A stretch of DNA of 64,000 bases from Curtobacterium sp. S6 (GTDB taxonomy: Bacteria; Actinomycetota; Actinomycetes; Actinomycetales; Micrococcaceae): NCBI RefSeq assembly GCF_000710345.2, contig NZ_JHEL01000009.1:1-64000 (forward strand), read 5' to 3'. Each line of letters opens with the position of its first letter. Within the stretch, counting starts at the first letter, position 1. Below the pieces are notes generated by a model. It saw nothing but the letters and a program-made list of their open reading frames with translations, was not told where the DNA came from and did no database searches. Positions 1 through 64,000 of the stretch are shown one piece after another. The position numbers and the translations under genes are program-made.

Positions 1-93
1 CTACAACTACCACCGCCCCCATAGCGGAGCGGGCGGACATCCCCCAGCATCTCAGCTCCGTGCTGGCGTCACCAACCTCCTGCCCTCGTACAT

Positions 94-1386
94 CTAGGCG
101 TCGCGTTCAAGCATCGTGAGGGTGGTTGCGCAGAGCCGCTCCACCGCCGGGACGAGGCGTTGCGGCAAGATGCTGTCTCCGATGGGTTCTTCCTGTGCCT
201 CACACGCCGCAGCCAAAGCCTTCGGCAATTCATGGGCCATCAAGGAGACTGTGTCAAGCATTCGCTTTTCTCCGAAGCCGCTTTCTCTGGCGAACCGTCT
301 CCAGTGACGACGACTGACCCGCCCGAACCTTTTTTCGCCTCCAATGCTCATTGCGGATGCGCCGAGGCCGTCATCTTTTCCGGGAATTCCGCGGTGGGGG
401 AGGCGTTCGTAAGGAAGTCCCGAAGCAATGTCGTACAGAGGTGCTAGGTGGATATTTCCGTCAGGGGAATGTATCAGGGAGTAGTTCTTGGCGTGAGCAT
501 CTGGGGCCCCGAGGAGATAGTTCGCGATGAGGGCCTGCACGAATTTCTCGACATCGTCATCCGAGGAGACCTCCTTTAACAGGGTCATGATTTTCAGGGC
601 CGATGGGCCGCCAGCGGACTCATATTTCTTGTCCGGCAACAGCGAGAACGCTTGGCACAAATCCTCCTGGTGGAGGCGAACCACTCGACGGTCCAGTCGA
701 ATTCGGTCAAAGCGCTCTACTACCAAAGCGGCGACTTCGCCAAAAATCGTGTATTCGGTTTTGGCCACTGGCATTCCTAGATTTCCCAAAGCTCGTAGGC
801 AAAGATGTTCGTTCAGTGCCTGGTCCTCCAGATCGTTAATGCCGGGCTTGATGATATGAGTGGTGGGCTCCGATCCTCGAGCTTCGTACCAGTTGCCGTC
901 TTCCTGTCTTAAAGCGAATTTGCTCTGTGCGCCCGCAAGGGACCAGCTCTCTTGGGCCATGACCCAGTTGCTACCCGGCGATTGAATGAGCGATCGCAAA
1001 CGTCTGGAGATGTCTTGCTCCGACAACGGGACGAGAGCGGAGTCGCTGTGGTCTGGATGGGTCTGAATGCGCTCAGGCATCAGTTGGACGGCCCCCGCAC
1101 AGTCGTGGCCGATGTGTTCCAGGAGAAGAAATGGGTTTCTCCACGTGCTGAGGCTGAACTCTCGCTGGAGGGACTGTCGAACCGCTTCACCCTCCGGGAT
1201 GAGCCCCTCGATGAAGGCCATAGCCTGTTTATTGGTATATGGGTCTCTTCGATAGGGCATGGCTACCGACAACGACGCCGACTGGTCTAAGCCGGGCCGA
1301 TATAGGAGTTTTTTCGCGCCGGATTGCTCTTGCACCAGGTCGGCAACATGTTGTCCGTGGAGAATGACCCTAAGGGTTTTTGTCAT
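94..1386 (-). CDS. hipA: HipA-type serine/threonine kinase toxin
   Basis: 430-residue HipA-family kinase, the toxin half of a type II toxin-antitoxin module; in Escherichia coli HipA phosphorylates glutamyl-tRNA synthetase and drives persistence. Visible HipA landmarks are the GAQSKFAL segment of the nucleotide-binding loop (about residue 155), the catalytic-loop stretch GAPDAHAKNYSLI (about residue 293) and the metal-binding LAPLYDIASG just after it. The start ATG overlaps the stop of the upstream antitoxin by 4 bp, so the two are translationally coupled. Length is normal for HipA and all catalytic residues appear intact, so it should be active if expressed. Base composition is more AT-rich than the genes to the right, suggesting horizontal acquisition. 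The target in this organism is not known. Confidence 0.9.
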   Translation of the reverse strand: MTKTLRVILHGQHVADLVQEQSGAKKLLYRPGLDQSASLSVAMPYRRDPYTNKQAMAFIEGLIPEGEAVRQSLQREFSLSTWRNPFLLLEHIGHDCAGAVQLMPERIQTHPDHSDSALVPLSEQDISRRLRSLIQSPGSNWVMAQESWSLAGAQSKFALRQEDGNWYEARGSEPTTHIIKPGINDLEDQALNEHLCLRALGNLGMPVAKTEYTIFGEVAALVVERFDRIRLDRRVVRLHQEDLCQAFSLLPDKKYESAGGPSALKIMTLLKEVSSDDDVEKFVQALIANYLLGAPDAHAKNYSLIHSPDGNIHLAPLYDIASGLPYERLPHRGIPGKDDGLGASAMSIGGEKRFGRVSRRHWRRFARESGFGEKRMLDTVSLMAHELPKALAAACEAQEEPIGDSILPQRLVPAVERLCATTLTMLERDA

Positions 1387-1871
1387 GACCTTGACTCGCC
1401 GATCTCGTCAGTTATAGCGGTCGGCTTCCCTTGCTCCTGTCCAGTGGAATACGGCTGCTTGTTCAAAGCAGTGGTAATTCCAGAGGGGCGGGCGATGGAA
1501 GAAGCTATCTGCTCCTCGAGCGCTCTCCTGATACTCGGATCAAGGTATGGAGAAACACCGTCTCGAGGGTTCTGCGGACGAGTCACAACGGTTGCATCGG
1601 CATCCGCAGGGGATGAGGGTGCTTCTTCTTGAGAGGTTGCCGGATAGTCGCCATCCGTAGGCTCGCAGAACATCGTCGTGTCCAACGCCCTCATGAGGGC
1701 AAAGATCTTGCTCATCTCCGCCCCAGTCCGTTTGCCCTGTTCAACGCCAATCAGCCAGCTACGCGAGACACCTGCCCGATCGGCTAGCTGGTGTTGAGTA
1801 AGGTTTCGGTCGATCCGTATGTCGCGGATGAACGCGCCTAGTTCTCGTGCGTTGCGGATTTTCCAGAACAT
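1383..1871 (-). CDS. hipB: HipB-like antitoxin, Cro/C1-type helix-turn-helix protein
   Basis: 162-residue protein with an N-terminal XRE/Cro-C1 helix-turn-helix (residues about 8-65; LTQHQLADRAGVSRSWLIGVEQGKR is split over helices 2-3) and a long, proline- and acid-rich C-terminal tail of about 90 residues. It should bind the operator upstream, repress the operon and neutralise HipA. I chose the ATG at 1871 (MFWKIRNARELG) because the longer reading frame up to 1916 runs through a perfect dyad that looks like the operator. The tail is longer than in E. coli HipB (88 aa) and has no recognisable domain; such C-terminal extensions are common in actinobacterial HipB proteins (general knowledge). 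Confidence 0.85.
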   Translation of the reverse strand: MFWKIRNARELGAFIRDIRIDRNLTQHQLADRAGVSRSWLIGVEQGKRTGAEMSKIFALMRALDTTMFCEPTDGDYPATSQEEAPSSPADADATVVTRPQNPRDGVSPYLDPSIRRALEEQIASSIARPSGITTALNKQPYSTGQEQGKPTAITDEIGESRS

Positions 1872-1890
1872 GTTCGTCTCCCAGGGCCAA

Positions 1891-1911
1891 TACGTATCGT
1901 TGACATACGTA
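1891..1911. promoter_or_regulatory. Perfect dyad upstream of hipBA, probable HipB operator
   Basis: Arms TACGTAT (1891-1897) and ATACGTA (1905-1911) are perfect inverted repeats separated by 7 bases. They lie 20 bases upstream of the hipB start. HipB proteins are known to bind dyads upstream of their own operon; assignment to HipB here is inference from position. The rest of the gap 1872-2219 holds a second, weaker inverted pair (GTAGAC at 1925, GTCTAC at 1951) and the untranslated region of the divergent dehydrogenase gene; I see no gene in it. Confidence 0.6.
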
Positions 1912-2219
1912 AACATTCTTCAATGTAGACGTTCTGCGACATTTTATAAAGTCTACGAACGTATACCTCCTGTCCGAGCGGCGCATCAGCTACGCGTTTC
2001 GAGACCCCCGTGCCCGGCGTACCCCACGGGCCCTCTGGCGATGCCCTCGCCCGAGACGTGTCGTGTCCTGCGGTTGTGCAGTCGGCGGTCCGCCGGCCGA
2101 TGTCATACTCCCCCCACATTCTGGAACGGCATGACAGTGACCCCCCTCATGCCCTTACCCTAAAATCAGCGTTACGTGGGCCACCGCTGTGGTCACCGTC
2201 TGACCCGAAAGGAGCGCGC

Positions 2220-5200
2220 ATGGCTCGACAGGAGAACACCGAGACCGCGATGGAACGAGTCCACTTCAGGTTTCCCGAGGAACAAATCGACGCCGAGGCC
2301 CTGCGCGGACTGGCGGCCTCGGAACAAGATCACCCGGCGGCCATGCGCTTGTTCCGCCAGGCTGATCAGGATGCCGAGGGCTCCGCCGAACCCGGGCTCC
2401 GGTTGCGCATCTACCTGCGCGAGTCCATCGCGCTCGCCGATCTCCTGCCGACCCTTCAGAACCTCGGGCTTCGCGTCATCGATCAGGTTCCGTACCGGGT
2501 CAAGGACGAACAGGGTGGCCTGGTCTCGCTCTACGACTTTGGCGTGACCTTCCCCGAGGGAGTCGACCCGGACAAGGTTCTGCCGCTCCTGGAGGATTCG
2601 CTCTGCGCGGTGCTCACGGGACGGGCCGAGGCCGGTTCCGCGAACCGCCTGGTGACCATCGAGGCGCTGTCCTGGCGGACCGTGGCCGTATTGCGGGCCT
2701 ACTGCCGGTACCTGGTCCAGCTCGGGACCGGGCACTCCACGGATTTCATGGCCGACACGCTCGTGGCCAACGCCAAGGTCACCAAGCTGCTCGTCGAGCT
2801 CTTCGAAGCCGGCCACGATCCCGAGCGGGGCAAAGACCTCGACGCGGAGCAGCGTCGCCAGGAACAGGATTCCATCCGGGAGCGCATCGAGGAGGCCCTC
2901 GACGACGTCGCCGGCCTGGCGCAGGATCGCTTCTTGCGCACGATGGCCGAGGTCATCGCCGCAACCGTGCGAACCAACGCGTACCTGGGCAAAGAGACCA
3001 TCGCCCTGAAGCTGCACCCCCGCGAGATCGACGAGGCGCCCCTTCCACGACCGGCCTTCGAGATCTGGGTCTACGCGCCGCGCGTCGAGGGCGTGCACCT
3101 GCGTTTCGGCGCGGTCGCCCGCGGCGGTCTGCGCTGGTCGGACCGCCCGCACGATTTCCGCACCGAGATTCTGGGCCTGGTCAAGGCGCAAATGACCAAG
3201 AACTCGGTGATCATCCCGACCGGCGCCAAGGGCGGTTTCTTCCCCAAGAACGCCCCGGGGCGCGACGAGGACCCCGAGGGCTACCAGCGCGAGGGCGAGG
3301 AGTCGTACCGGCTGTTCATCCAGTCGCTCCTGGACGTGACGGATAACCTGCAGCTCACCGATTCCGGCGAGCACCAGGTCGTTCACCCTGACGGCGTCGT
3401 GATCCTGGACGGCCCGGATCATTACCTCGTGGTGGCCGCCGACAAGGGCACCGCGACATTCTCCGACTTCGCCAACTCGATCTCCCAGGAGAACGGCTTC
3501 TGGCTGGGCGATGCCTTCGCCTCGGGCGGTTCGGTGGGCTTCGACCACAAGGAAATGGGCATCACCGCCAAGGGCGCGTGGGAGTCGGTCAAGCGCCACT
3601 TCGCCTCGCTGGGCGTGGACTGCCAGTCGGAGGATTTCACCGCGGTGGGCATCGGCGGAATGGCCGGCGACGTCTTCGGCAACGGCATGCTCTTGTCGGA
3701 GCACACCAAGCTCGTCGCGGCCTTTGACAGCCGCCACATCTTCCTGGACCCGAATCCCGACGTGGCCCGGTCCTTCCAGGAGCGTCGCCGGCTCTTTGAC
3801 CTGCCGCGCCCGTACTGGACCGACTACGACGAGTCGCTGATCTCCGAGGGCGGCGGGGTGTACAAGCGCACCGACAAGTCCATCCGGATCACCCCGCAGG
3901 TCCGCGAGGCCTTGGGCCTGGCGGACGACGTCGCCAGCCTGTCCCCGGCGCAGTTGGTCTCGGCGATCCTGCGGGCGCCCGTCGACCTGCTATACACCGG
4001 CGGCGCGGGAACCTACGTCAAGGCCTCGAGCGAGCATCAGCGTGACGCCGGGGACGCCGACAACGACCTGTTGCGCATCGACGCCTCCGACCTGCGGGTG
4101 CGGGTCATCGGCGAGGGCGGCAACCTGGGCCTGACGCAGCTCGCCCGGATCGAGGCGGCGCAGCGCGGAATCCTGGTCAACACGGATGCCGTGGACAATT
4201 CCGCCGGCGTGGAGACCTCCGACCGCGAGGTGAACCTGAAGATCCTGGTGGATCGCCTGATCGAGAAGGACCACCTGGACCGCGAGGAGCGTGCCGGGTT
4301 CATCGAGGCGCAAGTGGACGAGGTGTCGGACCGCGTGCTGTGCAGCAACCGCGATCAGAACATCGTCCTGCAGGCCGAGCGGCTCGGAACGCGTCCGACT
4401 AACAGCTCCGCGATCCGGTTCCTGCACTTCCTGGAGGAACACGCCGGGCTGAACCGGGCCGTCGAGTTCCTTCCGACGGACGAGGAACTGGCCCGCCGCC
4501 GCAACGACGGGGAGCGGTTCACCAGCCCGGAGCTGTCGGTGATGCTGGCTTACTCGAAGATCGAGGTCACCCAGGCGCTGCTCGACGACGGATTCGGCGA
4601 CGACCCCTGGTTGGCCCAGATCCTCAAGGAGTACTTCCCGACCGCCGTGACCGAACGTTTCGGCGACCACTTCGATAGCCATCCGTTGCGGCGGGAAATC
4701 ATCTGCACGCGCGTGGCCAACGACATGATCGACACCGCGGGCATCGTCTTCGCGTATCGCGTCATGGAAGAGACGGGGGCGACCGCGTCGACCGTGGCCA
4801 GCGCCTTCCTCATCGTGCGGGAGCTCTTCGACCTGCATCGCCTGCGTGAGTTGCATCGGGAGATCCCCGCGGACGCCGACCCCGAGGCGTGGCGGACCGT
4901 CATCCACGACATCCAGCGGTTCACGGACCGCGCGGTGCGCTGGGTCGTTCGACACGGCCTTAAGTCGCGGACCGAGGATGCTGGGGAAGACGTCATCGGC
5001 ACGGTCATCGACGAGCTGAGGCCGGGCGTCGAGCTCCGGGAGAACATCGCCGACTTCATGAGCGAGGACGCCGTGGCGAACCTCCGCGATCGCCGCGAGA
5101 AGGCGCGAGCCTGGGGGCTCCAGGACGAGCTCGCGGCGGCCTGGGCCGGGCTGTGGGAGACCCTTCCGGTCTTGGACATCGGGCTGGTTTCTCGGACGAC

Positions 5201-5609
5201 GGGCGCGGACCTCCGGGAGACCGCGTTGGTCTTCTTCGCGATCTACGAGCGGTACTCGGTGCACGCCCTCTTGGACGCGATCACCGATCTGCCCCGCGTG
5301 GGCCGGTGGGAATCGATCGTCCGGGCGGCCCTGCGCGCGGACCTGTATCGAGCCGCAGAGTCCTTCACCGAGCGCGTTGTCTCGGACCTCGCGGGCTCCG
5401 GCGGAACGCTGCCGAAGGATCCCGCCGGGGCCAGGAAAGTGCTCTTGGCCTGGGAGGACGCGAATCCCTCGGCGGCGGCCGGGTTGCGCCGCCTCACCGA
5501 CGAGATGGCCGAGGACATTCGCGACGCCGCGGACGGCGAACAACCGGTCGATCTGGCGACCATTTCGGTCGCGGTGCGGACGTTGCTGAATCCGCGCGGA
5601 GAGTTCTGA
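2220..5609 (+). CDS. NAD-specific glutamate dehydrogenase (large, short-form class)
   Basis: 1129-residue protein of the large NAD-glutamate dehydrogenase family (Bac_GDH), which converts glutamate to 2-oxoglutarate and ammonium for catabolism. The catalytic core is clear: KLHPREIDEAPLPRPAFEIWVYAPR, then RFGAVARGGLRWSDR and TKNSVIIPTGAKGGFFPK (about residues 285-345), the GIGGMAGDVFGNG nucleotide-binding loop and the TGGAGTYVK segment. The start ATG at 2220 follows AAAGGAG at normal spacing; an in-frame extension upstream has no supporting site. At about 1130 residues it is shorter than the 180-kDa class (about 1600 residues, for example Streptomyces clavuligerus) and resembles the 115-kDa subclass that lacks the N-terminal regulatory part. 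It stands alone, followed by a strong hairpin. Confidence 0.93.
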   Translation: MARQENTETAMERVHFRFPEEQIDAEALRGLAASEQDHPAAMRLFRQADQDAEGSAEPGLRLRIYLRESIALADLLPTLQNLGLRVIDQVPYRVKDEQGGLVSLYDFGVTFPEGVDPDKVLPLLEDSLCAVLTGRAEAGSANRLVTIEALSWRTVAVLRAYCRYLVQLGTGHSTDFMADTLVANAKVTKLLVELFEAGHDPERGKDLDAEQRRQEQDSIRERIEEALDDVAGLAQDRFLRTMAEVIAATVRTNAYLGKETIALKLHPREIDEAPLPRPAFEIWVYAPRVEGVHLRFGAVARGGLRWSDRPHDFRTEILGLVKAQMTKNSVIIPTGAKGGFFPKNAPGRDEDPEGYQREGEESYRLFIQSLLDVTDNLQLTDSGEHQVVHPDGVVILDGPDHYLVVAADKGTATFSDFANSISQENGFWLGDAFASGGSVGFDHKEMGITAKGAWESVKRHFASLGVDCQSEDFTAVGIGGMAGDVFGNGMLLSEHTKLVAAFDSRHIFLDPNPDVARSFQERRRLFDLPRPYWTDYDESLISEGGGVYKRTDKSIRITPQVREALGLADDVASLSPAQLVSAILRAPVDLLYTGGAGTYVKASSEHQRDAGDADNDLLRIDASDLRVRVIGEGGNLGLTQLARIEAAQRGILVNTDAVDNSAGVETSDREVNLKILVDRLIEKDHLDREERAGFIEAQVDEVSDRVLCSNRDQNIVLQAERLGTRPTNSSAIRFLHFLEEHAGLNRAVEFLPTDEELARRRNDGERFTSPELSVMLAYSKIEVTQALLDDGFGDDPWLAQILKEYFPTAVTERFGDHFDSHPLRREIICTRVANDMIDTAGIVFAYRVMEETGATASTVASAFLIVRELFDLHRLRELHREIPADADPEAWRTVIHDIQRFTDRAVRWVVRHGLKSRTEDAGEDVIGTVIDELRPGVELRENIADFMSEDAVANLRDRREKARAWGLQDELAAAWAGLWETLPVLDIGLVSRTTGADLRETALVFFAIYERYSVHALLDAITDLPRVGRWESIVRAALRADLYRAAESFTERVVSDLAGSGGTLPKDPAGARKVLLAWEDANPSAAAGLRRLTDEMAEDIRDAADGEQPVDLATISVAVRTLLNPRGEF

Positions 5610-5619
5610 CCCATCCGGT

Positions 5620-5659
5620 CCCGCGGCGCCATTCGTCCCGTGACGAGTGGCGCCGCGGG
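5620..5659 (+). terminator. Hairpin terminator after glutamate dehydrogenase gene
   Basis: Inverted repeat CCCGCGGCGCCA (5620-5631) and TGGCGCCGCGGG (5648-5659), with a further imperfect inner stem ATTCGT/ACGAGT and a 6-base loop. It starts 10 bases after the stop codon. No long T-run follows, as is usual for GC-rich actinobacteria. Confidence 0.65.
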
Positions 5660-5695
5660 CGCTTAACCACTTAATCGCGACAGTGACGAGGGACA

Positions 5696-7060
5696 ATGAC
5701 GACCCATCAGCGCAACGCCGACATCCGTGATCTCGCGGCAACGCTCGGATCACGCCTGCTCACCGACCCGGACCGCATACGGGACTTCATCGACGACCGA
5801 TCGATCGCCGAACCGGAGGGCATGCCCGTCGGCGTGGTCCTGGCGGGCTCGGCCGAGCACGTCTCGGCGGCCCTGCGCTGGGCGAACCAGACCAAGACGC
5901 CGGTGTCGGTCAGGGGCTCGGGTTCGGGCCTGTCCGGCGGCGCCCTGGGCTACCCGGGCGGTCTCGTGGTGTCCCTCGAAGCGATGAGCTCGATCCTGGC
6001 CATCGACGCCGAGAACCGACTGGCCGACGTCGAGCCCGGCGTCGTGACCTCGGACCTCGACGCCGCGGCCCGGCAGCACGGGCTGTTCTTTGCCCCGGAT
6101 CCCGCGAGCTCTCATCTCTCGTCCGTCGGGGGAAATATCGCGACCGACGCCGGGGGCCTGCGGTGCATCGCGCACGGGACGACCGCGGCGGCGGTCGCCG
6201 CCCTGGAAGTCGTGATGGCCGACGGCAGCGTCATCCACACCGGGGCCAGGACCATCAAGAACGCGACCGGGCTGAATATGACCCCGCTGTTTGTGGGCTC
6301 GGAAGGCACTCTGGGCGTCATCACCCGGGCGACCGTGAGGCTTAAACCGGTCCCGGAGGGTGTGCCGAGGACCTTCTACGCGAGCTTTGACGACCTCGAA
6401 TCCGCGGGACGGGCCGTGACGGCGATCGTCTCGACCGATCCGCGCCCCGAGGTCCTGGAGCTCATCGACGCGATCTGCGCCCGTTTGATCGAGCGGTTCG
6501 AGCCGAGGGGCCTGCCCCAACCGGAGGCCGCGTTGCTCCTCGGGCAGACCGTCGGTCCCACGGCCCAGCGCGACGCCGACATCCTGGCGGCGACCTGTGA
6601 GCGGCTCGGGGCCACCCGGACGCACGTGCAGGAGGGAGACGACCTGCTCGAGGCGCGGAGGCTCGCCAACGGTGCGCTCATGGCCGGAAAATACGCGGTG
6701 CACTGTGACGTCGGGGTCCCCGTGGCCCAGCTGGTCGAGATGATGCGCGGCATCGAGAAGATCGCCCGGGAAGCCGGTCGCGGGGTCAGCATCCTGGCCC
6801 ACGCGGGGGACGGGAACCTGCACCCGGCGGTCGAATCCGACGAGACGCCGGAGGACCGGGCCAAGGCGGAAGAGGTCGTCGACAGGATCACCGAGCTGGC
6901 CATCGGCATGGGCGGGGTCATCTCCGGGGAACACGGCATCGGCTCGCTCAAACATCGCGAGCTCCCGCTGCAATTCGACGAACCGACCCTGCGGGCACAG
7001 CGTGCCCTCAAGGCGGCCCTCGACCCGAACGGAATCCTGACGCCGGGCCGAGGGATTTAG
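5696..7060 (+). CDS. FAD-binding oxidase, GlcD/D-lactate dehydrogenase family
   Basis: 454-residue flavoprotein of the FAD-linked oxidase (PCMH/VAO) family. The N-terminal FAD-binding domain carries the PVSVRGSGSGLSGGALG loop (about residues 70-87) and the SSVGGNIATDAGGLR segment; the C-terminal FAD-oxidase-C domain ends with HAGDGNLHP and GVISGEHGIGSLKH, the metal- and substrate-binding motifs shared by GlcD, D-lactate and D-2-hydroxyglutarate dehydrogenases. The likely reaction is oxidation of a 2-hydroxy acid to the 2-oxo acid; the substrate cannot be told from sequence. No GlcE/GlcF partner genes are adjacent, which favours a stand-alone D-lactate or D-2-hydroxyacid dehydrogenase. It converges with the GMC gene 14 bases downstream. 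Confidence 0.88.
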   Translation: MTTHQRNADIRDLAATLGSRLLTDPDRIRDFIDDRSIAEPEGMPVGVVLAGSAEHVSAALRWANQTKTPVSVRGSGSGLSGGALGYPGGLVVSLEAMSSILAIDAENRLADVEPGVVTSDLDAAARQHGLFFAPDPASSHLSSVGGNIATDAGGLRCIAHGTTAAAVAALEVVMADGSVIHTGARTIKNATGLNMTPLFVGSEGTLGVITRATVRLKPVPEGVPRTFYASFDDLESAGRAVTAIVSTDPRPEVLELIDAICARLIERFEPRGLPQPEAALLLGQTVGPTAQRDADILAATCERLGATRTHVQEGDDLLEARRLANGALMAGKYAVHCDVGVPVAQLVEMMRGIEKIAREAGRGVSILAHAGDGNLHPAVESDETPEDRAKAEEVVDRITELAIGMGGVISGEHGIGSLKHRELPLQFDEPTLRAQRALKAALDPNGILTPGRGI

Positions 7061-7074
7061 CCCCGGGCTGTGGG

Positions 7075-8607
7075 TTACGCCTCCGCGAGGAGGCGTTCCG
7101 CCGCCCGCTCGGCGATCATGATCGTCGGCGCGTTGGTGTTCCCCGTGGGGATCGACGGCATGATCGACGCGTCGACCACGTGAAGGGCTTCCGTTCCCTT
7201 GACCGCCAACCGGTCGGGGTCCACCACGGCGAGGGCATCCGTGCCCATCGCGCAGGTGCCCACCTGGTGGTGGTACGTGACCACCGAATCGCGCACGTAC
7301 TCCTCGAGCTCCTCGTCGGAGACCTCGGGGCCGGGCCAGATCTCCCGCGCGCCCCATGTCCCGGCGAGGGCCGGCTGCCGACCGATCTCGCGGCAGTGCC
7401 GCACCGAGGCCACGAGGGCGTCGACGTCGGCGCGCTCGCTCAGGGCCGCGAGATCCACCGCCACCGGGTCCGTGAGCTCCGACCCGGTGAGCGTGAGCGA
7501 TCCGCGGCTCACGGGCCTGACGAGCCCACCCAACATGCTGAAGCCCTTCTCGGGCCCGCTCATCTCGCCCTTGGCATAGCCCTCCGAATACATCGGGACC
7601 GAAAAGAAGATCGGCTGGGTGTCCGGGACCGGCAGATCGGGCCGCGACTTGGCGAAGAGGTGCACCTCCGCGGGGGCGACATTGGGGTCCGGCAACGGAT
7701 GAGACTCCTCGGTCGCAAAGATCACCGGGGAAAGCAGGTGGTCGTGCAGGTTCTTCCCGACGCCGGGAACGTCCGAGACCGTGTCGATGCCCAGGTCCTC
7801 GAGCTCCTCACGGGGCCCGACCCCGGAGCGGAGCAGGATCTCGGGGCTGCCCAGGGCGCCGGCGCTGAGCACCACGGTGCCCGCGCGCACGGACTGGACC
7901 TGGCCGTCCTTCTCGAACTCGACCCCGACCGCGCGGATTCCCTCGAAGAGGATCCGGCGCACCCGCGCCTCCGTCACGATGGTTAGCGAAGGATTCTCGG
8001 CCACAGGCTCGAGATAGGCCTGCCACGAGTTGAAGCGCTCGCCATCGCGGACGTTGAGCTGCATGCGGGACACGCCCTCGGGGTCGCCCGAGTTGTAGTC
8101 CTCGTTCAGGGGGAACCCGGCCTCCTGGGCGGCGTCGAGCATGGACTCCTGAATCGGATTGCGCTCGAAGTCCCGACGAACGTCCAGCGGGCCGTCGGTT
8201 CCGTGCAGCTCGGAGGCGGGGCCGTCGTAATTCTCGATCGAGACGAAGTACGGGAGCACCTCGTCCCAGGTCCAGCCGGGACACCCGCGGTACGCCCAGG
8301 CGTCATAGTCCTGGCGCGCTCCCCGGACCCAGATGCAGGCATTGAGCGCGTGGGATCCGCCCATGACCTTGCCCCGGGGGAGGTGGATCTGTCGGTTCGA
8401 GCATCCGGGCTGCTGGACGGTGAAGTAGTTCCAGTCTTCGGGGCTGTGCCAGATCTTGCCGAGGTCGTAGAGGTGCCGGATGTCAGGGTTGGTTTCGGGG
8501 CCGCCGGCCTCCAGAAGCGTGACGGTCGAACCGCCATCCAGGAGCCGCCGAGCCAGGACGTTGCCGGCCGAACCGGCGCCGACGATCAGGTAATCGCTCG
8601 TGGTCAT
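7075..8607 (-). CDS. GMC-family FAD alcohol dehydrogenase (choline dehydrogenase-like)
   Basis: 510-residue glucose-methanol-choline oxidoreductase. It begins with the ADP-binding loop LIVGAGSAGNVLARRL, carries GMC signature 1 (GSHALNACIWVRG, about residue 85), signature 2 (GALGSPEILLRSGVGP, about 255) and the catalytic C-terminal HHQVGTCAMG and PTGNTNAPTIMIAERAA. It oxidises an alcohol to an aldehyde. Its start codon overlaps the stop of the aldehyde dehydrogenase gene by 4 bp, so the two enzymes form a coupled alcohol-to-acid pair, as in BetA/BetB, but a betaine-specific role cannot be claimed from sequence. An AraC-type regulator is divergent from the pair. Confidence 0.9.
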   Translation of the reverse strand: MTTSDYLIVGAGSAGNVLARRLLDGGSTVTLLEAGGPETNPDIRHLYDLGKIWHSPEDWNYFTVQQPGCSNRQIHLPRGKVMGGSHALNACIWVRGARQDYDAWAYRGCPGWTWDEVLPYFVSIENYDGPASELHGTDGPLDVRRDFERNPIQESMLDAAQEAGFPLNEDYNSGDPEGVSRMQLNVRDGERFNSWQAYLEPVAENPSLTIVTEARVRRILFEGIRAVGVEFEKDGQVQSVRAGTVVLSAGALGSPEILLRSGVGPREELEDLGIDTVSDVPGVGKNLHDHLLSPVIFATEESHPLPDPNVAPAEVHLFAKSRPDLPVPDTQPIFFSVPMYSEGYAKGEMSGPEKGFSMLGGLVRPVSRGSLTLTGSELTDPVAVDLAALSERADVDALVASVRHCREIGRQPALAGTWGAREIWPGPEVSDEELEEYVRDSVVTYHHQVGTCAMGTDALAVVDPDRLAVKGTEALHVVDASIMPSIPTGNTNAPTIMIAERAAERLLAEA

Positions 8608-10034
8608 GATGCCTTCCCTCCGCTGATGATCTGGGGGACGCCGAGGGCCTTGAGCCCCTCGACGCCGAATTCGAGCCCGTAGCCCGATTGCTTGATGCCG
8701 CCGAAGGGGATCCGAGGGTCGACGCCGCCGTGACCGTTGATCCACACCGTTCCGGCCTCGATCCGCTCGGCGATCTCGTGGGCACGCGTCGTATCCGAGG
8801 ACCAGACGGACGCGCCGAGGCCGACGTCGAGCGAATTGGCGGCCTCGATGGCCTCCTCGACGGTCCCGTACCGAATGATCGGCAGCGCCGGGCCGAACTG
8901 CTCCTCGACGACGAGCGGGTTGCTCGGATCGATGTCGGCCACCAGGGTGGTCGGGTAAAAGAACCCGGCCTGGTCCGCCTCGGGGTCGCCGCCCATCAGC
9001 ACGCGGGCGCCGTCGGCCTTGGCGGCCTCGACCAAACGGTCGACGATCTCGTACTGGGCCCGATTCTGGAGCGGCCCGAGCACGTTCTCCTCCTCGAGGC
9101 CCACGCCCATCGGCATGGTCTGAGCAAATTCCACGAGAGCGTCGCACACCTGGTCGTAGATCGCGTCCGGGACGTACAGCCGCTTGAGGGCCGCGCACGT
9201 CTGGCCGGTGTTGATGAAGGCGCCCCAGAAGAGCCCCTCCGCGATCTCCTGCGGATTCACGTCATCCAGGACGATGCCCGCGTCATTGCCGCCGAGTTCG
9301 AGTGTGAGCCGCTTAATGGTTCCGGCCGAAGACTCGATGATCTTTCGCCCCGTCGCCGTGGAGCCGGTGAACATGATCTTGTCGACCCCGGGGTGCTCGC
9401 TCAGGGCGGCCCCGATCTCGCGCTCGCCGGAGACCACCTGGACCAGGTCCTCGGGCAACACCGTGTTGAGCACGGCTGCCAGGGCCAGGACGCTCAGCGG
9501 CGTGTACTCGGAGGGCTTGACCACCGCGGTATTTCCCATGCGTAGCGCGGGGGCGATCTGCCAGATGGTGATCATCATGGGCCAGTTCCACGGGCCGATC
9601 GCGCCCACGACGCCGATCGGGCGGTACTGCAGGGTCGCGTGCGTGGCGTCGTCGTCGACCAGCGTGGTGGTCTCAAGCTCGAAGCCCGCGTTGGCTCGGA
9701 GCCACATCGCGACGGCGCCGACCTCGAATCGGGCGTTGGGGCCGTTGAGTGGCTTGCCCTGTTCCCGGGAGAGCAGCTCGGCGAGTGGCTCGGCGGCGGC
9801 CTCGACGGCGTCGGCCGCGCGCAGAAGCACCTCGCTGCGTTCCCGATGACTCGTGCGTCCCCAGCCGCGTTGCGCCTCGCGGGCCCTCGCGACGGCTGCA
9901 TCGAGGTCGTCCGCGGTGTGACGGGGCGCGCCGCCGATGCGCTCCCCGGTGGCGGGATCGTGGATATCGCGTCCTTGTTGTCCCGCATCGACGAGGGACA
10001 ACAGCTCGGCGTAGGTGGTGGGTGACGTGGTCAT
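8604..10034 (-). CDS. NAD(P)-dependent aldehyde dehydrogenase
   Basis: 476-residue aldehyde dehydrogenase. Catalytic residues are visible in LELGGNDAGIV (general-base Glu, about residue 240) and NTGQTCAALKR (nucleophilic Cys, about 276), with GPWNWP and the FTGSTATGRKI nucleotide-binding segment. Start ATG at 10034 is preceded on its strand by GAGGAG. It is the first gene of a two-gene operon with the GMC dehydrogenase, so the likely flux is alcohol to aldehyde to carboxylate. Closest familiar groups are succinate-semialdehyde, aldehyde AldA and betaine aldehyde dehydrogenases; substrate is unresolved. Likely controlled by the AraC-type regulator starting 200 bp away on the other strand. Confidence 0.9.
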   Translation of the reverse strand: MTTSPTTYAELLSLVDAGQQGRDIHDPATGERIGGAPRHTADDLDAAVARAREAQRGWGRTSHRERSEVLLRAADAVEAAAEPLAELLSREQGKPLNGPNARFEVGAVAMWLRANAGFELETTTLVDDDATHATLQYRPIGVVGAIGPWNWPMMITIWQIAPALRMGNTAVVKPSEYTPLSVLALAAVLNTVLPEDLVQVVSGEREIGAALSEHPGVDKIMFTGSTATGRKIIESSAGTIKRLTLELGGNDAGIVLDDVNPQEIAEGLFWGAFINTGQTCAALKRLYVPDAIYDQVCDALVEFAQTMPMGVGLEEENVLGPLQNRAQYEIVDRLVEAAKADGARVLMGGDPEADQAGFFYPTTLVADIDPSNPLVVEEQFGPALPIIRYGTVEEAIEAANSLDVGLGASVWSSDTTRAHEIAERIEAGTVWINGHGGVDPRIPFGGIKQSGYGLEFGVEGLKALGVPQIISGGKAS

Positions 10035-10235
10035 GAAGACTCCTCGCATTGGGGTAGGGCTGTCTTCATCCTCTCGGCCGTGGGCGCAGATGGGTTGCCG
10101 CACAGCGCAGTCCTCTTGGCCCACAGTGTGGTCTGCATCACCGTGATGATAATTTGAACGAGGGCGAGTCGTGAGGTGACCGCCGTCCCATCGCGGCAAC
10201 GGGGCCGCGATGACGTTTCCGTGAAAGGTGATGAC

Positions 10236-11201
10236 GTGACGAACGTTCGGGAAGACTCCGCGCACGCGGGAGCCACGGGACTGACCCGCGACCAGTGGCG
10301 TCGCTTCGCCGCAGAATTCTTTGCGCCGCTCCGGATGACCTTCCCTCCGGGCCAGGACTTCAGCGCCGATGTCCACCACGTGGCGGTCGGCGACGTGCAC
10401 CTGCACGACATGGTCACGGGCGCCCACACCGTGACCCGCAGCCCGGACCTCATCGAGCCCGACGCCACGCGGTACTGCAAGCTGAGCCTGCAGCTCGAGG
10501 GCCGGTCCGGTCTGACGCAGGATGGCCGCCAGTGCGTTCTTCACCCCGGGGACCTGGCCCTGTACGTCACGCAGCGACCCTATGAGCTCTCCTATACCGA
10601 GCCCCAGCACTCCCTCGTGGTGCACTTTCCGGCCTCCGACGTGCAGATGCATCCCGAACAGATGCGCGCCGTGACGGCCCGACCCATCAGCCGGGAGCAC
10701 GGTCTGGGGACCGTGGCCGTACCGCTGTTCGAACAGGTGGCCCGGAACATGGACCTTCTGCACGGCCCCCACGCGATGAACCTGATCCGGTCCGCCCTCG
10801 ACATGCTGGTCACGGTCCTATCCTCGGAGAGCCTCGAGAATGGTCGGGAACCCGCCGAGGGGACGCTCCTGCACGAGGCGATCTCCCTGATCGAGAACCA
10901 CCTGGACGACCCGTCCCTGGGGCCGAGCCGCATCGCCGAGGAGCTGTTCGTCTCCCTGCGCCAGCTCCACAGCAGGTTCGCCGCGCACCGCCTCACGGTC
11001 GCCTCGTATATCCGAAACCGACGGTTGCAAGCGATTCGGCAGGACCTGTCCAACCCTCTCCTGGCCGGGGAGACCGTCCACACCATCAGCGCACGATACG
11101 GGCTCCTGGACCCCTCGCACGTGAGCAAGGCGTTCAAGGCCGAGTACGGGGAATCCCCGTCGTCCTACCGCGCCCGGATCTTCCGGGACGACGCGGCCTG
11201 A
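10236..11201 (+). CDS. AraC-family transcriptional regulator
   Basis: 321-residue regulator with an N-terminal cupin-like AraC-binding domain (residues about 20-190, similar to the AraC_binding_2 type) and a C-terminal double helix-turn-helix (about 215-315) ending in the recognisable TISARYGLLDPSHVSKAFKA and GESPSSYR stretches, split across the second helix-turn-helix. I chose the GTG at 10236, preceded by GTGAAAGG; another GTG at 10221 and an ATG at 10176 are possible. It is divergent from the aldehyde dehydrogenase/GMC operon and most likely its activator, responding to the alcohol or its product (inference). Confidence 0.85.
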   Translation: MTNVREDSAHAGATGLTRDQWRRFAAEFFAPLRMTFPPGQDFSADVHHVAVGDVHLHDMVTGAHTVTRSPDLIEPDATRYCKLSLQLEGRSGLTQDGRQCVLHPGDLALYVTQRPYELSYTEPQHSLVVHFPASDVQMHPEQMRAVTARPISREHGLGTVAVPLFEQVARNMDLLHGPHAMNLIRSALDMLVTVLSSESLENGREPAEGTLLHEAISLIENHLDDPSLGPSRIAEELFVSLRQLHSRFAAHRLTVASYIRNRRLQAIRQDLSNPLLAGETVHTISARYGLLDPSHVSKAFKAEYGESPSSYRARIFRDDAA

Positions 11202-11234
11202 GCCGCGCCGCCGGAAGTGGTGGTTTTGTGGTGG

Positions 11235-12455
11235 CTAAGCCTCCGCCAGCCGGCCGAAGGCGAGGGTCGCGAGGGCCGCCGACTGTTGGGGCAACACGGC
11301 GTCGTCGAAGCGGACCTCGGCCGAGTGGTTCATCGGCTGGTTCCACACGTCCTCGATCGGGTACGAAGCCCCGACGAACATGAACGTTCCCGGGACCTCT
11401 TCCAGGACGAAGGAGAAGTCCTCCGAGCCCATGCGCGGCTCGGGAACCTCGACCACGGCGTCCTCGCCGAAAACGTCGCGGAGCCTTTCGGCGGAGCGCT
11501 CGGTTTCCCCGGCGTCGCAGACCGTCGGCGGGTACAGCGTCGTGAACTCGACCTCGGCGGTGCACCCGTGGGCCTCCGCGATGCCCTTGGCGAGGCGGTC
11601 GATCATCACGCCGAACTGGTCTCCGGACTCGCGGGTCATGGCGCGGACTGTCGCGCCGAGGCGGGCGTCGTCGCCGATCACGTTGACGGCCGCGGTTCCG
11701 GCCTGCAGCTGGGTGATCGTCGCGACCACCGGGTCGAAGACGTTGAACTGGCGCGTGACCGCGGTCTGGATCGCCGTGGCGATCTCGGTCAGGGGTGCCA
11801 CCGGATCCAGCGCGGAGTGCGGTGCCGAGCCGTGGCCGCCCTTGCCGTGAACGACGACGTGCAGGTTGTACGCGCCGGCCATGACTGTCCCGGAGCGATG
11901 CATGAAGGTTCCCTGGGGTGCGGGGGCCACGTGGAAGCCGTACGCCGCGACGGGACGCTCGCCCGTGACGTCCAAAACGCCTTCCTCGATCATCGGGGCG
12001 GCGCCGCCGGGGCCTTCTTCGCCGGGCTGGAACATGAAGATGACCTTGCCGGGCAGCTCGCTCTGGTGGGCACTCAGGAGCTTGGCCGCGCCGACGAGCC
12101 CCGCGGTGTGCAGGTCGTGGCCGCATGCGTGCATCGCGCCGTTGGTCGAGGCGAATTCCTCACCCGAATTCTCCTCGACCGGCAGGGCGTCCATGTCGCC
12201 GCGCAAAAGCACGGTCGGTCCCGGCTTCTTCCCTTCCAGGACGGCGGTCACGGAGGTGACGTTGGTGCCCCGGTGAATCGTCAACGGCAGACCCTCGAGG
12301 GCCTCGATCACGGCGTTCTGCGTCCAGGGCAGATAGTTGCCCAGCTCGGGATGTTGGTGCAGGGAGCGTCGGAGATGGCTCAGCTCATCCGCCAGGGACG
12401 TGGCCTCCGAGAGGAAGTTCGGTGTGTGCTGTGCCGTGGGGTGACTGTCGGCCAT
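11235..12455 (-). CDS. M20D family amidohydrolase (hippurate hydrolase-like)
   Basis: 406-residue metal-dependent amidohydrolase of peptidase family M20D. Metal ligands and catalytic residues are in RGDMDALPVEE (about residue 95), ACGHDLHTAGLVGAA (about 113), the QPGEEGPGG catalytic glutamate segment, and MGSEDFSFVLEEVPG near the C terminus. The dimerisation insert has the expected GKGGHGSAPH motif. Such enzymes release an acyl or aroyl group from an amino acid, for example hippurate to benzoate and glycine. It sits downstream of, and on the same strand as, the FAD ring hydroxylase but a strong hairpin separates them. Substrate is unknown; a role feeding an aromatic acid to the hydroxylase is inference. 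Confidence 0.9.
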   Translation of the reverse strand: MADSHPTAQHTPNFLSEATSLADELSHLRRSLHQHPELGNYLPWTQNAVIEALEGLPLTIHRGTNVTSVTAVLEGKKPGPTVLLRGDMDALPVEENSGEEFASTNGAMHACGHDLHTAGLVGAAKLLSAHQSELPGKVIFMFQPGEEGPGGAAPMIEEGVLDVTGERPVAAYGFHVAPAPQGTFMHRSGTVMAGAYNLHVVVHGKGGHGSAPHSALDPVAPLTEIATAIQTAVTRQFNVFDPVVATITQLQAGTAAVNVIGDDARLGATVRAMTRESGDQFGVMIDRLAKGIAEAHGCTAEVEFTTLYPPTVCDAGETERSAERLRDVFGEDAVVEVPEPRMGSEDFSFVLEEVPGTFMFVGASYPIEDVWNQPMNHSAEVRFDDAVLPQQSAALATLAFGRLAEA

Positions 12456-12534
12456 CTGAATGCTCCAGACCTAGTAGTTTGCTTGCCTATACATCTTGTG
12501 GCGGAATGTCGGCCGTGTCCAGGAGCACAGACGA

Positions 12535-12577
12535 CCGTGGCCGGGCCCTGCGCTCTGGTGCGCGGGCCCGGCCACGG
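12535..12577 (-). terminator. Strong GC hairpin after the FAD hydroxylase gene
   Basis: Perfect 14-bp inverted repeat: CCGTGGCCGGGCCC (12535-12548) and GGGCCCGGCCACGG (12564-12577), with a 15-base loop. It lies 35 bases downstream of the hydroxylase stop (minus strand), so it probably terminates that transcript before the amidohydrolase gene. Confidence 0.65.
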
Positions 12578-12611
12578 GTCGGGGAGCCGTCTTCTCGGGG
12601 ATCGCGGGGCG

Positions 12612-14498
12612 TTACTGGTCGGTCAGGATCGGCTCAAAAAATTTGGACAATTCGTTTGTGGCGGACAAGGGAAGCACCGCCGAGACGTACTGATCCGGCC
12701 GCACGACCACCACGGCGCCCTCGCGGCTGACCTTCCGCTCGGCGAAGATGTCCTCGTCCGGCAGGGTCGCGTAGATCTTCTCGAGGTATGTCAGCTCGAA
12801 GGGGCCCACCACGGGCTTGAAGGCCCCGGGGACCTCGTTGATGTCGATCTCCACGTGCGGTTGCTGGTAGATGACCTTGGTATCGAAGACGGCGTCCTCG
12901 TCCGCGTCCTTCGGGGTGTATCGCACCCGGGGTGAGGCCGGGTCATGGGCGAACCACTCGGCGAATTCGCTCAGCCGCGAGGGCTGCCCGGGCGCCGGCG
13001 AGTCCGCGAAGACGTAGATGCGCCAGCGGCCGTCGGCGGTGGCCTCGTGGCCGATGTGCCGCGGCACGGCGTCGCACACGCGCTTGGCCCGCGCGGACTG
13101 GAAGCGCTTGCCGATGGGGAACCCCTCGGCGAGCTCCTGGTGGGTCGATTCGCCGGTGATCATGGACGGGGTGTACTGGGTCATGAATCCCGCGGGGAAT
13201 TCCGCGGTCTTGACGTAGAAGTCCTCGAGATACGTCTCGTCCGGCAGATCCTCGGGCTTGGCCGCCATGAGGGTCGACCATTCCTTGTCGAAGTCGATCA
13301 GGTTCTTCGCGATGACCTGGCGTTCGGCCGAGTAGGTGCTCAGGAGAGACTCCGGGCTCGTGCCGGTCAGCACGTGGCCGAGCTTCCAGCCCAGGTTGAA
13401 ACCGTCCTGCATGGACACGTTCATGCCCTGGCCGGCCTTGGCGGAGTGGGTGTGGCAGGCATCCCCGGTGATGAAGACGCGCGGGGTCTGCTCGTCGGTG
13501 CGTTCCGCGGGGACGTCGTCGAACTTATCCGTCAGGCGATGCCCGACCTCGTAGACGCTCTCCCACGCCACGTTCTTCACGTCCACCGAATAGGGGTGCA
13601 GGATCGCGTTGGCCTTCTCGATGATCTGCTCGATCGTCGTGTTGCGCACGGCGTGGTTGTCGTCCTCGGCCACCTCGCCGAGGTCGACGTACATGCGGAA
13701 GAGGTGGCCGCCTTCGCGGGGAATCAGGAGGATCGAGCCGTGAATCGACTGGATCGCGCACTTGGTGCGGATGTCGGGGAAGTCCGTGTTCGCCAGGACG
13801 TCCATGACGCCCCAGGCGTGATTGGCCGAATCACCGCGCAGCGTGCGCCCGATCGAGCGCCGCACGGGGCTCCGGGCTCCGTCGCACCCGACCACGTACT
13901 TGGCGCGCACGGTGCGTTCTTCGCCTTCGCGCTCGCCGGCCGTGTACCGGAGCCGCGCAACGACCGGATAGTCTCCCTCGCCGGTGTTTTCGAGGTCCAG
14001 AAATTCGATGCCAAAATCCGGTTCGATGCGGCCGGGTGAGCGACGGGCGTATTCGGCGAAATGGTCCAGCACGCGGGCCTGATTGACGATCAGGTGGGGG
14101 AATTCGCTGATCCCTTGGGGGTCGTCGGCCGGGCGACCCGTGCGGACGATGTTCTCGGGGTTCTGCGGATCCGGCTTCCAGAAGCACATCTCGGTCAGGT
14201 GATAGGCCTCATCGATGATGCGGTTCGCGAAGCCGAAGGCCTGGAAGGTCTCGACGCTGCGGGCCTGGATTCCGTCGGCCTGGCCGATTTCGAGGCGCCC
14301 GGGCCGACGCTCGATGATGCGGGTGTTGACGGTGGGGAATTGGGAGAGCTGCGCCGCGAGGATCATGCCCGCCGGGCCTGTGCCGACGATCAGGACGTCC
14401 ATCTCATCGGGGAGTTCCGCGGATCGGTCGAGCCCGAATCCCGCGGCCTCTTGGATGGTCGGATCGCCGGAGACGTATCCGTGATGGTGGAACTGCAT
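12612..14498 (-). CDS. FAD-dependent aromatic monooxygenase (3-hydroxybenzoate 4-hydroxylase / phenol hydroxylase type)
   Basis: 628-residue class A flavoprotein hydroxylase. FAD-binding GxGxxG is in VLIVGTGPAGMILAAQL (about residues 35-51), the DG motif is in YVVGCDGARSPVRR (about 200), and the second FAD motif is in VFITGDACHTHSAKAGQGMN (split, about 335-350). The C-terminal third is the thioredoxin-like phenol hydroxylase dimerisation domain, which distinguishes this 3-hydroxybenzoate 4-hydroxylase (MobA)/phenol 2-monooxygenase group from the 390-residue PobA type. It adds a hydroxyl ortho to an existing one on an aromatic ring using NADPH and oxygen. Divergent from the IclR gene with a perfect dyad between them, a standard aromatic-catabolism arrangement. 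Confidence 0.88.
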   Translation of the reverse strand: MQFHHHGYVSGDPTIQEAAGFGLDRSAELPDEMDVLIVGTGPAGMILAAQLSQFPTVNTRIIERRPGRLEIGQADGIQARSVETFQAFGFANRIIDEAYHLTEMCFWKPDPQNPENIVRTGRPADDPQGISEFPHLIVNQARVLDHFAEYARRSPGRIEPDFGIEFLDLENTGEGDYPVVARLRYTAGEREGEERTVRAKYVVGCDGARSPVRRSIGRTLRGDSANHAWGVMDVLANTDFPDIRTKCAIQSIHGSILLIPREGGHLFRMYVDLGEVAEDDNHAVRNTTIEQIIEKANAILHPYSVDVKNVAWESVYEVGHRLTDKFDDVPAERTDEQTPRVFITGDACHTHSAKAGQGMNVSMQDGFNLGWKLGHVLTGTSPESLLSTYSAERQVIAKNLIDFDKEWSTLMAAKPEDLPDETYLEDFYVKTAEFPAGFMTQYTPSMITGESTHQELAEGFPIGKRFQSARAKRVCDAVPRHIGHEATADGRWRIYVFADSPAPGQPSRLSEFAEWFAHDPASPRVRYTPKDADEDAVFDTKVIYQQPHVEIDINEVPGAFKPVVGPFELTYLEKIYATLPDEDIFAERKVSREGAVVVVRPDQYVSAVLPLSATNELSKFFEPILTDQ

Positions 14499-14560
14499 GG
14501 GCGCGGAACTCCTTCCCCCAACCTCGATGTTGGAGCAATGATTGATTCGGCGTGTTCTCT

Positions 14561-14581
14561 ATGAGAACGTTGAGTTCTCAT
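14561..14581. promoter_or_regulatory. Perfect dyad between hydroxylase and IclR genes, probable IclR operator
   Basis: Arms ATGAGAAC (14561-14568) and GTTCTCAT (14574-14581) with a 5-base spacer. It lies about 60 bases from both divergent starts, the expected place for an IclR-type operator controlling both genes. Binding by this regulator is inference. Confidence 0.6.
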
Positions 14582-14645
14582 TCCGAATATCTCCAAACCA
14601 TATACGACCCCGATCACATGTGGCAAGGATCTCAGGAGGCAGATC

Positions 14646-15356
14646 ATGGTGGAATCCATAGGCAGGCCGGCGGCCTCGCAGACACTGAGCCGGGGGCTCC
14701 ACATCCTGGAGATCATGGCCGATGCGCCGGGGCCGCTGTCGATCGACGACGTCGCCTCCTCCCTAGGGGTGCATCGGTCGGTGGCCTACCGGTTGATTCG
14801 AACCCTCGAGGATCACGGGTTCGTGAGCCGTCGCGGGGCGGGGCATTTGGTGCTCGGGACTCGGTTGGCGGCGCTGGCGGGCGGCGTCGAGCGAGACCTT
14901 CAGGCGGTCGCGGTGCCCGAGCTGACCCTCGCGGCGCGCGACTTGGGGATGACCTGTTTTCTGGGCGTGCACGACCGGGATGAATGCGTGACCTTTTCGA
15001 GCGTCGAGCCTCCCCGGGCGGTCGCGGTGGTCGCGCAGCGCCCGGGTACTCGCCACCCGGTCCGCTTGGGGGCGCCCGGAAAGGCGATCCTCTCGCAACT
15101 CCCGTCGGAGCAATGGCCGGAGGATGTCACGGAGGACGACCTCGAGCAGATCCGCCTGGTGCGCGAGCGTGGGTGGGCCGAGACCTCGGACGAGGTCATC
15201 GAGGGCCTCCAGTCGGTGGGGGTGCCCCTGGCCCTGTCGGGCGGTCGGGTTGCCGCGCTGGCCGCTGTCTTCGTGGGTGCCGGTGACCGGGGACGGATCG
15301 CCGAGAGACTCACGGCCGCGGCCGAGGCGATTCGGCGCGCGTCCCCGGAGGTGTGA
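14646..15356 (+). CDS. IclR-family transcriptional regulator
   Basis: 236-residue IclR regulator: N-terminal winged helix (about residues 12-75, SRGLHILEIMADAPGPLSIDDVASSLGVHRSVAYR in overlapping helices) and C-terminal effector-binding GAF-like domain (about 85-235) with HPVRLGAPGKAIL. Start ATG follows AGGAGGCAGATC. These regulators usually control aromatic catabolism and sense the substrate. It is divergent from the ring hydroxylase and upstream of the ABC importer, so it could control both (inference). Confidence 0.9.
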   Translation: MVESIGRPAASQTLSRGLHILEIMADAPGPLSIDDVASSLGVHRSVAYRLIRTLEDHGFVSRRGAGHLVLGTRLAALAGGVERDLQAVAVPELTLAARDLGMTCFLGVHDRDECVTFSSVEPPRAVAVVAQRPGTRHPVRLGAPGKAILSQLPSEQWPEDVTEDDLEQIRLVRERGWAETSDEVIEGLQSVGVPLALSGGRVAALAAVFVGAGDRGRIAERLTAAAEAIRRASPEV

Positions 15357-15456
15357 CGCGCCGCGAGGGGTACCGCGCGGCATAACATTGCATGCCTCGC
15401 AATAATAGTGGAAGACAATATATTTACGACGTGTGCTGTATCACATAGGCGGGCTA

Positions 15457-15481
15457 TTAAGTGTCGCATGACGCGACTTAA
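15457..15481. promoter_or_regulatory. Imperfect inverted repeat before the ABC importer operon
   Basis: TTAAG (15457-15461) followed by TCGC, opposed to GCGA then CTTAA (15473-15481), with a 2-base bulge. It lies about 70 bases upstream of the first permease gene. Could be an operator; weak evidence. Confidence 0.3.
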
Positions 15482-15552
15482 CACTCTTTGGATGCACCGT
15501 GTTTACCTGACGGCAGGGGTCGGTTTACGCCTGGTCGCGAACATGATTCTTC

Positions 15553-16497
15553 GTGAGTATTTCAAGCATCCCCGGCCTCGAGAATAGCGAGCCGGACTAT
15601 GAGGTTCCGAAGCGTCGGCACCGGGTCAGGGCGAGCCGCGTCCTGCTCGGTCTGGCGCTCGTGGTGCCCAACGTCCTGCTCCTGCTGGTATTCACGTACC
15701 GGCCGCTCGTCGACAATATTCGGCTGTCATTCTTTAGCTGGAATATTGCCTCTACTCGGCCCGCCACATTCATTGGTTTGGGTAACTATATCGAATGGTT
15801 TACCACGCCGGAGAGTTGGCAGATTCTTGGTCAGACCGCCGCGTTTACGGTCATCGCGGTTCTCGGCTCGATGGTTCTCGGTCTGGCCCTCGCGATGCTT
15901 TTGGACCAGCCCCTCCGCGGGAGGAACGTGGTTCGGTCGCTTGTCTTCGCCCCCTACGTCATCTCGGGGGCGGCTGTCGGCGTCGCGTTCCAGTTCGTGT
16001 TCGACCCCGGATATGGGTTGATTCAAGACCTGCTCGGGCGCATCGGGCTGGATTCGCCGCAGTTCTACACGGACCCTTTCTGGGCGATGGTCATGATCAC
16101 CTCGACTTACGTGTGGAAGAACCTCGGCTACACCTTCGTCATCTATCTGGCAGCCCTCCAAGGCCTGCGCCAAGACCTTCGCGAGGCCGCGGAGATCGAT
16201 CGGACGTCACCGTGGCGCACGTTCGTCCGGGTGACCCTGCCCCAGCTCAGGCCCACGACGTTCTTCCTGTCGATCACCGTGCTCCTGAACTCATTCCAGG
16301 TCTTCGACATCATTCAGGTCATGACCAAGGGCGGCCCGTACGGAACCTCCACCACGACGCTGGTGTACCAGGTCTATCAGGAGACCTTTGTTAACAATCG
16401 CGCCGGGTATGGGGCGGCCGTGGCGACCATCATGTTCCTGATCGTTCTGGTGGTCACGGTGATTCAGGTTCGGGCCGGCGAAAGGAAACAATCATGA
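15553..16497 (+). CDS. Carbohydrate-type ABC importer permease 1 (MalF/UgpA family)
   Basis: 314-residue inner-membrane permease with six predicted transmembrane segments and the binding-protein-dependent transport EAA loop (REAAEIDRTSPWRTFVRVTLPQL, split, about residues 212-235) that docks the ATPase. GTG start at 15553. Its stop overlaps the next permease by 4 bp. With the second permease, the lipoprotein and the UgpC-type ATPase it forms a complete CUT1 importer, a family for oligosaccharides, glycerol phosphates and related polyols. The substrate cannot be assigned. Confidence 0.9.
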   Translation: MSISSIPGLENSEPDYEVPKRRHRVRASRVLLGLALVVPNVLLLLVFTYRPLVDNIRLSFFSWNIASTRPATFIGLGNYIEWFTTPESWQILGQTAAFTVIAVLGSMVLGLALAMLLDQPLRGRNVVRSLVFAPYVISGAAVGVAFQFVFDPGYGLIQDLLGRIGLDSPQFYTDPFWAMVMITSTYVWKNLGYTFVIYLAALQGLRQDLREAAEIDRTSPWRTFVRVTLPQLRPTTFFLSITVLLNSFQVFDIIQVMTKGGPYGTSTTTLVYQVYQETFVNNRAGYGAAVATIMFLIVLVVTVIQVRAGERKQS

Positions 16498-17417
16498 GCG
16501 TCCCGATGGGAAAATCCGCGGCCATCGCGGGGGAGGGCTCCGAGCGGGGCGCCTCGGGGGTGAAACGAGCCCGGGGCCGTCGTCGTCGGTCTCGGCTGGC
16601 CACGTGGGTGCTCGGGGGCGGATACGTCGGTGCCGCCGTCGCGGCCTTGGCCATCGCCGTGCCGTTGTACTTCGTGGTGATCACCTCGCTGAAGACCCAC
16701 GGCGACATTTATTCGGATCCCATCTCGTGGATCCCCCACCCGTTCGCCCCGGAAAACTACTCCTACGTGTGGAATCAGGTGGACTTCTCCCGCTACCTGA
16801 TGAATTCGATCTTCATCACCGTCGTGTTGGGAAGCATCGAGGTGACGCTGGGGGTGCTGAGCGCCTACGCCTTCGCTTTCATCAAGTTCCCCGGACGCAA
16901 CGTCCTCTTCATGCTGGTCATCGCGAGCCTCATGGTCCCTAACCAGATCACGATCATCTCCAATTACGCCCTCGTGGCACAGCTGGGATGGCGGGACACG
17001 TTCACCGGCATCATCGTTCCGCTGGCCGGGGTGGCCTTTGGAACCTTCCTGATGAGGAACCACTTCGCCTCGTTACCGAAGGAGATCCTCGAGGCGGCCA
17101 CGATGGACGGTGCCGGCTTCTTCCGCACGCTCTTCCGCGTGGTCCTGCCGATGTCCTGGCCCACGCTGATGGCCTTCGTCATGATCACCCTGGTCACCGA
17201 GTGGAACCAGTACCTCTGGCCATTCCTCATCAACGACACCGGCCGCGTCGCGCCCCTGCAGATCGGGCTGTCCCTCTTGCAGAACAACGAGGGCGTGACC
17301 AACTGGGGTCCCGTGATGGCCGGAACCGTGCTGGCCACCCCGCCGATGATCCTCGTGTTCCTGGTGCTCCAGCGCTACATGATCAAGGGCCTGGGCGCGG
17401 GGGCCGTCAAGGGTTGA
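16494..17417 (+). CDS. Carbohydrate-type ABC importer permease 2 (MalG/UgpE family)
   Basis: 307-residue permease with an extended basic N terminus (RARGRRRRSR), six membrane segments and the EAA loop LEAATMDGAGFFRTLFRVVLP (about residues 200-220). It pairs with the preceding permease (ATGA overlap). The 'PLQIGLSLLQ' region and length are normal for the UgpE/MalG group. Confidence 0.9.
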   Translation: MSVPMGKSAAIAGEGSERGASGVKRARGRRRRSRLATWVLGGGYVGAAVAALAIAVPLYFVVITSLKTHGDIYSDPISWIPHPFAPENYSYVWNQVDFSRYLMNSIFITVVLGSIEVTLGVLSAYAFAFIKFPGRNVLFMLVIASLMVPNQITIISNYALVAQLGWRDTFTGIIVPLAGVAFGTFLMRNHFASLPKEILEAATMDGAGFFRTLFRVVLPMSWPTLMAFVMITLVTEWNQYLWPFLINDTGRVAPLQIGLSLLQNNEGVTNWGPVMAGTVLATPPMILVFLVLQRYMIKGLGAGAVKG

Positions 17418-17499
17418 GCCCGGACTCGGCGGCGCGAGCACACCACCAACTTTGTCACTCATGCATCATCATCGACACACAGCACCAAGGAGCGCATCC

Positions 17500-18801
17500 A
17501 TGAATCTTTCACGACGTCACATGCTCGGTCTCGCCGGTCTCGGCCTGGCCTCCACCACGATCCTGGCCGGGTGTGCCGGCTCGGGGCAGTCCTCCGGCAA
17601 GGGACAGGAGAGCGACGGGCCGTTGCAGTTCTGGTCCAATCACCCGGCGTCGTCCCGCGATATCGAGCAGAAAATGGTGGACGCGTGGAACGAGAAGAAC
17701 CCGGACCAGAAGGCCCAACTGGTCGACGCCGGGGCCGATTACGAGGAACTGGCACAGAAATTCAACGCGGCCCTCGCCGGCGGCGACCTTCCCGACGTGA
17801 TCGTGGGCTCGGACGTCACGTGGTTCAATTTCGCCTTCCAGGACGCCATCGAGCCCCTAGACGATCTGTGGAACTCGGAAGGTATCTCGCCGGACGGCTA
17901 TGTGCAGGCCCTGCTGGATGACTACAAGTACAAGGACAAGCACTATGCCGTCCCGTACGCCCGGTCCACCTGCATCATGTACTTCCGCAAGGACGTTATG
18001 GAAACCGCAGGCCTGCCGACGGATCGCGGCCCCGAGACCTGGGATGAATTCGGCGAGTGGATGCCGAAAATGGTCGAGGCGAACGGGGGCAAGCCGGCCC
18101 TGACCCTGCCCAACGGATCCGCCTACCTCGACTGGTACTTCCAGGCCATCGTCTGGGGATTCGGGGGCAGCTACTCCAAGGAATGGGATCCGAAGTTCAC
18201 GGATCCCAAGACCGTGGAGGCCGGCGAGTTCCTCAAGGCGCACTACGACGCCGGGCACATCAGCATCGTCGAGGACGGCGCGAACGAATTCGGCATCGGC
18301 AATGCGGCCTCACTGGTCGAGTCCACCGGGTCGCTCGGCGGCATCAACAAGCTGGCTCACTTCGACTTCTACACCACGTTCCTGCCGGGCCCGGCGCCGG
18401 CTTGCCCCACGGGTGGCGCGGGGGTCGCGATCCCCAGCGGCATCAGCGATGACCGCAAGAAGGTCGCCGCGAAGTTCATCGACTTTATGACCAACACCGA
18501 GAACACCATCACCTTCACGCAGGCGACCGGGTATATGCCCGTCCGCACCGACGCCGCGGAGAAGCCCGCGGAGAAGGACTTCCTCAGCAAGAACCCGAAC
18601 GCCGTGACGGCCATCAACCAGATGAAGAGCAATATCCGTCCGCAGGACTTCGCGCGCGTGTCGGTGAGCGGTGGTGGCGAGCGTATCGGTGGCGCCTTGG
18701 ACAAGATCACCTCCGGTCACCAGGACGTCCGGCCGGTCTTCGAAGCGCTGCAGAGCGACACCCAGAAGGTCATCGACCGGGACATCAAGCCGAACCTGTA
18801 G
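17500..18801 (+). CDS. Solute-binding lipoprotein of sugar-type ABC importer
   Basis: 433-residue extracellular solute-binding protein (family 1). The N terminus has a twin-arginine start (SRRHMLGL) and a lipobox (ILAGC, Cys at about residue 23), so it is exported and lipid-anchored. The mature part has the expected SBP fold signature (NALPDVIVG-like ALAGGDLPDVIVGSD, about residues 95-110). Start ATG at 17500 follows CAAGGAGCG; an in-frame upstream ATG at 17452 would spoil the signal peptide. It delivers substrate to the two upstream permeases. Confidence 0.9.
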   Translation: MNLSRRHMLGLAGLGLASTTILAGCAGSGQSSGKGQESDGPLQFWSNHPASSRDIEQKMVDAWNEKNPDQKAQLVDAGADYEELAQKFNAALAGGDLPDVIVGSDVTWFNFAFQDAIEPLDDLWNSEGISPDGYVQALLDDYKYKDKHYAVPYARSTCIMYFRKDVMETAGLPTDRGPETWDEFGEWMPKMVEANGGKPALTLPNGSAYLDWYFQAIVWGFGGSYSKEWDPKFTDPKTVEAGEFLKAHYDAGHISIVEDGANEFGIGNAASLVESTGSLGGINKLAHFDFYTTFLPGPAPACPTGGAGVAIPSGISDDRKKVAAKFIDFMTNTENTITFTQATGYMPVRTDAAEKPAEKDFLSKNPNAVTAINQMKSNIRPQDFARVSVSGGGERIGGALDKITSGHQDVRPVFEALQSDTQKVIDRDIKPNL

Positions 18802-18903
18802 CACTCCGACCGCTCCGTCGGCGGGGACCTGTGCACCGTCCCGGTCCTCGCCGGTGCGAGCGGAACCCTCATCATTCAGCCAGCCCCATCACGAAGCGAG
18901 ATC

Positions 18904-20013
18904 ATGGTCGACGTCGAACTCAAGCACATTTCCCGGATCTACGAGAAGTCCACCAAACCCGCGGTTCATCGCGTGAATATCCACGTGAAGGACGGGGAAT
19001 TCCTGACCCTCGTGGGGCCGTCGGGTAGCGGCAAGTCCACGTGTCTGCGGATGTTGGCGGGCCTCGAGCCGGTGGACGAAGGAACGATCCTGATCGATGG
19101 GGTGGACGTCACCGAGACCCGCGCCCGCGATCGCGACGTCGCCATGGTCTTCCAGTCCTACGCGCTGTATCCGAACATGACGGCCCGCCAGAACATGTCC
19201 TTCGCCCTCGAGAACGCCAAGGTCCCCAAGGCCGAGGTCACCCGCCGCGTGAACCAGGTGGCCCAGATGCTCGAGCTTGAGGACCTCATGGACTCCAAAC
19301 CGGCGGCGATGTCAGGCGGGCAGCGCCAACGGGTCTCGATGGGGCGGGCGATCGTCCGCGATCCCAAGGTGTTCCTCATGGACGAGCCCTTGTCCAACCT
19401 CGATGCGAGACTGCGCGTATCGACCCGCGCGCAGATCGCCTCCCTTCAGCGGGAACTGGGGACCACGACGGTCTACGTGACGCACGATCAGACCGAGGCC
19501 ATGACGATGGGGGACCGTGTCGCTGTCCTCAAGGACGGCGTCCTGCAGCAGTGTGACGAACCCCTTCACCTCTACCACCACCCGGGCAACACCTTCGTCG
19601 CCGGATTTATTGGGTCCCCCGCGATGGCGCTGTTTGACGACGTGCGGGTCTCCGACGGTGCTGCCCGTCTGGGCGCCGACGGGCCCCGGGTGCCGATCCC
19701 TGACGAGTTCCGGAACCGCGTGGGAGAGGAGGTGATCGTCGGGGTGCGACCGGAAGAGTGGCGGATCCTCCGGGATGCGCCGGCGGAATCGGGGCTCGAG
19801 GTCGAGGTCGAGCACGTCGAGGAGCTGGGTGCCGAGGCCTACGCCTACGTGCGCCCCGCTCAAGAGGCCGGCATCGCCGCGCGGGCCGGCCGCATCGCCG
19901 TTCGGCTCGACGCCTCGGCGACGATGCCGGTGGGTTCCTCGGCGGTCATCGCGCCTTCGAGGGCCGTCTTCTTCGACGTGGAGTCCGAAATCAACGTGGA
20001 ATATCTCGGGTAG
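18904..20013 (+). CDS. ugpC: ABC importer ATPase, UgpC/MsmK family
   Basis: 369-residue ATPase with Walker A GPSGSGKST (about residue 40), signature MSGGQRQRVSMGRAI (about 136), Walker B VFLMDEPLSNLD (about 156), the switch His in YVTHDQTEAMTMGDRV, and a C-terminal OB-fold regulatory domain (about 240-369) typical of the MalK/UgpC group. Completes the CUT1 importer. Such ATPases sometimes serve several importers. Confidence 0.9.
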   Translation: MVDVELKHISRIYEKSTKPAVHRVNIHVKDGEFLTLVGPSGSGKSTCLRMLAGLEPVDEGTILIDGVDVTETRARDRDVAMVFQSYALYPNMTARQNMSFALENAKVPKAEVTRRVNQVAQMLELEDLMDSKPAAMSGGQRQRVSMGRAIVRDPKVFLMDEPLSNLDARLRVSTRAQIASLQRELGTTTVYVTHDQTEAMTMGDRVAVLKDGVLQQCDEPLHLYHHPGNTFVAGFIGSPAMALFDDVRVSDGAARLGADGPRVPIPDEFRNRVGEEVIVGVRPEEWRILRDAPAESGLEVEVEHVEELGAEAYAYVRPAQEAGIAARAGRIAVRLDASATMPVGSSAVIAPSRAVFFDVESEINVEYLG

Positions 20014-20054
20014 ATCGCGACGGTCGTCCGGAATGGCGCCGGAGGCTTGCACGT

Positions 20055-20068
20055 ACCGAACGTTCGGT
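20055..20068. promoter_or_regulatory. 14-bp perfect palindrome upstream of the ThDP enzyme gene
   Basis: ACCGAACGTTCGGT at 20055-20068 is a perfect palindrome lying 130 bases upstream of the thiamine-diphosphate enzyme. It has the look of a TetR-family operator; no TetR gene is in the window. Confidence 0.45.
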
Positions 20069-20083
20069 CTATCTTGAGGGTGT

Positions 20084-20105
20084 CCGACATCACTGTCGAT
20101 GTCGG
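20084..20105. promoter_or_regulatory. 22-bp dyad upstream of the ThDP enzyme gene
   Basis: Arms CCGACATC (20084-20091) and GATGTCGG (20098-20105), flanked on both sides by further GTGTCC copies. Either an operator or a weak terminator hairpin for the ATPase gene; no T-run follows. Confidence 0.4.
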
Positions 20106-20197
20106 TGTCCGAAAAAGGGACACTCAGCCGTTGCATCCCTCCTGCGGTCAGACATATATGGCCTAGCTTTAAGTTCATATGTGCTTCCGGAGGAAAC

Positions 20198-21955
20198 ATG
20201 ATGCAGTCCGTATCCGAAACGGTTGCGCGCGCCCTGACGCGCCACATTGACCAGTTCTTTTGCCTCATGGGCAACGGCAACGCCTATTTCATCGACGCCG
20301 TCGAGCGGCTCGGCGTCAGCCCGATTCCCGTTCGCCACGAGACCGCGACCGTGGCCTCGGCCGACGCCTACTACCGGATGACCCGGAAAATCGCCGTCGC
20401 GACCACCACGTACGGGGCGGGGTTCACGAATTCCCTGACCTCGCTCGCCGAATCGGCGCTCGCCAAGATGCCGCTCGTGCTCGTCGTCGGCGCCCACCCG
20501 ACCTCCGGGCCGCGGCCGCTGGACGTCGATCAGGTCGCCGCGGCCCGGGCCCTCGGGGTGCCGACCTATACCGTGGGTCTCCACGACGTCGGCGCGGTGA
20601 CGATCCAGGCCCTCGCCGACGCGCGGGATCATTCCCGTCCCGTCGTGTTGGCGATTCCCTACGATCTGTCCGTGGAGGTCGTCGGCGAACGGGGCGAAAT
20701 CATTCCCGCCCTGCCGCCCGAGGCCGCTCTTCCCCGCGAGAACGTGACCGTGCTGAACTCCGTCGCGGCCGAACTCGCCGCCGCCGAGCGTCCGCTGATC
20801 CTTGCCGGTCGTGGGGCCATCGCCGCCCGGGCCGATCTGCGAGGGCTGGCCGAGACCTTGGGCGCGGACGTGGCCACGACCGTCCCCACGCAAGGTTTCT
20901 TCGACGCCTCCAACGGCCGCCGCCCCAATTATCGGGACCTGGGCGTGTGCGGCGGATTCGCGGCGCCCGTCGCGGCACAAGAGATCAGGGCGGCCGACGT
21001 CGTGCTGGTCGTCGGTGCGGGCCTGAACCAGTTCACGATGGCCCACGGGCACGCCTTCGGCGAATCGGCCCGCGTGATCCAGATCGACCTCGCGGACGGG
21101 CCGACCAACTCCCGCGTGGATCTGGCCTGCCGGGCCGACGCGGCGGCCGCGGTCTGCGTGATCCGCGAGAAGCTGCGGCTCGCGGAGATCGGCGAACGCG
21201 CCGCGCGCACGGAACCGTCCTCGGACGAGGCGCAACGCCGCCCCGGCGGCGACGACGTGGCGCCCGACGGACGCTTGGACCCGCGCAGCGTCATGAGCAT
21301 CATGAACGAGGTGTTGCCCCGGGAGCGCGTGGTCTTCACCGACGGGGGTCACTTCATGCAGTGGCCCCTCACGTATCTGCGCACCACGGGGCCCGACAGC
21401 CACATCACCGTGGGCACGCAGTTCCAGTCGATCGGTTTGGGTTTCCCCTCGGCCGCGGGCGTCATCGCGGCGGCCGGCGACCGCTTGCCCGTGCTGGTCT
21501 CCGGCGACGGAGGCGGACTGATGGGCATCGCGGATGCGGAGACGTTCGTGCGCACGGCCCGGCGCGGCGTGGTGGTCTTCCTCAACGACGCGGCCTACGG
21601 CGCCGAGGTGCACCAGTACGCGCGGCGAGGGGTCAGCGAGGCGGCGATGACGCTGCCCGAGATCGACTTCGCGGGCATCTTCCGCGCCCTGGGCGCGCGT
21701 GGGGCGACCGTCACGAGCCTGGATGACCTGGCGGACTTTGAGCGGTGGGCCCGCAACGGCGCCGAGGGTGTCTACGTCCTGGACTGCCGAATCACCGGCG
21801 ACCTGCGCGCCGGCTGGATTATCGAAGCCCTCGAGGAGGCCCGGCGAGCCGCCCCGCACGTCGAAAAGATGCTGGGCCACCGGACGGCGGACGACGGCGC
21901 CGGTTCCGCGCCGCTGCACGAGGCCGGGCCTCGCGACGCGGTGTTGGCCGACTAG
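20198..21955 (+). CDS. Thiamine diphosphate-dependent enzyme, acetolactate synthase-like
   Basis: 585-residue ThDP enzyme with the three-domain order of acetohydroxyacid synthase/benzoylformate decarboxylase. The ThDP-activating Glu is in PVRHETATVASADAY (about residue 48) and the Mg/ThDP motif is SGDGGGLMGIADAETFVRTARRGVVVFLND (split; GDG about 432, N about 460). Start ATG at 20198 follows GGAGGAAAC. Likely reactions are 2-oxo-acid decarboxylation or carboligation. No small regulatory subunit (IlvN) is near, so a biosynthetic acetolactate synthase is unlikely; the position after an ABC importer suggests catabolism of the imported solute (inference). Confidence 0.85.
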   Translation: MMQSVSETVARALTRHIDQFFCLMGNGNAYFIDAVERLGVSPIPVRHETATVASADAYYRMTRKIAVATTTYGAGFTNSLTSLAESALAKMPLVLVVGAHPTSGPRPLDVDQVAAARALGVPTYTVGLHDVGAVTIQALADARDHSRPVVLAIPYDLSVEVVGERGEIIPALPPEAALPRENVTVLNSVAAELAAAERPLILAGRGAIAARADLRGLAETLGADVATTVPTQGFFDASNGRRPNYRDLGVCGGFAAPVAAQEIRAADVVLVVGAGLNQFTMAHGHAFGESARVIQIDLADGPTNSRVDLACRADAAAAVCVIREKLRLAEIGERAARTEPSSDEAQRRPGGDDVAPDGRLDPRSVMSIMNEVLPRERVVFTDGGHFMQWPLTYLRTTGPDSHITVGTQFQSIGLGFPSAAGVIAAAGDRLPVLVSGDGGGLMGIADAETFVRTARRGVVVFLNDAAYGAEVHQYARRGVSEAAMTLPEIDFAGIFRALGARGATVTSLDDLADFERWARNGAEGVYVLDCRITGDLRAGWIIEALEEARRAAPHVEKMLGHRTADDGAGSAPLHEAGPRDAVLAD

Positions 21956-21994
21956 GCCTGGTCGGGACCTCGGGGCGGAGTCTCCGCGCTGGCC

Positions 21995-22052
21995 CCGAAC
22001 GCCAGGAGCCCCGGGACCGCATCCCTGCGGTTCCGGGGCTCCTGGCGTTCGG
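21995..22052. terminator. Long bidirectional terminator hairpin
   Basis: A 20-bp perfect inverted repeat (21995-22014 with 22033-22052; arms begin CCGAACGCCAGG and end CCTGGCGTTCGG) continues inward as ACCGCA/TGCGGT around a 4-base loop TCCC. It sits between two convergent genes and should end both transcripts. Confidence 0.85.
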
Positions 22053-22064
22053 CCGGGTGGTCGA

Positions 22065-24107
22065 TCAGCGGCGAACCACCGTGATGGGCCGGTCGCGGTG
22101 CCAGGTCACCTCGCCGTGCTGGAAGCGCTGCCGCACCCCGCCGTCTGCGGTGGGGGTTTCCTCGCCGGTGGGGTAGCCGAGCCAACCGTCCTGCCACCCG
22201 TTGCGCTTCCAGTAGTCCTGGATCGCGCCAAAGGTCGCGTGCGCGCCGGTGCCGGATGACCAGTGGATCTGGCCGGAGTCGAAGACCTGAGAGACCCCGC
22301 CCCGCAGGCGGATCTCATCGGTGGTCGGATATCCCAGCTTTCCGGATTCCCAGCCGTAACTTCCGTAGGTCCCGAGCACGCCACCGTGGACCTCGTGCAC
22401 GGCCCCGGTCCGGGCATCCCAGAAGAGGGTCCCGCCCTGGAAGGTCTGTGAGGCGCCACCGCCCGCCAGGCCGGTGATCTCATCGCCGGTGGGGTACCCG
22501 AGCCATCCGGTTTCCCAGCCGCGTTGGGCCCAGTAGCCCTGGATGGCCCCGCCGTCGACGTGGGCGCCGGTCGCCGGTGACCAGTGGATCTGGCCGCCCT
22601 GGAAGGACTGCGAGGCCCCGCCCTTCAGCGAGTTCTCATCCGAGGTGGGCAGGCCCAGGGCTCCCTCCGCGCCGCCGCGGGAGTCGTAGGCCCCCTGGAT
22701 CGCGCCCTTGACCGCGTGGGCTCCCGTCGAGGGCGACCAATAGACCGCCCCGTGCTCAAAGGTCTGCATGCGGGAGCCGGGCACGGCCGCGTCGGTCTCC
22801 GGGGCGGTCGGCGCGCCGAGCCACGAGGACTGCTTCCACTTGCCCTCGATTGCGCCGCCGGGGTGCACGTCCTCGAGCGGTGTCATGTGGATGTAGTCGA
22901 CCTTGTCGACGCGGGCGGGGAACGGCTGATCCGCCCGCGGGGGATTAATCCACGAGGTGTTTTTGGGGAAGGCCAGGGTGTCGATGATGGCCTGGTACGG
23001 GTGATCGTTGAGGGCCGAGCGGAATTGCTCGTCGCTCAGGCCGAGGGTCGCGGCGGTGGTCTCGGGGGTCTGGCCCCAACTCGACGGAACCAGCTGGCCG
23101 TCGAGGTAGTACCGGATCGCGTAGCCGTCCCAGGTCATCGAGAACTCGTGCCATGCGCCGGCGATCTGTGTATCCAGCCGGTGGGCGTCCCGCTTGGTTC
23201 CGCTGCCGCCGTCGGGCTGCTTGGTGCACGTGATGTGCGAGGTGTTGGTCGTGTAGGAGTGCTGGCTGAAGACCTCCATCGTGTCCAGCTCGGCCAGGGA
23301 CGACTCCTCGACGCCGGCCTGCGTGCAGTACGGCTGATCGTTGCGGATCCAGGCGGCGAAGTGGAGGCCGTCGACGACCTCGTCGGACATGCGGGCCCGC
23401 ACGTCCATGCGGAACGGCGTGTTGTAGATGAAACCGGTATTCATGCGCCCCGAGGTGTAGGCCGTCCGCGTGCCGGACGGGCAGACCGCGCCGCCGGGGC
23501 TGACCGTGGCGGACGTGGGCTCCTGGGAACCGGTCAGGCAGTGACGCTCGGTGCGGATTTCGAGATTGCCGTCCTTCACCGAGAGGTTGTCCGGGGTGTA
23601 GACCGTGTTGCCGTTTTCCCCGAGGTTAGCGGCCCGGGTGGTGTACACGTTCCACTGGTCCGAGGGCAGTTCGGAAGGATCGTTGAAGTCGTCACCGGTG
23701 GCCAGGTCGTAGCTGGGCCGCTGCCGGAAGGTGGTCTCCCACCGGGTGGTCCCGACCAGCACGGTCGAGCCGCCCGCGGACTTGGCCGTGACCGTGATGG
23801 GAACCCCGGCCTTGAGACCGTCCGCCTCGGTGTAGGTTCCGGGCTTGGCGTAGGGGAGCCCTTCCTTGGTGATATTCGTTCCGGCGACGTCGATGTAATA
23901 GCGAACGCCTTGGTCGGAGGGGATGTAGATGGACCGGGCGGTCTCGTTGATGGTCGGTCCCTTGGGGGTGACCTCCGTGGCCGCGGCGGTCACGGCGTCG
24001 ATGGCCTGCGCGGGAGGGACCGCGGCTGGGGTCCACGCCAACGCGAGGGCCAGGGCCCCCGCGGCGGCAATCCTGGGGACGAGGTGTGCGAGTGATCGAG
24101 TGTGCAT
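22065..24107 (-). CDS. Secreted GH16-like glycosidase with five C-terminal LGFP repeats
   Basis: 680-residue exported protein. Residues 1-35 are a Sec signal peptide (basic start, alanine-rich core, AxA cleavage at PAQA). A glycoside hydrolase 16 / concanavalin-like domain spans about 140-400, with the GH16 catalytic pattern ExDxxE in ELDTMEVFSQ (about 270) and the EFSMTWDGYAIRYYLDG strand. The C-terminal 270 residues are five LGFP repeats (LGAPT, LGLPTSDE, WLGYPTGDE, LGYPTTDE, WLGYPTGEE), which anchor proteins to the actinobacterial envelope. Predicted role: hydrolysis of a beta-1,3/1,4-glucan or a capsule or wall polysaccharide outside the cell. It stands alone after a bidirectional terminator. 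Confidence 0.8.
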   Translation of the reverse strand: MHTRSLAHLVPRIAAAGALALALAWTPAAVPPAQAIDAVTAAATEVTPKGPTINETARSIYIPSDQGVRYYIDVAGTNITKEGLPYAKPGTYTEADGLKAGVPITVTAKSAGGSTVLVGTTRWETTFRQRPSYDLATGDDFNDPSELPSDQWNVYTTRAANLGENGNTVYTPDNLSVKDGNLEIRTERHCLTGSQEPTSATVSPGGAVCPSGTRTAYTSGRMNTGFIYNTPFRMDVRARMSDEVVDGLHFAAWIRNDQPYCTQAGVEESSLAELDTMEVFSQHSYTTNTSHITCTKQPDGGSGTKRDAHRLDTQIAGAWHEFSMTWDGYAIRYYLDGQLVPSSWGQTPETTAATLGLSDEQFRSALNDHPYQAIIDTLAFPKNTSWINPPRADQPFPARVDKVDYIHMTPLEDVHPGGAIEGKWKQSSWLGAPTAPETDAAVPGSRMQTFEHGAVYWSPSTGAHAVKGAIQGAYDSRGGAEGALGLPTSDENSLKGGASQSFQGGQIHWSPATGAHVDGGAIQGYWAQRGWETGWLGYPTGDEITGLAGGGASQTFQGGTLFWDARTGAVHEVHGGVLGTYGSYGWESGKLGYPTTDEIRLRGGVSQVFDSGQIHWSSGTGAHATFGAIQDYWKRNGWQDGWLGYPTGEETPTADGGVRQRFQHGEVTWHRDRPITVVRR

Positions 24108-24188
24108 GGGGGTACTTTCGCGTCAGGGGTCATTCCCGGAGAATTACCTGGTCATGAGCTGAAAGATACCTTAATTGATGCGAATTTG

Positions 24189-25529
24189 TTAGATATCCGA
24201 CATCGTCGGAGGCGCCTTGCGGAATCCCTTGGTGATGATGCCGAGCACGACGACGCCCAGGCAGAACCAGCTCACCCCGACGATCAGGGCGTTGGAGTCC
24301 AGCCGGGTGATCAGGAAGACGCTGACGATCGCGCCGATGACCGGCAGCACGACGTACGCGATCACGGAGTGCCGGACCCCGCGGCGGCGCTCGCGGAAGA
24401 AGTGGAAGATGACCGACACATTGACGGCGGTGAAGGCGATGAAGGCCCCGAAGTTGATGAACGACGTCGAGGTGGCCACGTCCATGAACATCCCGCCCAG
24501 CCCGATCACCCCGGTCAGCAGAAGGTTGAGCACCGGGGTGTGGAACTTCCGGTTGAGCCTGCCGAAGAACGCCTTGGGCAACGTGCCGTCGCGCCCCATC
24601 GCGTAGAGCAACCGGGAGGCGCTGGCCTGGGCGGCGATGCCCGAGGCGAACTGCGCGATCACCAAGCCGGCCAGGAAGACGGCGGCGAAAAAGGCGCCTC
24701 CGATCTGCAACGCGATCTCGCTGGCCGCGGAGTCGGGATCCGGGAAGGACCCTCCGGGGTGCACGAGTTGCGTCGCGTAGGAGACGATCACGAAGATCGC
24801 GCCGCCGATCAGGGCGATCAGCAGGATGGCCCGGGGCATGTTCTTCTTCGGCTCCACGGCCTCTTCGGTGAGCGTCGTGATCGCGTCGAATCCGAGGAAG
24901 GAATAGGCCGCGATGGCCGCACCCGCCGTCACCGCGGTGAGTTGCGTCGAGGAATTCCAGAAAGGCTCGACGCTCAGCAGCCCCGAGGCGCCGCGGTCGC
25001 CGGCGACCGCCACGGCACAGAGGACCACGAAAATCACGATCACGAGCACCTGAAAGGCCATGAGCACAAAATTCGCCTTGTCGGCGACCTGGATGCCGAG
25101 CACGTTGAGGACCGTCGTGACGAGCATGTAGAGCACGACCCATACCCCGATGGGCACGCCGGGGAACTGCGCGGTCAAATACGAGCCGCCGATCAGCCAG
25201 ATCACGAGGGGAAGGAACAGGTAGTCGAGCAACATCGTCCACCCGACCAGGAACCCGGTGCGGGGTTCGATGGACCGCCGCACGTACGTGTACGCCGACC
25301 CCGCCACGGGGTGGGCCACGGCCATGCGGCCGTAGCTGTGGGCCGTGAACATCATCGCGATGAGCGCCACCAGGTAGGCGGCCGAGGCCGTGCCGTGAGT
25401 GGTCTCGGCGATCACGCCGAAGATCCCGAGCACGATGAGCGGGGCCAAGTACGCGAGGCCGAAGAGGACCAGGGAAGGAAGGGTGAGCGTCCGGGACAGC
25501 CGAGTCTCGGATCCGGGCGTGGTGTTCAC
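24189..25529 (-). CDS. APC-family amino acid/amine permease
   Basis: 446-residue inner-membrane transporter with about 12 hydrophobic segments and the APC signature near the N terminus (TLPSLVLFGLAYLAPLIVLG, about residues 18-37) and the SFLGFDAITTLTEEAVEPKKNMPRAI stretch (split, about 210-235) typical of the YjeH/PuuP/amine transporter groups. GTG start. Transports an amino acid or amine in symport with protons or sodium; substrate unresolved. Monocistronic. Confidence 0.88.
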   Translation of the reverse strand: MNTTPGSETRLSRTLTLPSLVLFGLAYLAPLIVLGIFGVIAETTHGTASAAYLVALIAMMFTAHSYGRMAVAHPVAGSAYTYVRRSIEPRTGFLVGWTMLLDYLFLPLVIWLIGGSYLTAQFPGVPIGVWVVLYMLVTTVLNVLGIQVADKANFVLMAFQVLVIVIFVVLCAVAVAGDRGASGLLSVEPFWNSSTQLTAVTAGAAIAAYSFLGFDAITTLTEEAVEPKKNMPRAILLIALIGGAIFVIVSYATQLVHPGGSFPDPDSAASEIALQIGGAFFAAVFLAGLVIAQFASGIAAQASASRLLYAMGRDGTLPKAFFGRLNRKFHTPVLNLLLTGVIGLGGMFMDVATSTSFINFGAFIAFTAVNVSVIFHFFRERRRGVRHSVIAYVVLPVIGAIVSVFLITRLDSNALIVGVSWFCLGVVVLGIITKGFRKAPPTMSDI

Positions 25530-25671
25530 GGGGAAGCCTTAGGACGAAAAAATGTGACCCGGGCGATGCTAGACCACCGCGGGGCATATTCGCGGTTTAT
25601 TGCGGCGTGTGGAATCGCGCCCCGGCGTCGTGGCGAGGCGCGGACGGGTCCTCGGGAGCCGAACGCGCAGA

Positions 25672-25711
25672 ACCCCCCGCCCGCCCCGTGCGATGACGGG
25701 TGGGCGGGGGT
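25672..25711 (-). terminator. GC-rich hairpin after the MFS gene
   Basis: Near-perfect inverted repeat: ACCCCCCGCCCGCCCCGT (25672-25689) with ACGGGTGGGCGGGGGT (25696-25711), 12 bases past the MFS stop codon on the minus strand. Confidence 0.55.
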
Positions 25712-25723
25712 CCGCGGTGGGCG

Positions 25724-27121
25724 TTAGGAGTCCTTCCGGCCCGCGAACACGAGCGGGCTGACGGCCTGCGCCTCTTCGTTGCCATGGCCCAGCGGGATCC
25801 CGGTGCGGTCGCGCAGCAGGGCGTTGGCGAGGAATCCCAGCACGACGACGCCGCACAGGTAGACGCCGATCGACTGCGTGCTATGGGTCGCGTTCAGCAG
25901 GGCCTGCGCGATGGTCGGGGCGAAGGCGCCGCCCAGGATCGCGCCGATCGCGTAGGAGATCGAGACCCCGGAGAATCGCACCGATGCCGGGAAGAGCTCG
26001 GTGTATGTGGCCGACTGCTGGCCATAGGTCAGGCCCAAGCCGATGGTCAGGATCACGAGGCCCAGGAACAGGAGGCCCAGGCTTCCGGTGTTGACCAGCG
26101 GGAACAGCGTCAGGATGCCGATGAACAGGACCACCCAGCCGACGAGGTAGGAGGTTCGACGCCCGACCTTGTCCGAGAGCCAGCCACCGACGATCGTGAA
26201 GATGAGCCACGTGATCGCCGAACCGGTCACGGCCAGCAGGACCGGGCCGCGGTCAAAGCCGAGCGGCCCCTCCGGGTCGGTCGCGTAGTTCTGGATGAAT
26301 CCACCCGTGGTCATGTATCCGGCGGCATTGTTGCCGGCGAAGATCAGGGCCGCAAAGATCACCAGGACCCCGTGCTTCTTGAACAGGACCCCGATCGGTG
26401 CCTTGCGCTCGTTCTTGACCTCGGCGATCTGCTTGAACACCGGGGATTCCTCGACGCCGTGGCGGATCCAGTAGCCGACGCCGATCAGCACGACGCTCAG
26501 CAGGAACGGGATGCGCCAGCCCCACGCCATGAAGGCTTCCCCCGGGGCGATGACCGTCATGAGCGCGAGGACGCCGGAGGAGAGCAACAGCCCGAGCGGA
26601 ACGCCGATCTGGGGCGCCGAGCCGTAGATCCCGCGGCGGTCCACGGGGGCGTGCTCGACGGCCATGAGGGCCGCGCCGCCCCACTCGCCGCCGGCGGAGA
26701 TGCCCTGAAGCACGCGCAGGAGGATCAGCAGGATGGGCGCCAGGACCCCGATGGTCGCGTAGGTCGGCAGGATCCCGATCAGGGTGGTCGCGGCCCCCAT
26801 GCCCACCAGGGTGATCATCAGGATGCGTTTGCGGCCCCACCGGTCGCCGAGGTGGCCCGCGATGAAGGCCCCGAAGGGGCGGAACAGGAAGCTCAGGCCG
26901 ACGCTGAGGAACGAAATGATGAGTGCCGCCTGCGGGCCCATGGGGGCGAAGAACAGCTTGCTGAAGACGAGCCCCGCGGCGGAGGCGTACAGAAAGAAGT
27001 CGTACCACTCGATGCTGGTTCCCACGATGGTTCCCGCGATGACGCGACGCTGCTCCTTGGCCTGCTCGACCGTGCGGAGGGCCGCGGTCGTGGTGGTGGG
27101 GTCGTGGTGATGCTCCGACAT
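25724..27121 (-). CDS. MFS transporter, metabolite:H+ symporter (MHS) family
   Basis: 465-residue major facilitator with 12 membrane segments. It has the MHS-family N terminus (EWYDFFLYASAAGLVFSKLFF), the loop 2-3 motif GHLGDRWGRKRIL and GVLQGISAGGEWGGAALMAVEHAP (split). The family imports organic acids such as shikimate, 2-oxoglutarate, proline/betaine and aromatic acids. Start ATG at 27121 follows AAAGGAGTC on its strand. It is divergent from the homoprotocatechuate operon with a dyad in the shared 140-bp gap, so import of 4-hydroxyphenylacetate or a relative is a reasonable inference. Confidence 0.88.
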   Translation of the reverse strand: MSEHHHDPTTTTAALRTVEQAKEQRRVIAGTIVGTSIEWYDFFLYASAAGLVFSKLFFAPMGPQAALIISFLSVGLSFLFRPFGAFIAGHLGDRWGRKRILMITLVGMGAATTLIGILPTYATIGVLAPILLILLRVLQGISAGGEWGGAALMAVEHAPVDRRGIYGSAPQIGVPLGLLLSSGVLALMTVIAPGEAFMAWGWRIPFLLSVVLIGVGYWIRHGVEESPVFKQIAEVKNERKAPIGVLFKKHGVLVIFAALIFAGNNAAGYMTTGGFIQNYATDPEGPLGFDRGPVLLAVTGSAITWLIFTIVGGWLSDKVGRRTSYLVGWVVLFIGILTLFPLVNTGSLGLLFLGLVILTIGLGLTYGQQSATYTELFPASVRFSGVSISYAIGAILGGAFAPTIAQALLNATHSTQSIGVYLCGVVVLGFLANALLRDRTGIPLGHGNEEAQAVSPLVFAGRKDS

Positions 27122-27200
27122 GAAGACTCCTTTGTCTTGGGCGCCCGGATCGACGTGCGAGGGAGAGTTCCACGTCACATGGTGTGATGTGGGTTACTTG

Positions 27201-27218
27201 TGATCTGATTTAAGATCA
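27201..27218. promoter_or_regulatory. Dyad between MFS and homoprotocatechuate operon, probable GntR operator
   Basis: TGATCT (27201-27206) and AGATCA (27213-27218) around 6 bases, in the divergent promoter region. A GntR-type regulator is encoded as the second gene of the operon; binding here is inference. Confidence 0.5.
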
Positions 27219-27263
27219 TATACGATCCAGGAGACAAATCAAGAGTTTCGACGAGGAGGCTCC

Positions 27264-28823
27264 ATGGCGGATTCCGCTTCGAATTCCCCGCACCACACGG
27301 AATATCGGGGGCACGGGGACATCGCCGATAGTCCCGTTCACCCCGGCAAGATCATTGCCGTGCACCTTTCCTACGAGTCCCGAGCGGCCCAGCGCGGCCG
27401 ACGCCCCCAGGCGCCGTCGTACTTCCTGAAGCCCTCCAGCTCACTGGCGGGGTCCGGGGCCGTGATCCAGCGTCCGGCGGGAACCGAGCTGCTGGCCTTC
27501 GAGGGCGAGGTCGCGCTCGTGATCGGACGCACCGCTCGCAACGTGTCCCTCGAGGATGCCTGGGACTACGTCGAATCCGTCACCGCGTCCAACGATTTTG
27601 GCGTGTACGACTACCGCGCCGCCGACAAGGGCTCCAATATCCGCAATAAGGGCCGCGACGGTTACACGCCGGTCGGCCCGCGGCTCATCGATGCCCGCCG
27701 CATCGCCCCGACCGACCTGCGCGTGCGCACCTGGGTCAACGGCGAGATCGCCCAGGACGACGGCACCGCGGCCGACCGCATGATCTTCTCCCTGCCGCAG
27801 TTCGTCGCGGATCTCTCCCAGCACATGACCCTCGAACCGGGGGATGTCATCCTCACGGGCACCCCGGCGGGATCCAGCGTCGTGGGCCCCGGCGACGTCG
27901 TCGAGGTTGAGGTGGACGCGCCCCACGTGGCGGGCGCTCCGAGCTCGGGGCGGCTGGTCACCCGCGTGGTTGAGGGCCGAGGCGATTTCGACCCGAATCT
28001 GGGCAGCCTCCCGGCGGTCGACGACAAGCAGCGCGAAGAAGCCTGGGGTTCCCGGGAGGCCGCGGGCCTGCCCCCGGCCGACGAGCAGTCCGCCCCGGGG
28101 GCTCTCCCCGCGGACCTGCGGCGTCGCCTCCTGGAGGTTCCCACCGCGGGCCTCTCGGCGCAGCTGCGCCAGCGCGGGCTCAACCAGGTCAGCATCGAGG
28201 GCGTCCGTCCTTCCTCGCTGGGCATCAAGCTCGTCGGCGTGGCCAAGACCCTCCGCTTTGTCCCGGCTCGCGAGGACCTTTTCACGAGGTTCGGCGGCGG
28301 CTACAACGCCCAGAAGAGGGCCTTCGACGCCGTCAAGGAGGGTGAGGTGATCGTGATCGAGGCCCGTGGCGAATCAGGTTCCGGGACCCTCGGCGACATC
28401 CTGGCCCTGCGGGCGCAGTCCCGGGGCGCGGCCGGCGTCGTGACCGACGGCGGCGTCCGCGATTCGGCCGCCGTTCGGGAGATCGGCCTGCCGGTGTTCT
28501 CGGGCGCCTCGCATCCCGCCGTTCTGGGGCGCAAGCACGTTCCGTGGGAGGCGGATGTGGCCGTGGCCTGCGGAAACGCTACCGTCCTCCCGGGTGACGT
28601 GATCGTCGGTGACGACGACGGCGTCATCGTCATCCCGCGGGACCTCGTCGAGGAGGTCCTGACCGCCGCTGAGGCCAAGGAGATCCAGGACGGCTGGGTC
28701 GCCGAACGCGTCGCCGAGGGAAACCCCGTGGACGGGCTTTTCCCGCCGACCGGCGAATGGAAGGTCGAGTACCAGCGGTGGCTCGCGGAGCGGGACGGCT
28801 CGGAAAGCAGCGAAAGAGCATGA
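27264..28823 (+). CDS. Fumarylacetoacetate hydrolase domain fused to RraA-like domain (HpaG-type role)
   Basis: 519-residue two-domain protein. Residues about 20-265 are an FAH-family domain (GTELLAFEGEVALVIGR, NDFGVYDYRAADKGSN, GDVILTGTPAGSSVV with the metal-ligand Glu pair and Asp). Residues about 300-505 are an RraA/HMG-aldolase fold (GTLGDILALRAQSRGAAG then VTDGGVRDSAAVREIGLPVF, with the conserved DGxxRD). In E. coli HpaG, two FAH domains decarboxylate 5-oxopent-3-ene-1,2,5-tricarboxylate and isomerise the product; here an RraA fold replaces one of them. RraA-fold enzymes can decarboxylate oxaloacetate-like acids, so the fusion plausibly splits the two steps. Context (GntR, HpaE, HpaD, HpaH, HpaI downstream) strongly supports the pathway. 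Start ATG follows GAGGAGGCTCC. Confidence 0.85.
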   Translation: MADSASNSPHHTEYRGHGDIADSPVHPGKIIAVHLSYESRAAQRGRRPQAPSYFLKPSSSLAGSGAVIQRPAGTELLAFEGEVALVIGRTARNVSLEDAWDYVESVTASNDFGVYDYRAADKGSNIRNKGRDGYTPVGPRLIDARRIAPTDLRVRTWVNGEIAQDDGTAADRMIFSLPQFVADLSQHMTLEPGDVILTGTPAGSSVVGPGDVVEVEVDAPHVAGAPSSGRLVTRVVEGRGDFDPNLGSLPAVDDKQREEAWGSREAAGLPPADEQSAPGALPADLRRRLLEVPTAGLSAQLRQRGLNQVSIEGVRPSSLGIKLVGVAKTLRFVPAREDLFTRFGGGYNAQKRAFDAVKEGEVIVIEARGESGSGTLGDILALRAQSRGAAGVVTDGGVRDSAAVREIGLPVFSGASHPAVLGRKHVPWEADVAVACGNATVLPGDVIVGDDDGVIVIPRDLVEEVLTAAEAKEIQDGWVAERVAEGNPVDGLFPPTGEWKVEYQRWLAERDGSESSERA

Positions 28824-29503
28824 CGGAGGTGCGAAGCCCTGAGGCCTCCAGCGAGAGCCAGAGCAAAGCGCAACGGGCATATGAGTGGCTCAAGGAGCGG
28901 ATCGCCAGCCAGAAGCTGACCCCGGGGTACCGCTTGGTCCTGAGCACCATCGCTCGCGAACTCGACATGTCGGTGGTGCCGGTCCGGGAAGCGATCCGTC
29001 GCCTCGAGGCCGAGGGGCTGGTGACCTTCCGTCGAAACGTCGGGGCCCAGGTCGCGATGGTCGATGAAGACAGGTACCGGTATTCGATGGAGAGCCTGGG
29101 AATCCTGGAGGGCGCCGCGACGGCTCTGGCCGCGCCGCATCTCACGGCCGAGGATCTGGCTCACGCCCGCGAGCTGAACGACCAGATGACCGCTTCCCTC
29201 GAGGACTTCGACCCCCACGCCTTCACCGAGACCAACCGGGCCTTTCACCAGGTGCTCTTCGCCAAGTGCCCCAACCTGCGGATGACCGAGCTGGTCGCCG
29301 CGGAGTGGGAGCGGCTGGGGCATCTGCGCGATTCGACCTTTTCGTTCGTCCCCGGCCGCGCCCGCGAGTCCGTGGCGGAACACGCGGAGATGCTCGACCT
29401 CATCGAACGCGGGGCCGACGTCGTCGCGTTGGAACGCGCCGCCCGGGCTCACCGCCACAACACCCTCAAGAGCTACCTGGCCGCTCAGCGCCAGGCGCAA
29501 TGA
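28820..29503 (+). CDS. GntR-family (FadR/FCD-type) transcriptional regulator
   Basis: 227-residue regulator with N-terminal winged helix-turn-helix (residues about 15-80; LVLSTIARELDMSVVPVREA and RLEAEGLV) and C-terminal FCD ligand-binding domain (about 95-215) with the metal-binding His pattern (NRAFHQVLF and EHAEMLDLIERG). The ATG overlaps the FAH-RraA stop by 4 bp. Most likely the local repressor of the homoprotocatechuate operon, acting at the dyad near 27201. Confidence 0.88.
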   Translation: MTEVRSPEASSESQSKAQRAYEWLKERIASQKLTPGYRLVLSTIARELDMSVVPVREAIRRLEAEGLVTFRRNVGAQVAMVDEDRYRYSMESLGILEGAATALAAPHLTAEDLAHARELNDQMTASLEDFDPHAFTETNRAFHQVLFAKCPNLRMTELVAAEWERLGHLRDSTFSFVPGRARESVAEHAEMLDLIERGADVVALERAARAHRHNTLKSYLAAQRQAQ

Positions 29504-29543
29504 CCACACACTTTCCACGAATTCCTGAACGAAGGGAGCAACC

Positions 29544-31058
29544 ATGATTGCGGAAAAGACGCAGCAGCACGCCCAGCCCGAGAACCTTCCCGAGGCGATC
29601 CGTCACTACATCGGCGGACGGTCGGTGGACTCGGTCGACGGAAGCACCTTTGACGTCATCGACCCGGTGACCAATAAGCCCTACATCAAGGCCGCTGCCG
29701 GCAAGAAGGCGGATATCGACGCCGCGGTCGCCGCCGCGAAGAAGGCCTTCGAAGAGGGTCCGTGGCCGTCCATGCTTCCCCGTGAACGCGCCCGGGTGCT
29801 GAATAAGATCGCCGACATCGTCGAGACCCGCGGGGATCGCCTCGCCGAGATGGAGTCCTACGACTCCGGCCTGCCGATCACCCAGGCCCTGGGCCAGGCG
29901 CGCCGCGCCGCCGAGAACTTCCGCTTCTTCGCGGACCTGATCGTCGCCCAGCACGACGACGCGTTCAAGGTCCCCGGCCGCCAGGCCAATTACGTGAACC
30001 GCAAGCCGATCGGCGTCGCGGGCCTGATTACGCCCTGGAACACCCCCTTCATGCTGGAATCCTGGAAGCTCGCCCCGGCCATCGCCACGGGGAACACGGT
30101 GGTGCTCAAGCCCGCCGAGTTCACCCCGCTCTCTGCCTCGCTGTGGGCCGGGATCTTCGAGGAAGCGGGGCTTCCCGAGGGCGTGTTCAACCTGGTCAAT
30201 GGCTTCGGCGAGGATGCCGGCGATGCCCTCGTCAAGCACCCGGACGTTCCGCTGATCTCCTTCACCGGCGAGTCCGGCACGGGCCAGCTGATCTTCGCGA
30301 ACGCCGCCCCGTACCTCAAGGGCCTCTCGATGGAGCTCGGCGGCAAGTCGCCGGCCGTGGTTTTCGACGACGCCGATCTCGAGACCGCGATCAACGCGAC
30401 CGTCTTTGGCGTGTTTTCCCTCAACGGCGAGAGGTGCACCGCCGGTTCGCGCATCCTGGTGCAGCGGGGCGTCTACGACGAATTCGTCGAGCGCTACGCC
30501 GCGCAGGCCAAGCGGGTCCGGGTGGGTCTGCCCTCCGACCCGAAGACCGAGGTCGGCGCGTTGGTCCACCCGGAGCACTACGAGAAGGTCATGGGCTACG
30601 TCGAGATCGGCAAGTCCGAGGCCCGGCTGGTGGCCGGCGGCGGCCGCCCCGAGGGATTCGAGGAGGGCAACTTCGTGGCACCCACCGTTTTCGCGGATGT
30701 CTCCCCGGAGGCCCGGATCTTCCAGGACGAGATCTTCGGGCCGGTCGTCGCGATCACCCCCTTCGATACCGAGGAGGAAGCGCTCGAGCTGGCCAACAAC
30801 ACCAAGTACGGCCTGGCGGCCTACATCTGGACCAACGACCTCAAGCGGGCTCACAACTTCTCGCAGGCCGTGGACGCCGGAATGGTGTGGCTGAACTCCA
30901 ACAACGTGCGCGATCTGCGGACCCCGTTCGGCGGCGTCAAGGCCTCAGGCCTGGGCCACGAGGGCGGCTACCGGTCGATCGACTTCTACACCGATCAGCA
31001 GGCGGTGCACATCAACCTCGGCGAGGTCCACAACCCGGTCTTCGGCAAGGCGGACTAG
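29544..31058 (+). CDS. hpaE: 5-carboxymethyl-2-hydroxymuconate semialdehyde dehydrogenase
   Basis: 504-residue aldehyde dehydrogenase with the general-base Glu in SMELGGKSPAVVF (about residue 265) and nucleophilic Cys in NGERCTAGSRIL (about 299), plus GLITPWNTPFMLESWKLAPA. Length and motifs match HpaE/HpcC. In the pathway it oxidises the ring-cleavage product of HpaD to 5-carboxymethyl-2-hydroxymuconate with NAD. Preceded by GAAGGGAG and followed directly by hpaD. Confidence 0.9.
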   Translation: MIAEKTQQHAQPENLPEAIRHYIGGRSVDSVDGSTFDVIDPVTNKPYIKAAAGKKADIDAAVAAAKKAFEEGPWPSMLPRERARVLNKIADIVETRGDRLAEMESYDSGLPITQALGQARRAAENFRFFADLIVAQHDDAFKVPGRQANYVNRKPIGVAGLITPWNTPFMLESWKLAPAIATGNTVVLKPAEFTPLSASLWAGIFEEAGLPEGVFNLVNGFGEDAGDALVKHPDVPLISFTGESGTGQLIFANAAPYLKGLSMELGGKSPAVVFDDADLETAINATVFGVFSLNGERCTAGSRILVQRGVYDEFVERYAAQAKRVRVGLPSDPKTEVGALVHPEHYEKVMGYVEIGKSEARLVAGGGRPEGFEEGNFVAPTVFADVSPEARIFQDEIFGPVVAITPFDTEEEALELANNTKYGLAAYIWTNDLKRAHNFSQAVDAGMVWLNSNNVRDLRTPFGGVKASGLGHEGGYRSIDFYTDQQAVHINLGEVHNPVFGKAD

Positions 31059-31172
31059 ACGTGCGGCGGCTCGTCCGCGCCTCGGCGGTCGCCGCGAGCA
31101 CGACGGCCGCCAACCCGCCGGGGGATATCCCGGCACAGCATTTATCCCATCGATAGAGCAAGGACGCTTGAG

Positions 31173-32282
31173 ATGACACAGCCCACCACCAACCCGGTCC
31201 CCACCCCGTCAGTTCCGGCCCCGGACATTCTCCGCTGCGCCTACATGGAGCTGATCGTGACCGACCTGAAGAAGTCCCGCGAGTTCTACGTGGACCTGCT
31301 CGGACTCGTCGTCACGGAAGAGGACGATCAGGCGATTTACCTCCGCCCGATGGAGGAATTCATCCACCACAACCTGATCCTGCGTCAGGGGCCGGTGGCC
31401 GCCGTGCGCGCGTTCTCTTACCGCGTGCGCACCCCCGAGGACGTCGACAAGGCCGAGGCGTACTTCCGGGAGCTCGGGTGCCGGACGGAGCGTCGCCAGG
31501 ACGGCTTCGTCAACGGCATCGGCGACTCCGTGCGCGTGGAGGATCCGCTGGGTTTCCCCTACGAGTTTTTCTACGAGACCGAACACGTCGAGCGCCTGGC
31601 CTGGCGCTACGACCTCTACGGCGCGGGTGCCCTGGTGCGCCTGGACCACTTCAATCAGGTCACCCCGGACGTTCCGCGGGCCTGCCGCTACATGGAGGGC
31701 CTGGGCTTCCGGATCACCGAGGACATCTCGGATTCCGAGGGCACCGAGTACGCCGCGTGGATGCGTCGCAAATCGACGGTCCACGATACAGCGATGACCG
31801 GCGGTAACGGTCCCCGGATGCACCACGTGGCCTTTGCGACGCACGAGAAGCACAACATCCTCTACATCTGCGACAAGATGGGCGCCCTGCGGTTGTCCGA
31901 TCGCATCGAGCGCGGACCCGGACGTCACGGGGTATCGAACGCGTTCTACCTGTACATCCTGGACCCGGACGATCACCGCATCGAGATCTACACGCAGGAC
32001 TACTACACCGGCGATCCGGACAACCCCACGGTCCACTGGGACGTCCACGACAATCAGCGCCGCGACTGGTGGGGCAACCCCGTGGTCCCCTCGTGGTACA
32101 CCGAGGCCAGCCTCGTGCTGGACCTGGACGGCAACCCGCAGGAGGTCCGGGAACGCGAGGACAAGTCCGAGATGGACGTGACCATCGGTGCCGACGGGTT
32201 CTCCTACACCCGGGCCGGGGATGAGGAAGGCACCTATCGCGGCGAGGCCTCGAAGGGCTTCAAGGTCGGCAACCAGCTGTAA
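31173..32282 (+). CDS. hpaD: 3,4-dihydroxyphenylacetate 2,3-dioxygenase (extradiol, vicinal-oxygen-chelate type)
   Basis: 369-residue extradiol dioxygenase of two vicinal-oxygen-chelate modules, same length and type as Brevibacterium fuscum homoprotocatechuate dioxygenase. The metal triad is visible: His in VRLDHFNQVTPD (about 154), His in RMHHVAFATHEK (about 213) and Glu in HRIEIYTQDYY (about 268). N-terminal module begins YMELIVTDLKKSREFYVDLLG. It opens homoprotocatechuate between C2 and C3 using Fe(II) or Mn(II). Preceded by AAGGACG. Confidence 0.93.
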   Translation: MTQPTTNPVPTPSVPAPDILRCAYMELIVTDLKKSREFYVDLLGLVVTEEDDQAIYLRPMEEFIHHNLILRQGPVAAVRAFSYRVRTPEDVDKAEAYFRELGCRTERRQDGFVNGIGDSVRVEDPLGFPYEFFYETEHVERLAWRYDLYGAGALVRLDHFNQVTPDVPRACRYMEGLGFRITEDISDSEGTEYAAWMRRKSTVHDTAMTGGNGPRMHHVAFATHEKHNILYICDKMGALRLSDRIERGPGRHGVSNAFYLYILDPDDHRIEIYTQDYYTGDPDNPTVHWDVHDNQRRDWWGNPVVPSWYTEASLVLDLDGNPQEVREREDKSEMDVTIGADGFSYTRAGDEEGTYRGEASKGFKVGNQL

Positions 32283-32299
32283 GGCCGAGGGACGCGATG

Positions 32300-32325
32300 C
32301 CGCCCGCGGAAGCTCGCGGGCGGCG
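32300..32325 (+). promoter_or_regulatory. GC hairpin between hpaD and hpaH
   Basis: GCCGCCCGCG (32300-32309) and CGCGGGCGGC (32316-32325) around 6 bases. It sits in an operon, 17 bases after the hpaD stop, so it may attenuate transcription or stabilise the upstream message rather than end the operon. Confidence 0.5.
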
Positions 32326-32387
32326 TCGTACCGGCCGGTTCCGGACCTGACAGGGCGGAACGAACGATGAGGCACCGAAGGAGAGAC

Positions 32388-33173
32388 ATGCTCGACAAGG
32401 AACAGATCGGTTCGATCGTCGACGACCTCGCGCGGGCCGAGGAGTCCCGCGCCATGATTCCGCGGTTGACCGCGCGCTACCCCGAGATGACGGTCGAGGA
32501 CGCGTACGCCGTGCAGAACGAGTGGCGACGTCGCGGAGAGGCATCCGGCCGTCGGCTGGTGGGCCGGAAGATCGGCCTGACCTCGAAGGTCATGCAGCAG
32601 GCCACCGGGATCAGCGAGCCCGACTACGGCGCGATCTTCGCCGATCAGGTCTACGAGAATGGCGAGGTGATCGAGCACGGGCAGTATTCGAACGTCCGGA
32701 TCGAGGTCGAGCTCGCCTTCGTGCTGAAAGAGGATCTGAGCGGCCCGGACGTGACGATCTACGACGTCCTGCGGGCCACCGAATACGTGACCCCCGCGCT
32801 GGAGGTTCTGAGCTCCCGCGTCGAGATGGAGGGCCGCACGATCGTCGATACGATCAGCGATAACGCGGCCCTCGGCGCGATGGTCCTGGGCGGGCGCCCC
32901 GTGGCACCCGACGCCGTGGACCTGCGGTGGGTCGCGGCGATGCTGTACCGCAACGAGACCATCGAGGACACCGGCGTGGCCGCGGCGGTGCTGAACCACC
33001 CGGCGGCAGGAGTGGTGTGGTTGGCCCGGAAGCTCGCCGCCCACGGCGACTCCCTCAAGGCGGGGGAGATCATCCTCGCAGGTTCCTTCACCAAGCCCAT
33101 GTGGGTTCATCAGGGTGACACCGTCCACGCCGATTACGGAGACTTGGGGGCCATCACATGCCGTTTCGCGTAG
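32388..33173 (+). CDS. hpaH: 2-oxo-hept-3-ene-1,7-dioate hydratase
   Basis: 261-residue member of the FAH-superfamily hydratase/decarboxylase group (MhpD/HpaH). Recognisable are GRKIGLTSKVMQQATGISEPDYG (split, about residues 63-85), EVELAFVLKEDLSG (metal-ligand Glu pair) and AGSFTKPMWVHQGDTVHADYG near the end. It adds water to the HpaG product to give 4-hydroxy-2-oxoheptanedioate, the substrate of HpaI. ATG at 32388 follows GAAGGAGAG. Overlaps hpaI by 16 bp. Confidence 0.9.
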   Translation: MLDKEQIGSIVDDLARAEESRAMIPRLTARYPEMTVEDAYAVQNEWRRRGEASGRRLVGRKIGLTSKVMQQATGISEPDYGAIFADQVYENGEVIEHGQYSNVRIEVELAFVLKEDLSGPDVTIYDVLRATEYVTPALEVLSSRVEMEGRTIVDTISDNAALGAMVLGGRPVAPDAVDLRWVAAMLYRNETIEDTGVAAAVLNHPAAGVVWLARKLAAHGDSLKAGEIILAGSFTKPMWVHQGDTVHADYGDLGAITCRFA

Positions 33174-33937
33174 AACTTCCGCAGACTTTCGCCCGTCGGT
33201 TGGACGATTCCGACCGGCCGCTCGTGGGCATGTGGGTGTGCTCGGGATCGCCCGTGGCCGCCGAGATCGCAGGGTGCTCCGGGCTGGACTGGGTGTTGCT
33301 CGACGGCGAGCACTCGCCCATCGGCCTGGAGACCACCGCGTCGCTCCTGCGGGCCGTGGCCCCGTACCCGATCACGCCGATGGTTCGAGTTCCGGTCCTG
33401 GACGATGCCACGATCAAGCAGTTCCTGGACCTCGGGGCGCAGAACCTGTTGGTCCCGATGATCGATTCGGCCGAGGAGGCGCGACGGGCCGTGTCCGCCG
33501 TGCGGTATCCGACGCGGGGCGTGCGCGGGGTCGGTTCGGCTCTCGCGCGGGCCTCCCGGTGGGGCGCGGTCGAGGGCTATCTGGGGCGGGCCGAAGAGAC
33601 GATTTCCCTGACGGTGCAGATCGAATCGGAGGCCGCGGTCTCCCAAGCGGCGGAGATCGCGGCGGTCGAGGGCGTGGACGCGGTGTTCGTCGGCCCGTCC
33701 GACCTCGCCGCGTCGATGGGCCTGCTCGGCGAACAGACCCACCCGGACGTCACGGCCGCAGTGCTCACGGTCTTCGAGAAGGTGCGGGCGGCAGGGAAGA
33801 AGGTCGGCGTCAACGCGTTCAATCACGAGCAGGCCCAGAAGTATCTCGACGCCGGTGCGTCGTTTGTGCTGGTGGGGGCGGACGTTCAGTTGCTGACGCA
33901 GGCTTCGCGGGGGTTGGCGGAGAGGTTTATTGGGTGA
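33158..33937 (+). CDS. hpaI: 4-hydroxy-2-oxoheptanedioate aldolase
   Basis: 259-residue class II aldolase of the HpcH/HpaI family. Visible: LDWVLLDGEHSP (about residue 40), the metal-binding Glu in VQIESEAAVSQ (about 150) and VFVGPSDLAASMG (about 170-182). It cleaves the hydratase product to pyruvate and succinic semialdehyde, ending the meta-cleavage route. An hpaF-type isomerase and the hpaBC hydroxylase are not in the window. Confidence 0.92.
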   Translation: MPFRVELPQTFARRLDDSDRPLVGMWVCSGSPVAAEIAGCSGLDWVLLDGEHSPIGLETTASLLRAVAPYPITPMVRVPVLDDATIKQFLDLGAQNLLVPMIDSAEEARRAVSAVRYPTRGVRGVGSALARASRWGAVEGYLGRAEETISLTVQIESEAAVSQAAEIAAVEGVDAVFVGPSDLAASMGLLGEQTHPDVTAAVLTVFEKVRAAGKKVGVNAFNHEQAQKYLDAGASFVLVGADVQLLTQASRGLAERFIG

Positions 33938-33948
33938 TGGAGGACGGT

Positions 33949-34284
33949 ATGCATACCGGTTCAGCAGAGTCGATCTCGCTGGGCAAACTTCGAAACTCGC
34001 TTGAAGAGGTCATCGATGGGGTGAGTTGCACTCAGCAACGAATCACGGTGAGCAAGAATGGGAAGCCAGTAGCGGTCATTGTGTCGATTGCGGACCTGAA
34101 ATTGTTGGAACGTTTAGAAGATCAGGCCGACATCGAAGCATTGCGCCAGACAGAATCTGAGGACGACGGCGTGAGAATCTCTTGGGAAGATTTCTTGGCT
34201 GGGCGGGTCGCAGATATTCGGGCAGGCCGTCGTAAGACCGTTTCGCTTGAGGATCTGGAGGCCGAACTCAGCCTGGATGATTGA
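33949..34284 (+). CDS. Phd/YefM-type antitoxin without an adjacent toxin
   Basis: 111-residue protein. Residues about 8-60 fit the Phd/YefM fold (ISLGKLRNSLEEVIDGVS, then ITVSKNGKPVAVIVSIADLKLLERLED), followed by an acidic tail that normally wraps the toxin (ISWEDFLAGRVADIRAG). I chose the ATG at 33949, 5 bases after GGAGG; an in-frame ATG at 33937 overlaps the hpaI stop. No RelE-, ParE- or VapC-like reading frame follows before the terminator, so the antitoxin looks orphaned, or its toxin has decayed. It marks the left boundary of the accessory segment. Confidence 0.75.
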   Translation: MHTGSAESISLGKLRNSLEEVIDGVSCTQQRITVSKNGKPVAVIVSIADLKLLERLEDQADIEALRQTESEDDGVRISWEDFLAGRVADIRAGRRKTVSLEDLEAELSLDD

Positions 34285-34290
34285 TACCGA

Positions 34291-34339
34291 CGTCGAGCAA
34301 CCCGTTCTTTCTATGCATGAACTCACGGGTTGCTCGACG
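34291..34339 (+). terminator. Hairpin after the antitoxin gene
   Basis: Perfect 15-bp inverted repeat, CGTCGAGCAACCCGT (34291-34305) and ACGGGTTGCTCGACG (34325-34339), with a 19-base loop and CGTTTCCC after it. Starts 6 bases beyond the stop codon. Confidence 0.7.
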
Positions 34340-35112
34340 CGTTTCCCCTGGCGGGAGATCGAATATCCGGCCCGACATGATATCGGGGGCCTCGATCATG
34401 TCCCGCCGGAGCGCCTTAGCAAGCAATGCAGATATTCCATCTGACGTTCCTCATTCTGACTACTCAAGTTGATGATCAACTTGGTGCTAACTGCAACGCA
34501 TGGTCATAAAGTCTTGCGCCTCGATCTTTCTGCTGTACCGGCCTGGTCGAGTCAGCTAAGCGATTCGGCTACTACCTGTGCCGCCTAGAGATGGTGGCCA
34601 CTGTCGATACCGCAGCTCAGAACGAGCCGCCATGATGCAGCTCAGTGGAAGAGACACCTGCGGTCTTGCTCAGGTGCTGATGAGGGCGGTGAAGCATCCT
34701 GCGGCGATCAATTGGAAACGCTAGGAATCAGCGCTCGCCGCGAAGTGGTCCAAGGTGCGTCCTGCCCTTGCCCGGTATGACTATCCGCCCGCTGTATAAG
34801 CGAAGGTCACACGGTTCGTTCTAGGTCAGGCAGACCCTTTCGCTGGAGAAGCGAATTCGGGACAACGTCTAAATTTGTGCTTAGGTTCCGCCCTCGAGAA
34901 AACCACAGCAGTATCTAACATACGTGGCCTTGAAGGTATAACCGTTCTCCGGTCACCCGTGATCATGTGGCCGATGGCAGGCTAGAGAAACCTGATAAAC
35001 ACCTTTTTAATTATTGAGAATAACTTGCAACTAGGCAGGGAGGTCTATTTTTTGGCGTCATCTGAAATTCCTATCATTCGGTGCTAAAGGTGCACTCGAA
35101 GGGGTGTGCTGA
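34340..35112. other. Gene-free interval left of the Kiwa-like operon
   Basis: About 770 bases with stops in all frames and falling GC towards the right. I find no tRNA, transposase or integrase remnant I can defend. It contains one 19-bp perfect palindrome (34465-34483) and, nearest the operon, AT-rich promoter-like DNA (for example TTTTTAATTATTGAGAATAA near 35005). Probably decayed mobile DNA plus the operon promoter. Confidence 0.5.
34465..34483. promoter_or_regulatory. 19-bp perfect palindrome in the island
   Basis: CAAGTTGAT (34465-34473), one central base, ATCAACTTG (34475-34483). A protein-binding dyad is more likely than a hairpin since there is no loop. Bound factor unknown. Confidence 0.4.
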
Positions 35113-35649
35113 ATGCAAAAAATAAGAAATTTAGCGTCTGCATTTGCGGCTAATCTTATACTATTTATTACGGCTTACGTTCCGCTCTTGGCTATGTTCT
35201 CAGTATTATTCTACTCCCAATCGCCTACTATATCTATTGGCCTGTCTATTCTCGGCTTAACTGTGTTGCTGTTCTGTTTAATTAGTTTATGCATGAGTAA
35301 TCGCTATAGTGCTCAAGAGGGCCGAGTTGTGAGTATTTCCAGCAGCGGTGATTCCGCTATGACATATTTAGCGACTTACATACTTCCATTTGTTTCGGGA
35401 GTCCCCTCAAGTCGATCAGAATGGATAGCGTCGAGTATTTATGGGACAACCATGTTTGTTATCTTCTGCAAAACGGATGTAAAGGCAGTAAATCCGACCT
35501 TTTTCATAATTGGCCTAAATATATCAAAAATTGTTATAGACACTAGTGGGACAACGATGAACGCGATACATGGCTCCAAATTGAAGGTGGGTGACAGGGT
35601 GAAGTTTATGAGGTTTGGCGGAGCGTATAACGTACGAAAATCGCCCTAA
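35113..35649 (+). CDS. kwaA: KwaA-like membrane protein (Kiwa anti-phage system)
   Basis: 178-residue protein with two clear hydrophobic segments near the N terminus (about residues 12-35 and 40-61), then shorter ones near 83-95 (YLATYILPF), 100-113 and 120-137 (NPTFFIIGLNISKIVI). Size, four-or-more-segment topology, the NP-F...G..ISK stretch and the partner gene fit KwaA, which in Kiwa is described as the membrane sensor that assembles with KwaB. Start ATG follows GAAGGGG. The gene is strongly AT-rich compared with flanks, with rare codons such as TTA and ATA, so it was acquired horizontally. The KwaA call rests mainly on KwaB and architecture; sequence identity is not something I can score. 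Confidence 0.6.
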   Translation: MQKIRNLASAFAANLILFITAYVPLLAMFSVLFYSQSPTISIGLSILGLTVLLFCLISLCMSNRYSAQEGRVVSISSSGDSAMTYLATYILPFVSGVPSSRSEWIASSIYGTTMFVIFCKTDVKAVNPTFFIIGLNISKIVIDTSGTTMNAIHGSKLKVGDRVKFMRFGGAYNVRKSP

Positions 35650-35726
35650 AAAATATAAAGGCGAGACAAGCGTCTAATGAACCGAGTTGATAAAAAGCGG
35701 CAAAAATGTATTAGGAGTTCCTCGTA

Positions 35727-36698
35727 GTGAATAACATTTCTTTCAGTCCAAGTCGAGTCGCTGGCCATCCTTTCCTTATCATTGGTTGGAGGGAGGGTGG
35801 TGAAACTGTTTGCCGAAGAATGACAATTAGTACAAGACTCCATAAACAGATTCGTGAAATAGCCGAAACACATCTAGCGTCCTTGGATTCATCGACCGAA
35901 AGAGAATATGAGCCGTCTGCAGCATTGGAGCGCGATGAGCAATACTTCTCAGTTCCAGTGAGTACAATTCCTAAGCGTGCTACACGTGACGGTTACTGTG
36001 AAGCTTCACTACTCACTCAGCTCCGTTCCGTCGGCGATATGGAAATAGCTAATAGCCAAGAATTGAAAGAAAAGGTGCTGCTATTCTACGCATTTACATT
36101 TCAGCAGGATTCTGGTTCTGAATGGCTTACTTTTATACGAAAAGTTAATCCTACCAGCTACTTTCGGGCAGGCAAGGTCTGGTGTACGGTAGATGAAGGC
36201 CTGAAGAAGCTCAGTAAGAGCCCCACGTTTGCGTTCGATAATATTATAGATCTTCTGTTTGATAAGAAGGTAATCTATGCTAGTGCGCCAGTGCCACTGA
36301 AGCAGTTATTTACTGAGGTCAACCTCTCGGCAATAAATGTTCCTGGTTACGTCGATGAATTTGTCCTCAGCTTGCCGGCCGGGATTAAAATCTCAGAAGA
36401 TTCGGCAAACAGAATCTCCAAACTTGCGACTGCAAAGGTATCGTTTGTTTCGCGAGTTCATGGGCTCTCTGCCCGTCTTGCAGAAATATCGCAGGATAGA
36501 GAATTGACCGCAGAGTCATTTGTTAATGCCATAGATGATGATGAGACGGTTGATAGAATCATTCAGGGTAATGAAATCGTGCTAGACACCGATGATAGCG
36601 TCGAGGTGTTCCTGGATGCAGTCGAAGGTCGTTTCTTCCGCGATGGTTGGACGTCGGAGCGCCGTCGCGCTGATCGGTACTCGACAAGGCGATCTTAA
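35727..36698 (+). CDS. kwaB: KwaB-like DUF4868 protein (Kiwa anti-phage system)
   Basis: 323-residue soluble protein beginning at GTG 35727 after TTAGGAG. The C-terminal two thirds resemble DUF4868: FDNIIDLLFDKKVIYASAP, a coil-rich middle (ISEDSANRISKLATAK) and a tail of the form EVFLDAVEGRFFRDGW with ERRRADRYS. Length matches KwaB (about 315 residues). In Kiwa, KwaB binds DNA and acts as effector with KwaA. The two genes are 77 bases apart on one strand and share AT-rich composition, then a rho-independent terminator. Alternative: another DUF4868 protein outside Kiwa, but a small polytopic membrane protein as the upstream partner argues for Kiwa. Confidence 0.65.
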   Translation: MNNISFSPSRVAGHPFLIIGWREGGETVCRRMTISTRLHKQIREIAETHLASLDSSTEREYEPSAALERDEQYFSVPVSTIPKRATRDGYCEASLLTQLRSVGDMEIANSQELKEKVLLFYAFTFQQDSGSEWLTFIRKVNPTSYFRAGKVWCTVDEGLKKLSKSPTFAFDNIIDLLFDKKVIYASAPVPLKQLFTEVNLSAINVPGYVDEFVLSLPAGIKISEDSANRISKLATAKVSFVSRVHGLSARLAEISQDRELTAESFVNAIDDDETVDRIIQGNEIVLDTDDSVEVFLDAVEGRFFRDGWTSERRRADRYSTRRS

Positions 36699-36872
36699 TA
36701 AAATGCTCTTCTTGATGCTGCGGCTCCGGCTAGGTTCTTTCTGCGCTGAGGGTTCCTCTCTGGTTCTCTGGCCGTTTCAAGGAAAGACTGGAATCGGAGG
36801 GGTTTGTCGGGTGTTCGACCCCTTTGGCTTTGCGGGCCGTCGGCCCTCCGCTATAAACTAAAGTCAAGAACT

Positions 36873-36901
36873 GGACCCGCCCGATCTTGTCGGGCGGGTC
36901 C
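36873..36901 (+). terminator. Rho-independent terminator after the Kiwa-like operon
   Basis: Perfect 12-bp stem, GGACCCGCCCGA (36873-36884) and TCGGGCGGGTCC (36890-36901), 5-base loop TCTTG, followed by TTCGTTT. Confidence 0.85.
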
Positions 36902-37297
36902 TTCGTTTAATGGAGTGATGGTGTCGCTATTTGCTCTATTTCGATTTACTCCGGGCCACATGTGTCGCCTTCAATTATGTTCCATAACAAATGATAACTA
37001 AACCACGATTGTTGGCATCTCCAGGAGAATAAGGAGTGAGGGTAAAAACGCTCATGCAAATACCTGCAAACAGGAACGCAACTGCGGAGTATTTGAGGGC
37101 TTTCAGGTCGCTTCTTTCTCCAGGGGACAGGACGTTGGCCTCGTCGAAGCGATGTTCCAAAAACACTAACCGAGCCAGTTGAGGAACTGAAGAGATTCAG
37201 TTTTGGCGTAGTTTTCGAATTAAGACATAAAAACTTCAACGTCTGTCTAACCAGCGGCGCACTCGATGGTTTTCGTAGAACGGTGTATTGGCGATGT
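36902..37297. other. AT-rich gap between the Kiwa-like operon and the MerR gene
   Basis: About 400 bases of intermediate to low GC. A GTG-started minus-strand frame of 63 codons (36975-37166) contains one hydrophobic stretch (YSAVAFLFAGICMSVFTL) but has no ribosome binding site, so I do not call it. It may be the remains of a small membrane protein gene at the right edge of the island. Confidence 0.4.
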
Positions 37298-38074
37298 TCA
37301 GTCTGGATATTGCAGGTCCGCGTAATGGTGTATTGCCTGGGCCGCAAAGTCGGCGGATTCAGGTCCGCCGAATGCTGGGTGGAAGTCGGTGTTGGTGGTG
37401 TAGAGGTTGGCCATTCCGTGGAGCATAGCGCGGGGCTCGGTGAAGTCGCCGGTGTGGGCTGGCGTTCCGGGGATCTGTTCGAACCAGGTCGCGTGTTTGC
37501 GGGCATGTACCTGTGCCTCGGTGTCTGTGGGGGCGACCCCCTGACGGTGAAGTTCGCCCCATCGCTCCAGTAGCTGTTCGGCGTCGACTTGGAACTTGCG
37601 TTGTTGGTCGAGGCTCTTACCGTGCCACCAGCGGTTAGATCGCTCGAACACGTCCCGCCCCCAACGGCGGGTGACCTCGTCCTCGTAACGATCATTGAAG
37701 CCTTCGAGAACCATATCCATCTGTGGCTGGCGACCGTCACGACGCATCGCTAGCGTATGTTCAACGGCCGAAATGCGCCTTTTCAAGGCTGCGCTTTCCC
37801 GATGCAGCTGGGTAAGTTGCGCTTCCAGAGCGTCGATCTCGGCACCCTGGTCGGTTTCGTTGGTCAGGACGGTGCCGATGTCTTGCAGGGTAATGCCGGT
37901 GTTACGGAGCAACAGGATACGTTGCAGACGCGCGACAGCAGCGGCGCCGTAGTAGCGGTAGCCGTTTGTGCCTATTCGGTCCGGTTGCAGGAGCCCGATC
38001 TGGTGATAGTGCCGGAGGGTACGCGGGCTGACTCCAGCTCGGTCTGCGAGTTGGTGGACTGTCCACTCGACCAT
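37298..38074 (-). CDS. MerR-family regulator with TipAS antibiotic-recognition domain
   Basis: 258-residue regulator. Residues 1-75 are the MerR winged helix (WTVHQLADRAGVSPRTLRHYHQIGLL, split; GYRYYG), about 75-115 a coiled-coil dimerisation helix, and about 125-255 a TipAS-type globin-like domain (WGRDVFERSNRWWHGKSLDQQ, YADLQYPD end). TipAL of Streptomyces binds thiopeptides covalently and activates its own promoter. ATG at 38074 follows AATAGGAGAACC. It follows the DUF2268 gene by 13 bases on the same strand, behind a promoter with the 19-bp spacer MerR proteins need. A TipAS protein encoded 5 kb from a thiopeptide/LAP-type operon is noteworthy, although TipAS regulators are widespread multidrug sensors. 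Confidence 0.88.
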   Translation of the reverse strand: MVEWTVHQLADRAGVSPRTLRHYHQIGLLQPDRIGTNGYRYYGAAAVARLQRILLLRNTGITLQDIGTVLTNETDQGAEIDALEAQLTQLHRESAALKRRISAVEHTLAMRRDGRQPQMDMVLEGFNDRYEDEVTRRWGRDVFERSNRWWHGKSLDQQRKFQVDAEQLLERWGELHRQGVAPTDTEAQVHARKHATWFEQIPGTPAHTGDFTEPRAMLHGMANLYTTNTDFHPAFGGPESADFAAQAIHHYADLQYPD

Positions 38075-38087
38075 TGCGGTTCTCCTA

Positions 38088-38993
38088 TTAGCTACGGCGA
38101 TTCTCCAAACCTAACTGTGGCAGAGCGATGTTAAGGATGTGGTCGGCCGGGGTTGTCACGCACTCAGTCGCGGTACGGCCTGTTGCGGACAAGTAGGCTC
38201 GGACGATGCGTATACCAGCGGCGTATCCGGCCCCCGTAGGTAGACCTACCGGGTGCGCTCCGAATAAGCGGGCGCTCGCATCACCGAGAATCCAAGCGGG
38301 GAAGTCCTGCATCCCCGTCACCGCCAGTCCGTCGATAACGCGCCGCAGGACTTGGTCACTCGTCCGGGTCTGGTTTTTGACGAAATGGGTGTACCCGCGT
38401 TGACCATAGGACTGGGCAGCGAACAGGTCCGCCAGCCCTTCTGCGACGACCTGTTCACCGACGGTAACGCTTTGTGGGCTCCACACGACGCCCCCAGGTG
38501 AATACCGTACGTTGTGGTGTAATTCGTGCAGTGCGATTGATTCCAACCGTGCCAATATGTCCTCGGTGGGCCAAATTGTGATGGCGATGTAGCCGCTAAT
38601 CCCTCCGAAGGCGGAAAGGCCCTGAAGCTCATCCATGAAGTGCGAATTGGTGGGGTCGCCTAGTACCAACAGGACCGTTAGGTCAGGAATTTTCACCTCC
38701 GGATTGGCCGTAGCCAGTTCCCGGGTTCCGTTGCTAAGTGCCTGTTTGATACGTCGCCACGCATAGGCCCTCTCCAAGGCGAGGACGGCTTCCTCCACCT
38801 CTTGTCGTGGGGTGTCCCGGCCGAAACCGAAGTTCTGAGTATGGACGGTGGCCATGTCGGCCCCACCAGGTATGAAGAAGTACATCCCGGACATGGGGGC
38901 CCATAGCTGGCGGGTTCTTTCTTGCCACTGCTCGGGCGTGCTGTTGAGCATCGCACGCATCCCAGCCGCACTGCCGATCATTGTGATTGTCAT
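38088..38993 (-). CDS. DUF2268 predicted zinc-dependent protease
   Basis: 301-residue protein with the HExxH zinc motif in ALHELHHNVRYSPGG (about residue 152), a downstream EGLADLFAAQSYG glutamate (about 183) as third ligand, and ISGYIAITIWPT before the motif, all features of DUF2268 (gluzincin-like). No signal peptide is visible, so it is probably cytoplasmic. I chose ATG 38993 because the longer frame to 39011 overlaps the predicted -10 box; this makes the message leaderless. It is co-transcribed with the TipAS-type MerR gene, a pairing also seen in other Gram-positive genomes (general knowledge). Substrate unknown. Confidence 0.8.
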   Translation of the reverse strand: MTITMIGSAAGMRAMLNSTPEQWQERTRQLWAPMSGMYFFIPGGADMATVHTQNFGFGRDTPRQEVEEAVLALERAYAWRRIKQALSNGTRELATANPEVKIPDLTVLLVLGDPTNSHFMDELQGLSAFGGISGYIAITIWPTEDILARLESIALHELHHNVRYSPGGVVWSPQSVTVGEQVVAEGLADLFAAQSYGQRGYTHFVKNQTRTSDQVLRRVIDGLAVTGMQDFPAWILGDASARLFGAHPVGLPTGAGYAAGIRIVRAYLSATGRTATECVTTPADHILNIALPQLGLENRRS

Positions 38994-39000
38994 GCATCTG

Positions 39001-39031
39001 ACGTTAAACATTGACGTTACGACAAGGTCAA
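39001..39031 (-). promoter_or_regulatory. MerR-type promoter (19-bp spacer) for the DUF2268-MerR operon
   Basis: On the minus strand, TTGACC (39031-39026) and TAACGT (39006-39001) are separated by exactly 19 bases, the over-long spacer characteristic of MerR-activated promoters. The spacer carries an inverted pair TTGAC...GTCAA. The predicted start of transcription falls at or next to the ATG at 38993. Confidence 0.6.
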
Positions 39032-39064
39032 CTGCGTTCCTCTATCCAGGTGGTTGGACGTCCT

Positions 39065-40093
39065 CTACCGCCACCCAAGCCCCGGGGCCACGTGGGTCAG
39101 GATCGAGTCCAGGACGTGGGCGTTGTAGTCGACGCCGAGCTGGTTGGGAACGGTCAGCAGGAGGGTATCGGCGGCCTGGATCGCCTCGTCGTGGCGGAGG
39201 CGGTCGATGAGCATGTCAGGTTCGTCGATGTAAGAGCGCCCGAAGACCGAGCGGGTGTTGTCGATGATGCCGAACTGGTCTTCGCCGTCGCCGGAGGCCA
39301 GAAAGTAGCGCTTATCTTGTTCGGTGGTGATCGCGAAGATCGACCGAGAGACCGAGACCCTGGGCTCGAAACCGTGGTCGTGCTTGGCCCACTCCTCGCG
39401 GTACGCCTCGATCTGTTTGCGCTGTTGCACGTGGAACGGTTCGCCGGTTTCGTCGTCCTTCAGGGTCGAGGACATCAGGTTCATGCCGTGTTGCGCGGCC
39501 CAGCGGGCGGTCGCGTCGGACCCTGCGCCCCACCAGATGCGTTCCCGCAGACCTTCGGACTGCGGCTCCAAGGCCAGGAGCCCGGGCGGGTTCGGGAACA
39601 TCGGGCGGGGGTTGGGGCGGGCGAATTGCTTGCCTGTCATGACGCCGAGGGCGTCGAGCGTGTGGCGGCGTGCCATGTCGGCGTCGGTTTCGTGCTCGCC
39701 GGGTTCGAAGCCGAAGTATTTCCAGCCGTCGATGACCTGCTCGGGCGCGCCCCGCGAGAGGCCCAGCTGCAGGCGTCCACCGGCGATGAGGTCCGCCGCG
39801 GCGGCGTCTTCGGCGAAGGTCATCGGGTTGGAATAGCGCATGTCGATCACGCCGGTGCCCAGCTCGATGCGGCTGGTCTTGGCGCCGGCGGCGGCCAGGA
39901 GCGGGAACGGGGTGCCGAGCTGGCGTGCGAAGTGATGCACGCGGAAGTAGGCGCCGTCGGCCCCGAGTTCTTCGGCGGCGACGGCAAGGTCGATGCCCTG
40001 AAGGAGGGCGTCGGCGGCGCTCTGGGTCGCGGAGGAATGGTGCGGGGTCCAGTGGCCGAAGGACAGGAAGCCGATGTTTTTACGTGTGCTCAC
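39065..40093 (-). CDS. Luciferase-like (LLM) flavin-dependent oxidoreductase
   Basis: 342-residue TIM-barrel flavoenzyme of the bacterial luciferase superfamily. Visible features: GADGAYFRVHHFARQL (about residue 40), the IELGTGVIDMRYSNPMTFAEDAAAADLIAGGRLQLGLSRG stretch in overlapping strands (about 70-110) and RIWWGAGSDATARWAAQHGMNL. GTG start. FMN-dependent monooxygenase or F420-dependent oxidoreductase cannot be separated here. It is monocistronic and probably unrelated to the second LLM gene in the RiPP operon. Confidence 0.82.
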   Translation of the reverse strand: MSTRKNIGFLSFGHWTPHHSSATQSAADALLQGIDLAVAAEELGADGAYFRVHHFARQLGTPFPLLAAAGAKTSRIELGTGVIDMRYSNPMTFAEDAAAADLIAGGRLQLGLSRGAPEQVIDGWKYFGFEPGEHETDADMARRHTLDALGVMTGKQFARPNPRPMFPNPPGLLALEPQSEGLRERIWWGAGSDATARWAAQHGMNLMSSTLKDDETGEPFHVQQRKQIEAYREEWAKHDHGFEPRVSVSRSIFAITTEQDKRYFLASGDGEDQFGIIDNTRSVFGRSYIDEPDMLIDRLRHDEAIQAADTLLLTVPNQLGVDYNAHVLDSILTHVAPGLGWR

Positions 40094-40147
40094 ATCACAT
40101 CTAACCGGATGACTCGCGAGAGTATTCCGCCCCTGACCGGCGAAGAC

Positions 40148-40177
40148 GCGGGGCGCGCGGTTTCGACGACGCCCCGC
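40148..40177 (-). terminator. Hairpin after the glycosyltransferase gene
   Basis: GCGGGGCG (40148-40155) and CGCCCCGC (40170-40177), 14-base loop, 7 bases past the stop on the minus strand. Confidence 0.5.
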
Positions 40178-40184
40178 TTATCCG

Positions 40185-41441
40185 TTACGCCGTGGTCGTC
40201 TCCGGGGCGGTGAAGAGGCCCTGCCACGCGGCGTCGTCGACGGATTCCAAACCGGCCGACTGAAGAATCCGATGGGCCACCATCTCCCACGTGAACAGCG
40301 GGGCACGCTCCAGGCCGGCGGCGCCGAGGCGGCGGGCGAATTCCGGGTCGCACATGCGGCGCATGGCCCCGGTGAGATCGTCGACGTCGCCCGGGGTGAC
40401 GGTGATCCCGGAGGGCCCGATGATGTCCCGTGCCCCTCCCACGGACGTGCCGATACTGGGGATCCCCGCGGCGGCGGCTTCGAGGTGGGCGATCCCCGCC
40501 GCTTCGATGCGCGTAGGCATCACCACGCAGGTGGCCCGGGAAATCAGCTCGCTGAGCATCGTGGTTTCCTGGGCATCCGCGAGGCTCAAGAAGCCGTGTC
40601 CATGAACGCCGGGAAGATCGACCGACGGATGATGGCCCACTAGATCGAGGCGGGCGTCCGGGTACTCTTGGCGAATTCGGGCAAATGCGGCGAGGACCGT
40701 GGGCCCGTTTTTTAGCTCCCACCCTTTTCCGATGAACAGGAATCGAGGCGTCTCCCACCTCCGGGCGGTCGCGGGACTGGCGTGGTTGATGCCCAGCCCC
40801 ACCGAAAAAACCTTAGATTCCGGCTGACCGTAGTCGTTCACGATCGAGGACGCGGCCCACGGGGTGGCCGCGCAACAGGTGACGGCGTCGTCGTAGGCCC
40901 GACGCTGGTAGGCCACGCGGAAATCCTGGGCGCGTTGGGAAATGCCCTCCCACCCGGGGAAGGAGACGTCGAGCCCCTGCCGCACCGTCATGTCCTCGAA
41001 GGTGACGGTGCGCGGATGGCGCACGCCGAACGTGGTGCCGATTTGGATCACCAGGTCCAGTTCCTCCGCCGACTTCAGCGCCCGGGTCATGGTCCACGTG
41101 CCCAACCGCGTATATGCGGCGCCCATGCGTACGCGCGCTTTGGCTCGTCCCAGGTGATGCCGGATTCGCGGATCGCTCACCAGCTCACCAGGGCGCGACA
41201 ACATGAGGGGCGCGGCCAGCACTTGCTGGGCCCTGCGGTCCAGGCGATCCGGCAGAGCGGCGTTGAGCCCGACGACGTCGTGCCCGAGCCTCCGTAACGC
41301 CGTGCCGATGCCGCGTGGAGTACCCGACCACGAGGTCTCCTTCCACGGATCGCCGTGGTACGCGAGACCGATACGAAACTTCGGCGGGGCGTCGGAAGAG
41401 AGCCCTCTAGGAGTTCCGTGGGGGTCGTTGGGTGCTCTCAT
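40185..41441 (-). CDS. Family 4 glycosyltransferase (GT-B fold)
   Basis: 418-residue glycosyltransferase. The C-terminal Rossmann domain is clear: PRFLFIGKGWELKNGPTVL (about residue 235), DARLDLVGHHP, then the donor-binding EAAGIAHLEAAAAGIPSIGTSVGG (split; ExxxxxxxE, about 325-350). The N-terminal domain starts IGLAYHGDPWKETSWSGTPRGIG. I chose ATG 41441 (MRAPNDPHG); the frame stays open far upstream but that part is low-complexity and overlaps the divergent promoter. Divergent from the PIG-L/WbqC pair, suggesting a common pathway of surface or small-molecule glycoconjugate assembly. Confidence 0.85.
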   Translation of the reverse strand: MRAPNDPHGTPRGLSSDAPPKFRIGLAYHGDPWKETSWSGTPRGIGTALRRLGHDVVGLNAALPDRLDRRAQQVLAAPLMLSRPGELVSDPRIRHHLGRAKARVRMGAAYTRLGTWTMTRALKSAEELDLVIQIGTTFGVRHPRTVTFEDMTVRQGLDVSFPGWEGISQRAQDFRVAYQRRAYDDAVTCCAATPWAASSIVNDYGQPESKVFSVGLGINHASPATARRWETPRFLFIGKGWELKNGPTVLAAFARIRQEYPDARLDLVGHHPSVDLPGVHGHGFLSLADAQETTMLSELISRATCVVMPTRIEAAGIAHLEAAAAGIPSIGTSVGGARDIIGPSGITVTPGDVDDLTGAMRRMCDPEFARRLGAAGLERAPLFTWEMVAHRILQSAGLESVDDAAWQGLFTAPETTTA

Positions 41442-41808
41442 GCGCTCCGTCCTCGTCTGGCTACGCGGATTGACTGTATGTACGTGAGACTTCGTCGCGA
41501 CATGACGGGCCGATTTGGTTGATTCCATGCCTATGGTGATGGAGGAGGCCGTGCGCGCTTGAATGGTTTTGTCTCGCGGCGAATGAAGCATACACTCCCG
41601 ATACGTCTCCGGAAGCGCGAATAATAATTCGGCTCGCAAATGTTGCGAAAGCAGGTTCGTGAGGTGCGACGGCGGCTGGGGAGCGTCACATTTTCCCGTC
41701 CAGCCGGGAGTAACCCGTAGCCACGTAGGGTCTGGGAACACCGCCCATTTGTTACTGTGTGGTATGGAAACCGGTTTTCCATCCTTAATCCCACCATCGA
41801 GGAACCAC

Positions 41809-42429
41809 ATGAAGAGACTAATCGTCGCGCCCCACATGGACGATGAAAGCATGGGATGCGGGGGCCTTTTGGCCAAATATCCCGATGAGTGCGTCGTCGT
41901 GGTCGCCGCGAAGGGGGACGAGACCCGGCGCCGGGAATTCCTCGCCGCCATGAAGACCGTGGGGGTCGAAGAGATCATCGAGCTCAACCTGCCGGACGGC
42001 AGCGTTGGCGAGCACATGGCGGATTTGGTGAGGGAGCTCGATCGCGTGTGCGGTGAGATCAAGCCCGCCGAACTCTATCTCCCCTTCCCCTCCCTCCATC
42101 AGGACCACATTTCGACCTACGAGGCCGGCATGCGCACCTCGCGCCTGTCGATGTCCCAGGATCACTGGAGCACCCCGAGCGTATACGTCTACGACGTCGC
42201 CGTGTACGACGTCAGCCTGTACCCGAGCGACCTCCGCTGGAACGTCTTCGAGCCGCTGACCGAGAGGGAGGCCGATCTCAAGGCCGCGGCGTGCCGTTGC
42301 TACGAGTCCGAAACGCCCGGCGACTCTCATCCGATCAACGCGATCAAGGAACTCGCCGGATCCGTCGGCAAAGTGCGCGGTCTACCCTTTGCCGAGCAGT
42401 ACGCCCTCGTGAGGCACGTGCGCGCATGA
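41809..42429 (+). CDS. PIG-L family N-deacetylase
   Basis: 206-residue zinc-dependent deacetylase of the LmbE/PIG-L family. The metal-binding motif is VAPHMDDESMGCGG (family PHxDDE, residues about 7-13) with the later His in FPSLHQDHISTYEA (about 95-105). It removes an acetyl group from an N-acetyl sugar or similar. ATG follows CGAGGAACC. Stop overlaps the next gene (ATGA). Confidence 0.85.
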   Translation: MKRLIVAPHMDDESMGCGGLLAKYPDECVVVVAAKGDETRRREFLAAMKTVGVEEIIELNLPDGSVGEHMADLVRELDRVCGEIKPAELYLPFPSLHQDHISTYEAGMRTSRLSMSQDHWSTPSVYVYDVAVYDVSLYPSDLRWNVFEPLTEREADLKAAACRCYESETPGDSHPINAIKELAGSVGKVRGLPFAEQYALVRHVRA

Positions 42430-43070
42430 AGGTCACGATCCACCAGCCGGATCTGCTCCCGTACTCGGGGTTCTGGTTCAAGATGGCCACGAGCGACGCG
42501 TTCATCGTGTCCAAGCACGATCAATTCCAGAAGCACGGCTATCAGCGCCGGGTCACCATGCGGGATCGCTGGTGTTCACACATGCTTCAGGGCAAACCGT
42601 CGCTCGTGCCGATCACCGACGTCGTGGTGCGCGAGGGCTGGCAACGTCGCCTGGTGGACACCATCTCGGGCCGCTACCGGGGTGCGCCGCTGTGGAAGGA
42701 CCGCGGTCCCGACCTGTGCGAACGCATCCTCGCAGCCGACGGAACGCACCTGGACGAGGTCAACCTCGCCCTGATCCAGATCGTCCGCGAGTTGCTCGGG
42801 CTGTCCACGCCGATCCTCTTCACCGACCCGCCGAAGGCCCACGCGCGGGATCGACTCATCGAACAAGTGCTGGCCGTGGGCGGCGACGAATACCTCGCCG
42901 GCGCTGGCGGACGCGCGTACATGGGGGACGACCCCGAGGGATATTTTGCCGACCACGGCATCACCCTGACCTGGTCGGATCACCACCACGTGACCGGCGA
43001 CAGCGTCGTGAGTCTGCTGATGGATTTGCAGGACCCGATGCCGACGATCCTGCGGCGCGCGGCGGACTAG
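42426..43070 (+). CDS. WbqC-like family protein
   Basis: 214-residue protein that opens with the family hallmark VTIHQPDLLPYSGFWFKM and has LGLSTPILFTDPP and YLAGAGGRAYM. WbqC-like proteins occur in O-antigen, sugar-modifying and some natural-product loci, where they are thought to be amide-forming or acyl-transferring enzymes, but biochemical proof is thin. Coupled to the PIG-L gene: deacetylation then re-acylation of an amino sugar is a plausible pair of steps (inference). It ends 318 bases before the RiPP precursor gene. Confidence 0.75.
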   Translation: MKVTIHQPDLLPYSGFWFKMATSDAFIVSKHDQFQKHGYQRRVTMRDRWCSHMLQGKPSLVPITDVVVREGWQRRLVDTISGRYRGAPLWKDRGPDLCERILAADGTHLDEVNLALIQIVRELLGLSTPILFTDPPKAHARDRLIEQVLAVGGDEYLAGAGGRAYMGDDPEGYFADHGITLTWSDHHHVTGDSVVSLLMDLQDPMPTILRRAAD

Positions 43071-43167
43071 CTCACAAGCTCCCCGTGAAGACGCCCAGGT
43101 TGGCGCTTACGGTTTACATTCTGGCTCTCTTCAGATTTTTATCAGAAAAGCGCATTTAAAACATTTC

Positions 43168-43180
43168 TTCAGTAACTGAA
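43168..43180. promoter_or_regulatory. Perfect dyad 1 upstream of the RiPP precursor
   Basis: TTCAGT-A-ACTGAA at 43168-43180. The left half matches the TTCAG word repeated across the region. Confidence 0.45.
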
Positions 43181-43188
43181 AATGTCTT

Positions 43189-43205
43189 GTGTCCATTTTG
43201 GACAC
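43189..43205. promoter_or_regulatory. Perfect dyad 2 upstream of the RiPP precursor
   Basis: GTGTCCA-TTT-TGGACAC at 43189-43205, 7-bp arms with a 3-base centre, 8 bases after dyad 1. Likely an operator; no regulator gene is found inside the operon. Confidence 0.5.
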
Positions 43206-43387
43206 CAAAGTTTCTCAGCCTTCTTCCAGTTTTGAAAGCTCCCAGAATACTTCCAGGTTTCCCAGTCACAGGCTTCTTTCAGATTTTTAGGTGTAGTATC
43301 CATCGTGTTGCAGCTTGATAGGAATCAAGCGAAGCCCAGAGTGCTTCGGCAGCATGTTCATCATCTGATCTGAAAGAAGGTAATTTC

Positions 43388-43543
43388 ATGAGCGATGGAC
43401 TCATCACCGAATCGGCCATTGACTTCGAGGCGGCAAACCTCGAAATCGAGGATTACGCCAATGTCGAGGAAATGAGTAAGAACACCTACACATCGTCATG
43501 CAGTAGCAGCAGCACCTCCAGCTGCACGTGCTGCTGCGCCTGA
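43388..43543 (+). CDS. RiPP precursor peptide (azole/dehydroamino-acid type, goadsporin- or thiopeptide-like)
   Basis: 51-residue peptide gene. ATG at 43388 has GAAAGAAGG 7 bases before it. The leader (residues 1-35) is acidic with helical LEIEDYANVEEM, like the LEIxDL-type leaders of thiopeptide and LAP precursors. The C-terminal end is TSSCSSSSTSSCTCCCA: 5 Cys, 8 Ser, 3 Thr and only one other residue. Every Cys/Ser/Thr is a possible site for azoline formation by YcaO or for dehydration by the LanB proteins encoded downstream. If residue 36 is core position 1, Ser10 is followed by Cys, the spacing of 26-membered thiopeptides; that reading is speculative. The core begins somewhere about residues 35-37. 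No similar known peptide comes to mind. Confidence 0.88.
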   Translation: MSDGLITESAIDFEAANLEIEDYANVEEMSKNTYTSSCSSSSTSSCTCCCA

Positions 43544-43549
43544 TGATTT

Positions 43550-43594
43550 GGCGGGCGGGTCCGCCCCGCGGGTTATGGTGCGGACCCGCCCGCC
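43550..43594 (+). terminator. Perfect GC hairpin between precursor and enzyme genes (attenuator)
   Basis: GGCGGGCGGGTCCGC (43550-43564) and GCGGACCCGCCCGCC (43580-43594) are a perfect 15-bp stem with a 15-base loop, 6 bases after the precursor stop. No T-run follows. It is best read as a partial terminator or RNA-stabilising stem that keeps precursor expression above that of the enzymes. Confidence 0.7.
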
Positions 43595-43641
43595 GCTCCT
43601 GGTCAGTTCCCCAGGTTCGTTGCGGTGGAGGCGATGATTCT

Positions 43642-45297
43642 TTGAAGACAGAAATACCCGAGCCGAGGCAGGTGGCCTCGCGAGCTACGCATTCGTATCT
43701 CAGCACTGTTCTGCGGCGTGGATCAGGCCCCATGCCGCCCGCGGATTTCGTGGCTAACTGGTCCGATGCGCCACGTGATGGCAAGTTCTATCCGAGGTCC
43801 ATATCCATCGACTTGGCGACGATGCCGGATCACTTGCCTCCTCCCGATGCGGCGAGATTGTCGAGCCTCGGCGGCCTTCTGCGCCTCGTCTATGGAAGGC
43901 TTTCGCGGAGACTGAGCGTCACGGCGAATGACGATGTGGGGAGGATGCAGCGGTATCCCAGCGCGCGATGGTCTCGGGGAACGGCCTCCGGGGGATCTCT
44001 CTATCCGAATTCAATGTATTGGGTGAGTTCCGGAAACGACGGTTGCATAGCTGGTGTCTACTACTATTCCCCCGGAACACACTCACTGGTTCGCCTTTCG
44101 GTGGGTCCTGCCGCCGAAAGAATGGGCCGTCTCCTGAATCAAGAAGACTCCTCCATTCCCACGGCAGGATATCTGGTCGTCGGTCCAAAGCTATGGCGTT
44201 CTGCCTTCAAATATGGTGCCTTTTCTTACCACGTGACCACGCTCGATCACGGCGCAATACTCGCCAGTATCGATAGATTGACTGGGAAAACTCTCCAAGT
44301 TTCACGCCGAAGCTTCACCTTTGATGAAGAGGCGGTGGCTCATTTGCTGGGAATTGACCCCGAAGCGGAACCTCTTTTGTCGGTGACGGCATTGGAATAT
44401 GCAGACCTGAGGAGGAAACACGACGTCGACCCGCCTTGCGAGCGGTCTGCGGCCCCCGGATACCTCACGGCGAGAGTCCACGTTCACGACCATGAGTGGT
44501 CCCAACGCACGATCTCCTTTGACATGGTGCGGGCCATGCAGCGAGAAATGGTGGACAGCAACCGGCCGGCAACGGAGGCCGTGACATGCGCCCCGGCGCG
44601 GACGTCGGAGGTGGTGCTGACCGACGCGGAACGTCGTCGCACCATCTCGGCACTGACGAAACGCCGAAGCGCATTCGGCCGTGTGGGGTGGAAAGCCATT
44701 CCTCGGTCAACGTTGGAGGGGATGCTCGAATCCCTTGCCGGTCCGCCCCAGGCTCAAGAGAGTCGGGTGGCTGACGAGAGCACTCGAACGCCTCTTGAGT
44801 GGTACGTGGCGGTCATCAACGTCGCGGAGACGCCGCAAGGCTTCTACCGCTGGACTCCTCATGGCCTGCAGCTCATTTCGGCTCAGGACCCCACGGACTT
44901 TCTGCAACGCAATTACTTTCTACCGAACTACAACATGGCGAACCTCGCGTTCGTGCTCGTGCCTTGCGTTGACTATGGCCGCGCGATCTCCGAGCAGGGA
45001 TCCGTCATGTATCGCGTGGCCAATGCCGCCATCGGACGCGCCACGCAGGAGTTTTACCTTGCGGCCGCCCACGCGAACTTGGCAGCCGGCGCGGCCCTGG
45101 GGTTCAACAACGTGGAATATCGCAAGGTGTTCGGGCTCGAAGGGCACCAGGAGGACGAGACCGCGGACCCAACCGTCCGGCCGGGAATGTGGCCGGTGAT
45201 CATCCTGATGGCCGGGTCCGAGAGCGCAGAACTCGCGCGGTATCGGTACGACCTCTATACGAAAGGCATGGTCCACACGTGGGCTCGAGCACTATGA
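43642..45297 (+). CDS. SagB-type azoline dehydrogenase
   Basis: 551-residue protein with two nitroreductase-like halves. The first carries TASGGSLYPNSMYWV (FMN-binding SGG..LYP motif, about residue 117) and AFKYGAFSYHVTTLDHGA (about 190-205); the second begins RRSAFGRVGWKAIP (about 335) and ends AAAHANLAAGAALGFNN. These are features of SagB/McbC enzymes, which oxidise thiazolines and oxazolines to thiazoles and oxazoles with FMN. The start is uncertain: I favour TTG 43642, 10 bases after GGTGGAGG, because upstream in-frame codons lie in the hairpin. Its stop overlaps the LanB start by 4 bp. Confidence 0.85.
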   Translation: MKTEIPEPRQVASRATHSYLSTVLRRGSGPMPPADFVANWSDAPRDGKFYPRSISIDLATMPDHLPPPDAARLSSLGGLLRLVYGRLSRRLSVTANDDVGRMQRYPSARWSRGTASGGSLYPNSMYWVSSGNDGCIAGVYYYSPGTHSLVRLSVGPAAERMGRLLNQEDSSIPTAGYLVVGPKLWRSAFKYGAFSYHVTTLDHGAILASIDRLTGKTLQVSRRSFTFDEEAVAHLLGIDPEAEPLLSVTALEYADLRRKHDVDPPCERSAAPGYLTARVHVHDHEWSQRTISFDMVRAMQREMVDSNRPATEAVTCAPARTSEVVLTDAERRRTISALTKRRSAFGRVGWKAIPRSTLEGMLESLAGPPQAQESRVADESTRTPLEWYVAVINVAETPQGFYRWTPHGLQLISAQDPTDFLQRNYFLPNYNMANLAFVLVPCVDYGRAISEQGSVMYRVANAAIGRATQEFYLAAAHANLAAGAALGFNNVEYRKVFGLEGHQEDETADPTVRPGMWPVIILMAGSESAELARYRYDLYTKGMVHTWARAL

Positions 45298-48011
45298 AGA
45301 CGCGGGCTAGGAATGGCGGGTTGACGGTCAATCCGGTGGGTGCGGTCAGGTTGCCGGGAGTCTCCCACGATGTCTGTACGGACCTGCGGGCTACCTCCGC
45401 CGCGGCCCTGCACGAGCAGGACATGAGCCTGACCGAAGAGCTCGGTAATGCGGGGGAGCGGCTCGCCGATGCAATATTTCCGCTGGTTCCGGGCGCGGAT
45501 GCGCAGACGAGGCGGAAGCTCATCAAACTCCGGCGCGCCGTGTATCAAGGTGCGGGCGTTGACGTGGACGATTCGGTCAGGGCCTATGTCGCAGGACAAG
45601 CCCCCGAGGTCGCGGATTTGCTGGATGACTATCAAAGACTGTGCGACAGGCACCGCAACACCCGATCGCGCCTGGAGGAAGCTTTCTCGACCGGCGTGCG
45701 GGACGCGCGCGACCGTCTCAAGAAGGCCAGCCGGGAACCGGCGATCGCGAAGGCCCTCGCGGTGGGGTCGCCCGAGCTGAGCCGCGGGGTTCAGCGCTGG
45801 CGCCTGAGCCCGACCGTGGCGGTCCGGTCCAAGGCCTCTCGCGGTATCGAGCGGTCGATCCTCAAATACCTCGCTCGGGCATCGCTGAAGACGAGTCCGT
45901 TCAGCTCGCTGACGACCGTGGCCCCGTGCCTGGTTCGGGCCGAAGGACCGACAACCCGCGCGTTGCAGGGCGCAGGTACCGGTGAGGCTCGCGAGGTGAC
46001 TCATTCCCAACTCAACGTCGTCTTGCTGACGCGCGTTCTACGAGCCGTGGTGTCGGGGGACGCGCTCTTCGAATTGCCCCTCGAAGTATCCGACGCCGTG
46101 TCGAGGGATAGCGACCTCATGCGAACCGTGCAGCGTCGGGTGATCGACAACGACGAGGTCGAGGCGGAACGCGACTTCGACCTGGTCGAAGACAAGCTCG
46201 TGTGGTTTTACACGTCCACTATTCTGCAATCCGTCCTGAAGGCCCTTGCGCCGGGCACGCAACTGACCGGGGCGGAACTGGCGGAGACCCTGCGCTCCGA
46301 AGGCCTCGGCGATGACGACGGTTGTCGCAGGATCGTGCGCCAACTCGTGCGGTTGGGCGTCGTGGAATGTCGTCTCGTGCGGTTGAGCCCGTACGACGAT
46401 CCGCTGGAGACGTTGGACAACAGGCTGTCGCCGATGAACACCCCCTGGGCACACGCGGTCCGGGAGGCGCTCCTGACCCTGCGGGGGCTTCGGGACCGCT
46501 TCTCGTGCGCCGACGACGCCGAGCGATTGCGGATCCTGGACGAGGTGCGGCAGACCGTCCGAGACATGGCCGATGGAGACATTGACCTGCCCAAGACGCT
46601 GATCTACGAGGACGTCGTCCATCCCTTCTCGGGTGGGGACGCAATGGTCCTGTCGACCCGTGTACGTGACGATCTGGCATCCCTGCGCTGGTTGTTCCAC
46701 CTCCTCGATCCGGCCGAAGCCCATCGGCATCTCTTGAGCGCGTTCTTCGACGCCCGGGTGCCGGAAGGCGGAACCGTCGAGGACGTCGCCGGATTCCTGA
46801 CGGAGTTCGACGACGACGTCTACCGCGAATTCCTCGCCTGGGGCGCGAGCACCGGGACCTTCTCCGGCCTCGACTACAGGCCGCGCGCGAACTGGTTAAA
46901 TGATTCGGTTCCGCCGCACTGCGACGCCGAACGGCTGCGACTTCGCGACTACATCCAGGAGCGAGCCGGCGAGGAAGTCATCGATCTGGCGGGGTTCGCG
47001 CCGGAGGAACACCATCGATGCTCGAGTTTCATGCACGCCCGCTCGTACACCGCATTCATCCAATGTCCGACGGGTGATTCCTCCGAGATCATCCTCAATA
47101 AGGTTCACGGCGGGGCCGGATTCTCCCTCTCCCGATTCACGGGCGCCTTCGACGCGGCGGATCCGGTGCACACGGCCGTCGCGGAGTCGATGGGCTCCTT
47201 GAACGACGCCGAGGTGATTTGGGCCGAAGTGCCTGGTTCGGATGCGACGAGCAACCTCAACCTGCATCGCTCGTCGTTCCGGTACGGGTTGCAACTGCCC
47301 GGCGGCCCTCACCTGGACACCGCGGTGACCCCGATCCGTCTGGATTCCCTGGCCTTGCGCAGGGCCCCGACGGGACGACCCATGCTGTGGAGCAAGTCCC
47401 TGAACAGGTACGTCGTGCCGGTCTACACCGGTTACCTCATCAGCCGGGCGCTTCCCGAGCTGACCAGGTTGCTGTTGCTGCTCGGAGACGCGGTATCGCC
47501 TCACCTGTCGCTGTGGGATGGAGTGGCCGTTCCCGCCGACGCGCGGGGGATCGTGAGACGACCAGCCGTGCGGCACGGCGCCGTGGTGCTCGCGCGCGAG
47601 TCCTGGAGCACCCCCGTGGGTCTGTGGGAGGCCGGCATGGGCCGCGAGGTCGATCTAGAGACCTGGGCGAGGGCCCGGAAGCTTGCGCGAGACCTGGGCC
47701 TGCCGCCGCGTGCTTTTTACACGGTTGCCGATGGCGAGGTTCCCTCAACTCGCAAGCCGGTCTTCGTCGATTTTGACTCCCCCTTGTCGGTGGACGCGAT
47801 GCTCAACGACCGGAACGTCCACCAAGCCGCGACCCTGACTTTTCATCGCGTCATGCCTGATCCCTTCGGCGACCAGACCGAACACGATGCCGCAGCGGTT
47901 CGGGAGTTCGTCATCGAAACACATTCGGCGATGACCGTTTCTCCTCCGCAGAAGCCGGCGGATACAGCATGGACCATCAGGAAGGAAGACGCCCGTGACA
48001 CGGCACATTGA
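45294..48011 (+). CDS. LanB-type dehydratase, glutamylation (N-terminal) protein of a split pair
   Basis: 905-residue protein matching the Lant_dehydr_N domain throughout: KASRGIERSILKYLARASLKTSPFSSLT (split, about residues 180-207), the YDDPLETLDNRLS segment, and the end WARARKLARDLGLPPRAFY with KPVFVDFDSPLS. It lacks the 300-residue SpaB-C elimination domain of full-length LanB, which is encoded next door. In goadsporin and thiopeptide systems this protein uses glutamyl-tRNA to glutamylate Ser/Thr of the precursor, the first step to dehydroalanine/dehydrobutyrine. ATG 45294 overlaps the SagB stop; the 3' end overlaps the next gene by 17 bp. Confidence 0.88.
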   Translation: MKTRARNGGLTVNPVGAVRLPGVSHDVCTDLRATSAAALHEQDMSLTEELGNAGERLADAIFPLVPGADAQTRRKLIKLRRAVYQGAGVDVDDSVRAYVAGQAPEVADLLDDYQRLCDRHRNTRSRLEEAFSTGVRDARDRLKKASREPAIAKALAVGSPELSRGVQRWRLSPTVAVRSKASRGIERSILKYLARASLKTSPFSSLTTVAPCLVRAEGPTTRALQGAGTGEAREVTHSQLNVVLLTRVLRAVVSGDALFELPLEVSDAVSRDSDLMRTVQRRVIDNDEVEAERDFDLVEDKLVWFYTSTILQSVLKALAPGTQLTGAELAETLRSEGLGDDDGCRRIVRQLVRLGVVECRLVRLSPYDDPLETLDNRLSPMNTPWAHAVREALLTLRGLRDRFSCADDAERLRILDEVRQTVRDMADGDIDLPKTLIYEDVVHPFSGGDAMVLSTRVRDDLASLRWLFHLLDPAEAHRHLLSAFFDARVPEGGTVEDVAGFLTEFDDDVYREFLAWGASTGTFSGLDYRPRANWLNDSVPPHCDAERLRLRDYIQERAGEEVIDLAGFAPEEHHRCSSFMHARSYTAFIQCPTGDSSEIILNKVHGGAGFSLSRFTGAFDAADPVHTAVAESMGSLNDAEVIWAEVPGSDATSNLNLHRSSFRYGLQLPGGPHLDTAVTPIRLDSLALRRAPTGRPMLWSKSLNRYVVPVYTGYLISRALPELTRLLLLLGDAVSPHLSLWDGVAVPADARGIVRRPAVRHGAVVLARESWSTPVGLWEAGMGREVDLETWARARKLARDLGLPPRAFYTVADGEVPSTRKPVFVDFDSPLSVDAMLNDRNVHQAATLTFHRVMPDPFGDQTEHDAAAVREFVIETHSAMTVSPPQKPADTAWTIRKEDARDTAH

Positions 48012-49038
48012 GACGCCACCGCGCCAGTGGCTGGCCTCGCACATTCACTATGCGGCGCACCCGCAACCATTGTTGGCGCAGTGCCTACGACCGATGGTGC
48101 ATCGGCTACGGGAGGAAGACCTGATTTCGGGGTACTTCTTCATCAACTACTGGCTCGAAGGCCCCCACGTCAGGCTGCGGTTGCTGCCCCGGGACGGCGT
48201 CGACCCCCGGAGCGTGACCGACGTGCGAGATCGCTATATCGAGGAGTTTCTTCGGCGTCGACCGGCGCTATATCGGGTCAACGAGGAAGAATTTTCTGAG
48301 CAAAGCTACGACGTCCTCTTTCGCCTGGAGTTTAACGACGAAGACAGACGGCGCTCCGTCGATGACAACGGACAGATGCGCCTGGTCGCCAACAACACCG
48401 TGGTGCTCCGGGAGTATCAGCCCGAACTGACCCGGTACGGTGGCCCACACGGGGTGCGATTGAGCGAGGAGCATTTCGAAACGGCCTCTGATATTTGCCT
48501 CGAACTGGCCCATCAGGGCCGTTTGCTCGATCGAATGCATCTCTTCGGGACGGCCCTTCTGCTGATGCAGATCATCGCCTCGGTCTTCCTGCCTGACGAG
48601 GAGGACCGCGCGGAATTCTACCGAGAATACGAACAGCACTGGCGCGATTCATTCGTGGGCACCGACTACCTGTCGGGTCAAGATATGGACCCCAAGATCG
48701 CGCAGTCGCTCCCGACGGCGATCCGCTCGCAGCAACTTGCCGCGGAGATCGAACCCTCGCGTTCGAGCGGCCGGCTGGCGGCCCGTTGGAAACACCACTG
48801 TCTCGAGCTGGCGGAAAACGTGGATGCCCTGGCGCGCAACGGGGACCTGGTCTTTGAAGACTTCCGGAGCCCAGGCACGCACGTCCGGGCCCAACCTTAT
48901 GACGCGCGGGTGCGTCTGCTGTTCTCCTACGTGCACATGATGAATAACCGGATGCACGTGTTGATTTCCGACGAGGTGTACCTCACGCAGCTGGCCCACG
49001 AGGCCTTAACATCGCGGGGCGAGAGCCATGATCGGTAA
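47995..49038 (+). CDS. SpaB-C-like protein: glutamate elimination enzyme, or TclM-like cycloaddition enzyme
   Basis: 347-residue 'thiopeptide-type bacteriocin biosynthesis' protein (SpaB_C/Lant_dehydr_C fold). The N terminus has the family sentence WLASHIHYAAHPQPLL, GYFFINYWLEGPHVRLRLLP (about residues 45-64), and the middle ELTRYGGPHGVRLSEEHFETASD (split). Two functions share this fold: eliminating glutamate from glutamylated Ser/Thr (TbtC, GodG) and the formal [4+2] that builds the thiopeptide pyridine (TclM, TbtD). Since a split LanB needs an eliminase and only one such gene is present, elimination is the parsimonious role. GTG start at 47995 within the previous gene. Confidence 0.82.
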   Translation: MTRHIETPPRQWLASHIHYAAHPQPLLAQCLRPMVHRLREEDLISGYFFINYWLEGPHVRLRLLPRDGVDPRSVTDVRDRYIEEFLRRRPALYRVNEEEFSEQSYDVLFRLEFNDEDRRRSVDDNGQMRLVANNTVVLREYQPELTRYGGPHGVRLSEEHFETASDICLELAHQGRLLDRMHLFGTALLLMQIIASVFLPDEEDRAEFYREYEQHWRDSFVGTDYLSGQDMDPKIAQSLPTAIRSQQLAAEIEPSRSSGRLAARWKHHCLELAENVDALARNGDLVFEDFRSPGTHVRAQPYDARVRLLFSYVHMMNNRMHVLISDEVYLTQLAHEALTSRGESHDR

Positions 49039-50131
49039 CCAGCCCTTCGCGGAACACGCGGTTGCCGAGCATGCCGCCGGAGTGTTTCCCGCGCTCTTAC
49101 GCACGGCGGTGATCGGTCACCACACCGTGGAGAACGGGGTGTGGGGGCGGCTGGTGTCGGATGAGAGCCAACAGAGATTGGTGCGGCTCACCGAGGCCCA
49201 GTATGCCCTGTTGCGCAAAGCCGACGGAGCCACAACCCTTCAAGACATTTCCTCGTCCACGGCCGTGAACCCCGCGTCATTGGCCACGTTCTACGGCGGT
49301 TTTGCCGACCGCGGGATCCTCGAGTGGCGGACCCGGCCGGGCGACTCGTCCCCGAACGATGTCTCTCGGACAAAGGCCTGGCGGGCGGTCGCGGGGTGGA
49401 CCATCATTGTGATGGCACTGGCCCTGGGCGGTTTCTACCTCGCGCACTGGCCGCAGATCACCGCGGAATTATCGCGCCGCATCCCGGGGCTTACCGAGAT
49501 TCTTCTCGCCGCGCTCTTCGTCCTGGGTCGCGGGATCGTCCACGAAGCCGGTCACGCCGCGGCGGTGCGCCTGTGCGGCGGCCGAGTCCGGAGATTCGGG
49601 TGGAAATGGACCGGGCGGAGCCTCTACCTATACATGAGCTCGTCGAACCTGGGGCTGCTGCCTAGCCGAGCCGGAGTGACCATGGTCGCTCTCGCGGGGG
49701 TGATCGTCGATCTCGTGGTGACGGCCCCCATCCTGGTGGTCTGGACACAGAACCCCGCCCAACCGGTGCCGACCCTCATCCTCTATATCGGCGGCATCAA
49801 CGTCCTGACGAATCTCTGTGTCTTCCCCACCTTGGACGGATCCGCCGCGCTGAGCGGCATCCTGGGCACGCGTGAACCATTCAGCGTCGCCACGGGCCTG
49901 CGGCGTGCGAATGGCTCGCCCCATCGTTTCAGCGGAGGCCTCTGGCGCACATCGGTCATCGCCATGGCGGCCGTTGCCAGCGCAGCAACCCTTGTCATCG
50001 TGCTCGCCGTGACCATCCGACAGAGCGGGATAGATCTCTTCGCCGTCGGCGCCATGGTCGCGATGATGCTTCTGTCGTGGGGAGCCTCCCTCGGCAAATC
50101 AACCAAAACCACCGAGAAGGCAGGACTGTGA
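49028..50131 (+). CDS. Membrane M50-type metalloprotease with N-terminal PqqD-like region
   Basis: 367-residue integral membrane protein. Zinc motif HEAGHAAAVRLCGGRV (about residues 172-176 for HExxH) inside a membrane segment and CVFPTLDGSAAL (about 265-276, the LDG motif of M50 proteases) mark it as a site-2-protease-like enzyme. The first 110 residues (LTEAQYALLRKADGATTLQDIS and on) look like the PqqD/RRE-type winged helix found at the N terminus of 'peptide zinc metalloproteases' in RiPP loci. Probable role: recognition and removal of the leader during export, or immunity. It overlaps the gene before by 11 bp and the ABC ATPase after by 4 bp. Confidence 0.78.
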   Translation: MIGNQPFAEHAVAEHAAGVFPALLRTAVIGHHTVENGVWGRLVSDESQQRLVRLTEAQYALLRKADGATTLQDISSSTAVNPASLATFYGGFADRGILEWRTRPGDSSPNDVSRTKAWRAVAGWTIIVMALALGGFYLAHWPQITAELSRRIPGLTEILLAALFVLGRGIVHEAGHAAAVRLCGGRVRRFGWKWTGRSLYLYMSSSNLGLLPSRAGVTMVALAGVIVDLVVTAPILVVWTQNPAQPVPTLILYIGGINVLTNLCVFPTLDGSAALSGILGTREPFSVATGLRRANGSPHRFSGGLWRTSVIAMAAVASAATLVIVLAVTIRQSGIDLFAVGAMVAMMLLSWGASLGKSTKTTEKAGL

Positions 50132-51051
50132 AGAGCCCATCAACCCCACCGGCCATCACCGTTGAGAATGTCACCAAGAACTACGACGGGTCCTCTGCCT
50201 TGGGCGGTATTACCCTGAACGTCGCCCGCGGCGAATTCTTCGGAATGATCGGCCCTAATGGCGCAGGAAAGACCACGCTCATTGAGCTCATGGCGGGCCT
50301 GCAATCGCCGACATCCGGTCGCATCAGGGTGCTCGGATTCGATCCCGCGGTGCGCGACAAGAAATTCCTGCTCTCGGTGGGGATGCAGACACAACATCCC
50401 GCATTCTTCGACGCGTTGTCGGTCCGGGAGCATCTGGAGGTCGTTGCCGGGCTGCGTCGAGCCAGCCGACGGGACGTCGAGGACGCCATGGAGCTGGTGG
50501 ATCTGCAAGACGTCGCGAAGAAGCGCATCGACAAACTGTCCGGCGGCCAGAAGCAACGCGTGTCCATCGCGGCCACGGTCCTGCATCGTCCCCAGATCAT
50601 CTTTCTGGACGAGCCGACCGCGGCTCTCGACCCCGAGGTCCGGCGGCAACTATGGGTGACCCTCGAACGCCTGAGGACCGCGGGAACCACCACCATCTAT
50701 ACGACCCATTACCTGAACGAGGCGGAACGATTGTGCGACCGGGTCGCCATCCTGGACGCCGGGGAGATCGTCACCGTGGGGAGCCCGGCGGAGCTGTGCG
50801 CCACGCACTCCTCGGGGACCCAAATCATCACCGCTCCCGGGCGGCTTACCCGTCAGGAAGCGGAACAACTGCCCGACGTCCACCTCGTGGAAGAACGTGA
50901 AGGATCGCTCGTACTACACACGGCCCGCCCCGGGGCGGTCATGGCCATCGTGGAAGAAAGCGGCGGGCTGGCGGGCGTCACGGCCCGGCACGCCACGTTG
51001 GAAGACGTGTATTTCAAACTCACCGGAAAGGAGATGTCCCATGAGTCTTAG
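50128..51051 (+). CDS. ABC transporter ATPase (peptide export/immunity)
   Basis: 307-residue ABC-2-type ATPase with Walker A GPNGAGKTT (about residue 47), signature LSGGQKQRVSIA (about 138), Walker B IIFLDEPTAALD (about 158) and switch His in YTTHYLNEAERL. A 70-residue C-terminal extension is usual for drug and bacteriocin exporters (CcmA/DrrA type). GTG start in a GTGA overlap. With the permease it should export the mature peptide or protect the producer. Confidence 0.9.
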   Translation: MKSPSTPPAITVENVTKNYDGSSALGGITLNVARGEFFGMIGPNGAGKTTLIELMAGLQSPTSGRIRVLGFDPAVRDKKFLLSVGMQTQHPAFFDALSVREHLEVVAGLRRASRRDVEDAMELVDLQDVAKKRIDKLSGGQKQRVSIAATVLHRPQIIFLDEPTAALDPEVRRQLWVTLERLRTAGTTTIYTTHYLNEAERLCDRVAILDAGEIVTVGSPAELCATHSSGTQIITAPGRLTRQEAEQLPDVHLVEEREGSLVLHTARPGAVMAIVEESGGLAGVTARHATLEDVYFKLTGKEMSHES

Positions 51052-51781
51052 GCCCTTGACCAAGGCGGCGGCACTCGACACCCTCAGAAATCCGTTTAGC
51101 CTCTTTTTCAACTTCATCTTTCCGGTCGTCATGTTGCTCGCATTCGAAATGATCTACATGGGGCGATACGCGTCGGACGGGCGGTCTTTCACCGACTACA
51201 TCGTTCCGGGAATCCTGGCCTACGGCATGGCGAATAGCGCCATATTCGGCGTCGGATACAGCATGGTGAAATGGCGCAATCATCAGGTATTGCGGCTGAT
51301 CAGCATGACACCGACCGCGCCGGCAACGGTGTACCTGTCGCGGTTGTTGGTGGCCATCGTGGTGGCGCTCCTGCAGACGGCGTTGTGTACCGCCGTCGCG
51401 TCCCTCCCGGTCTTCGGCCTGCACGTGTCCTCGAACGTCTACCTGGCCCCCTTGGTCGTGGTGCTCGGGGTGACCGCGTTCTTCAGCATCGGGTGCCTGA
51501 TCGCTTCCGTGGCCAAGACCCCCGATTCGGTGGGTGGCGTGGCGAATGCGCTGTTGGTTCCTCTCGCGTTCTTCTCCGGGGTCTTCTTCCCCTTGCCCGA
51601 GGTGGCCGGGTGGATCCAGACGATCTCACGGATCTCTCCCTTGCGGTATCTCGTCGACGGGCTCTCGGGTTCTCTCGCGGGAACCGCTTCGGTTTCACAC
51701 GTTCTTCTCATGTGCGGGCTCCTCGCGGGATTCGCGGCCGTGATCATGGGCATAGCCATCAGGGTGTTCCGGTGGAAGTGA
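51041..51781 (+). CDS. ABC-2 type permease (peptide export/immunity)
   Basis: 246-residue membrane protein with six hydrophobic segments and the ABC-2 tail signature (NALLVPLAFFSGVFFPLPEVAGW, split, then ISPLRYLVDGL). ATG 51041 overlaps the ATPase gene by 11 bp. Partner of the preceding ATPase. Confidence 0.88.
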   Translation: MSLRPLTKAAALDTLRNPFSLFFNFIFPVVMLLAFEMIYMGRYASDGRSFTDYIVPGILAYGMANSAIFGVGYSMVKWRNHQVLRLISMTPTAPATVYLSRLLVAIVVALLQTALCTAVASLPVFGLHVSSNVYLAPLVVVLGVTAFFSIGCLIASVAKTPDSVGGVANALLVPLAFFSGVFFPLPEVAGWIQTISRISPLRYLVDGLSGSLAGTASVSHVLLMCGLLAGFAAVIMGIAIRVFRWK

Positions 51782-53667
51782 CGCAGCGCAGAACAGCTTC
51801 ACGCGACGAAGCTTCGGGAGCCGCGCGGTGCACGCTGGCCGGTTTGCCGCTCGTCGTCCTCGGCGCCTTCGACGCGTTCGCGTCCTGGCCCGTCGAATCC
51901 GTCACCGAGCCCGTCGCCCTGGTCGCTGGCACCACGGTGTTGGTGGGTCCGTACAACTCCGAGAACGCGCTGCGCGGATGCGCCCGATGCATCGCCCTGC
52001 GGTGGCAGGAACTGCGGCCCCCTCGGGAGCGAGGGGCTCTGGAAGCCTTGCCGGCGCGTGAGGACCGTTTCGAAGCGGCAGGTCCGCTGCCGGGCACACG
52101 TCCGGGATGGCTGAGAATGCACGAGCCTGCCGTGGTGGAGGCCATCGGGCTGCTCACGGCGTCCCTCTCTGCGTCGCGTTCCGGCGACGGCGCGGAGCTG
52201 GCCTGGCTGCTCTCCGTGGATCTGCGTACCGGCCGGACCGCGTCTTCCCCCTTCTTGGCGCACTCCCGGTGCCCGTCCTGCGCTCCGGCGGGATCCGGGG
52301 GACCCGCCGCGCCGCGGCTGCCAGGGGCCGTCCGGCACTCACGATTTGCGCGGTTCAGCACCCCGGTGGATCGCCTCCAGCTACCCAGCGAAGCCCTGGT
52401 CGACCCCACCTGGGGTGCCCTCGGGGCGCGGATCGATCGCGGCTTCGACGCCCCCACGCTCGCGTCCTCGGGCGGAATGATGCGGCGGTGGGGCCCACGC
52501 GGCTTGACCGATATTGGGTGGGGCGGCCAACAACGCACCTTTTCGGCGTCGGTCGCCGCTGCCGTGCTGGAAGGCCTCGAACGCGATAGCGGGGCCGCCA
52601 ATATCGGTGGACAACCGGAAATCGTTGCGACCTACGACGACATCGCCGACCACGCGCTCGACCTGGACACGCTGGGGATCCGCATCGACGAGCGCCGCAC
52701 GCACGAGTGGTTCGCGCTTGACCGTCACACGCCCACGACGTGGATTTGGTTACGTCCGCTCCGCCGCGGTCGACCGAAACTCGTTCCCAAACAGTGCGTC
52801 TATTACAACTCCGGTGACACTTCTCCCTACGTCGTGCAAGAAAGTTCCAGCGGGTGCAGCGTGGGATCGAGCCTGACCGAGGCCGTCCTCGGTGGCCTGT
52901 TGGAAGTCATCGAGCGCGATGCCTTCCTGCTCGGGTGGTATCGGGCCCTTCCGCTGACCCAGATCGATGACCGCTCGGTGCCCGGAACGAGCGCCCGACA
53001 AGCCGTGGCATGCGCCGTGGCCCGGGGGTATACGCTCCGCTTCTTCGATAACAGAATCGATCTGCCGGTTCCCGTGGTGTGCGCCGTCGCGGAACGGGAC
53101 GTCCCCGGAGAGGGAGCCGCGGTCTTCGCCGCCGCCGCGGACCTGGACGCGGTCAATGCCATCGACGGAGCCGCTTGCGAAGTGCTTTCACGGATACCCA
53201 TCATCCGGGACGAGGTGCGTGGTCGACCGGATCTGGCCCCCGCGGCCCTCCGGAACTTCGACCTCATCCGGACGCTTGCCGACCACGCGGTCTTACCCGG
53301 GATCCCCGGGTTCCCCGAGCTGGCGCCCCAATACTTCCGCCCGAAGACCGTCGGCGGCTACGAACGGCTTTACGGCGAGCGGCGCCCGAGGCCCGCCGAC
53401 CTGAGGCAAGACGTCGACCATATTCTCGACGCGCTCGAGGAGCGGGGCCACCACGCGTACGTCGTCGAGCAGACCTCCCGGGAGCAGAAACAGCTCGGCC
53501 TGCATTCCGCCCGCGTCGTCGTGCCGGGCCTGCTCCCGATCGATTTTGGGTGGGACCGGCAACGGGCCCTGACCATGAAACGTTTGCGCGCCGCGCAACC
53601 CCGATTCCTGCCTCGCCCGGCGTCGTCGGCGCCCGGTGTGAGGCGTGTGCCCCATCCATTTCCCTGA
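51778..53667 (+). CDS. YcaO cyclodehydratase no. 1, with N-terminal CxxC pairs
   Basis: 629-residue YcaO-domain protein. The C-terminal 400 residues carry the ATP-binding glutamate clusters LEGLERD (about 265) and QESSSGCSVG...LEVIERDAF (about 355-380), and the chain ends HPFP, the proline-rich terminus needed by azoline-forming YcaO enzymes. The N-terminal 190 residues contain two CxxC pairs (GCARC about 67, RCPSC about 164), resembling the zinc tetrathiolate of E1-like cyclodehydratase partner domains. So this looks like a fused partner-YcaO enzyme that makes thiazoline/oxazoline from Cys, Ser and Thr. GTG 51778 forms a GTGA overlap with the permease; GTG 51772 is an alternative. Confidence 0.85.
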   Translation: MTQRRTASRDEASGAARCTLAGLPLVVLGAFDAFASWPVESVTEPVALVAGTTVLVGPYNSENALRGCARCIALRWQELRPPRERGALEALPAREDRFEAAGPLPGTRPGWLRMHEPAVVEAIGLLTASLSASRSGDGAELAWLLSVDLRTGRTASSPFLAHSRCPSCAPAGSGGPAAPRLPGAVRHSRFARFSTPVDRLQLPSEALVDPTWGALGARIDRGFDAPTLASSGGMMRRWGPRGLTDIGWGGQQRTFSASVAAAVLEGLERDSGAANIGGQPEIVATYDDIADHALDLDTLGIRIDERRTHEWFALDRHTPTTWIWLRPLRRGRPKLVPKQCVYYNSGDTSPYVVQESSSGCSVGSSLTEAVLGGLLEVIERDAFLLGWYRALPLTQIDDRSVPGTSARQAVACAVARGYTLRFFDNRIDLPVPVVCAVAERDVPGEGAAVFAAAADLDAVNAIDGAACEVLSRIPIIRDEVRGRPDLAPAALRNFDLIRTLADHAVLPGIPGFPELAPQYFRPKTVGGYERLYGERRPRPADLRQDVDHILDALEERGHHAYVVEQTSREQKQLGLHSARVVVPGLLPIDFGWDRQRALTMKRLRAAQPRFLPRPASSAPGVRRVPHPFP

Positions 53668-53713
53668 CCGACGTCATCAACGAGTCCCCACCACACACAA
53701 GGAAGCATTCACC

Positions 53714-54820
53714 ATGGCAGAACACGGAATTTCACTCCTTCCCGACCGTCAGGACGGTCATGGCTCCGCGGCCAACTACTACGACGATGTCCTCGCGATC
53801 TGTCGATACGCAGACCGGCTCGGCCTGAGCCACGTCAAGATGACCGAGCACTACATGCACGAATACGGCGGTTTTTCGCCCAGTCCGCTGACTTTTCTCG
53901 CGACGGTCGCCGCCCAGACCCAGCGGATCAGGTTGATGACCGGGGCCCTCATCCCCGCATTCCACCATCCGGTACAGATCGCGGCGCATGCCTCGATGGT
54001 CGATAACCTCAGCCGAGGCCGCCTCGACCTCGGATTGGGCCGGGCGTGGCTACCGTACGAATTCGAGACGTTCGGGGTCCCCATGGACCAGAGCAGGGCC
54101 CGCTACCAAGCGACGATCGAGGCCGTCCGCGACCTCTGGACCCAGGCCTCGGCGACGGCGGATACTCCGTTCTTCGCCTATCGACAGGTCCGCAGTTTTC
54201 CGATGCCGTACCAGTCCCCGCATCCGCCGTTGTGGGGAGCCGCGGTGCGCTCCCCGGAGAGCTTCGAATGGCTCGCCCGCCAAGGGTGCGGGCTGATGAT
54301 GTCCCTGCCCCCGGCCCGCAAGGACCTGAAATTCAGCGACGGCCTCGTGGACGTCTACCGAGAGGCCTACCAGGAGGCCCACAACGGGGCCCGCGGCAAG
54401 GTTGCACTGAGCGTTCCGCTGATGATCGCCGATACCGACGAGCACGCTTACCAGAAGGCGAACTATTTTCACTCCCGGTACATGACCGTCTGGAGCGATG
54501 CCATCGAGTGCTGGTCGAGGACCGAGTCGGCAGACTATCCCGGCTACGGTGACATGGCCGCTCACGCCCGAGAATTGGCGCACCTCGGCCTGCGAGAGGA
54601 CGGCACCGCCGTCGTCGGGTCGCCCCAGACCGTGGCCCGGACCATCCGGGAACTGCAGGACCGCTTTTCCGTGGACACCTTTCTCTGGCAGGTGGATTTT
54701 GGAGGGCAGGACGAAGGGTCCATGCGGGACAACCTCGACAGGCTCGTCGGAGACGTCTTCCCGCTCCTCGACGCCGCGGAGACCAGGCCGGGGGACGAGC
54801 CGGAGCCCGAACGCTCATGA
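53714..54820 (+). CDS. LLM luciferase-like flavin enzyme of the RiPP operon
   Basis: 368-residue TIM-barrel flavoenzyme. LLM landmarks: LGLSHVKMTEHYMHEYGGFSPSP (split, about residues 37-58), RIRLMTGALIPAFHHPVQIAAHASMVDNLSRGRLDLGLGRAW in overlapping strands (about 75-115) and VGSPQTVARTIREL (about 300). ATG follows CAAGGAAGC, 46 bases after the YcaO stop, the largest gap in the operon. Its place inside a coupled biosynthetic run says it tailors the peptide. In class V/other lanthipeptide loci, LLM-type F420H2 enzymes (LanJ-C) reduce dehydroalanine to D-alanine; oxygenation is the other option. Cofactor cannot be settled by eye. Confidence 0.82.
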   Translation: MAEHGISLLPDRQDGHGSAANYYDDVLAICRYADRLGLSHVKMTEHYMHEYGGFSPSPLTFLATVAAQTQRIRLMTGALIPAFHHPVQIAAHASMVDNLSRGRLDLGLGRAWLPYEFETFGVPMDQSRARYQATIEAVRDLWTQASATADTPFFAYRQVRSFPMPYQSPHPPLWGAAVRSPESFEWLARQGCGLMMSLPPARKDLKFSDGLVDVYREAYQEAHNGARGKVALSVPLMIADTDEHAYQKANYFHSRYMTVWSDAIECWSRTESADYPGYGDMAAHARELAHLGLREDGTAVVGSPQTVARTIRELQDRFSVDTFLWQVDFGGQDEGSMRDNLDRLVGDVFPLLDAAETRPGDEPEPERS

Positions 54821-55983
54821 CGCGGACGGATGCTCAGGTGCCGGCCGAATTGTTCCGGCGGGCCAGGGAGCTGTACGACGCCTTGCACGCGTTGGCCGAG
54901 CCCTCCGGGGAAGAAGCGGCCACGGCAGCCCTCGTGGCCGACATCGTTGCGGGACTTGGAGCTACGGTCCGGACAGGTATCGGGGGTCATGGCGTGGTCG
55001 CCGTCATCGACCGTGGGCCTGGACCCGTCGTGTGGGCCCGCGCCGAGCTGGACGCGGTCGGCCACCATTCCCGTCCTTCTGGGCCGGGACGTGCCGGAAC
55101 TGGCGCCGAGCATTTATGCGGCCACGATCTTCACCTGGCCGCTTGGTGGGCCGCCGCGGCGTACGTGTGTGAGCGGTCGTGGTCGGGAACCCTCGTCCTG
55201 GTGGCCCAACCCGCGGAGGAATCCTTGACGGGGGCCCAGGCCATGGTCGCGGACGGCCTGGGGTCGCTGGTGCCCGAACCGGACGTCTTGCTGGCCCAGC
55301 ACGTGGCGATCATGCCCTCGGACATGATCGCCACCTTTCCGGGCCAGGTCACCTCGGCCCACGTGGAATGCACGGTCGCGGTCCCGGAGGGGGACCGGGC
55401 CGAGGATTTCGACGCGATCTGTCCGACGGCTGGAGCCCACACCTTCTGGAGCGTCACCGAGCCGGGACGGACGACGCTCGCGGCACGCTTTACCGACGTC
55501 GAGGCGGCACGTCGTTGCCTGGCGCACCTGCGGAGCTGGGCTGGGCCACGGTGCGTGAGGTCGCGGCTGGTTCCTCCCCTGCACAACGAGGCCTCCTTGG
55601 CGGCGGCCGTCGCAGAGGGGCTGCGCCGGGGTCTTCCGCGGCACGTCGTCCGTGACCTCGGCCCGATGACCTCCGCGGAGGACCTCGGCGACTTATCCGG
55701 CGCCCCTCCGCAGCGACCGGCCCCCGTCGTGTACTGGCTGTTCGGGGGGATCGATCCGCGGCGTTGGTCGGCCGCCGGGGGAGAGAACTTCTGGGAGACG
55801 ACCCGGGCCTTTGCCCCGCTGCATGATCCGCGAGTGAACCTCGACGTTGATCAGGCCCTGCGGACGGCGATCGGGGCGATGGGATCAGCCATCGAGCACG
55901 CGTTCGCGACGCTGGGCTCGCGGGCTGAAGCACACAACACACTTGCCGGTTCGGCCGGCCCTACGGAAAGGACACGTCCATGA
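54817..55983 (+). CDS. M20D-like metallohydrolase of the RiPP operon
   Basis: 388-residue protein of the M20D amidohydrolase group. Metal and catalytic motifs are kept: RAELDAVGHH (family RADMDAL), HLCGHDLHLAAW (about residue 103), the catalytic QPAEESLTGA (about 130), MTSAEDLGDLS and PLHDPRVNLD (C-terminal metal His). The dimerisation insert is short and lacks the GxxxHxSxP motif of free-living relatives such as the one at 11235-12455. Its job in the operon is unknown: trimming the peptide N terminus, releasing an N-acyl group, or inactivating a toxic intermediate are all possible. Joined by ATGA overlaps on both sides. Confidence 0.78.
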   Translation: MTRTDAQVPAELFRRARELYDALHALAEPSGEEAATAALVADIVAGLGATVRTGIGGHGVVAVIDRGPGPVVWARAELDAVGHHSRPSGPGRAGTGAEHLCGHDLHLAAWWAAAAYVCERSWSGTLVLVAQPAEESLTGAQAMVADGLGSLVPEPDVLLAQHVAIMPSDMIATFPGQVTSAHVECTVAVPEGDRAEDFDAICPTAGAHTFWSVTEPGRTTLAARFTDVEAARRCLAHLRSWAGPRCVRSRLVPPLHNEASLAAAVAEGLRRGLPRHVVRDLGPMTSAEDLGDLSGAPPQRPAPVVYWLFGGIDPRRWSAAGGENFWETTRAFAPLHDPRVNLDVDQALRTAIGAMGSAIEHAFATLGSRAEAHNTLAGSAGPTERTRP

Positions 55984-57887
55984 CGTCCTCAACATCGCTC
56001 GCGAGCGAGATGCTGCGCGTTCGAGACGACGTGATTTTCGCGCGGTCTTCGCACGGAACACTGATTCACAACGCCGACGAGGGGTTCGAGGTGAAAGGCG
56101 CAGAAGGCTTTTCGCTGGTGCGGCGCCTGTTCACGACCCTCGACGGGCGGAAGACCGGCGAGCACATCCTGGAGGATCTCCCCGGGGCAGACCGTTCGCG
56201 GGCGAACGCCCTCATCAAGGCCCTAGATCGGCACGGGTTCCTTCTTCGGGTGCCTGCCGAATTCCGCGAGATTTCCCCGGAGGTGCGCGAGGCCTTTGCG
56301 TCTCAGATGTCGTACCTCCTTCACTTCAGCGCGGACCCGGGGCCGGGGTTCCGGCGAATCCGTGATGCCAAGATCCTCGTGGTCGGTGAGGGGCCCGCGG
56401 CGGCATGGGCCGTGATCGGGCTGATGCGCAACGGCTTTACACACCTGACCGTTCGCACCAGACACGATGCGCCACCGCGCGAGGTGATGGCCGAACGCGA
56501 GACCATGATCGATCGGCGCGTGGCCTGTGAGCTGGACTGGCAGGCCGTCAACGGTCAGGAGCTGGCGCCCATGATGCGCGAGGCCGACCACGTGATCGTC
56601 GCGAGCGCCAACGATGGGCAGGACATCGTGGCCAGGTGCGTACGCCTCGCCGAGGATCGGCGGATCCCCGTGACCGCCTTGTGGCGATTTGGCGACGGCG
56701 TGATCGTGGGTCCGGTTCCGTCGCTCCAGGGCGAGGAGGGGACGGGATGGATGGAGGCCGCCGCCCGCGTGAGCGTCAATTCCGCGCCGCACGACGCCGC
56801 CCGGTTCTGGGGCGCCGTCCAGGCCGCTCCCGGGGTCGCCGCCGTCGCGTCGGCACCGGCAACGGTGGAGGCCATGGTCGGCAATTTGGCCGCCTTCGAA
56901 GTCTTCCGGGAAGTCGGGGGAGCGAGGAACGAGGACGCTGGCCGCGAAGTCTTGATTCAGGACATCCACACGGCGGATGTCGTCTCGGCACCGATCGTAG
57001 GGTCCGTGACGCCACGCCCAGAAGGTCGCGATCCCCACGGGCCGGAACGAGGGCACGCCACCGCCCTCGAACGGTTGGAAGCGACGGCGGATCTGGTCAA
57101 TCGGCATACGGGCATTTTTCGGGTGTTCGAGGACGAGCCCCTGGAGCAACTGCCGCTCAAGATTTCCCGGTTGCGCTACGGCATGCTCGGCGGCCGCGAC
57201 GTCGTGGTGGATGCCTGGCACCTCGAGACGCTGGCGGACGCCCGGTGCCTGGCGATCGAGGAAGCGGCCGCTCGGCTGACCTCGGAATGCATGGCTTCCT
57301 CGTCGGTGCGGGAAGAATCGGTCCACGTGGCGGCGTCGTTCGATCCCGAAGAGGCCCGGCGGAAGGTTCGTTGGTCGGCCGCACGGGTGCGGGCCGTGCG
57401 GGGGCTGGCGCGAAACGCCGTCGAAGTGGATGCGTTGGATGCTCACGAGTATCCGACCCGGGCGAAGTACCTGCTGGAAAGCATCGACATCTGGGGGTTG
57501 TCACCGCGTGCCTACCGGGTCGGGCGCTTTGGCGGGGTGAGCGTTGCCCTCGCGGCCCTCTGGGATGCCGCGGACGAGATGCCCGTGGCGGCGGCGCTCG
57601 CCGGCGGGGACGACGACGACCAGGCCGTGATGAACGCCCTCACTCAGGCCGTCGCCGAGCACCAACTCGCCCTGCAACTCCAGGCCCCCGATGCGCCCCC
57701 GAGGCCCTTGATCGAGGGGTTCGAGCTGTTGCGGGATGTCGACTGGAAGGCCCTGGAAGGCATCTCTCCCGGGTCCCTCGGAGCGGCCCAGGACCACGCC
57801 CTACGGCTGGAGGTCCTCGAGATCACGCCGGACGTCTTCGCCGACCGTGGCCTGACCGTGGTGCGTGCCCATGAACTCGATGCCTGA
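55980..57887 (+). CDS. Ocin-ThiF-like leader-binding protein (azole-peptide maturation)
   Basis: 635-residue protein of the 'thiazole-containing bacteriocin maturation' (ocin-ThiF-like) type, matching that family's length. N-terminal 110 residues: winged-helix leader-recognition region (VKGAEGFSLVRRLFTTLDG, split from ALIKALDRHGFLLRVP). From about 129 a Rossmann-like ThiF/E1 domain begins (AKILVVGEGPAAAWAVIGLM). No catalytic Cys or adenylation Arg finger is evident, as expected for F-protein-type scaffolds. It should bind the precursor leader and activate a YcaO enzyme. Overlaps genes on both sides. Confidence 0.82.
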   Translation: MTSSTSLASEMLRVRDDVIFARSSHGTLIHNADEGFEVKGAEGFSLVRRLFTTLDGRKTGEHILEDLPGADRSRANALIKALDRHGFLLRVPAEFREISPEVREAFASQMSYLLHFSADPGPGFRRIRDAKILVVGEGPAAAWAVIGLMRNGFTHLTVRTRHDAPPREVMAERETMIDRRVACELDWQAVNGQELAPMMREADHVIVASANDGQDIVARCVRLAEDRRIPVTALWRFGDGVIVGPVPSLQGEEGTGWMEAAARVSVNSAPHDAARFWGAVQAAPGVAAVASAPATVEAMVGNLAAFEVFREVGGARNEDAGREVLIQDIHTADVVSAPIVGSVTPRPEGRDPHGPERGHATALERLEATADLVNRHTGIFRVFEDEPLEQLPLKISRLRYGMLGGRDVVVDAWHLETLADARCLAIEEAAARLTSECMASSSVREESVHVAASFDPEEARRKVRWSAARVRAVRGLARNAVEVDALDAHEYPTRAKYLLESIDIWGLSPRAYRVGRFGGVSVALAALWDAADEMPVAAALAGGDDDDQAVMNALTQAVAEHQLALQLQAPDAPPRPLIEGFELLRDVDWKALEGISPGSLGAAQDHALRLEVLEITPDVFADRGLTVVRAHELDA

Positions 57888-59757
57888 GGCAAACGGCGTG
57901 GACGCCGCCTACACGCCGCTCGAGCTATGGGCCGCAGGCCTCGCCCGCGATGTGAGGAACCTGGCGCCGGGCATCGGATTTTCGGCCGTCATCGACGTGC
58001 ACGACTCGGCGGGATGCCGTGTTGCCTCGGGGGCGATCGATCCTGAGGGGAGCGCGGAAGGTGTCCGGATGCGGGTGCGGTTGCTCGTCGCCGGAACCTG
58101 GTTGCTGGTGCACGTGGGCACCGGCTCGGCCGGATCCTCGGGACGCGACACGTGGCGCGGCATCCTCCGACGATGGCGGAACGCTCTGCCGGTGTCCGCA
58201 CCGGATGGTGAGGGGCCGAAGCGCACGGGGCAGGTTCTCGATGGGTTGGGGTGGCACCGGACGTCCGTGTCCATCCTGGTGGCGAGGATACTCACGGGCG
58301 AAGTCGCGCCCGGCCGGCTCCTGGTGTTCCACCGCGGAGGCCTTCGATCTCAGCCGGCCGACGCCCAGGACCTGCGCCGCATCTGCCAACCGCCCGATCC
58401 ACAGGACTGGCCGAAAGGCCTCGAGAGGGTCTCGTCGGTCCACGGACTGCTCGAGGAAGAGGAGGCCCTGACGAACTTCAGGTGCGGCCTCCTCGCGGAG
58501 AGCTACGGTGTCAGGTGGGACCATCCCGTCAACGCGGTGGTCTACGGAAGTAGCTCCGTCGGCGATACCGGTTGGCGGCACTCGGTGACCTGGGGAGGCC
58601 ACACGAACAGCGTCCGGGGGAGTCGGCTCGTGGCGATGCTCGAAGGCCTGGAACGCCAAGGGCCCTCCAACGGCGACCGGCAGGTCGATGTCCTCCGCTC
58701 GACCTGGGCCGACCTGAGCAGAGAGAGCGCAACCGGTGGGCCCCTCGTCGTCGATCCGGCGGAGTTGGGGCTGTACGACGCCCGCTTCGAGGCCCTGCAC
58801 CCCACGGCTATGCGATACCGCCCGGATGCGCCCCTGTTGTGGGCGCGCTCGCGGTGTCTGACGTCAGGCTCACCGTCCTGGGTCCCCTTGTCCTCGGTCG
58901 CCTACGACGCGGTACCCCTGGAGGAACGGTTCGTTCAGGAGACCTCCAACGGTTGCAGTACCGGAAGCGTGCGGCCCGAGGCCGATCTGCACGGGCTCTT
59001 CGAACTCATCGAACGGGACGCGTTCCTGCTCGCGTGGGGCGCAGGCCGGGCCCTTCCCCGGCTCACTCTGGACGCGGATACGCCCCAGGATCTTCGGTTC
59101 ACCTGCGCCCGATTGGACCATCTCGGATTCACGGTGACGTTGCTCGACGCGACCAGCGACCTCGGCATACCGGTGGTGATCGCGGTCGCCATCGACCGTT
59201 CCCGGCGCGTCGGGGGATGCGTCGGGGCCGGCTGTTCGCTGGATGTGTACGACGCCGTTCGAGGAGCGCTCGCGGAGATCGCCTCCGACGCGCCCACCAT
59301 GGGAGAGCGCCTCGAGCGACGCCGTGATGAGGTCGTGGCCTTGGCGCAACAACCTCAGAATGTCCGGACGCTTTCCGATCACGCCGATCTTTTCAGTCTG
59401 CCCGAGGTGGCCTCGCGACATTTGGGGATTCTGATCTCGTCTCCGGTGGAGACGTCCCTGAGCGAATTTCGCGGAAAAGACTTCGCTCGGGGGGTGATGG
59501 CGGACCAGGTGACGGACCACCTCCGGAGGATCTGTGACCTGTTGGCCACGCGGGGTTTCGCGGTGCACAGCACCGTATTAACCACGGCGGCGCAAGCTGC
59601 ACTCGGCCTGGTCAGCACGGCCGTGACGGTTCCGGGGCTCCTGCCGATAGATTTCGGCGCCGAGCGCCAGCGTTTCCGCGAGATGCCTCGGATGAAGGAG
59701 CACCTGGCCCGTCTCGGCATTCCCGCCGCCAACGATGTCCCGCACCCATTTCCTTGA
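57871..59757 (+). CDS. YcaO-domain protein no. 2
   Basis: 628-residue second YcaO. ATP-site motifs LEGLERQ (about 257) and QETSNGCSTG...FELIERDAF (about 350-380) are kept, and it also ends PHPFP, so it is probably an azoline-forming enzyme, not a thioamide-forming one; no TfuA partner is present. Unlike no. 1, its N-terminal 190 residues have no CxxC pairs. It directly follows, and overlaps, the ocin-ThiF gene, so it may be the main cyclodehydratase with that partner while no. 1 works on its own set of residues. Start ambiguous: ATG 57871 (chosen), GTG 57865 or ATG 57880. Confidence 0.84.
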   Translation: MNSMPEANGVDAAYTPLELWAAGLARDVRNLAPGIGFSAVIDVHDSAGCRVASGAIDPEGSAEGVRMRVRLLVAGTWLLVHVGTGSAGSSGRDTWRGILRRWRNALPVSAPDGEGPKRTGQVLDGLGWHRTSVSILVARILTGEVAPGRLLVFHRGGLRSQPADAQDLRRICQPPDPQDWPKGLERVSSVHGLLEEEEALTNFRCGLLAESYGVRWDHPVNAVVYGSSSVGDTGWRHSVTWGGHTNSVRGSRLVAMLEGLERQGPSNGDRQVDVLRSTWADLSRESATGGPLVVDPAELGLYDARFEALHPTAMRYRPDAPLLWARSRCLTSGSPSWVPLSSVAYDAVPLEERFVQETSNGCSTGSVRPEADLHGLFELIERDAFLLAWGAGRALPRLTLDADTPQDLRFTCARLDHLGFTVTLLDATSDLGIPVVIAVAIDRSRRVGGCVGAGCSLDVYDAVRGALAEIASDAPTMGERLERRRDEVVALAQQPQNVRTLSDHADLFSLPEVASRHLGILISSPVETSLSEFRGKDFARGVMADQVTDHLRRICDLLATRGFAVHSTVLTTAAQAALGLVSTAVTVPGLLPIDFGAERQRFREMPRMKEHLARLGIPAANDVPHPFP

Positions 59758-59841
59758 CCAGGCTCTCAGCCGTAGAGCGCGCGGTCTTTTCGTATCAGTT
59801 GTTCATGGTAAATAAAATTACATTTATTGAAAGGTTATAAT

Positions 59842-59922
59842 ATGACACCGTCGATCTTTGGAATTATTTTCATTGTCTTTGGATTTGGGTACTACGTGTG
59901 GCGGAAAATGTCGAAGGACTGA
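59842..59922 (+). CDS. 26-residue single-span membrane peptide
   Basis: Small AT-rich reading frame with GAAAGG 8 bases before ATG. The peptide starts MTPSIFGIIFIVFGFGYYVW and ends RKMSKD: one 18-residue hydrophobic span followed by a basic tail, so N-out/C-in topology is likely. It lies 84 bases past YcaO no. 2 on the same strand, behind an 11-codon upstream frame (59805-59840). It could be an immunity peptide for the RiPP, a small toxin, or a subunit of the exporter; nothing identifies it. The surrounding 59758-59935 has no other gene. Confidence 0.55.
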   Translation: MTPSIFGIIFIVFGFGYYVWRKMSKD

Positions 59923-59935
59923 TTCCTCGGGCGGA

Positions 59936-61006
59936 CTAGCTCATCGACGCCGTGAGGGCGAATAGGATCAGCGCGAGCGAGCCGAGGATCGCCGGAGCGA
60001 GCACCACGAGGTGGATCCAGCGGTTGGCCAACATGATTGCGGCGAATTCCCGGAGGAATGCGCTGGGAACGTAGTAGTTGGCCGTCTTGGCGCCCACGCC
60101 GCGGCCCTTGAGCCCCACCTTATTCATGAAGATGGCCGCCCGGTACACGTGGTAATCGCTGGTGGCCACGTAGACCGGCGCCTTGGGGTCGTCCATGACC
60201 CGCTGGGAAAACCGCAGGTTCTCCATGGTCGTGGTGGATTTGTCCTCGACCCGGATGGACTCGGCCGGGATGCCCTGCTCGAGCAGGTACTCGCGCATCG
60301 CGTGGCCCTCGGGAACCACCTCGTCCGCGCCCTGACCGCCGCTCGGGATCAGGATCGGGGCGCGGCCTTTGGCCTGCTCGCGGCGGAAGATCGTCACGGC
60401 GCGGTCCAGCCGCGAGGCGAGCAGCGGGGTCACCTTGGTCCCGATCAGCCCGGCGCCCAGGATGATGACGTACGCGGGGTGAAAGCGCGCGGACAGGCGT
60501 CGATAGGCCACCGCCGAGATCAGGAAACTCAGGAAGCAGAAGGCGACGTATCCCGTGGCGTACCAGAGTATGGCGTAGGCGCACCCGCAGACGGTGATCC
60601 ACCATCCGGAGCCGGTCGAGAACACGGCGATCATGACGATGACGCCGAACGGAAGCGCGAGCATCCACAGCCCCGCGCAGAGGGCCAGCAGGTTCTTGGG
60701 CCGCCTTCCTTCCTTGCGAATGACCGTGGCGCCGTTGATCAGGAGGAAGGCCGCCAGGCAGATATAGCCGAGGAAGAGCCCCGCCAGGACTATCAGCGTG
60801 ACGATGCCCATCGCGAGGTTGAGCCATTCGAGACGGGTGCTGGCCAAGAGGGACGTGGCCGCATTGACGATCATGAGCACGCCGATGATGCTGAGCACCC
60901 CGTATCGCAGGCGGTGCCCCGCGCGCCGGAATCCGGCGAGGCAGTAGGCCACCATGCCGATCCCGAGAGCCAGATAGAAGAGGTCCGAAGCGGTCTGGGG
61001 CGTCAT
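59936..61006 (-). CDS. DUF218/YdcF-SanA-like membrane protein
   Basis: 356-residue protein with about six to seven membrane spans (residues 10-185 and 325-350) and a DUF218 domain between (about 190-320): YVIILGAGLIGTKVTPLLASRLDRAV in overlapping strands, IPSGGQGADEVVPEGHAM, then DKSTTTMENLRFSQ and YVATSDYHVYRAAIF. Family members (SanA, ElyC) act in envelope maintenance and vancomycin tolerance; biochemical function unknown. ATG at 61006 chosen over an upstream frame. Divergent from agmatine deiminase. Confidence 0.85.
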   Translation of the reverse strand: MTPQTASDLFYLALGIGMVAYCLAGFRRAGHRLRYGVLSIIGVLMIVNAATSLLASTRLEWLNLAMGIVTLIVLAGLFLGYICLAAFLLINGATVIRKEGRRPKNLLALCAGLWMLALPFGVIVMIAVFSTGSGWWITVCGCAYAILWYATGYVAFCFLSFLISAVAYRRLSARFHPAYVIILGAGLIGTKVTPLLASRLDRAVTIFRREQAKGRAPILIPSGGQGADEVVPEGHAMREYLLEQGIPAESIRVEDKSTTTMENLRFSQRVMDDPKAPVYVATSDYHVYRAAIFMNKVGLKGRGVGAKTANYYVPSAFLREFAAIMLANRWIHLVVLAPAILGSLALILFALTASMS

Positions 61007-61160
61007 CAAGGTCTCCGTGCGACGTCGGGGTGATCTGCGAAAACTCGCGGTCCATGTCGACTGTATCCAAGCGGGGCCGGAAAAAATTTTCACCATCAAT
61101 AAACGTGAGTGGGTTCACGGATACGTCGGTCGCCATGTAACCTGGCTCTCAACGTAAACG

Positions 61161-61173
61161 AACGAAGTTCGTT
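61161..61173. promoter_or_regulatory. Dyad upstream of agmatine deiminase
   Basis: AACGAA-G-TTCGTT at 61161-61173 in the divergent gap between the YdcF-like and aguA genes, with another overlapping AACGAA copy just upstream. Likely a repressor site; no candidate regulator in the window. Confidence 0.4.
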
Positions 61174-61239
61174 AAATCGACTGAACGGCCCCACCGCACG
61201 GCGAGCCCCGGTCGCTGGCCGAAAAGGAGAGAACTCACC

Positions 61240-62292
61240 ATGGCTTGGATCATGCCCGCCGAAACGGCGCCCCACGAACGCACCTGGATGGCCTTCCCTT
61301 GCGAAGGCCAGACGCTGGGCTCGACCGACGCCGAGCGGGCCGAAGGATACGAGGCGTGGTCGGCCGTCGCGCGCGCCATCGCCGAGTATGAGGCGGTCAC
61401 CATGGTCGCGGATCCGTCCGAGGCGGCGAGGGCGCGGAACATGCTGGGCCGGGGGATCGACGTCGTCGAGGCGCCGGTGGACGAGTTCTGGATGCGCGAC
61501 GTCGGGCCGACCTTTGTGCGAGATGCCGAGGATCCCGATCGCCTCGGGGCCGTGGACTGGATCTTCAACGGGTGGGGCGCCAACGACTGGGCGGACTGGG
61601 ACAAGTCCGCGAAGCTCGGCCGCCTGGTCGCCGAACGATCCCGTTCGGACCGGGCCACCGAGGTCATCTCCTCGGTGCTGGTCAACGAGGGCGGCGGGAT
61701 CCACACGGACGGCCAGGGAACCGTGCTGGCCACCGAAACCGTGCAGCTGGACCCGCGCCGCAATCCGCACGCCGACCGGGAACGCGTCGAGGCGGAGTTC
61801 GCCAGGACCCTCGGCTCTCGTAAGGTCATCTGGCTGCCCCGCGGGCTGACCCGCGACTACGACGAATTCGGCACCAACGGCCACGTGGACATCGTCGCCT
61901 CCTTTGCGTCCCCGGGCACGGTGCTGCTGCACGCTCAGGAGAACCCGGAGCACCCAGACCACGCCGCGATGCGCGAGATCCGCGCGGCGCTCGAGGGGCA
62001 GACCGACGCCGAGGGCCGCCCGCTGAGGATCCTCGAGGTGCCCGCCCCGGAGCTCATCCGCGACGCCGAAGGCCCCGTGGACTTCAGCTACATCAACCAT
62101 TACGTCGCCAACGGCGTGGTCGTGGCCTGTTCCTTCGGGGAAGACCGGGCCGACGGGCGCGCCCGGGAGATCCTCGCGGAGGCCTACCCGGGGCGCGAGG
62201 TCGTCTCGGTCGAGGCCCGCCCGATCTTCGAACGCGGCGGCGGAATCCACTGCATTACCCAGCAGCAGCCCGCGGTGGGTGATCGCGCGTGA
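61240..62292 (+). CDS. aguA: Agmatine deiminase
   Basis: 350-residue guanidine-deiminase (PAD-porph family). Signature segments: DEFWMRDVGPTFV (about residue 80), NEGGGIHTDGQGT (about 150), NGHVDIVASF (about 210) and the catalytic Cys in GGGIHCITQQQP at the C terminus. It turns agmatine into N-carbamoylputrescine and ammonia in the arginine-to-putrescine route. ATG 61240 follows AAAGGAGAG. Coupled by GTGA overlap with an amidase gene rather than the usual nitrilase-type AguB. Confidence 0.93.
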   Translation: MAWIMPAETAPHERTWMAFPCEGQTLGSTDAERAEGYEAWSAVARAIAEYEAVTMVADPSEAARARNMLGRGIDVVEAPVDEFWMRDVGPTFVRDAEDPDRLGAVDWIFNGWGANDWADWDKSAKLGRLVAERSRSDRATEVISSVLVNEGGGIHTDGQGTVLATETVQLDPRRNPHADRERVEAEFARTLGSRKVIWLPRGLTRDYDEFGTNGHVDIVASFASPGTVLLHAQENPEHPDHAAMREIRAALEGQTDAEGRPLRILEVPAPELIRDAEGPVDFSYINHYVANGVVVACSFGEDRADGRAREILAEAYPGREVVSVEARPIFERGGGIHCITQQQPAVGDRA

Positions 62293-64000
62293 GCCGGATG
62301 AACGTGGTCGAGGTCAGCATCGCCGATCTCCGGGCGGCCCTGGAGGCGGGAGAGACGACCAGCGAGGCCCTGCTCGACGAGTACCTGGCCCGGTTGGAGG
62401 CCTACGACGTCGCCGGCCCGCGCCTGAACTCCGTGATCGTGCGCAATCCCGAGGCCCGCGCCGAGGCTCGCGCGTCGGATCGCCGCCGGGCGGATGGGAA
62501 ACCCCTGGGGCCGCTGGACGGCATCATCTACACCGCCAAGGACAGCTACCTGGTTCGGGGCCTCACGGCGGCCGCGGGCAGCCCGGCCTTTCGGGATCTG
62601 ATCGCCCAGCGCGACGCGTTCACGATCGAACGCCTCCGCGCGGCCGGGGCGATCTGCCTGGGCCTGACGAATATGCCGCCGATGGCCAACGGCGGGATGC
62701 AGCGCGGGCTCTACGGCCGGGCGGAAAGCCCGTACAACGGCGAACGCCTCACCTCGGCCTTTGGGTCCGGGTCCTCGAACGGTTCCGGCACCGCGACCGC
62801 GGCCAGCTTTGCCGCCTTCGGCCTGGGCGAGGAGACCTGGTCCAGCGGCCGCGCCCCCGCGTCCTGCAATGCATTGTTTGCCTATACGCCATCCCGCGGC
62901 GTCATCTCGGTGCGCGGCAATTGGCCCCTGGTCCCCACGATGGACGTGGTCGTGCCGCACGCCCGCACCGCCGCGGACCTCGCGGAGATCCTGGACGTCG
63001 TCGTGGCCGACGACCACACCGCACGCGGCGATTTCTGGCGCGTCCAGGAGTCGGTCGAGATCCCGCGCTCCTCGGAGGTCCGCCCGGCGTCCTACGCCGC
63101 GCTGGTCGCCACCGATCCGCAGGACGCCCGCCGACGCCTCGACGGGGTGACTCTCGGCGTGCCGCGCCTGTACATCAACCGCGACCCCGAGGCCGGAACC
63201 GCGGAGAATCCGGGCATCGGGGGACCCACCGGCCGACGCATCGAGACGCGCGAGTCCATCATCGACCTGTGGGAGCGCGCCCGCGAGGAGCTCGAAAGCG
63301 CCGGCGCCCGCGTCGTGGAGGTCGATTTCCCGGTGGTCACCCGGTACGAGGGCGACCGTCCCGGCGAGCCGACCGTTCGCACCCGTGGATTCGTGAGCGA
63401 GGAATACCTCGACCGCGAAATCACCGAACTCTCCGCGTGGGCGTGGGACGACTTCCTCCGCGCCAACGGCGATCCGGACCTGCCCGACCTGAGCGTGGTG
63501 GATGGCTCGGAGATCTTCCCGCATCCGGAGGGCGCCCTGCCCGACCGGTACGACGGCTTCGACGACGACATCGCGACCTATCCCGAGGTGATCCGCGAGC
63601 GCCCGATCGGCTCGCCGTCGGAGATACCGGGCATCGCCGAGGGGCTCGCCGGCCTGGAGGAGACCCGCCGGGTCGACCTCGAGGAGTGGATGGACGGGCT
63701 GGGCCTGGACGCGGTGGTGTTCCCGGCGCTGGCCGACGTCGCCCCCGCGGATATGGACGTGAACCCCGCCTCCGCCGACGAGGGCTGGCGGAATGGCGTG
63801 TGGGTCGCGAACGGCAACCTCGCGATCCGTCACCTCGGCATTCCCACGGTCACGGCGCCCATGGGGGTCGCGGCCGACATCGATATGCCCGTCGGGCTGA
63901 CCTTCGCGGGCCGCGCTTACTCGGACAACCGCCCCTTGGAACTCGGTTTTGCCTACGACGCCCTGGGCCCGCGGCGCACCGAACCCTCCCGGACGCCCCC
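62289..64000 (+). CDS. Amidase signature family enzyme (runs off the window)
   Basis: At least 570 residues, open at the right edge. Catalytic triad region of the amidase signature family: Lys in DGIIYTAKDSYLV (about 82), cis-Ser in GSGSSNGSGTATAASF (about 160) and nucleophile Ser in ETWSSGRAPAS (about 183). The last bases read PMGVAADIDMPVGLTFAGRA, typical of the C terminus, so little is missing. GTG 62289 overlaps the aguA stop; ATG 62298 is an alternative. Being coupled to agmatine deiminase, it may hydrolyse N-carbamoylputrescine or another amide (inference). Confidence 0.88.
   Translation, partial: MSRMNVVEVSIADLRAALEAGETTSEALLDEYLARLEAYDVAGPRLNSVIVRNPEARAEARASDRRRADGKPLGPLDGIIYTAKDSYLVRGLTAAAGSPAFRDLIAQRDAFTIERLRAAGAICLGLTNMPPMANGGMQRGLYGRAESPYNGERLTSAFGSGSSNGSGTATAASFAAFGLGEETWSSGRAPASCNALFAYTPSRGVISVRGNWPLVPTMDVVVPHARTAADLAEILDVVVADDHTARGDFWRVQESVEIPRSSEVRPASYAALVATDPQDARRRLDGVTLGVPRLYINRDPEAGTAENPGIGGPTGRRIETRESIIDLWERAREELESAGARVVEVDFPVVTRYEGDRPGEPTVRTRGFVSEEYLDREITELSAWAWDDFLRANGDPDLPDLSVVDGSEIFPHPEGALPDRYDGFDDDIATYPEVIRERPIGSPSEIPGIAEGLAGLEETRRVDLEEWMDGLGLDAVVFPALADVAPADMDVNPASADEGWRNGVWVANGNLAIRHLGIPTVTAPMGVAADIDMPVGLTFAGRAYSDNRPLELGFAYDALGPRRTEPSRTP

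Follow-up and report, generated by a model that had tools for sequence, protein, structure and literature searches.

A predicted azole- and dehydroamino acid-rich RiPP cluster with a rare luciferase-like enzyme in Curtobacterium sp. S6

What does a small peptide gene followed by eleven enzyme and transport genes produce in Curtobacterium sp. S6, and how much of this arrangement is new? The genes lie in the window, by which we mean the whole 64,000-nucleotide stretch analysed, and form a 12-gene block 16.9 kb in length, with a precursor gene and eleven mostly overlapping genes on the same (+) strand, the last of which ends at 59757. Open reading frames, domain scans and the precursor model TIGR03892 bear out the initial annotation on this composition, and its prediction of an azole- and dehydroalanine-rich RiPP is still the best reading of the enzymes encoded (SagB, cyclodehydratases and a split LanB). 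We propose, with a probability of about three in four, that these genes make up a complete RiPP cluster, most likely acquired in one piece, whose product would be a linear peptide with many azoles and dehydroamino acids.

Upstream of the peptide gene is a presumed promoter region (43075..43387, +) that is AT-rich, at about 43% G+C relative to 65% for the window. It includes three degenerate 21-nt direct repeats, spaced 26-27 nt apart at 43213-43286, which are a possible regulator-binding array; no sigma-70-like site was found in 42900-44000. The precursor gene (43388..43543, +) encodes 51 aa and scores 34.7 bits against TIGR03892, the NCBIfam model of thiazolylpeptide-type precursors (cut-off 25). 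In its last 17 residues, TSSCSSSSTSSCTCCCA, Ser, Thr or Cys fill 16 positions and Ala comes at the end. A leader-only profile made from the precursors of relatives ranked it first, weakly (E 0.43), among the 1193 stop-to-stop ORFs of at least 25 aa in the whole window; its leader is divergent, possibly a distant form of the ETFE[IV].D-type leader of these relatives. The precursor had been placed directly ahead of the enzyme genes, and the two are indeed adjacent, but they do not overlap: a 16-bp hairpin (43549..43595, +) separates the precursor from SagB, whose likely start is TTG 43642 in a frame open from 43528. The region 43530-43645 folds at -59.8 kcal/mol (z -2.95, one of 200 shuffles being equally good). 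The hairpin is possibly an attenuator or stabiliser, and because it follows the precursor, the precursor transcript may be partly separate from that of the operon.

The remaining genes, all on the + strand, supply what such a precursor would need, with likely start codons chosen by judgement among the candidates. The SagB-type azoline dehydrogenase (43642..45297) matches TIGR03605 at 123.7 bits (cut-off 78.4). The N-terminal, glutamylation protein of the split LanB, LanB-N (45294..48011, start ATG 45294), has no Pfam or NCBIfam match and was recognised with phmmer through PDB entries 6ec7 (E 6e-25) and 9jhq, a goadsporin protein (E 2e-9), while its C-terminal partner, LanB-C (47995..49038), matches PF14028 at 135 bits and by its motifs is of the elimination type. 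An M50-like membrane metalloprotease (49028..50131) is the presumed leader protease; it has no Pfam match and reaches 40.9 bits with the NCBIfam daptide protease model, far under the cut-off of 300, and it keeps HEAGH. Domain scans identify a DrrA-like ABC exporter ATPase (50128..51051, start GTG 50128) and an ABC-2 permease (51041..51781, start ATG 51041). YcaO1 (51778..53667, start GTG 51778) is a cyclodehydratase that matches PF02624, TIGR03604 and, in its N-terminal leader-binding part, TIGR03882. It is followed by a luciferase-like, presumably FMN-dependent oxidoreductase (LLM; 53714..54820, start ATG 53714; PF00296), by an M20D amidohydrolase/peptidase whose gene overlaps that of the LLM (54817..55983), by an ocin-ThiF-like F protein, the presumed leader-binding partner (55980..57887; TIGR03693 at 43 bits, far under the cut-off of 561.9), and by YcaO2 (57865..59757), which matches PF02624 and falls under the TIGR03604 cut-off (198 versus 219 bits) and carries no TIGR03882 part. 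Beyond YcaO2, at the AT-rich right end of the island, a 26-codon ORF (59842..59922, +) encodes the membrane-like peptide MTPSIFGIIFIVFGFGYYVWRKMSKD; the interval annotated initially ends at this ORF and makes no mention of it. No Pfam match was found for it, and its product is possibly a small membrane peptide, perhaps an immunity or export helper.

YcaO1 and YcaO2 are the only YcaO proteins of the genome, which is 99.96% complete. YcaO1 corresponds by position to the ABC-adjacent YcaO of relatives. In a tree of 37 YcaO domains, YcaO2 falls in the F-adjacent clade of relatives (support 97/86) and YcaO1 lies outside it with no firmer placement; both are long branches, so these places are unsure.

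Judged from the encoded proteins, the cyclodehydratases, SagB and split LanB together should yield azoles and dehydro-residues. We hypothesize that the F protein and the two YcaO proteins bind the leader and cyclise Cys, Ser and Thr of the core, after which SagB, as its family membership suggests, would oxidise the azolines to azoles. The split LanB would glutamylate remaining Ser/Thr and eliminate glutamate to give Dha/Dhb, the Dha being expected from what is known of the family. No pyridine ring would form, since the genes include no separate [4+2] enzyme. M20D might then trim the C-terminal Ala beside the last heterocycle, a tentative step, guessed from a correlation, that we hold somewhat less probable than its alternative. 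The LLM might oxidise the product with FMN; that it acts late is likewise a guess from correlation and more doubtful still. By analogy with their families, the M50 protein would remove the leader and the ABC pair would export the peptide.

How widespread this gene set is bears on whether it is new. A LanB-C scan of a genome collection (84,980 species) returned 172 relatives, and the best 80 of the 172, together with two plasmid loci, gave 82 loci, several of them cut by contig ends. LanB-N and LanB-C occur in all 82, SagB in 80, the ABC ATPase in 75, the permease in 71, the F protein in 69, exactly two YcaO in 62, M20D in 60-62 depending on threshold, and the LLM in one. The order F-YcaO-SagB-LanBN-LanBC-ABC-ABC-YcaO recurs in 60 of the best 80 of 172, and 57 of these 60 also have M20D. 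The proposed novelty of the enzyme combination is therefore not supported, since two YcaO, SagB, split LanB and F are common to these 60/80 loci of a large actinobacterial family. An M50 match was found in 43/80 (best 80 of 172) at any score and in 6/82 at E 1e-10, so the place of this gene in the order is less sure. Downstream of M20D the largest ORF group, on the opposite strand, occurs in 27/60 loci. The window has the full family set (F, two YcaO, SagB, LanBN, LanBC, ABC pair) and differs from relatives in gene order: its F-YcaO pair is at the end, LLM-M20D stands before that pair, and the precursor has another place.

A class-level sample gave a similar picture, with LanB-C in 20/394 genomes (E 1e-30), our own included, and the relatives' gene order at 13/19 loci; four of the 19 (L150, L151, L153, L157) look like repeats of L042, L078, L037 and L041. 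Nine loci of one family (f21; L150-L158) have the complete set with M20D, apart from the permease, which was unmatched in L155; in L140-L143 only M20D is missing from the set, L144-L148 encode a single YcaO and lack the ABC pair in this order, and L149 is distant.

Among the closest systems are the loci of Streptomyces, Actinacidiphila and Kitasatospora (L024-L101 in part), which share with the window the F-YcaO-SagB-LanBN-LanBC-(M50)-ABC-ABC-YcaO-M20D genes, a related type of leader and an [STC]A core end. Unlike the window, they have the F-YcaO block in front, no LLM was seen in them, the precursor gene lies ahead of M20D in divergent orientation, and the core is near-invariant, of the STSCSSTSTCSSTTSTTSCSA type. 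The near-identity of this core across many species suggests a conserved role. Virgisporangium aurantiacum (L102) has all the features that these loci share with the window, plus an LLM overlapping M20D; it differs in that F-YcaO is in front, M20D precedes the LLM, four precursors follow the LLM, and the M20D lid is of full length. There are also clusters of the Actinomyces oris type (L021, L124, L126, L129), which like the window have F, YcaO, SagB, LanBN, LanBC and thiazolylpeptide-type precursors, with two YcaO in L021 and L124, but differ in that their precursors end ATA/ATF/AAL and no M20D or LLM was found in the fetched stretches. The thiazolylpeptide-type product name is also given to A. 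oris precursors that stand with a single LanB-C gene. Two such wider-family members with A. oris-like order occur near our strain, L125 in the same genus (G420) and L124, with two precursors ending ATA, in the same family (G438); neither has an M20D or LLM match in the fetched stretches.

The combination of two YcaO with an LLM and an M20D enzyme had also been put forward as undescribed, and here the claim divides: M20D is common, as counted above, whereas the LLM is rare (2/102 related loci, several of which end at contig ends) and the core is unusual. The two LLM loci are the window and Virgisporangium; the proteins are 49% identical, and in both the gene overlaps M20D, with the order reversed. 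The best PDB match of the LLM is 7bip (E 6e-66), and it matches the MupA/Atu3671 model below cut-off. No CofH match was found in our genome, in a search that matched 11/14 controls (3 of them above cut-off), so FMN is probably the cofactor and F420 dependence is unlikely; CofD (PF01933) is uninformative for F420, as it also matches in E. coli. We rejected the idea that the LLM is a common actinobacterial gene: it is found at E 1e-40 in only 3/346 genomes of the phylum, our own included. In the other two there is no other cluster gene around the best match, and one of them (G771) has a two-YcaO/split-LanB family cluster on another contig.

M20D matches PF01546, and TIGR01891 below cut-off. It keeps Cys101, His103, Glu134/135, His162 and His336, which we take to be the metal-site residues of M20D enzymes. 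Counted on the alignment, it is short by about 40 residues around the lid, and it lacks the GGHA lid motif present in 54/60 M20D relatives, so its activity is uncertain. In the predicted model (pLDDT 81.0) the nearest folds are N-acylglutamine aminoacylase and IAA-amino-acid hydrolase. Precursor tails offer a clue to its role. Among distinct 30-residue tails per locus (102 loci, with the apparent repeats L150, L151, L153 and L157 left out of this tail count and the Clavibacter plasmid locus L023 left out of counts), 67/68 end in [STC]-Ala at loci with M20D, and 7/33 at loci without; the precursor was not found in 26/102 loci, 6 of them with M20D. The exceptions are one Virgisporangium precursor that ends in Ser beside M20D and, at loci without it, the precursors of L140-L142 (SSCA) and of L021 and L124 (ATA). 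This correlation, which spans few independent lineages (Streptomyces-type, Virgisporangium and the window), suggests that M20D trims the C-terminal Ala.

A bolder proposal is that the LLM and M20D work as a pair on the C-terminus, a kind of tailoring that would be new among azole/dehydroalanine RiPPs: M20D, like an aromatic-acyl-alanine hydrolase, would free the conserved terminal Ala and expose an azole carboxylate, and the LLM would oxidise that end. We consider this improbable as a whole, and just as improbable its opposite, that the two genes are cargo unrelated to maturation, for instance a small-molecule or cysteine-salvage pair. Pairs of LLM and M20D genes occur in sulfur-compound salvage, and the LLM is missing from nearly all related loci. 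Against this, M20D is in 60-62/82 related loci, its gene in the window overlaps both neighbours, LLM and F, and in Virgisporangium the genes of the LLM and M20D again overlap, with four precursors coming after the LLM.

The cluster could instead be decayed or silent, with no product. Its leader and M20D are divergent and both YcaO proteins are long branches in the tree, but the eleven enzyme and transport frames are all open, with GC3 of 0.68-0.81, most overlap the next, and the motifs of M50, of LanB-C and of the M20D metal site are kept. We consider this quite improbable.

A pyridine macrocycle, in which the single PF14028 protein would act as pyridine synthase, is suggested by the precursor, which passes the thiazolylpeptide-type model, and by LanB-C itself. 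In the PDB profile search LanB-C scores highest overall with the pyridine synthase TbtD, and Foldseek with its AlphaFold model (pLDDT 86.6) ranks TbtD/PbtD, interspersed with MadB, ahead of MibB/NisB. Since these searches favour TbtD, it is the motifs and the number of PF14028 genes that speak for elimination. LanB-C keeps the stretches Y..E..RYGG and HM.NNR, presumably those that hold the elimination residues of NisB, and the Tyr, Glu, YGG, His, Met and NNR positions are invariant across its relatives. In the profile search both stretches align with the dehydratase MibB, and the TbtD alignment omits both; the thiopeptide pyridine-synthase (TbtD/PbtD) model NF045556 gives 59.1 bits, against a cut-off of 325. 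A thiopeptide requires both elimination and cycloaddition, hence a dedicated [4+2] pyridine synthase in addition to an elimination-type LanB, yet LanB-C is the one PF14028 gene of the genome. On this count and these motifs, despite the TbtD-like fold and profile match, we rejected a thiopeptide, to which we assign a very slight probability. Because the only PF14028 gene carries elimination-type motifs, a linear, goadsporin-like product appears likelier than a pyridine macrocycle. Dehydrazoles use another dehydratase (PMC10676384), and that reading was ruled out by the lack of DUF4135 (LanMbC dehydratase) in Pfam scans of the cluster proteins.

Among described systems, goadsporin and the spongiicolazolicins resemble the predicted pathway, with azoles made by YcaO and a flavin dehydrogenase and Dha by a split LanB (PMC5303826, PMC10676384). 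In goadsporin, which follows the same enzyme logic, azoles are required before glutamylation (PMC5303826). Its cluster encodes a single, fused cyclodehydratase together with a terminal acetyltransferase and an ABC transporter that bears a peptidase. The window has the YcaO, SagB and split LanB of a goadsporin-type LAP and no [4+2] enzyme; a goadsporin-like N-terminal acetyltransferase (GNAT) and peptidase-bearing transporter domain had no match in the scanned cluster proteins. Spongiicolazolicins are mentioned in the citing papers PMC8838263, PMC7616364 and PMC10885120. The CWH03 genome (L048) holds a two-YcaO/split-LanB family cluster, but its predicted core is shorter than the reported 29 residues, and we draw no connection between the two. 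A class with two YcaO, lanthipeptide-like dehydratases of the split-LanB kind and no [4+2] enzyme, the coryneazolisins, has been predicted (Cox et al. 2015, PMC4603692), which also counts against the combination being new. As in the window, coryneazolisin loci encode a discrete YcaO (D) protein and a second, fused one, and the products are predicted to be non-macrocyclic (PMC4603692); in the window it is YcaO1 that is fused to the leader-binding TIGR03882 part and YcaO2 that is not. The coryneazolisin core is 10 C/S/T, Ile, then 5-7 C/S/T, whereas the core in the window is without Ile; the hosts are disease-causing Corynebacterium, and the comparison with the window is by description (PMC4603692). 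In the main text of that article, as accessible, the words 'luciferase' and 'M20' are absent. What remains unusual about the window is its LLM, an M20D with a shortened lid, its particular core with the Cys-rich end, and the order of the genes.

The edges of the block speak to its origin. A 14-bp direct repeat, GGCGGACTAGCTCA, stands at 43061..43074, where it contains the stop codon of a WbqC-like gene, and again at the other island edge, 59930..59943; no further copy occurs in the window (chance expectation 0.02). In a genome of the same genus (G468, locus L137) the site is empty: the flanking genes are adjacent and the block is absent, with window 41795-43064 and 59949-63985 aligning to 12782-14052 and 14079-18116. 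Domain scans of the cluster proteins turned up no integrase. Among 395 genomes of the family, only our own has a strong LanB-N match; six others match at 25-32% identity, two of them in the A. oris-like clusters L124 and L125. From this DNA evidence we infer that the block was most likely gained as a unit.

Farther left, a second AT-rich block (33924-39065, 5.1 kb, 48-63% G+C in 2-kb steps) is also absent from G468; its ORFs 35113-35649 and 35727-36698 have no Pfam match. About 5 kb left of the island are a TipAS-domain MerR regulator (65 bits; 37298-38074, -) and a DUF2268 protease (38088-39011, -), and a further luciferase-like gene (PF00296) is at 39065-40093 (-). TipAS is an antibiotic-recognition domain that binds thiopeptides, and this regulator, which has the sole TipAS match of the genome, could sense the cluster product. 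We did not count it as part of the cluster; the domain is present in 22/35 genomes of the genus, our own included.

No characterised product of the two-YcaO/split-LanB family was found in the literature searched, which lies mostly outside subscription journals and was judged by titles and the beginnings of abstracts, and core and leader strings had no match in a literature text search. The family thus has its LanB-C in about one in twenty genomes of the class sample and a near-invariant core in Streptomyces, yet no product in that literature. The C-terminal Ala rule makes the M20D step testable and, if the tailoring proposal is true, the LLM/M20D pair would create a C-terminus for which described RiPPs offer no example. 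The cluster of Curtobacterium sp. S6, a divergent family member with a rare extra enzyme, is suited to testing both the M20D and the LLM steps.
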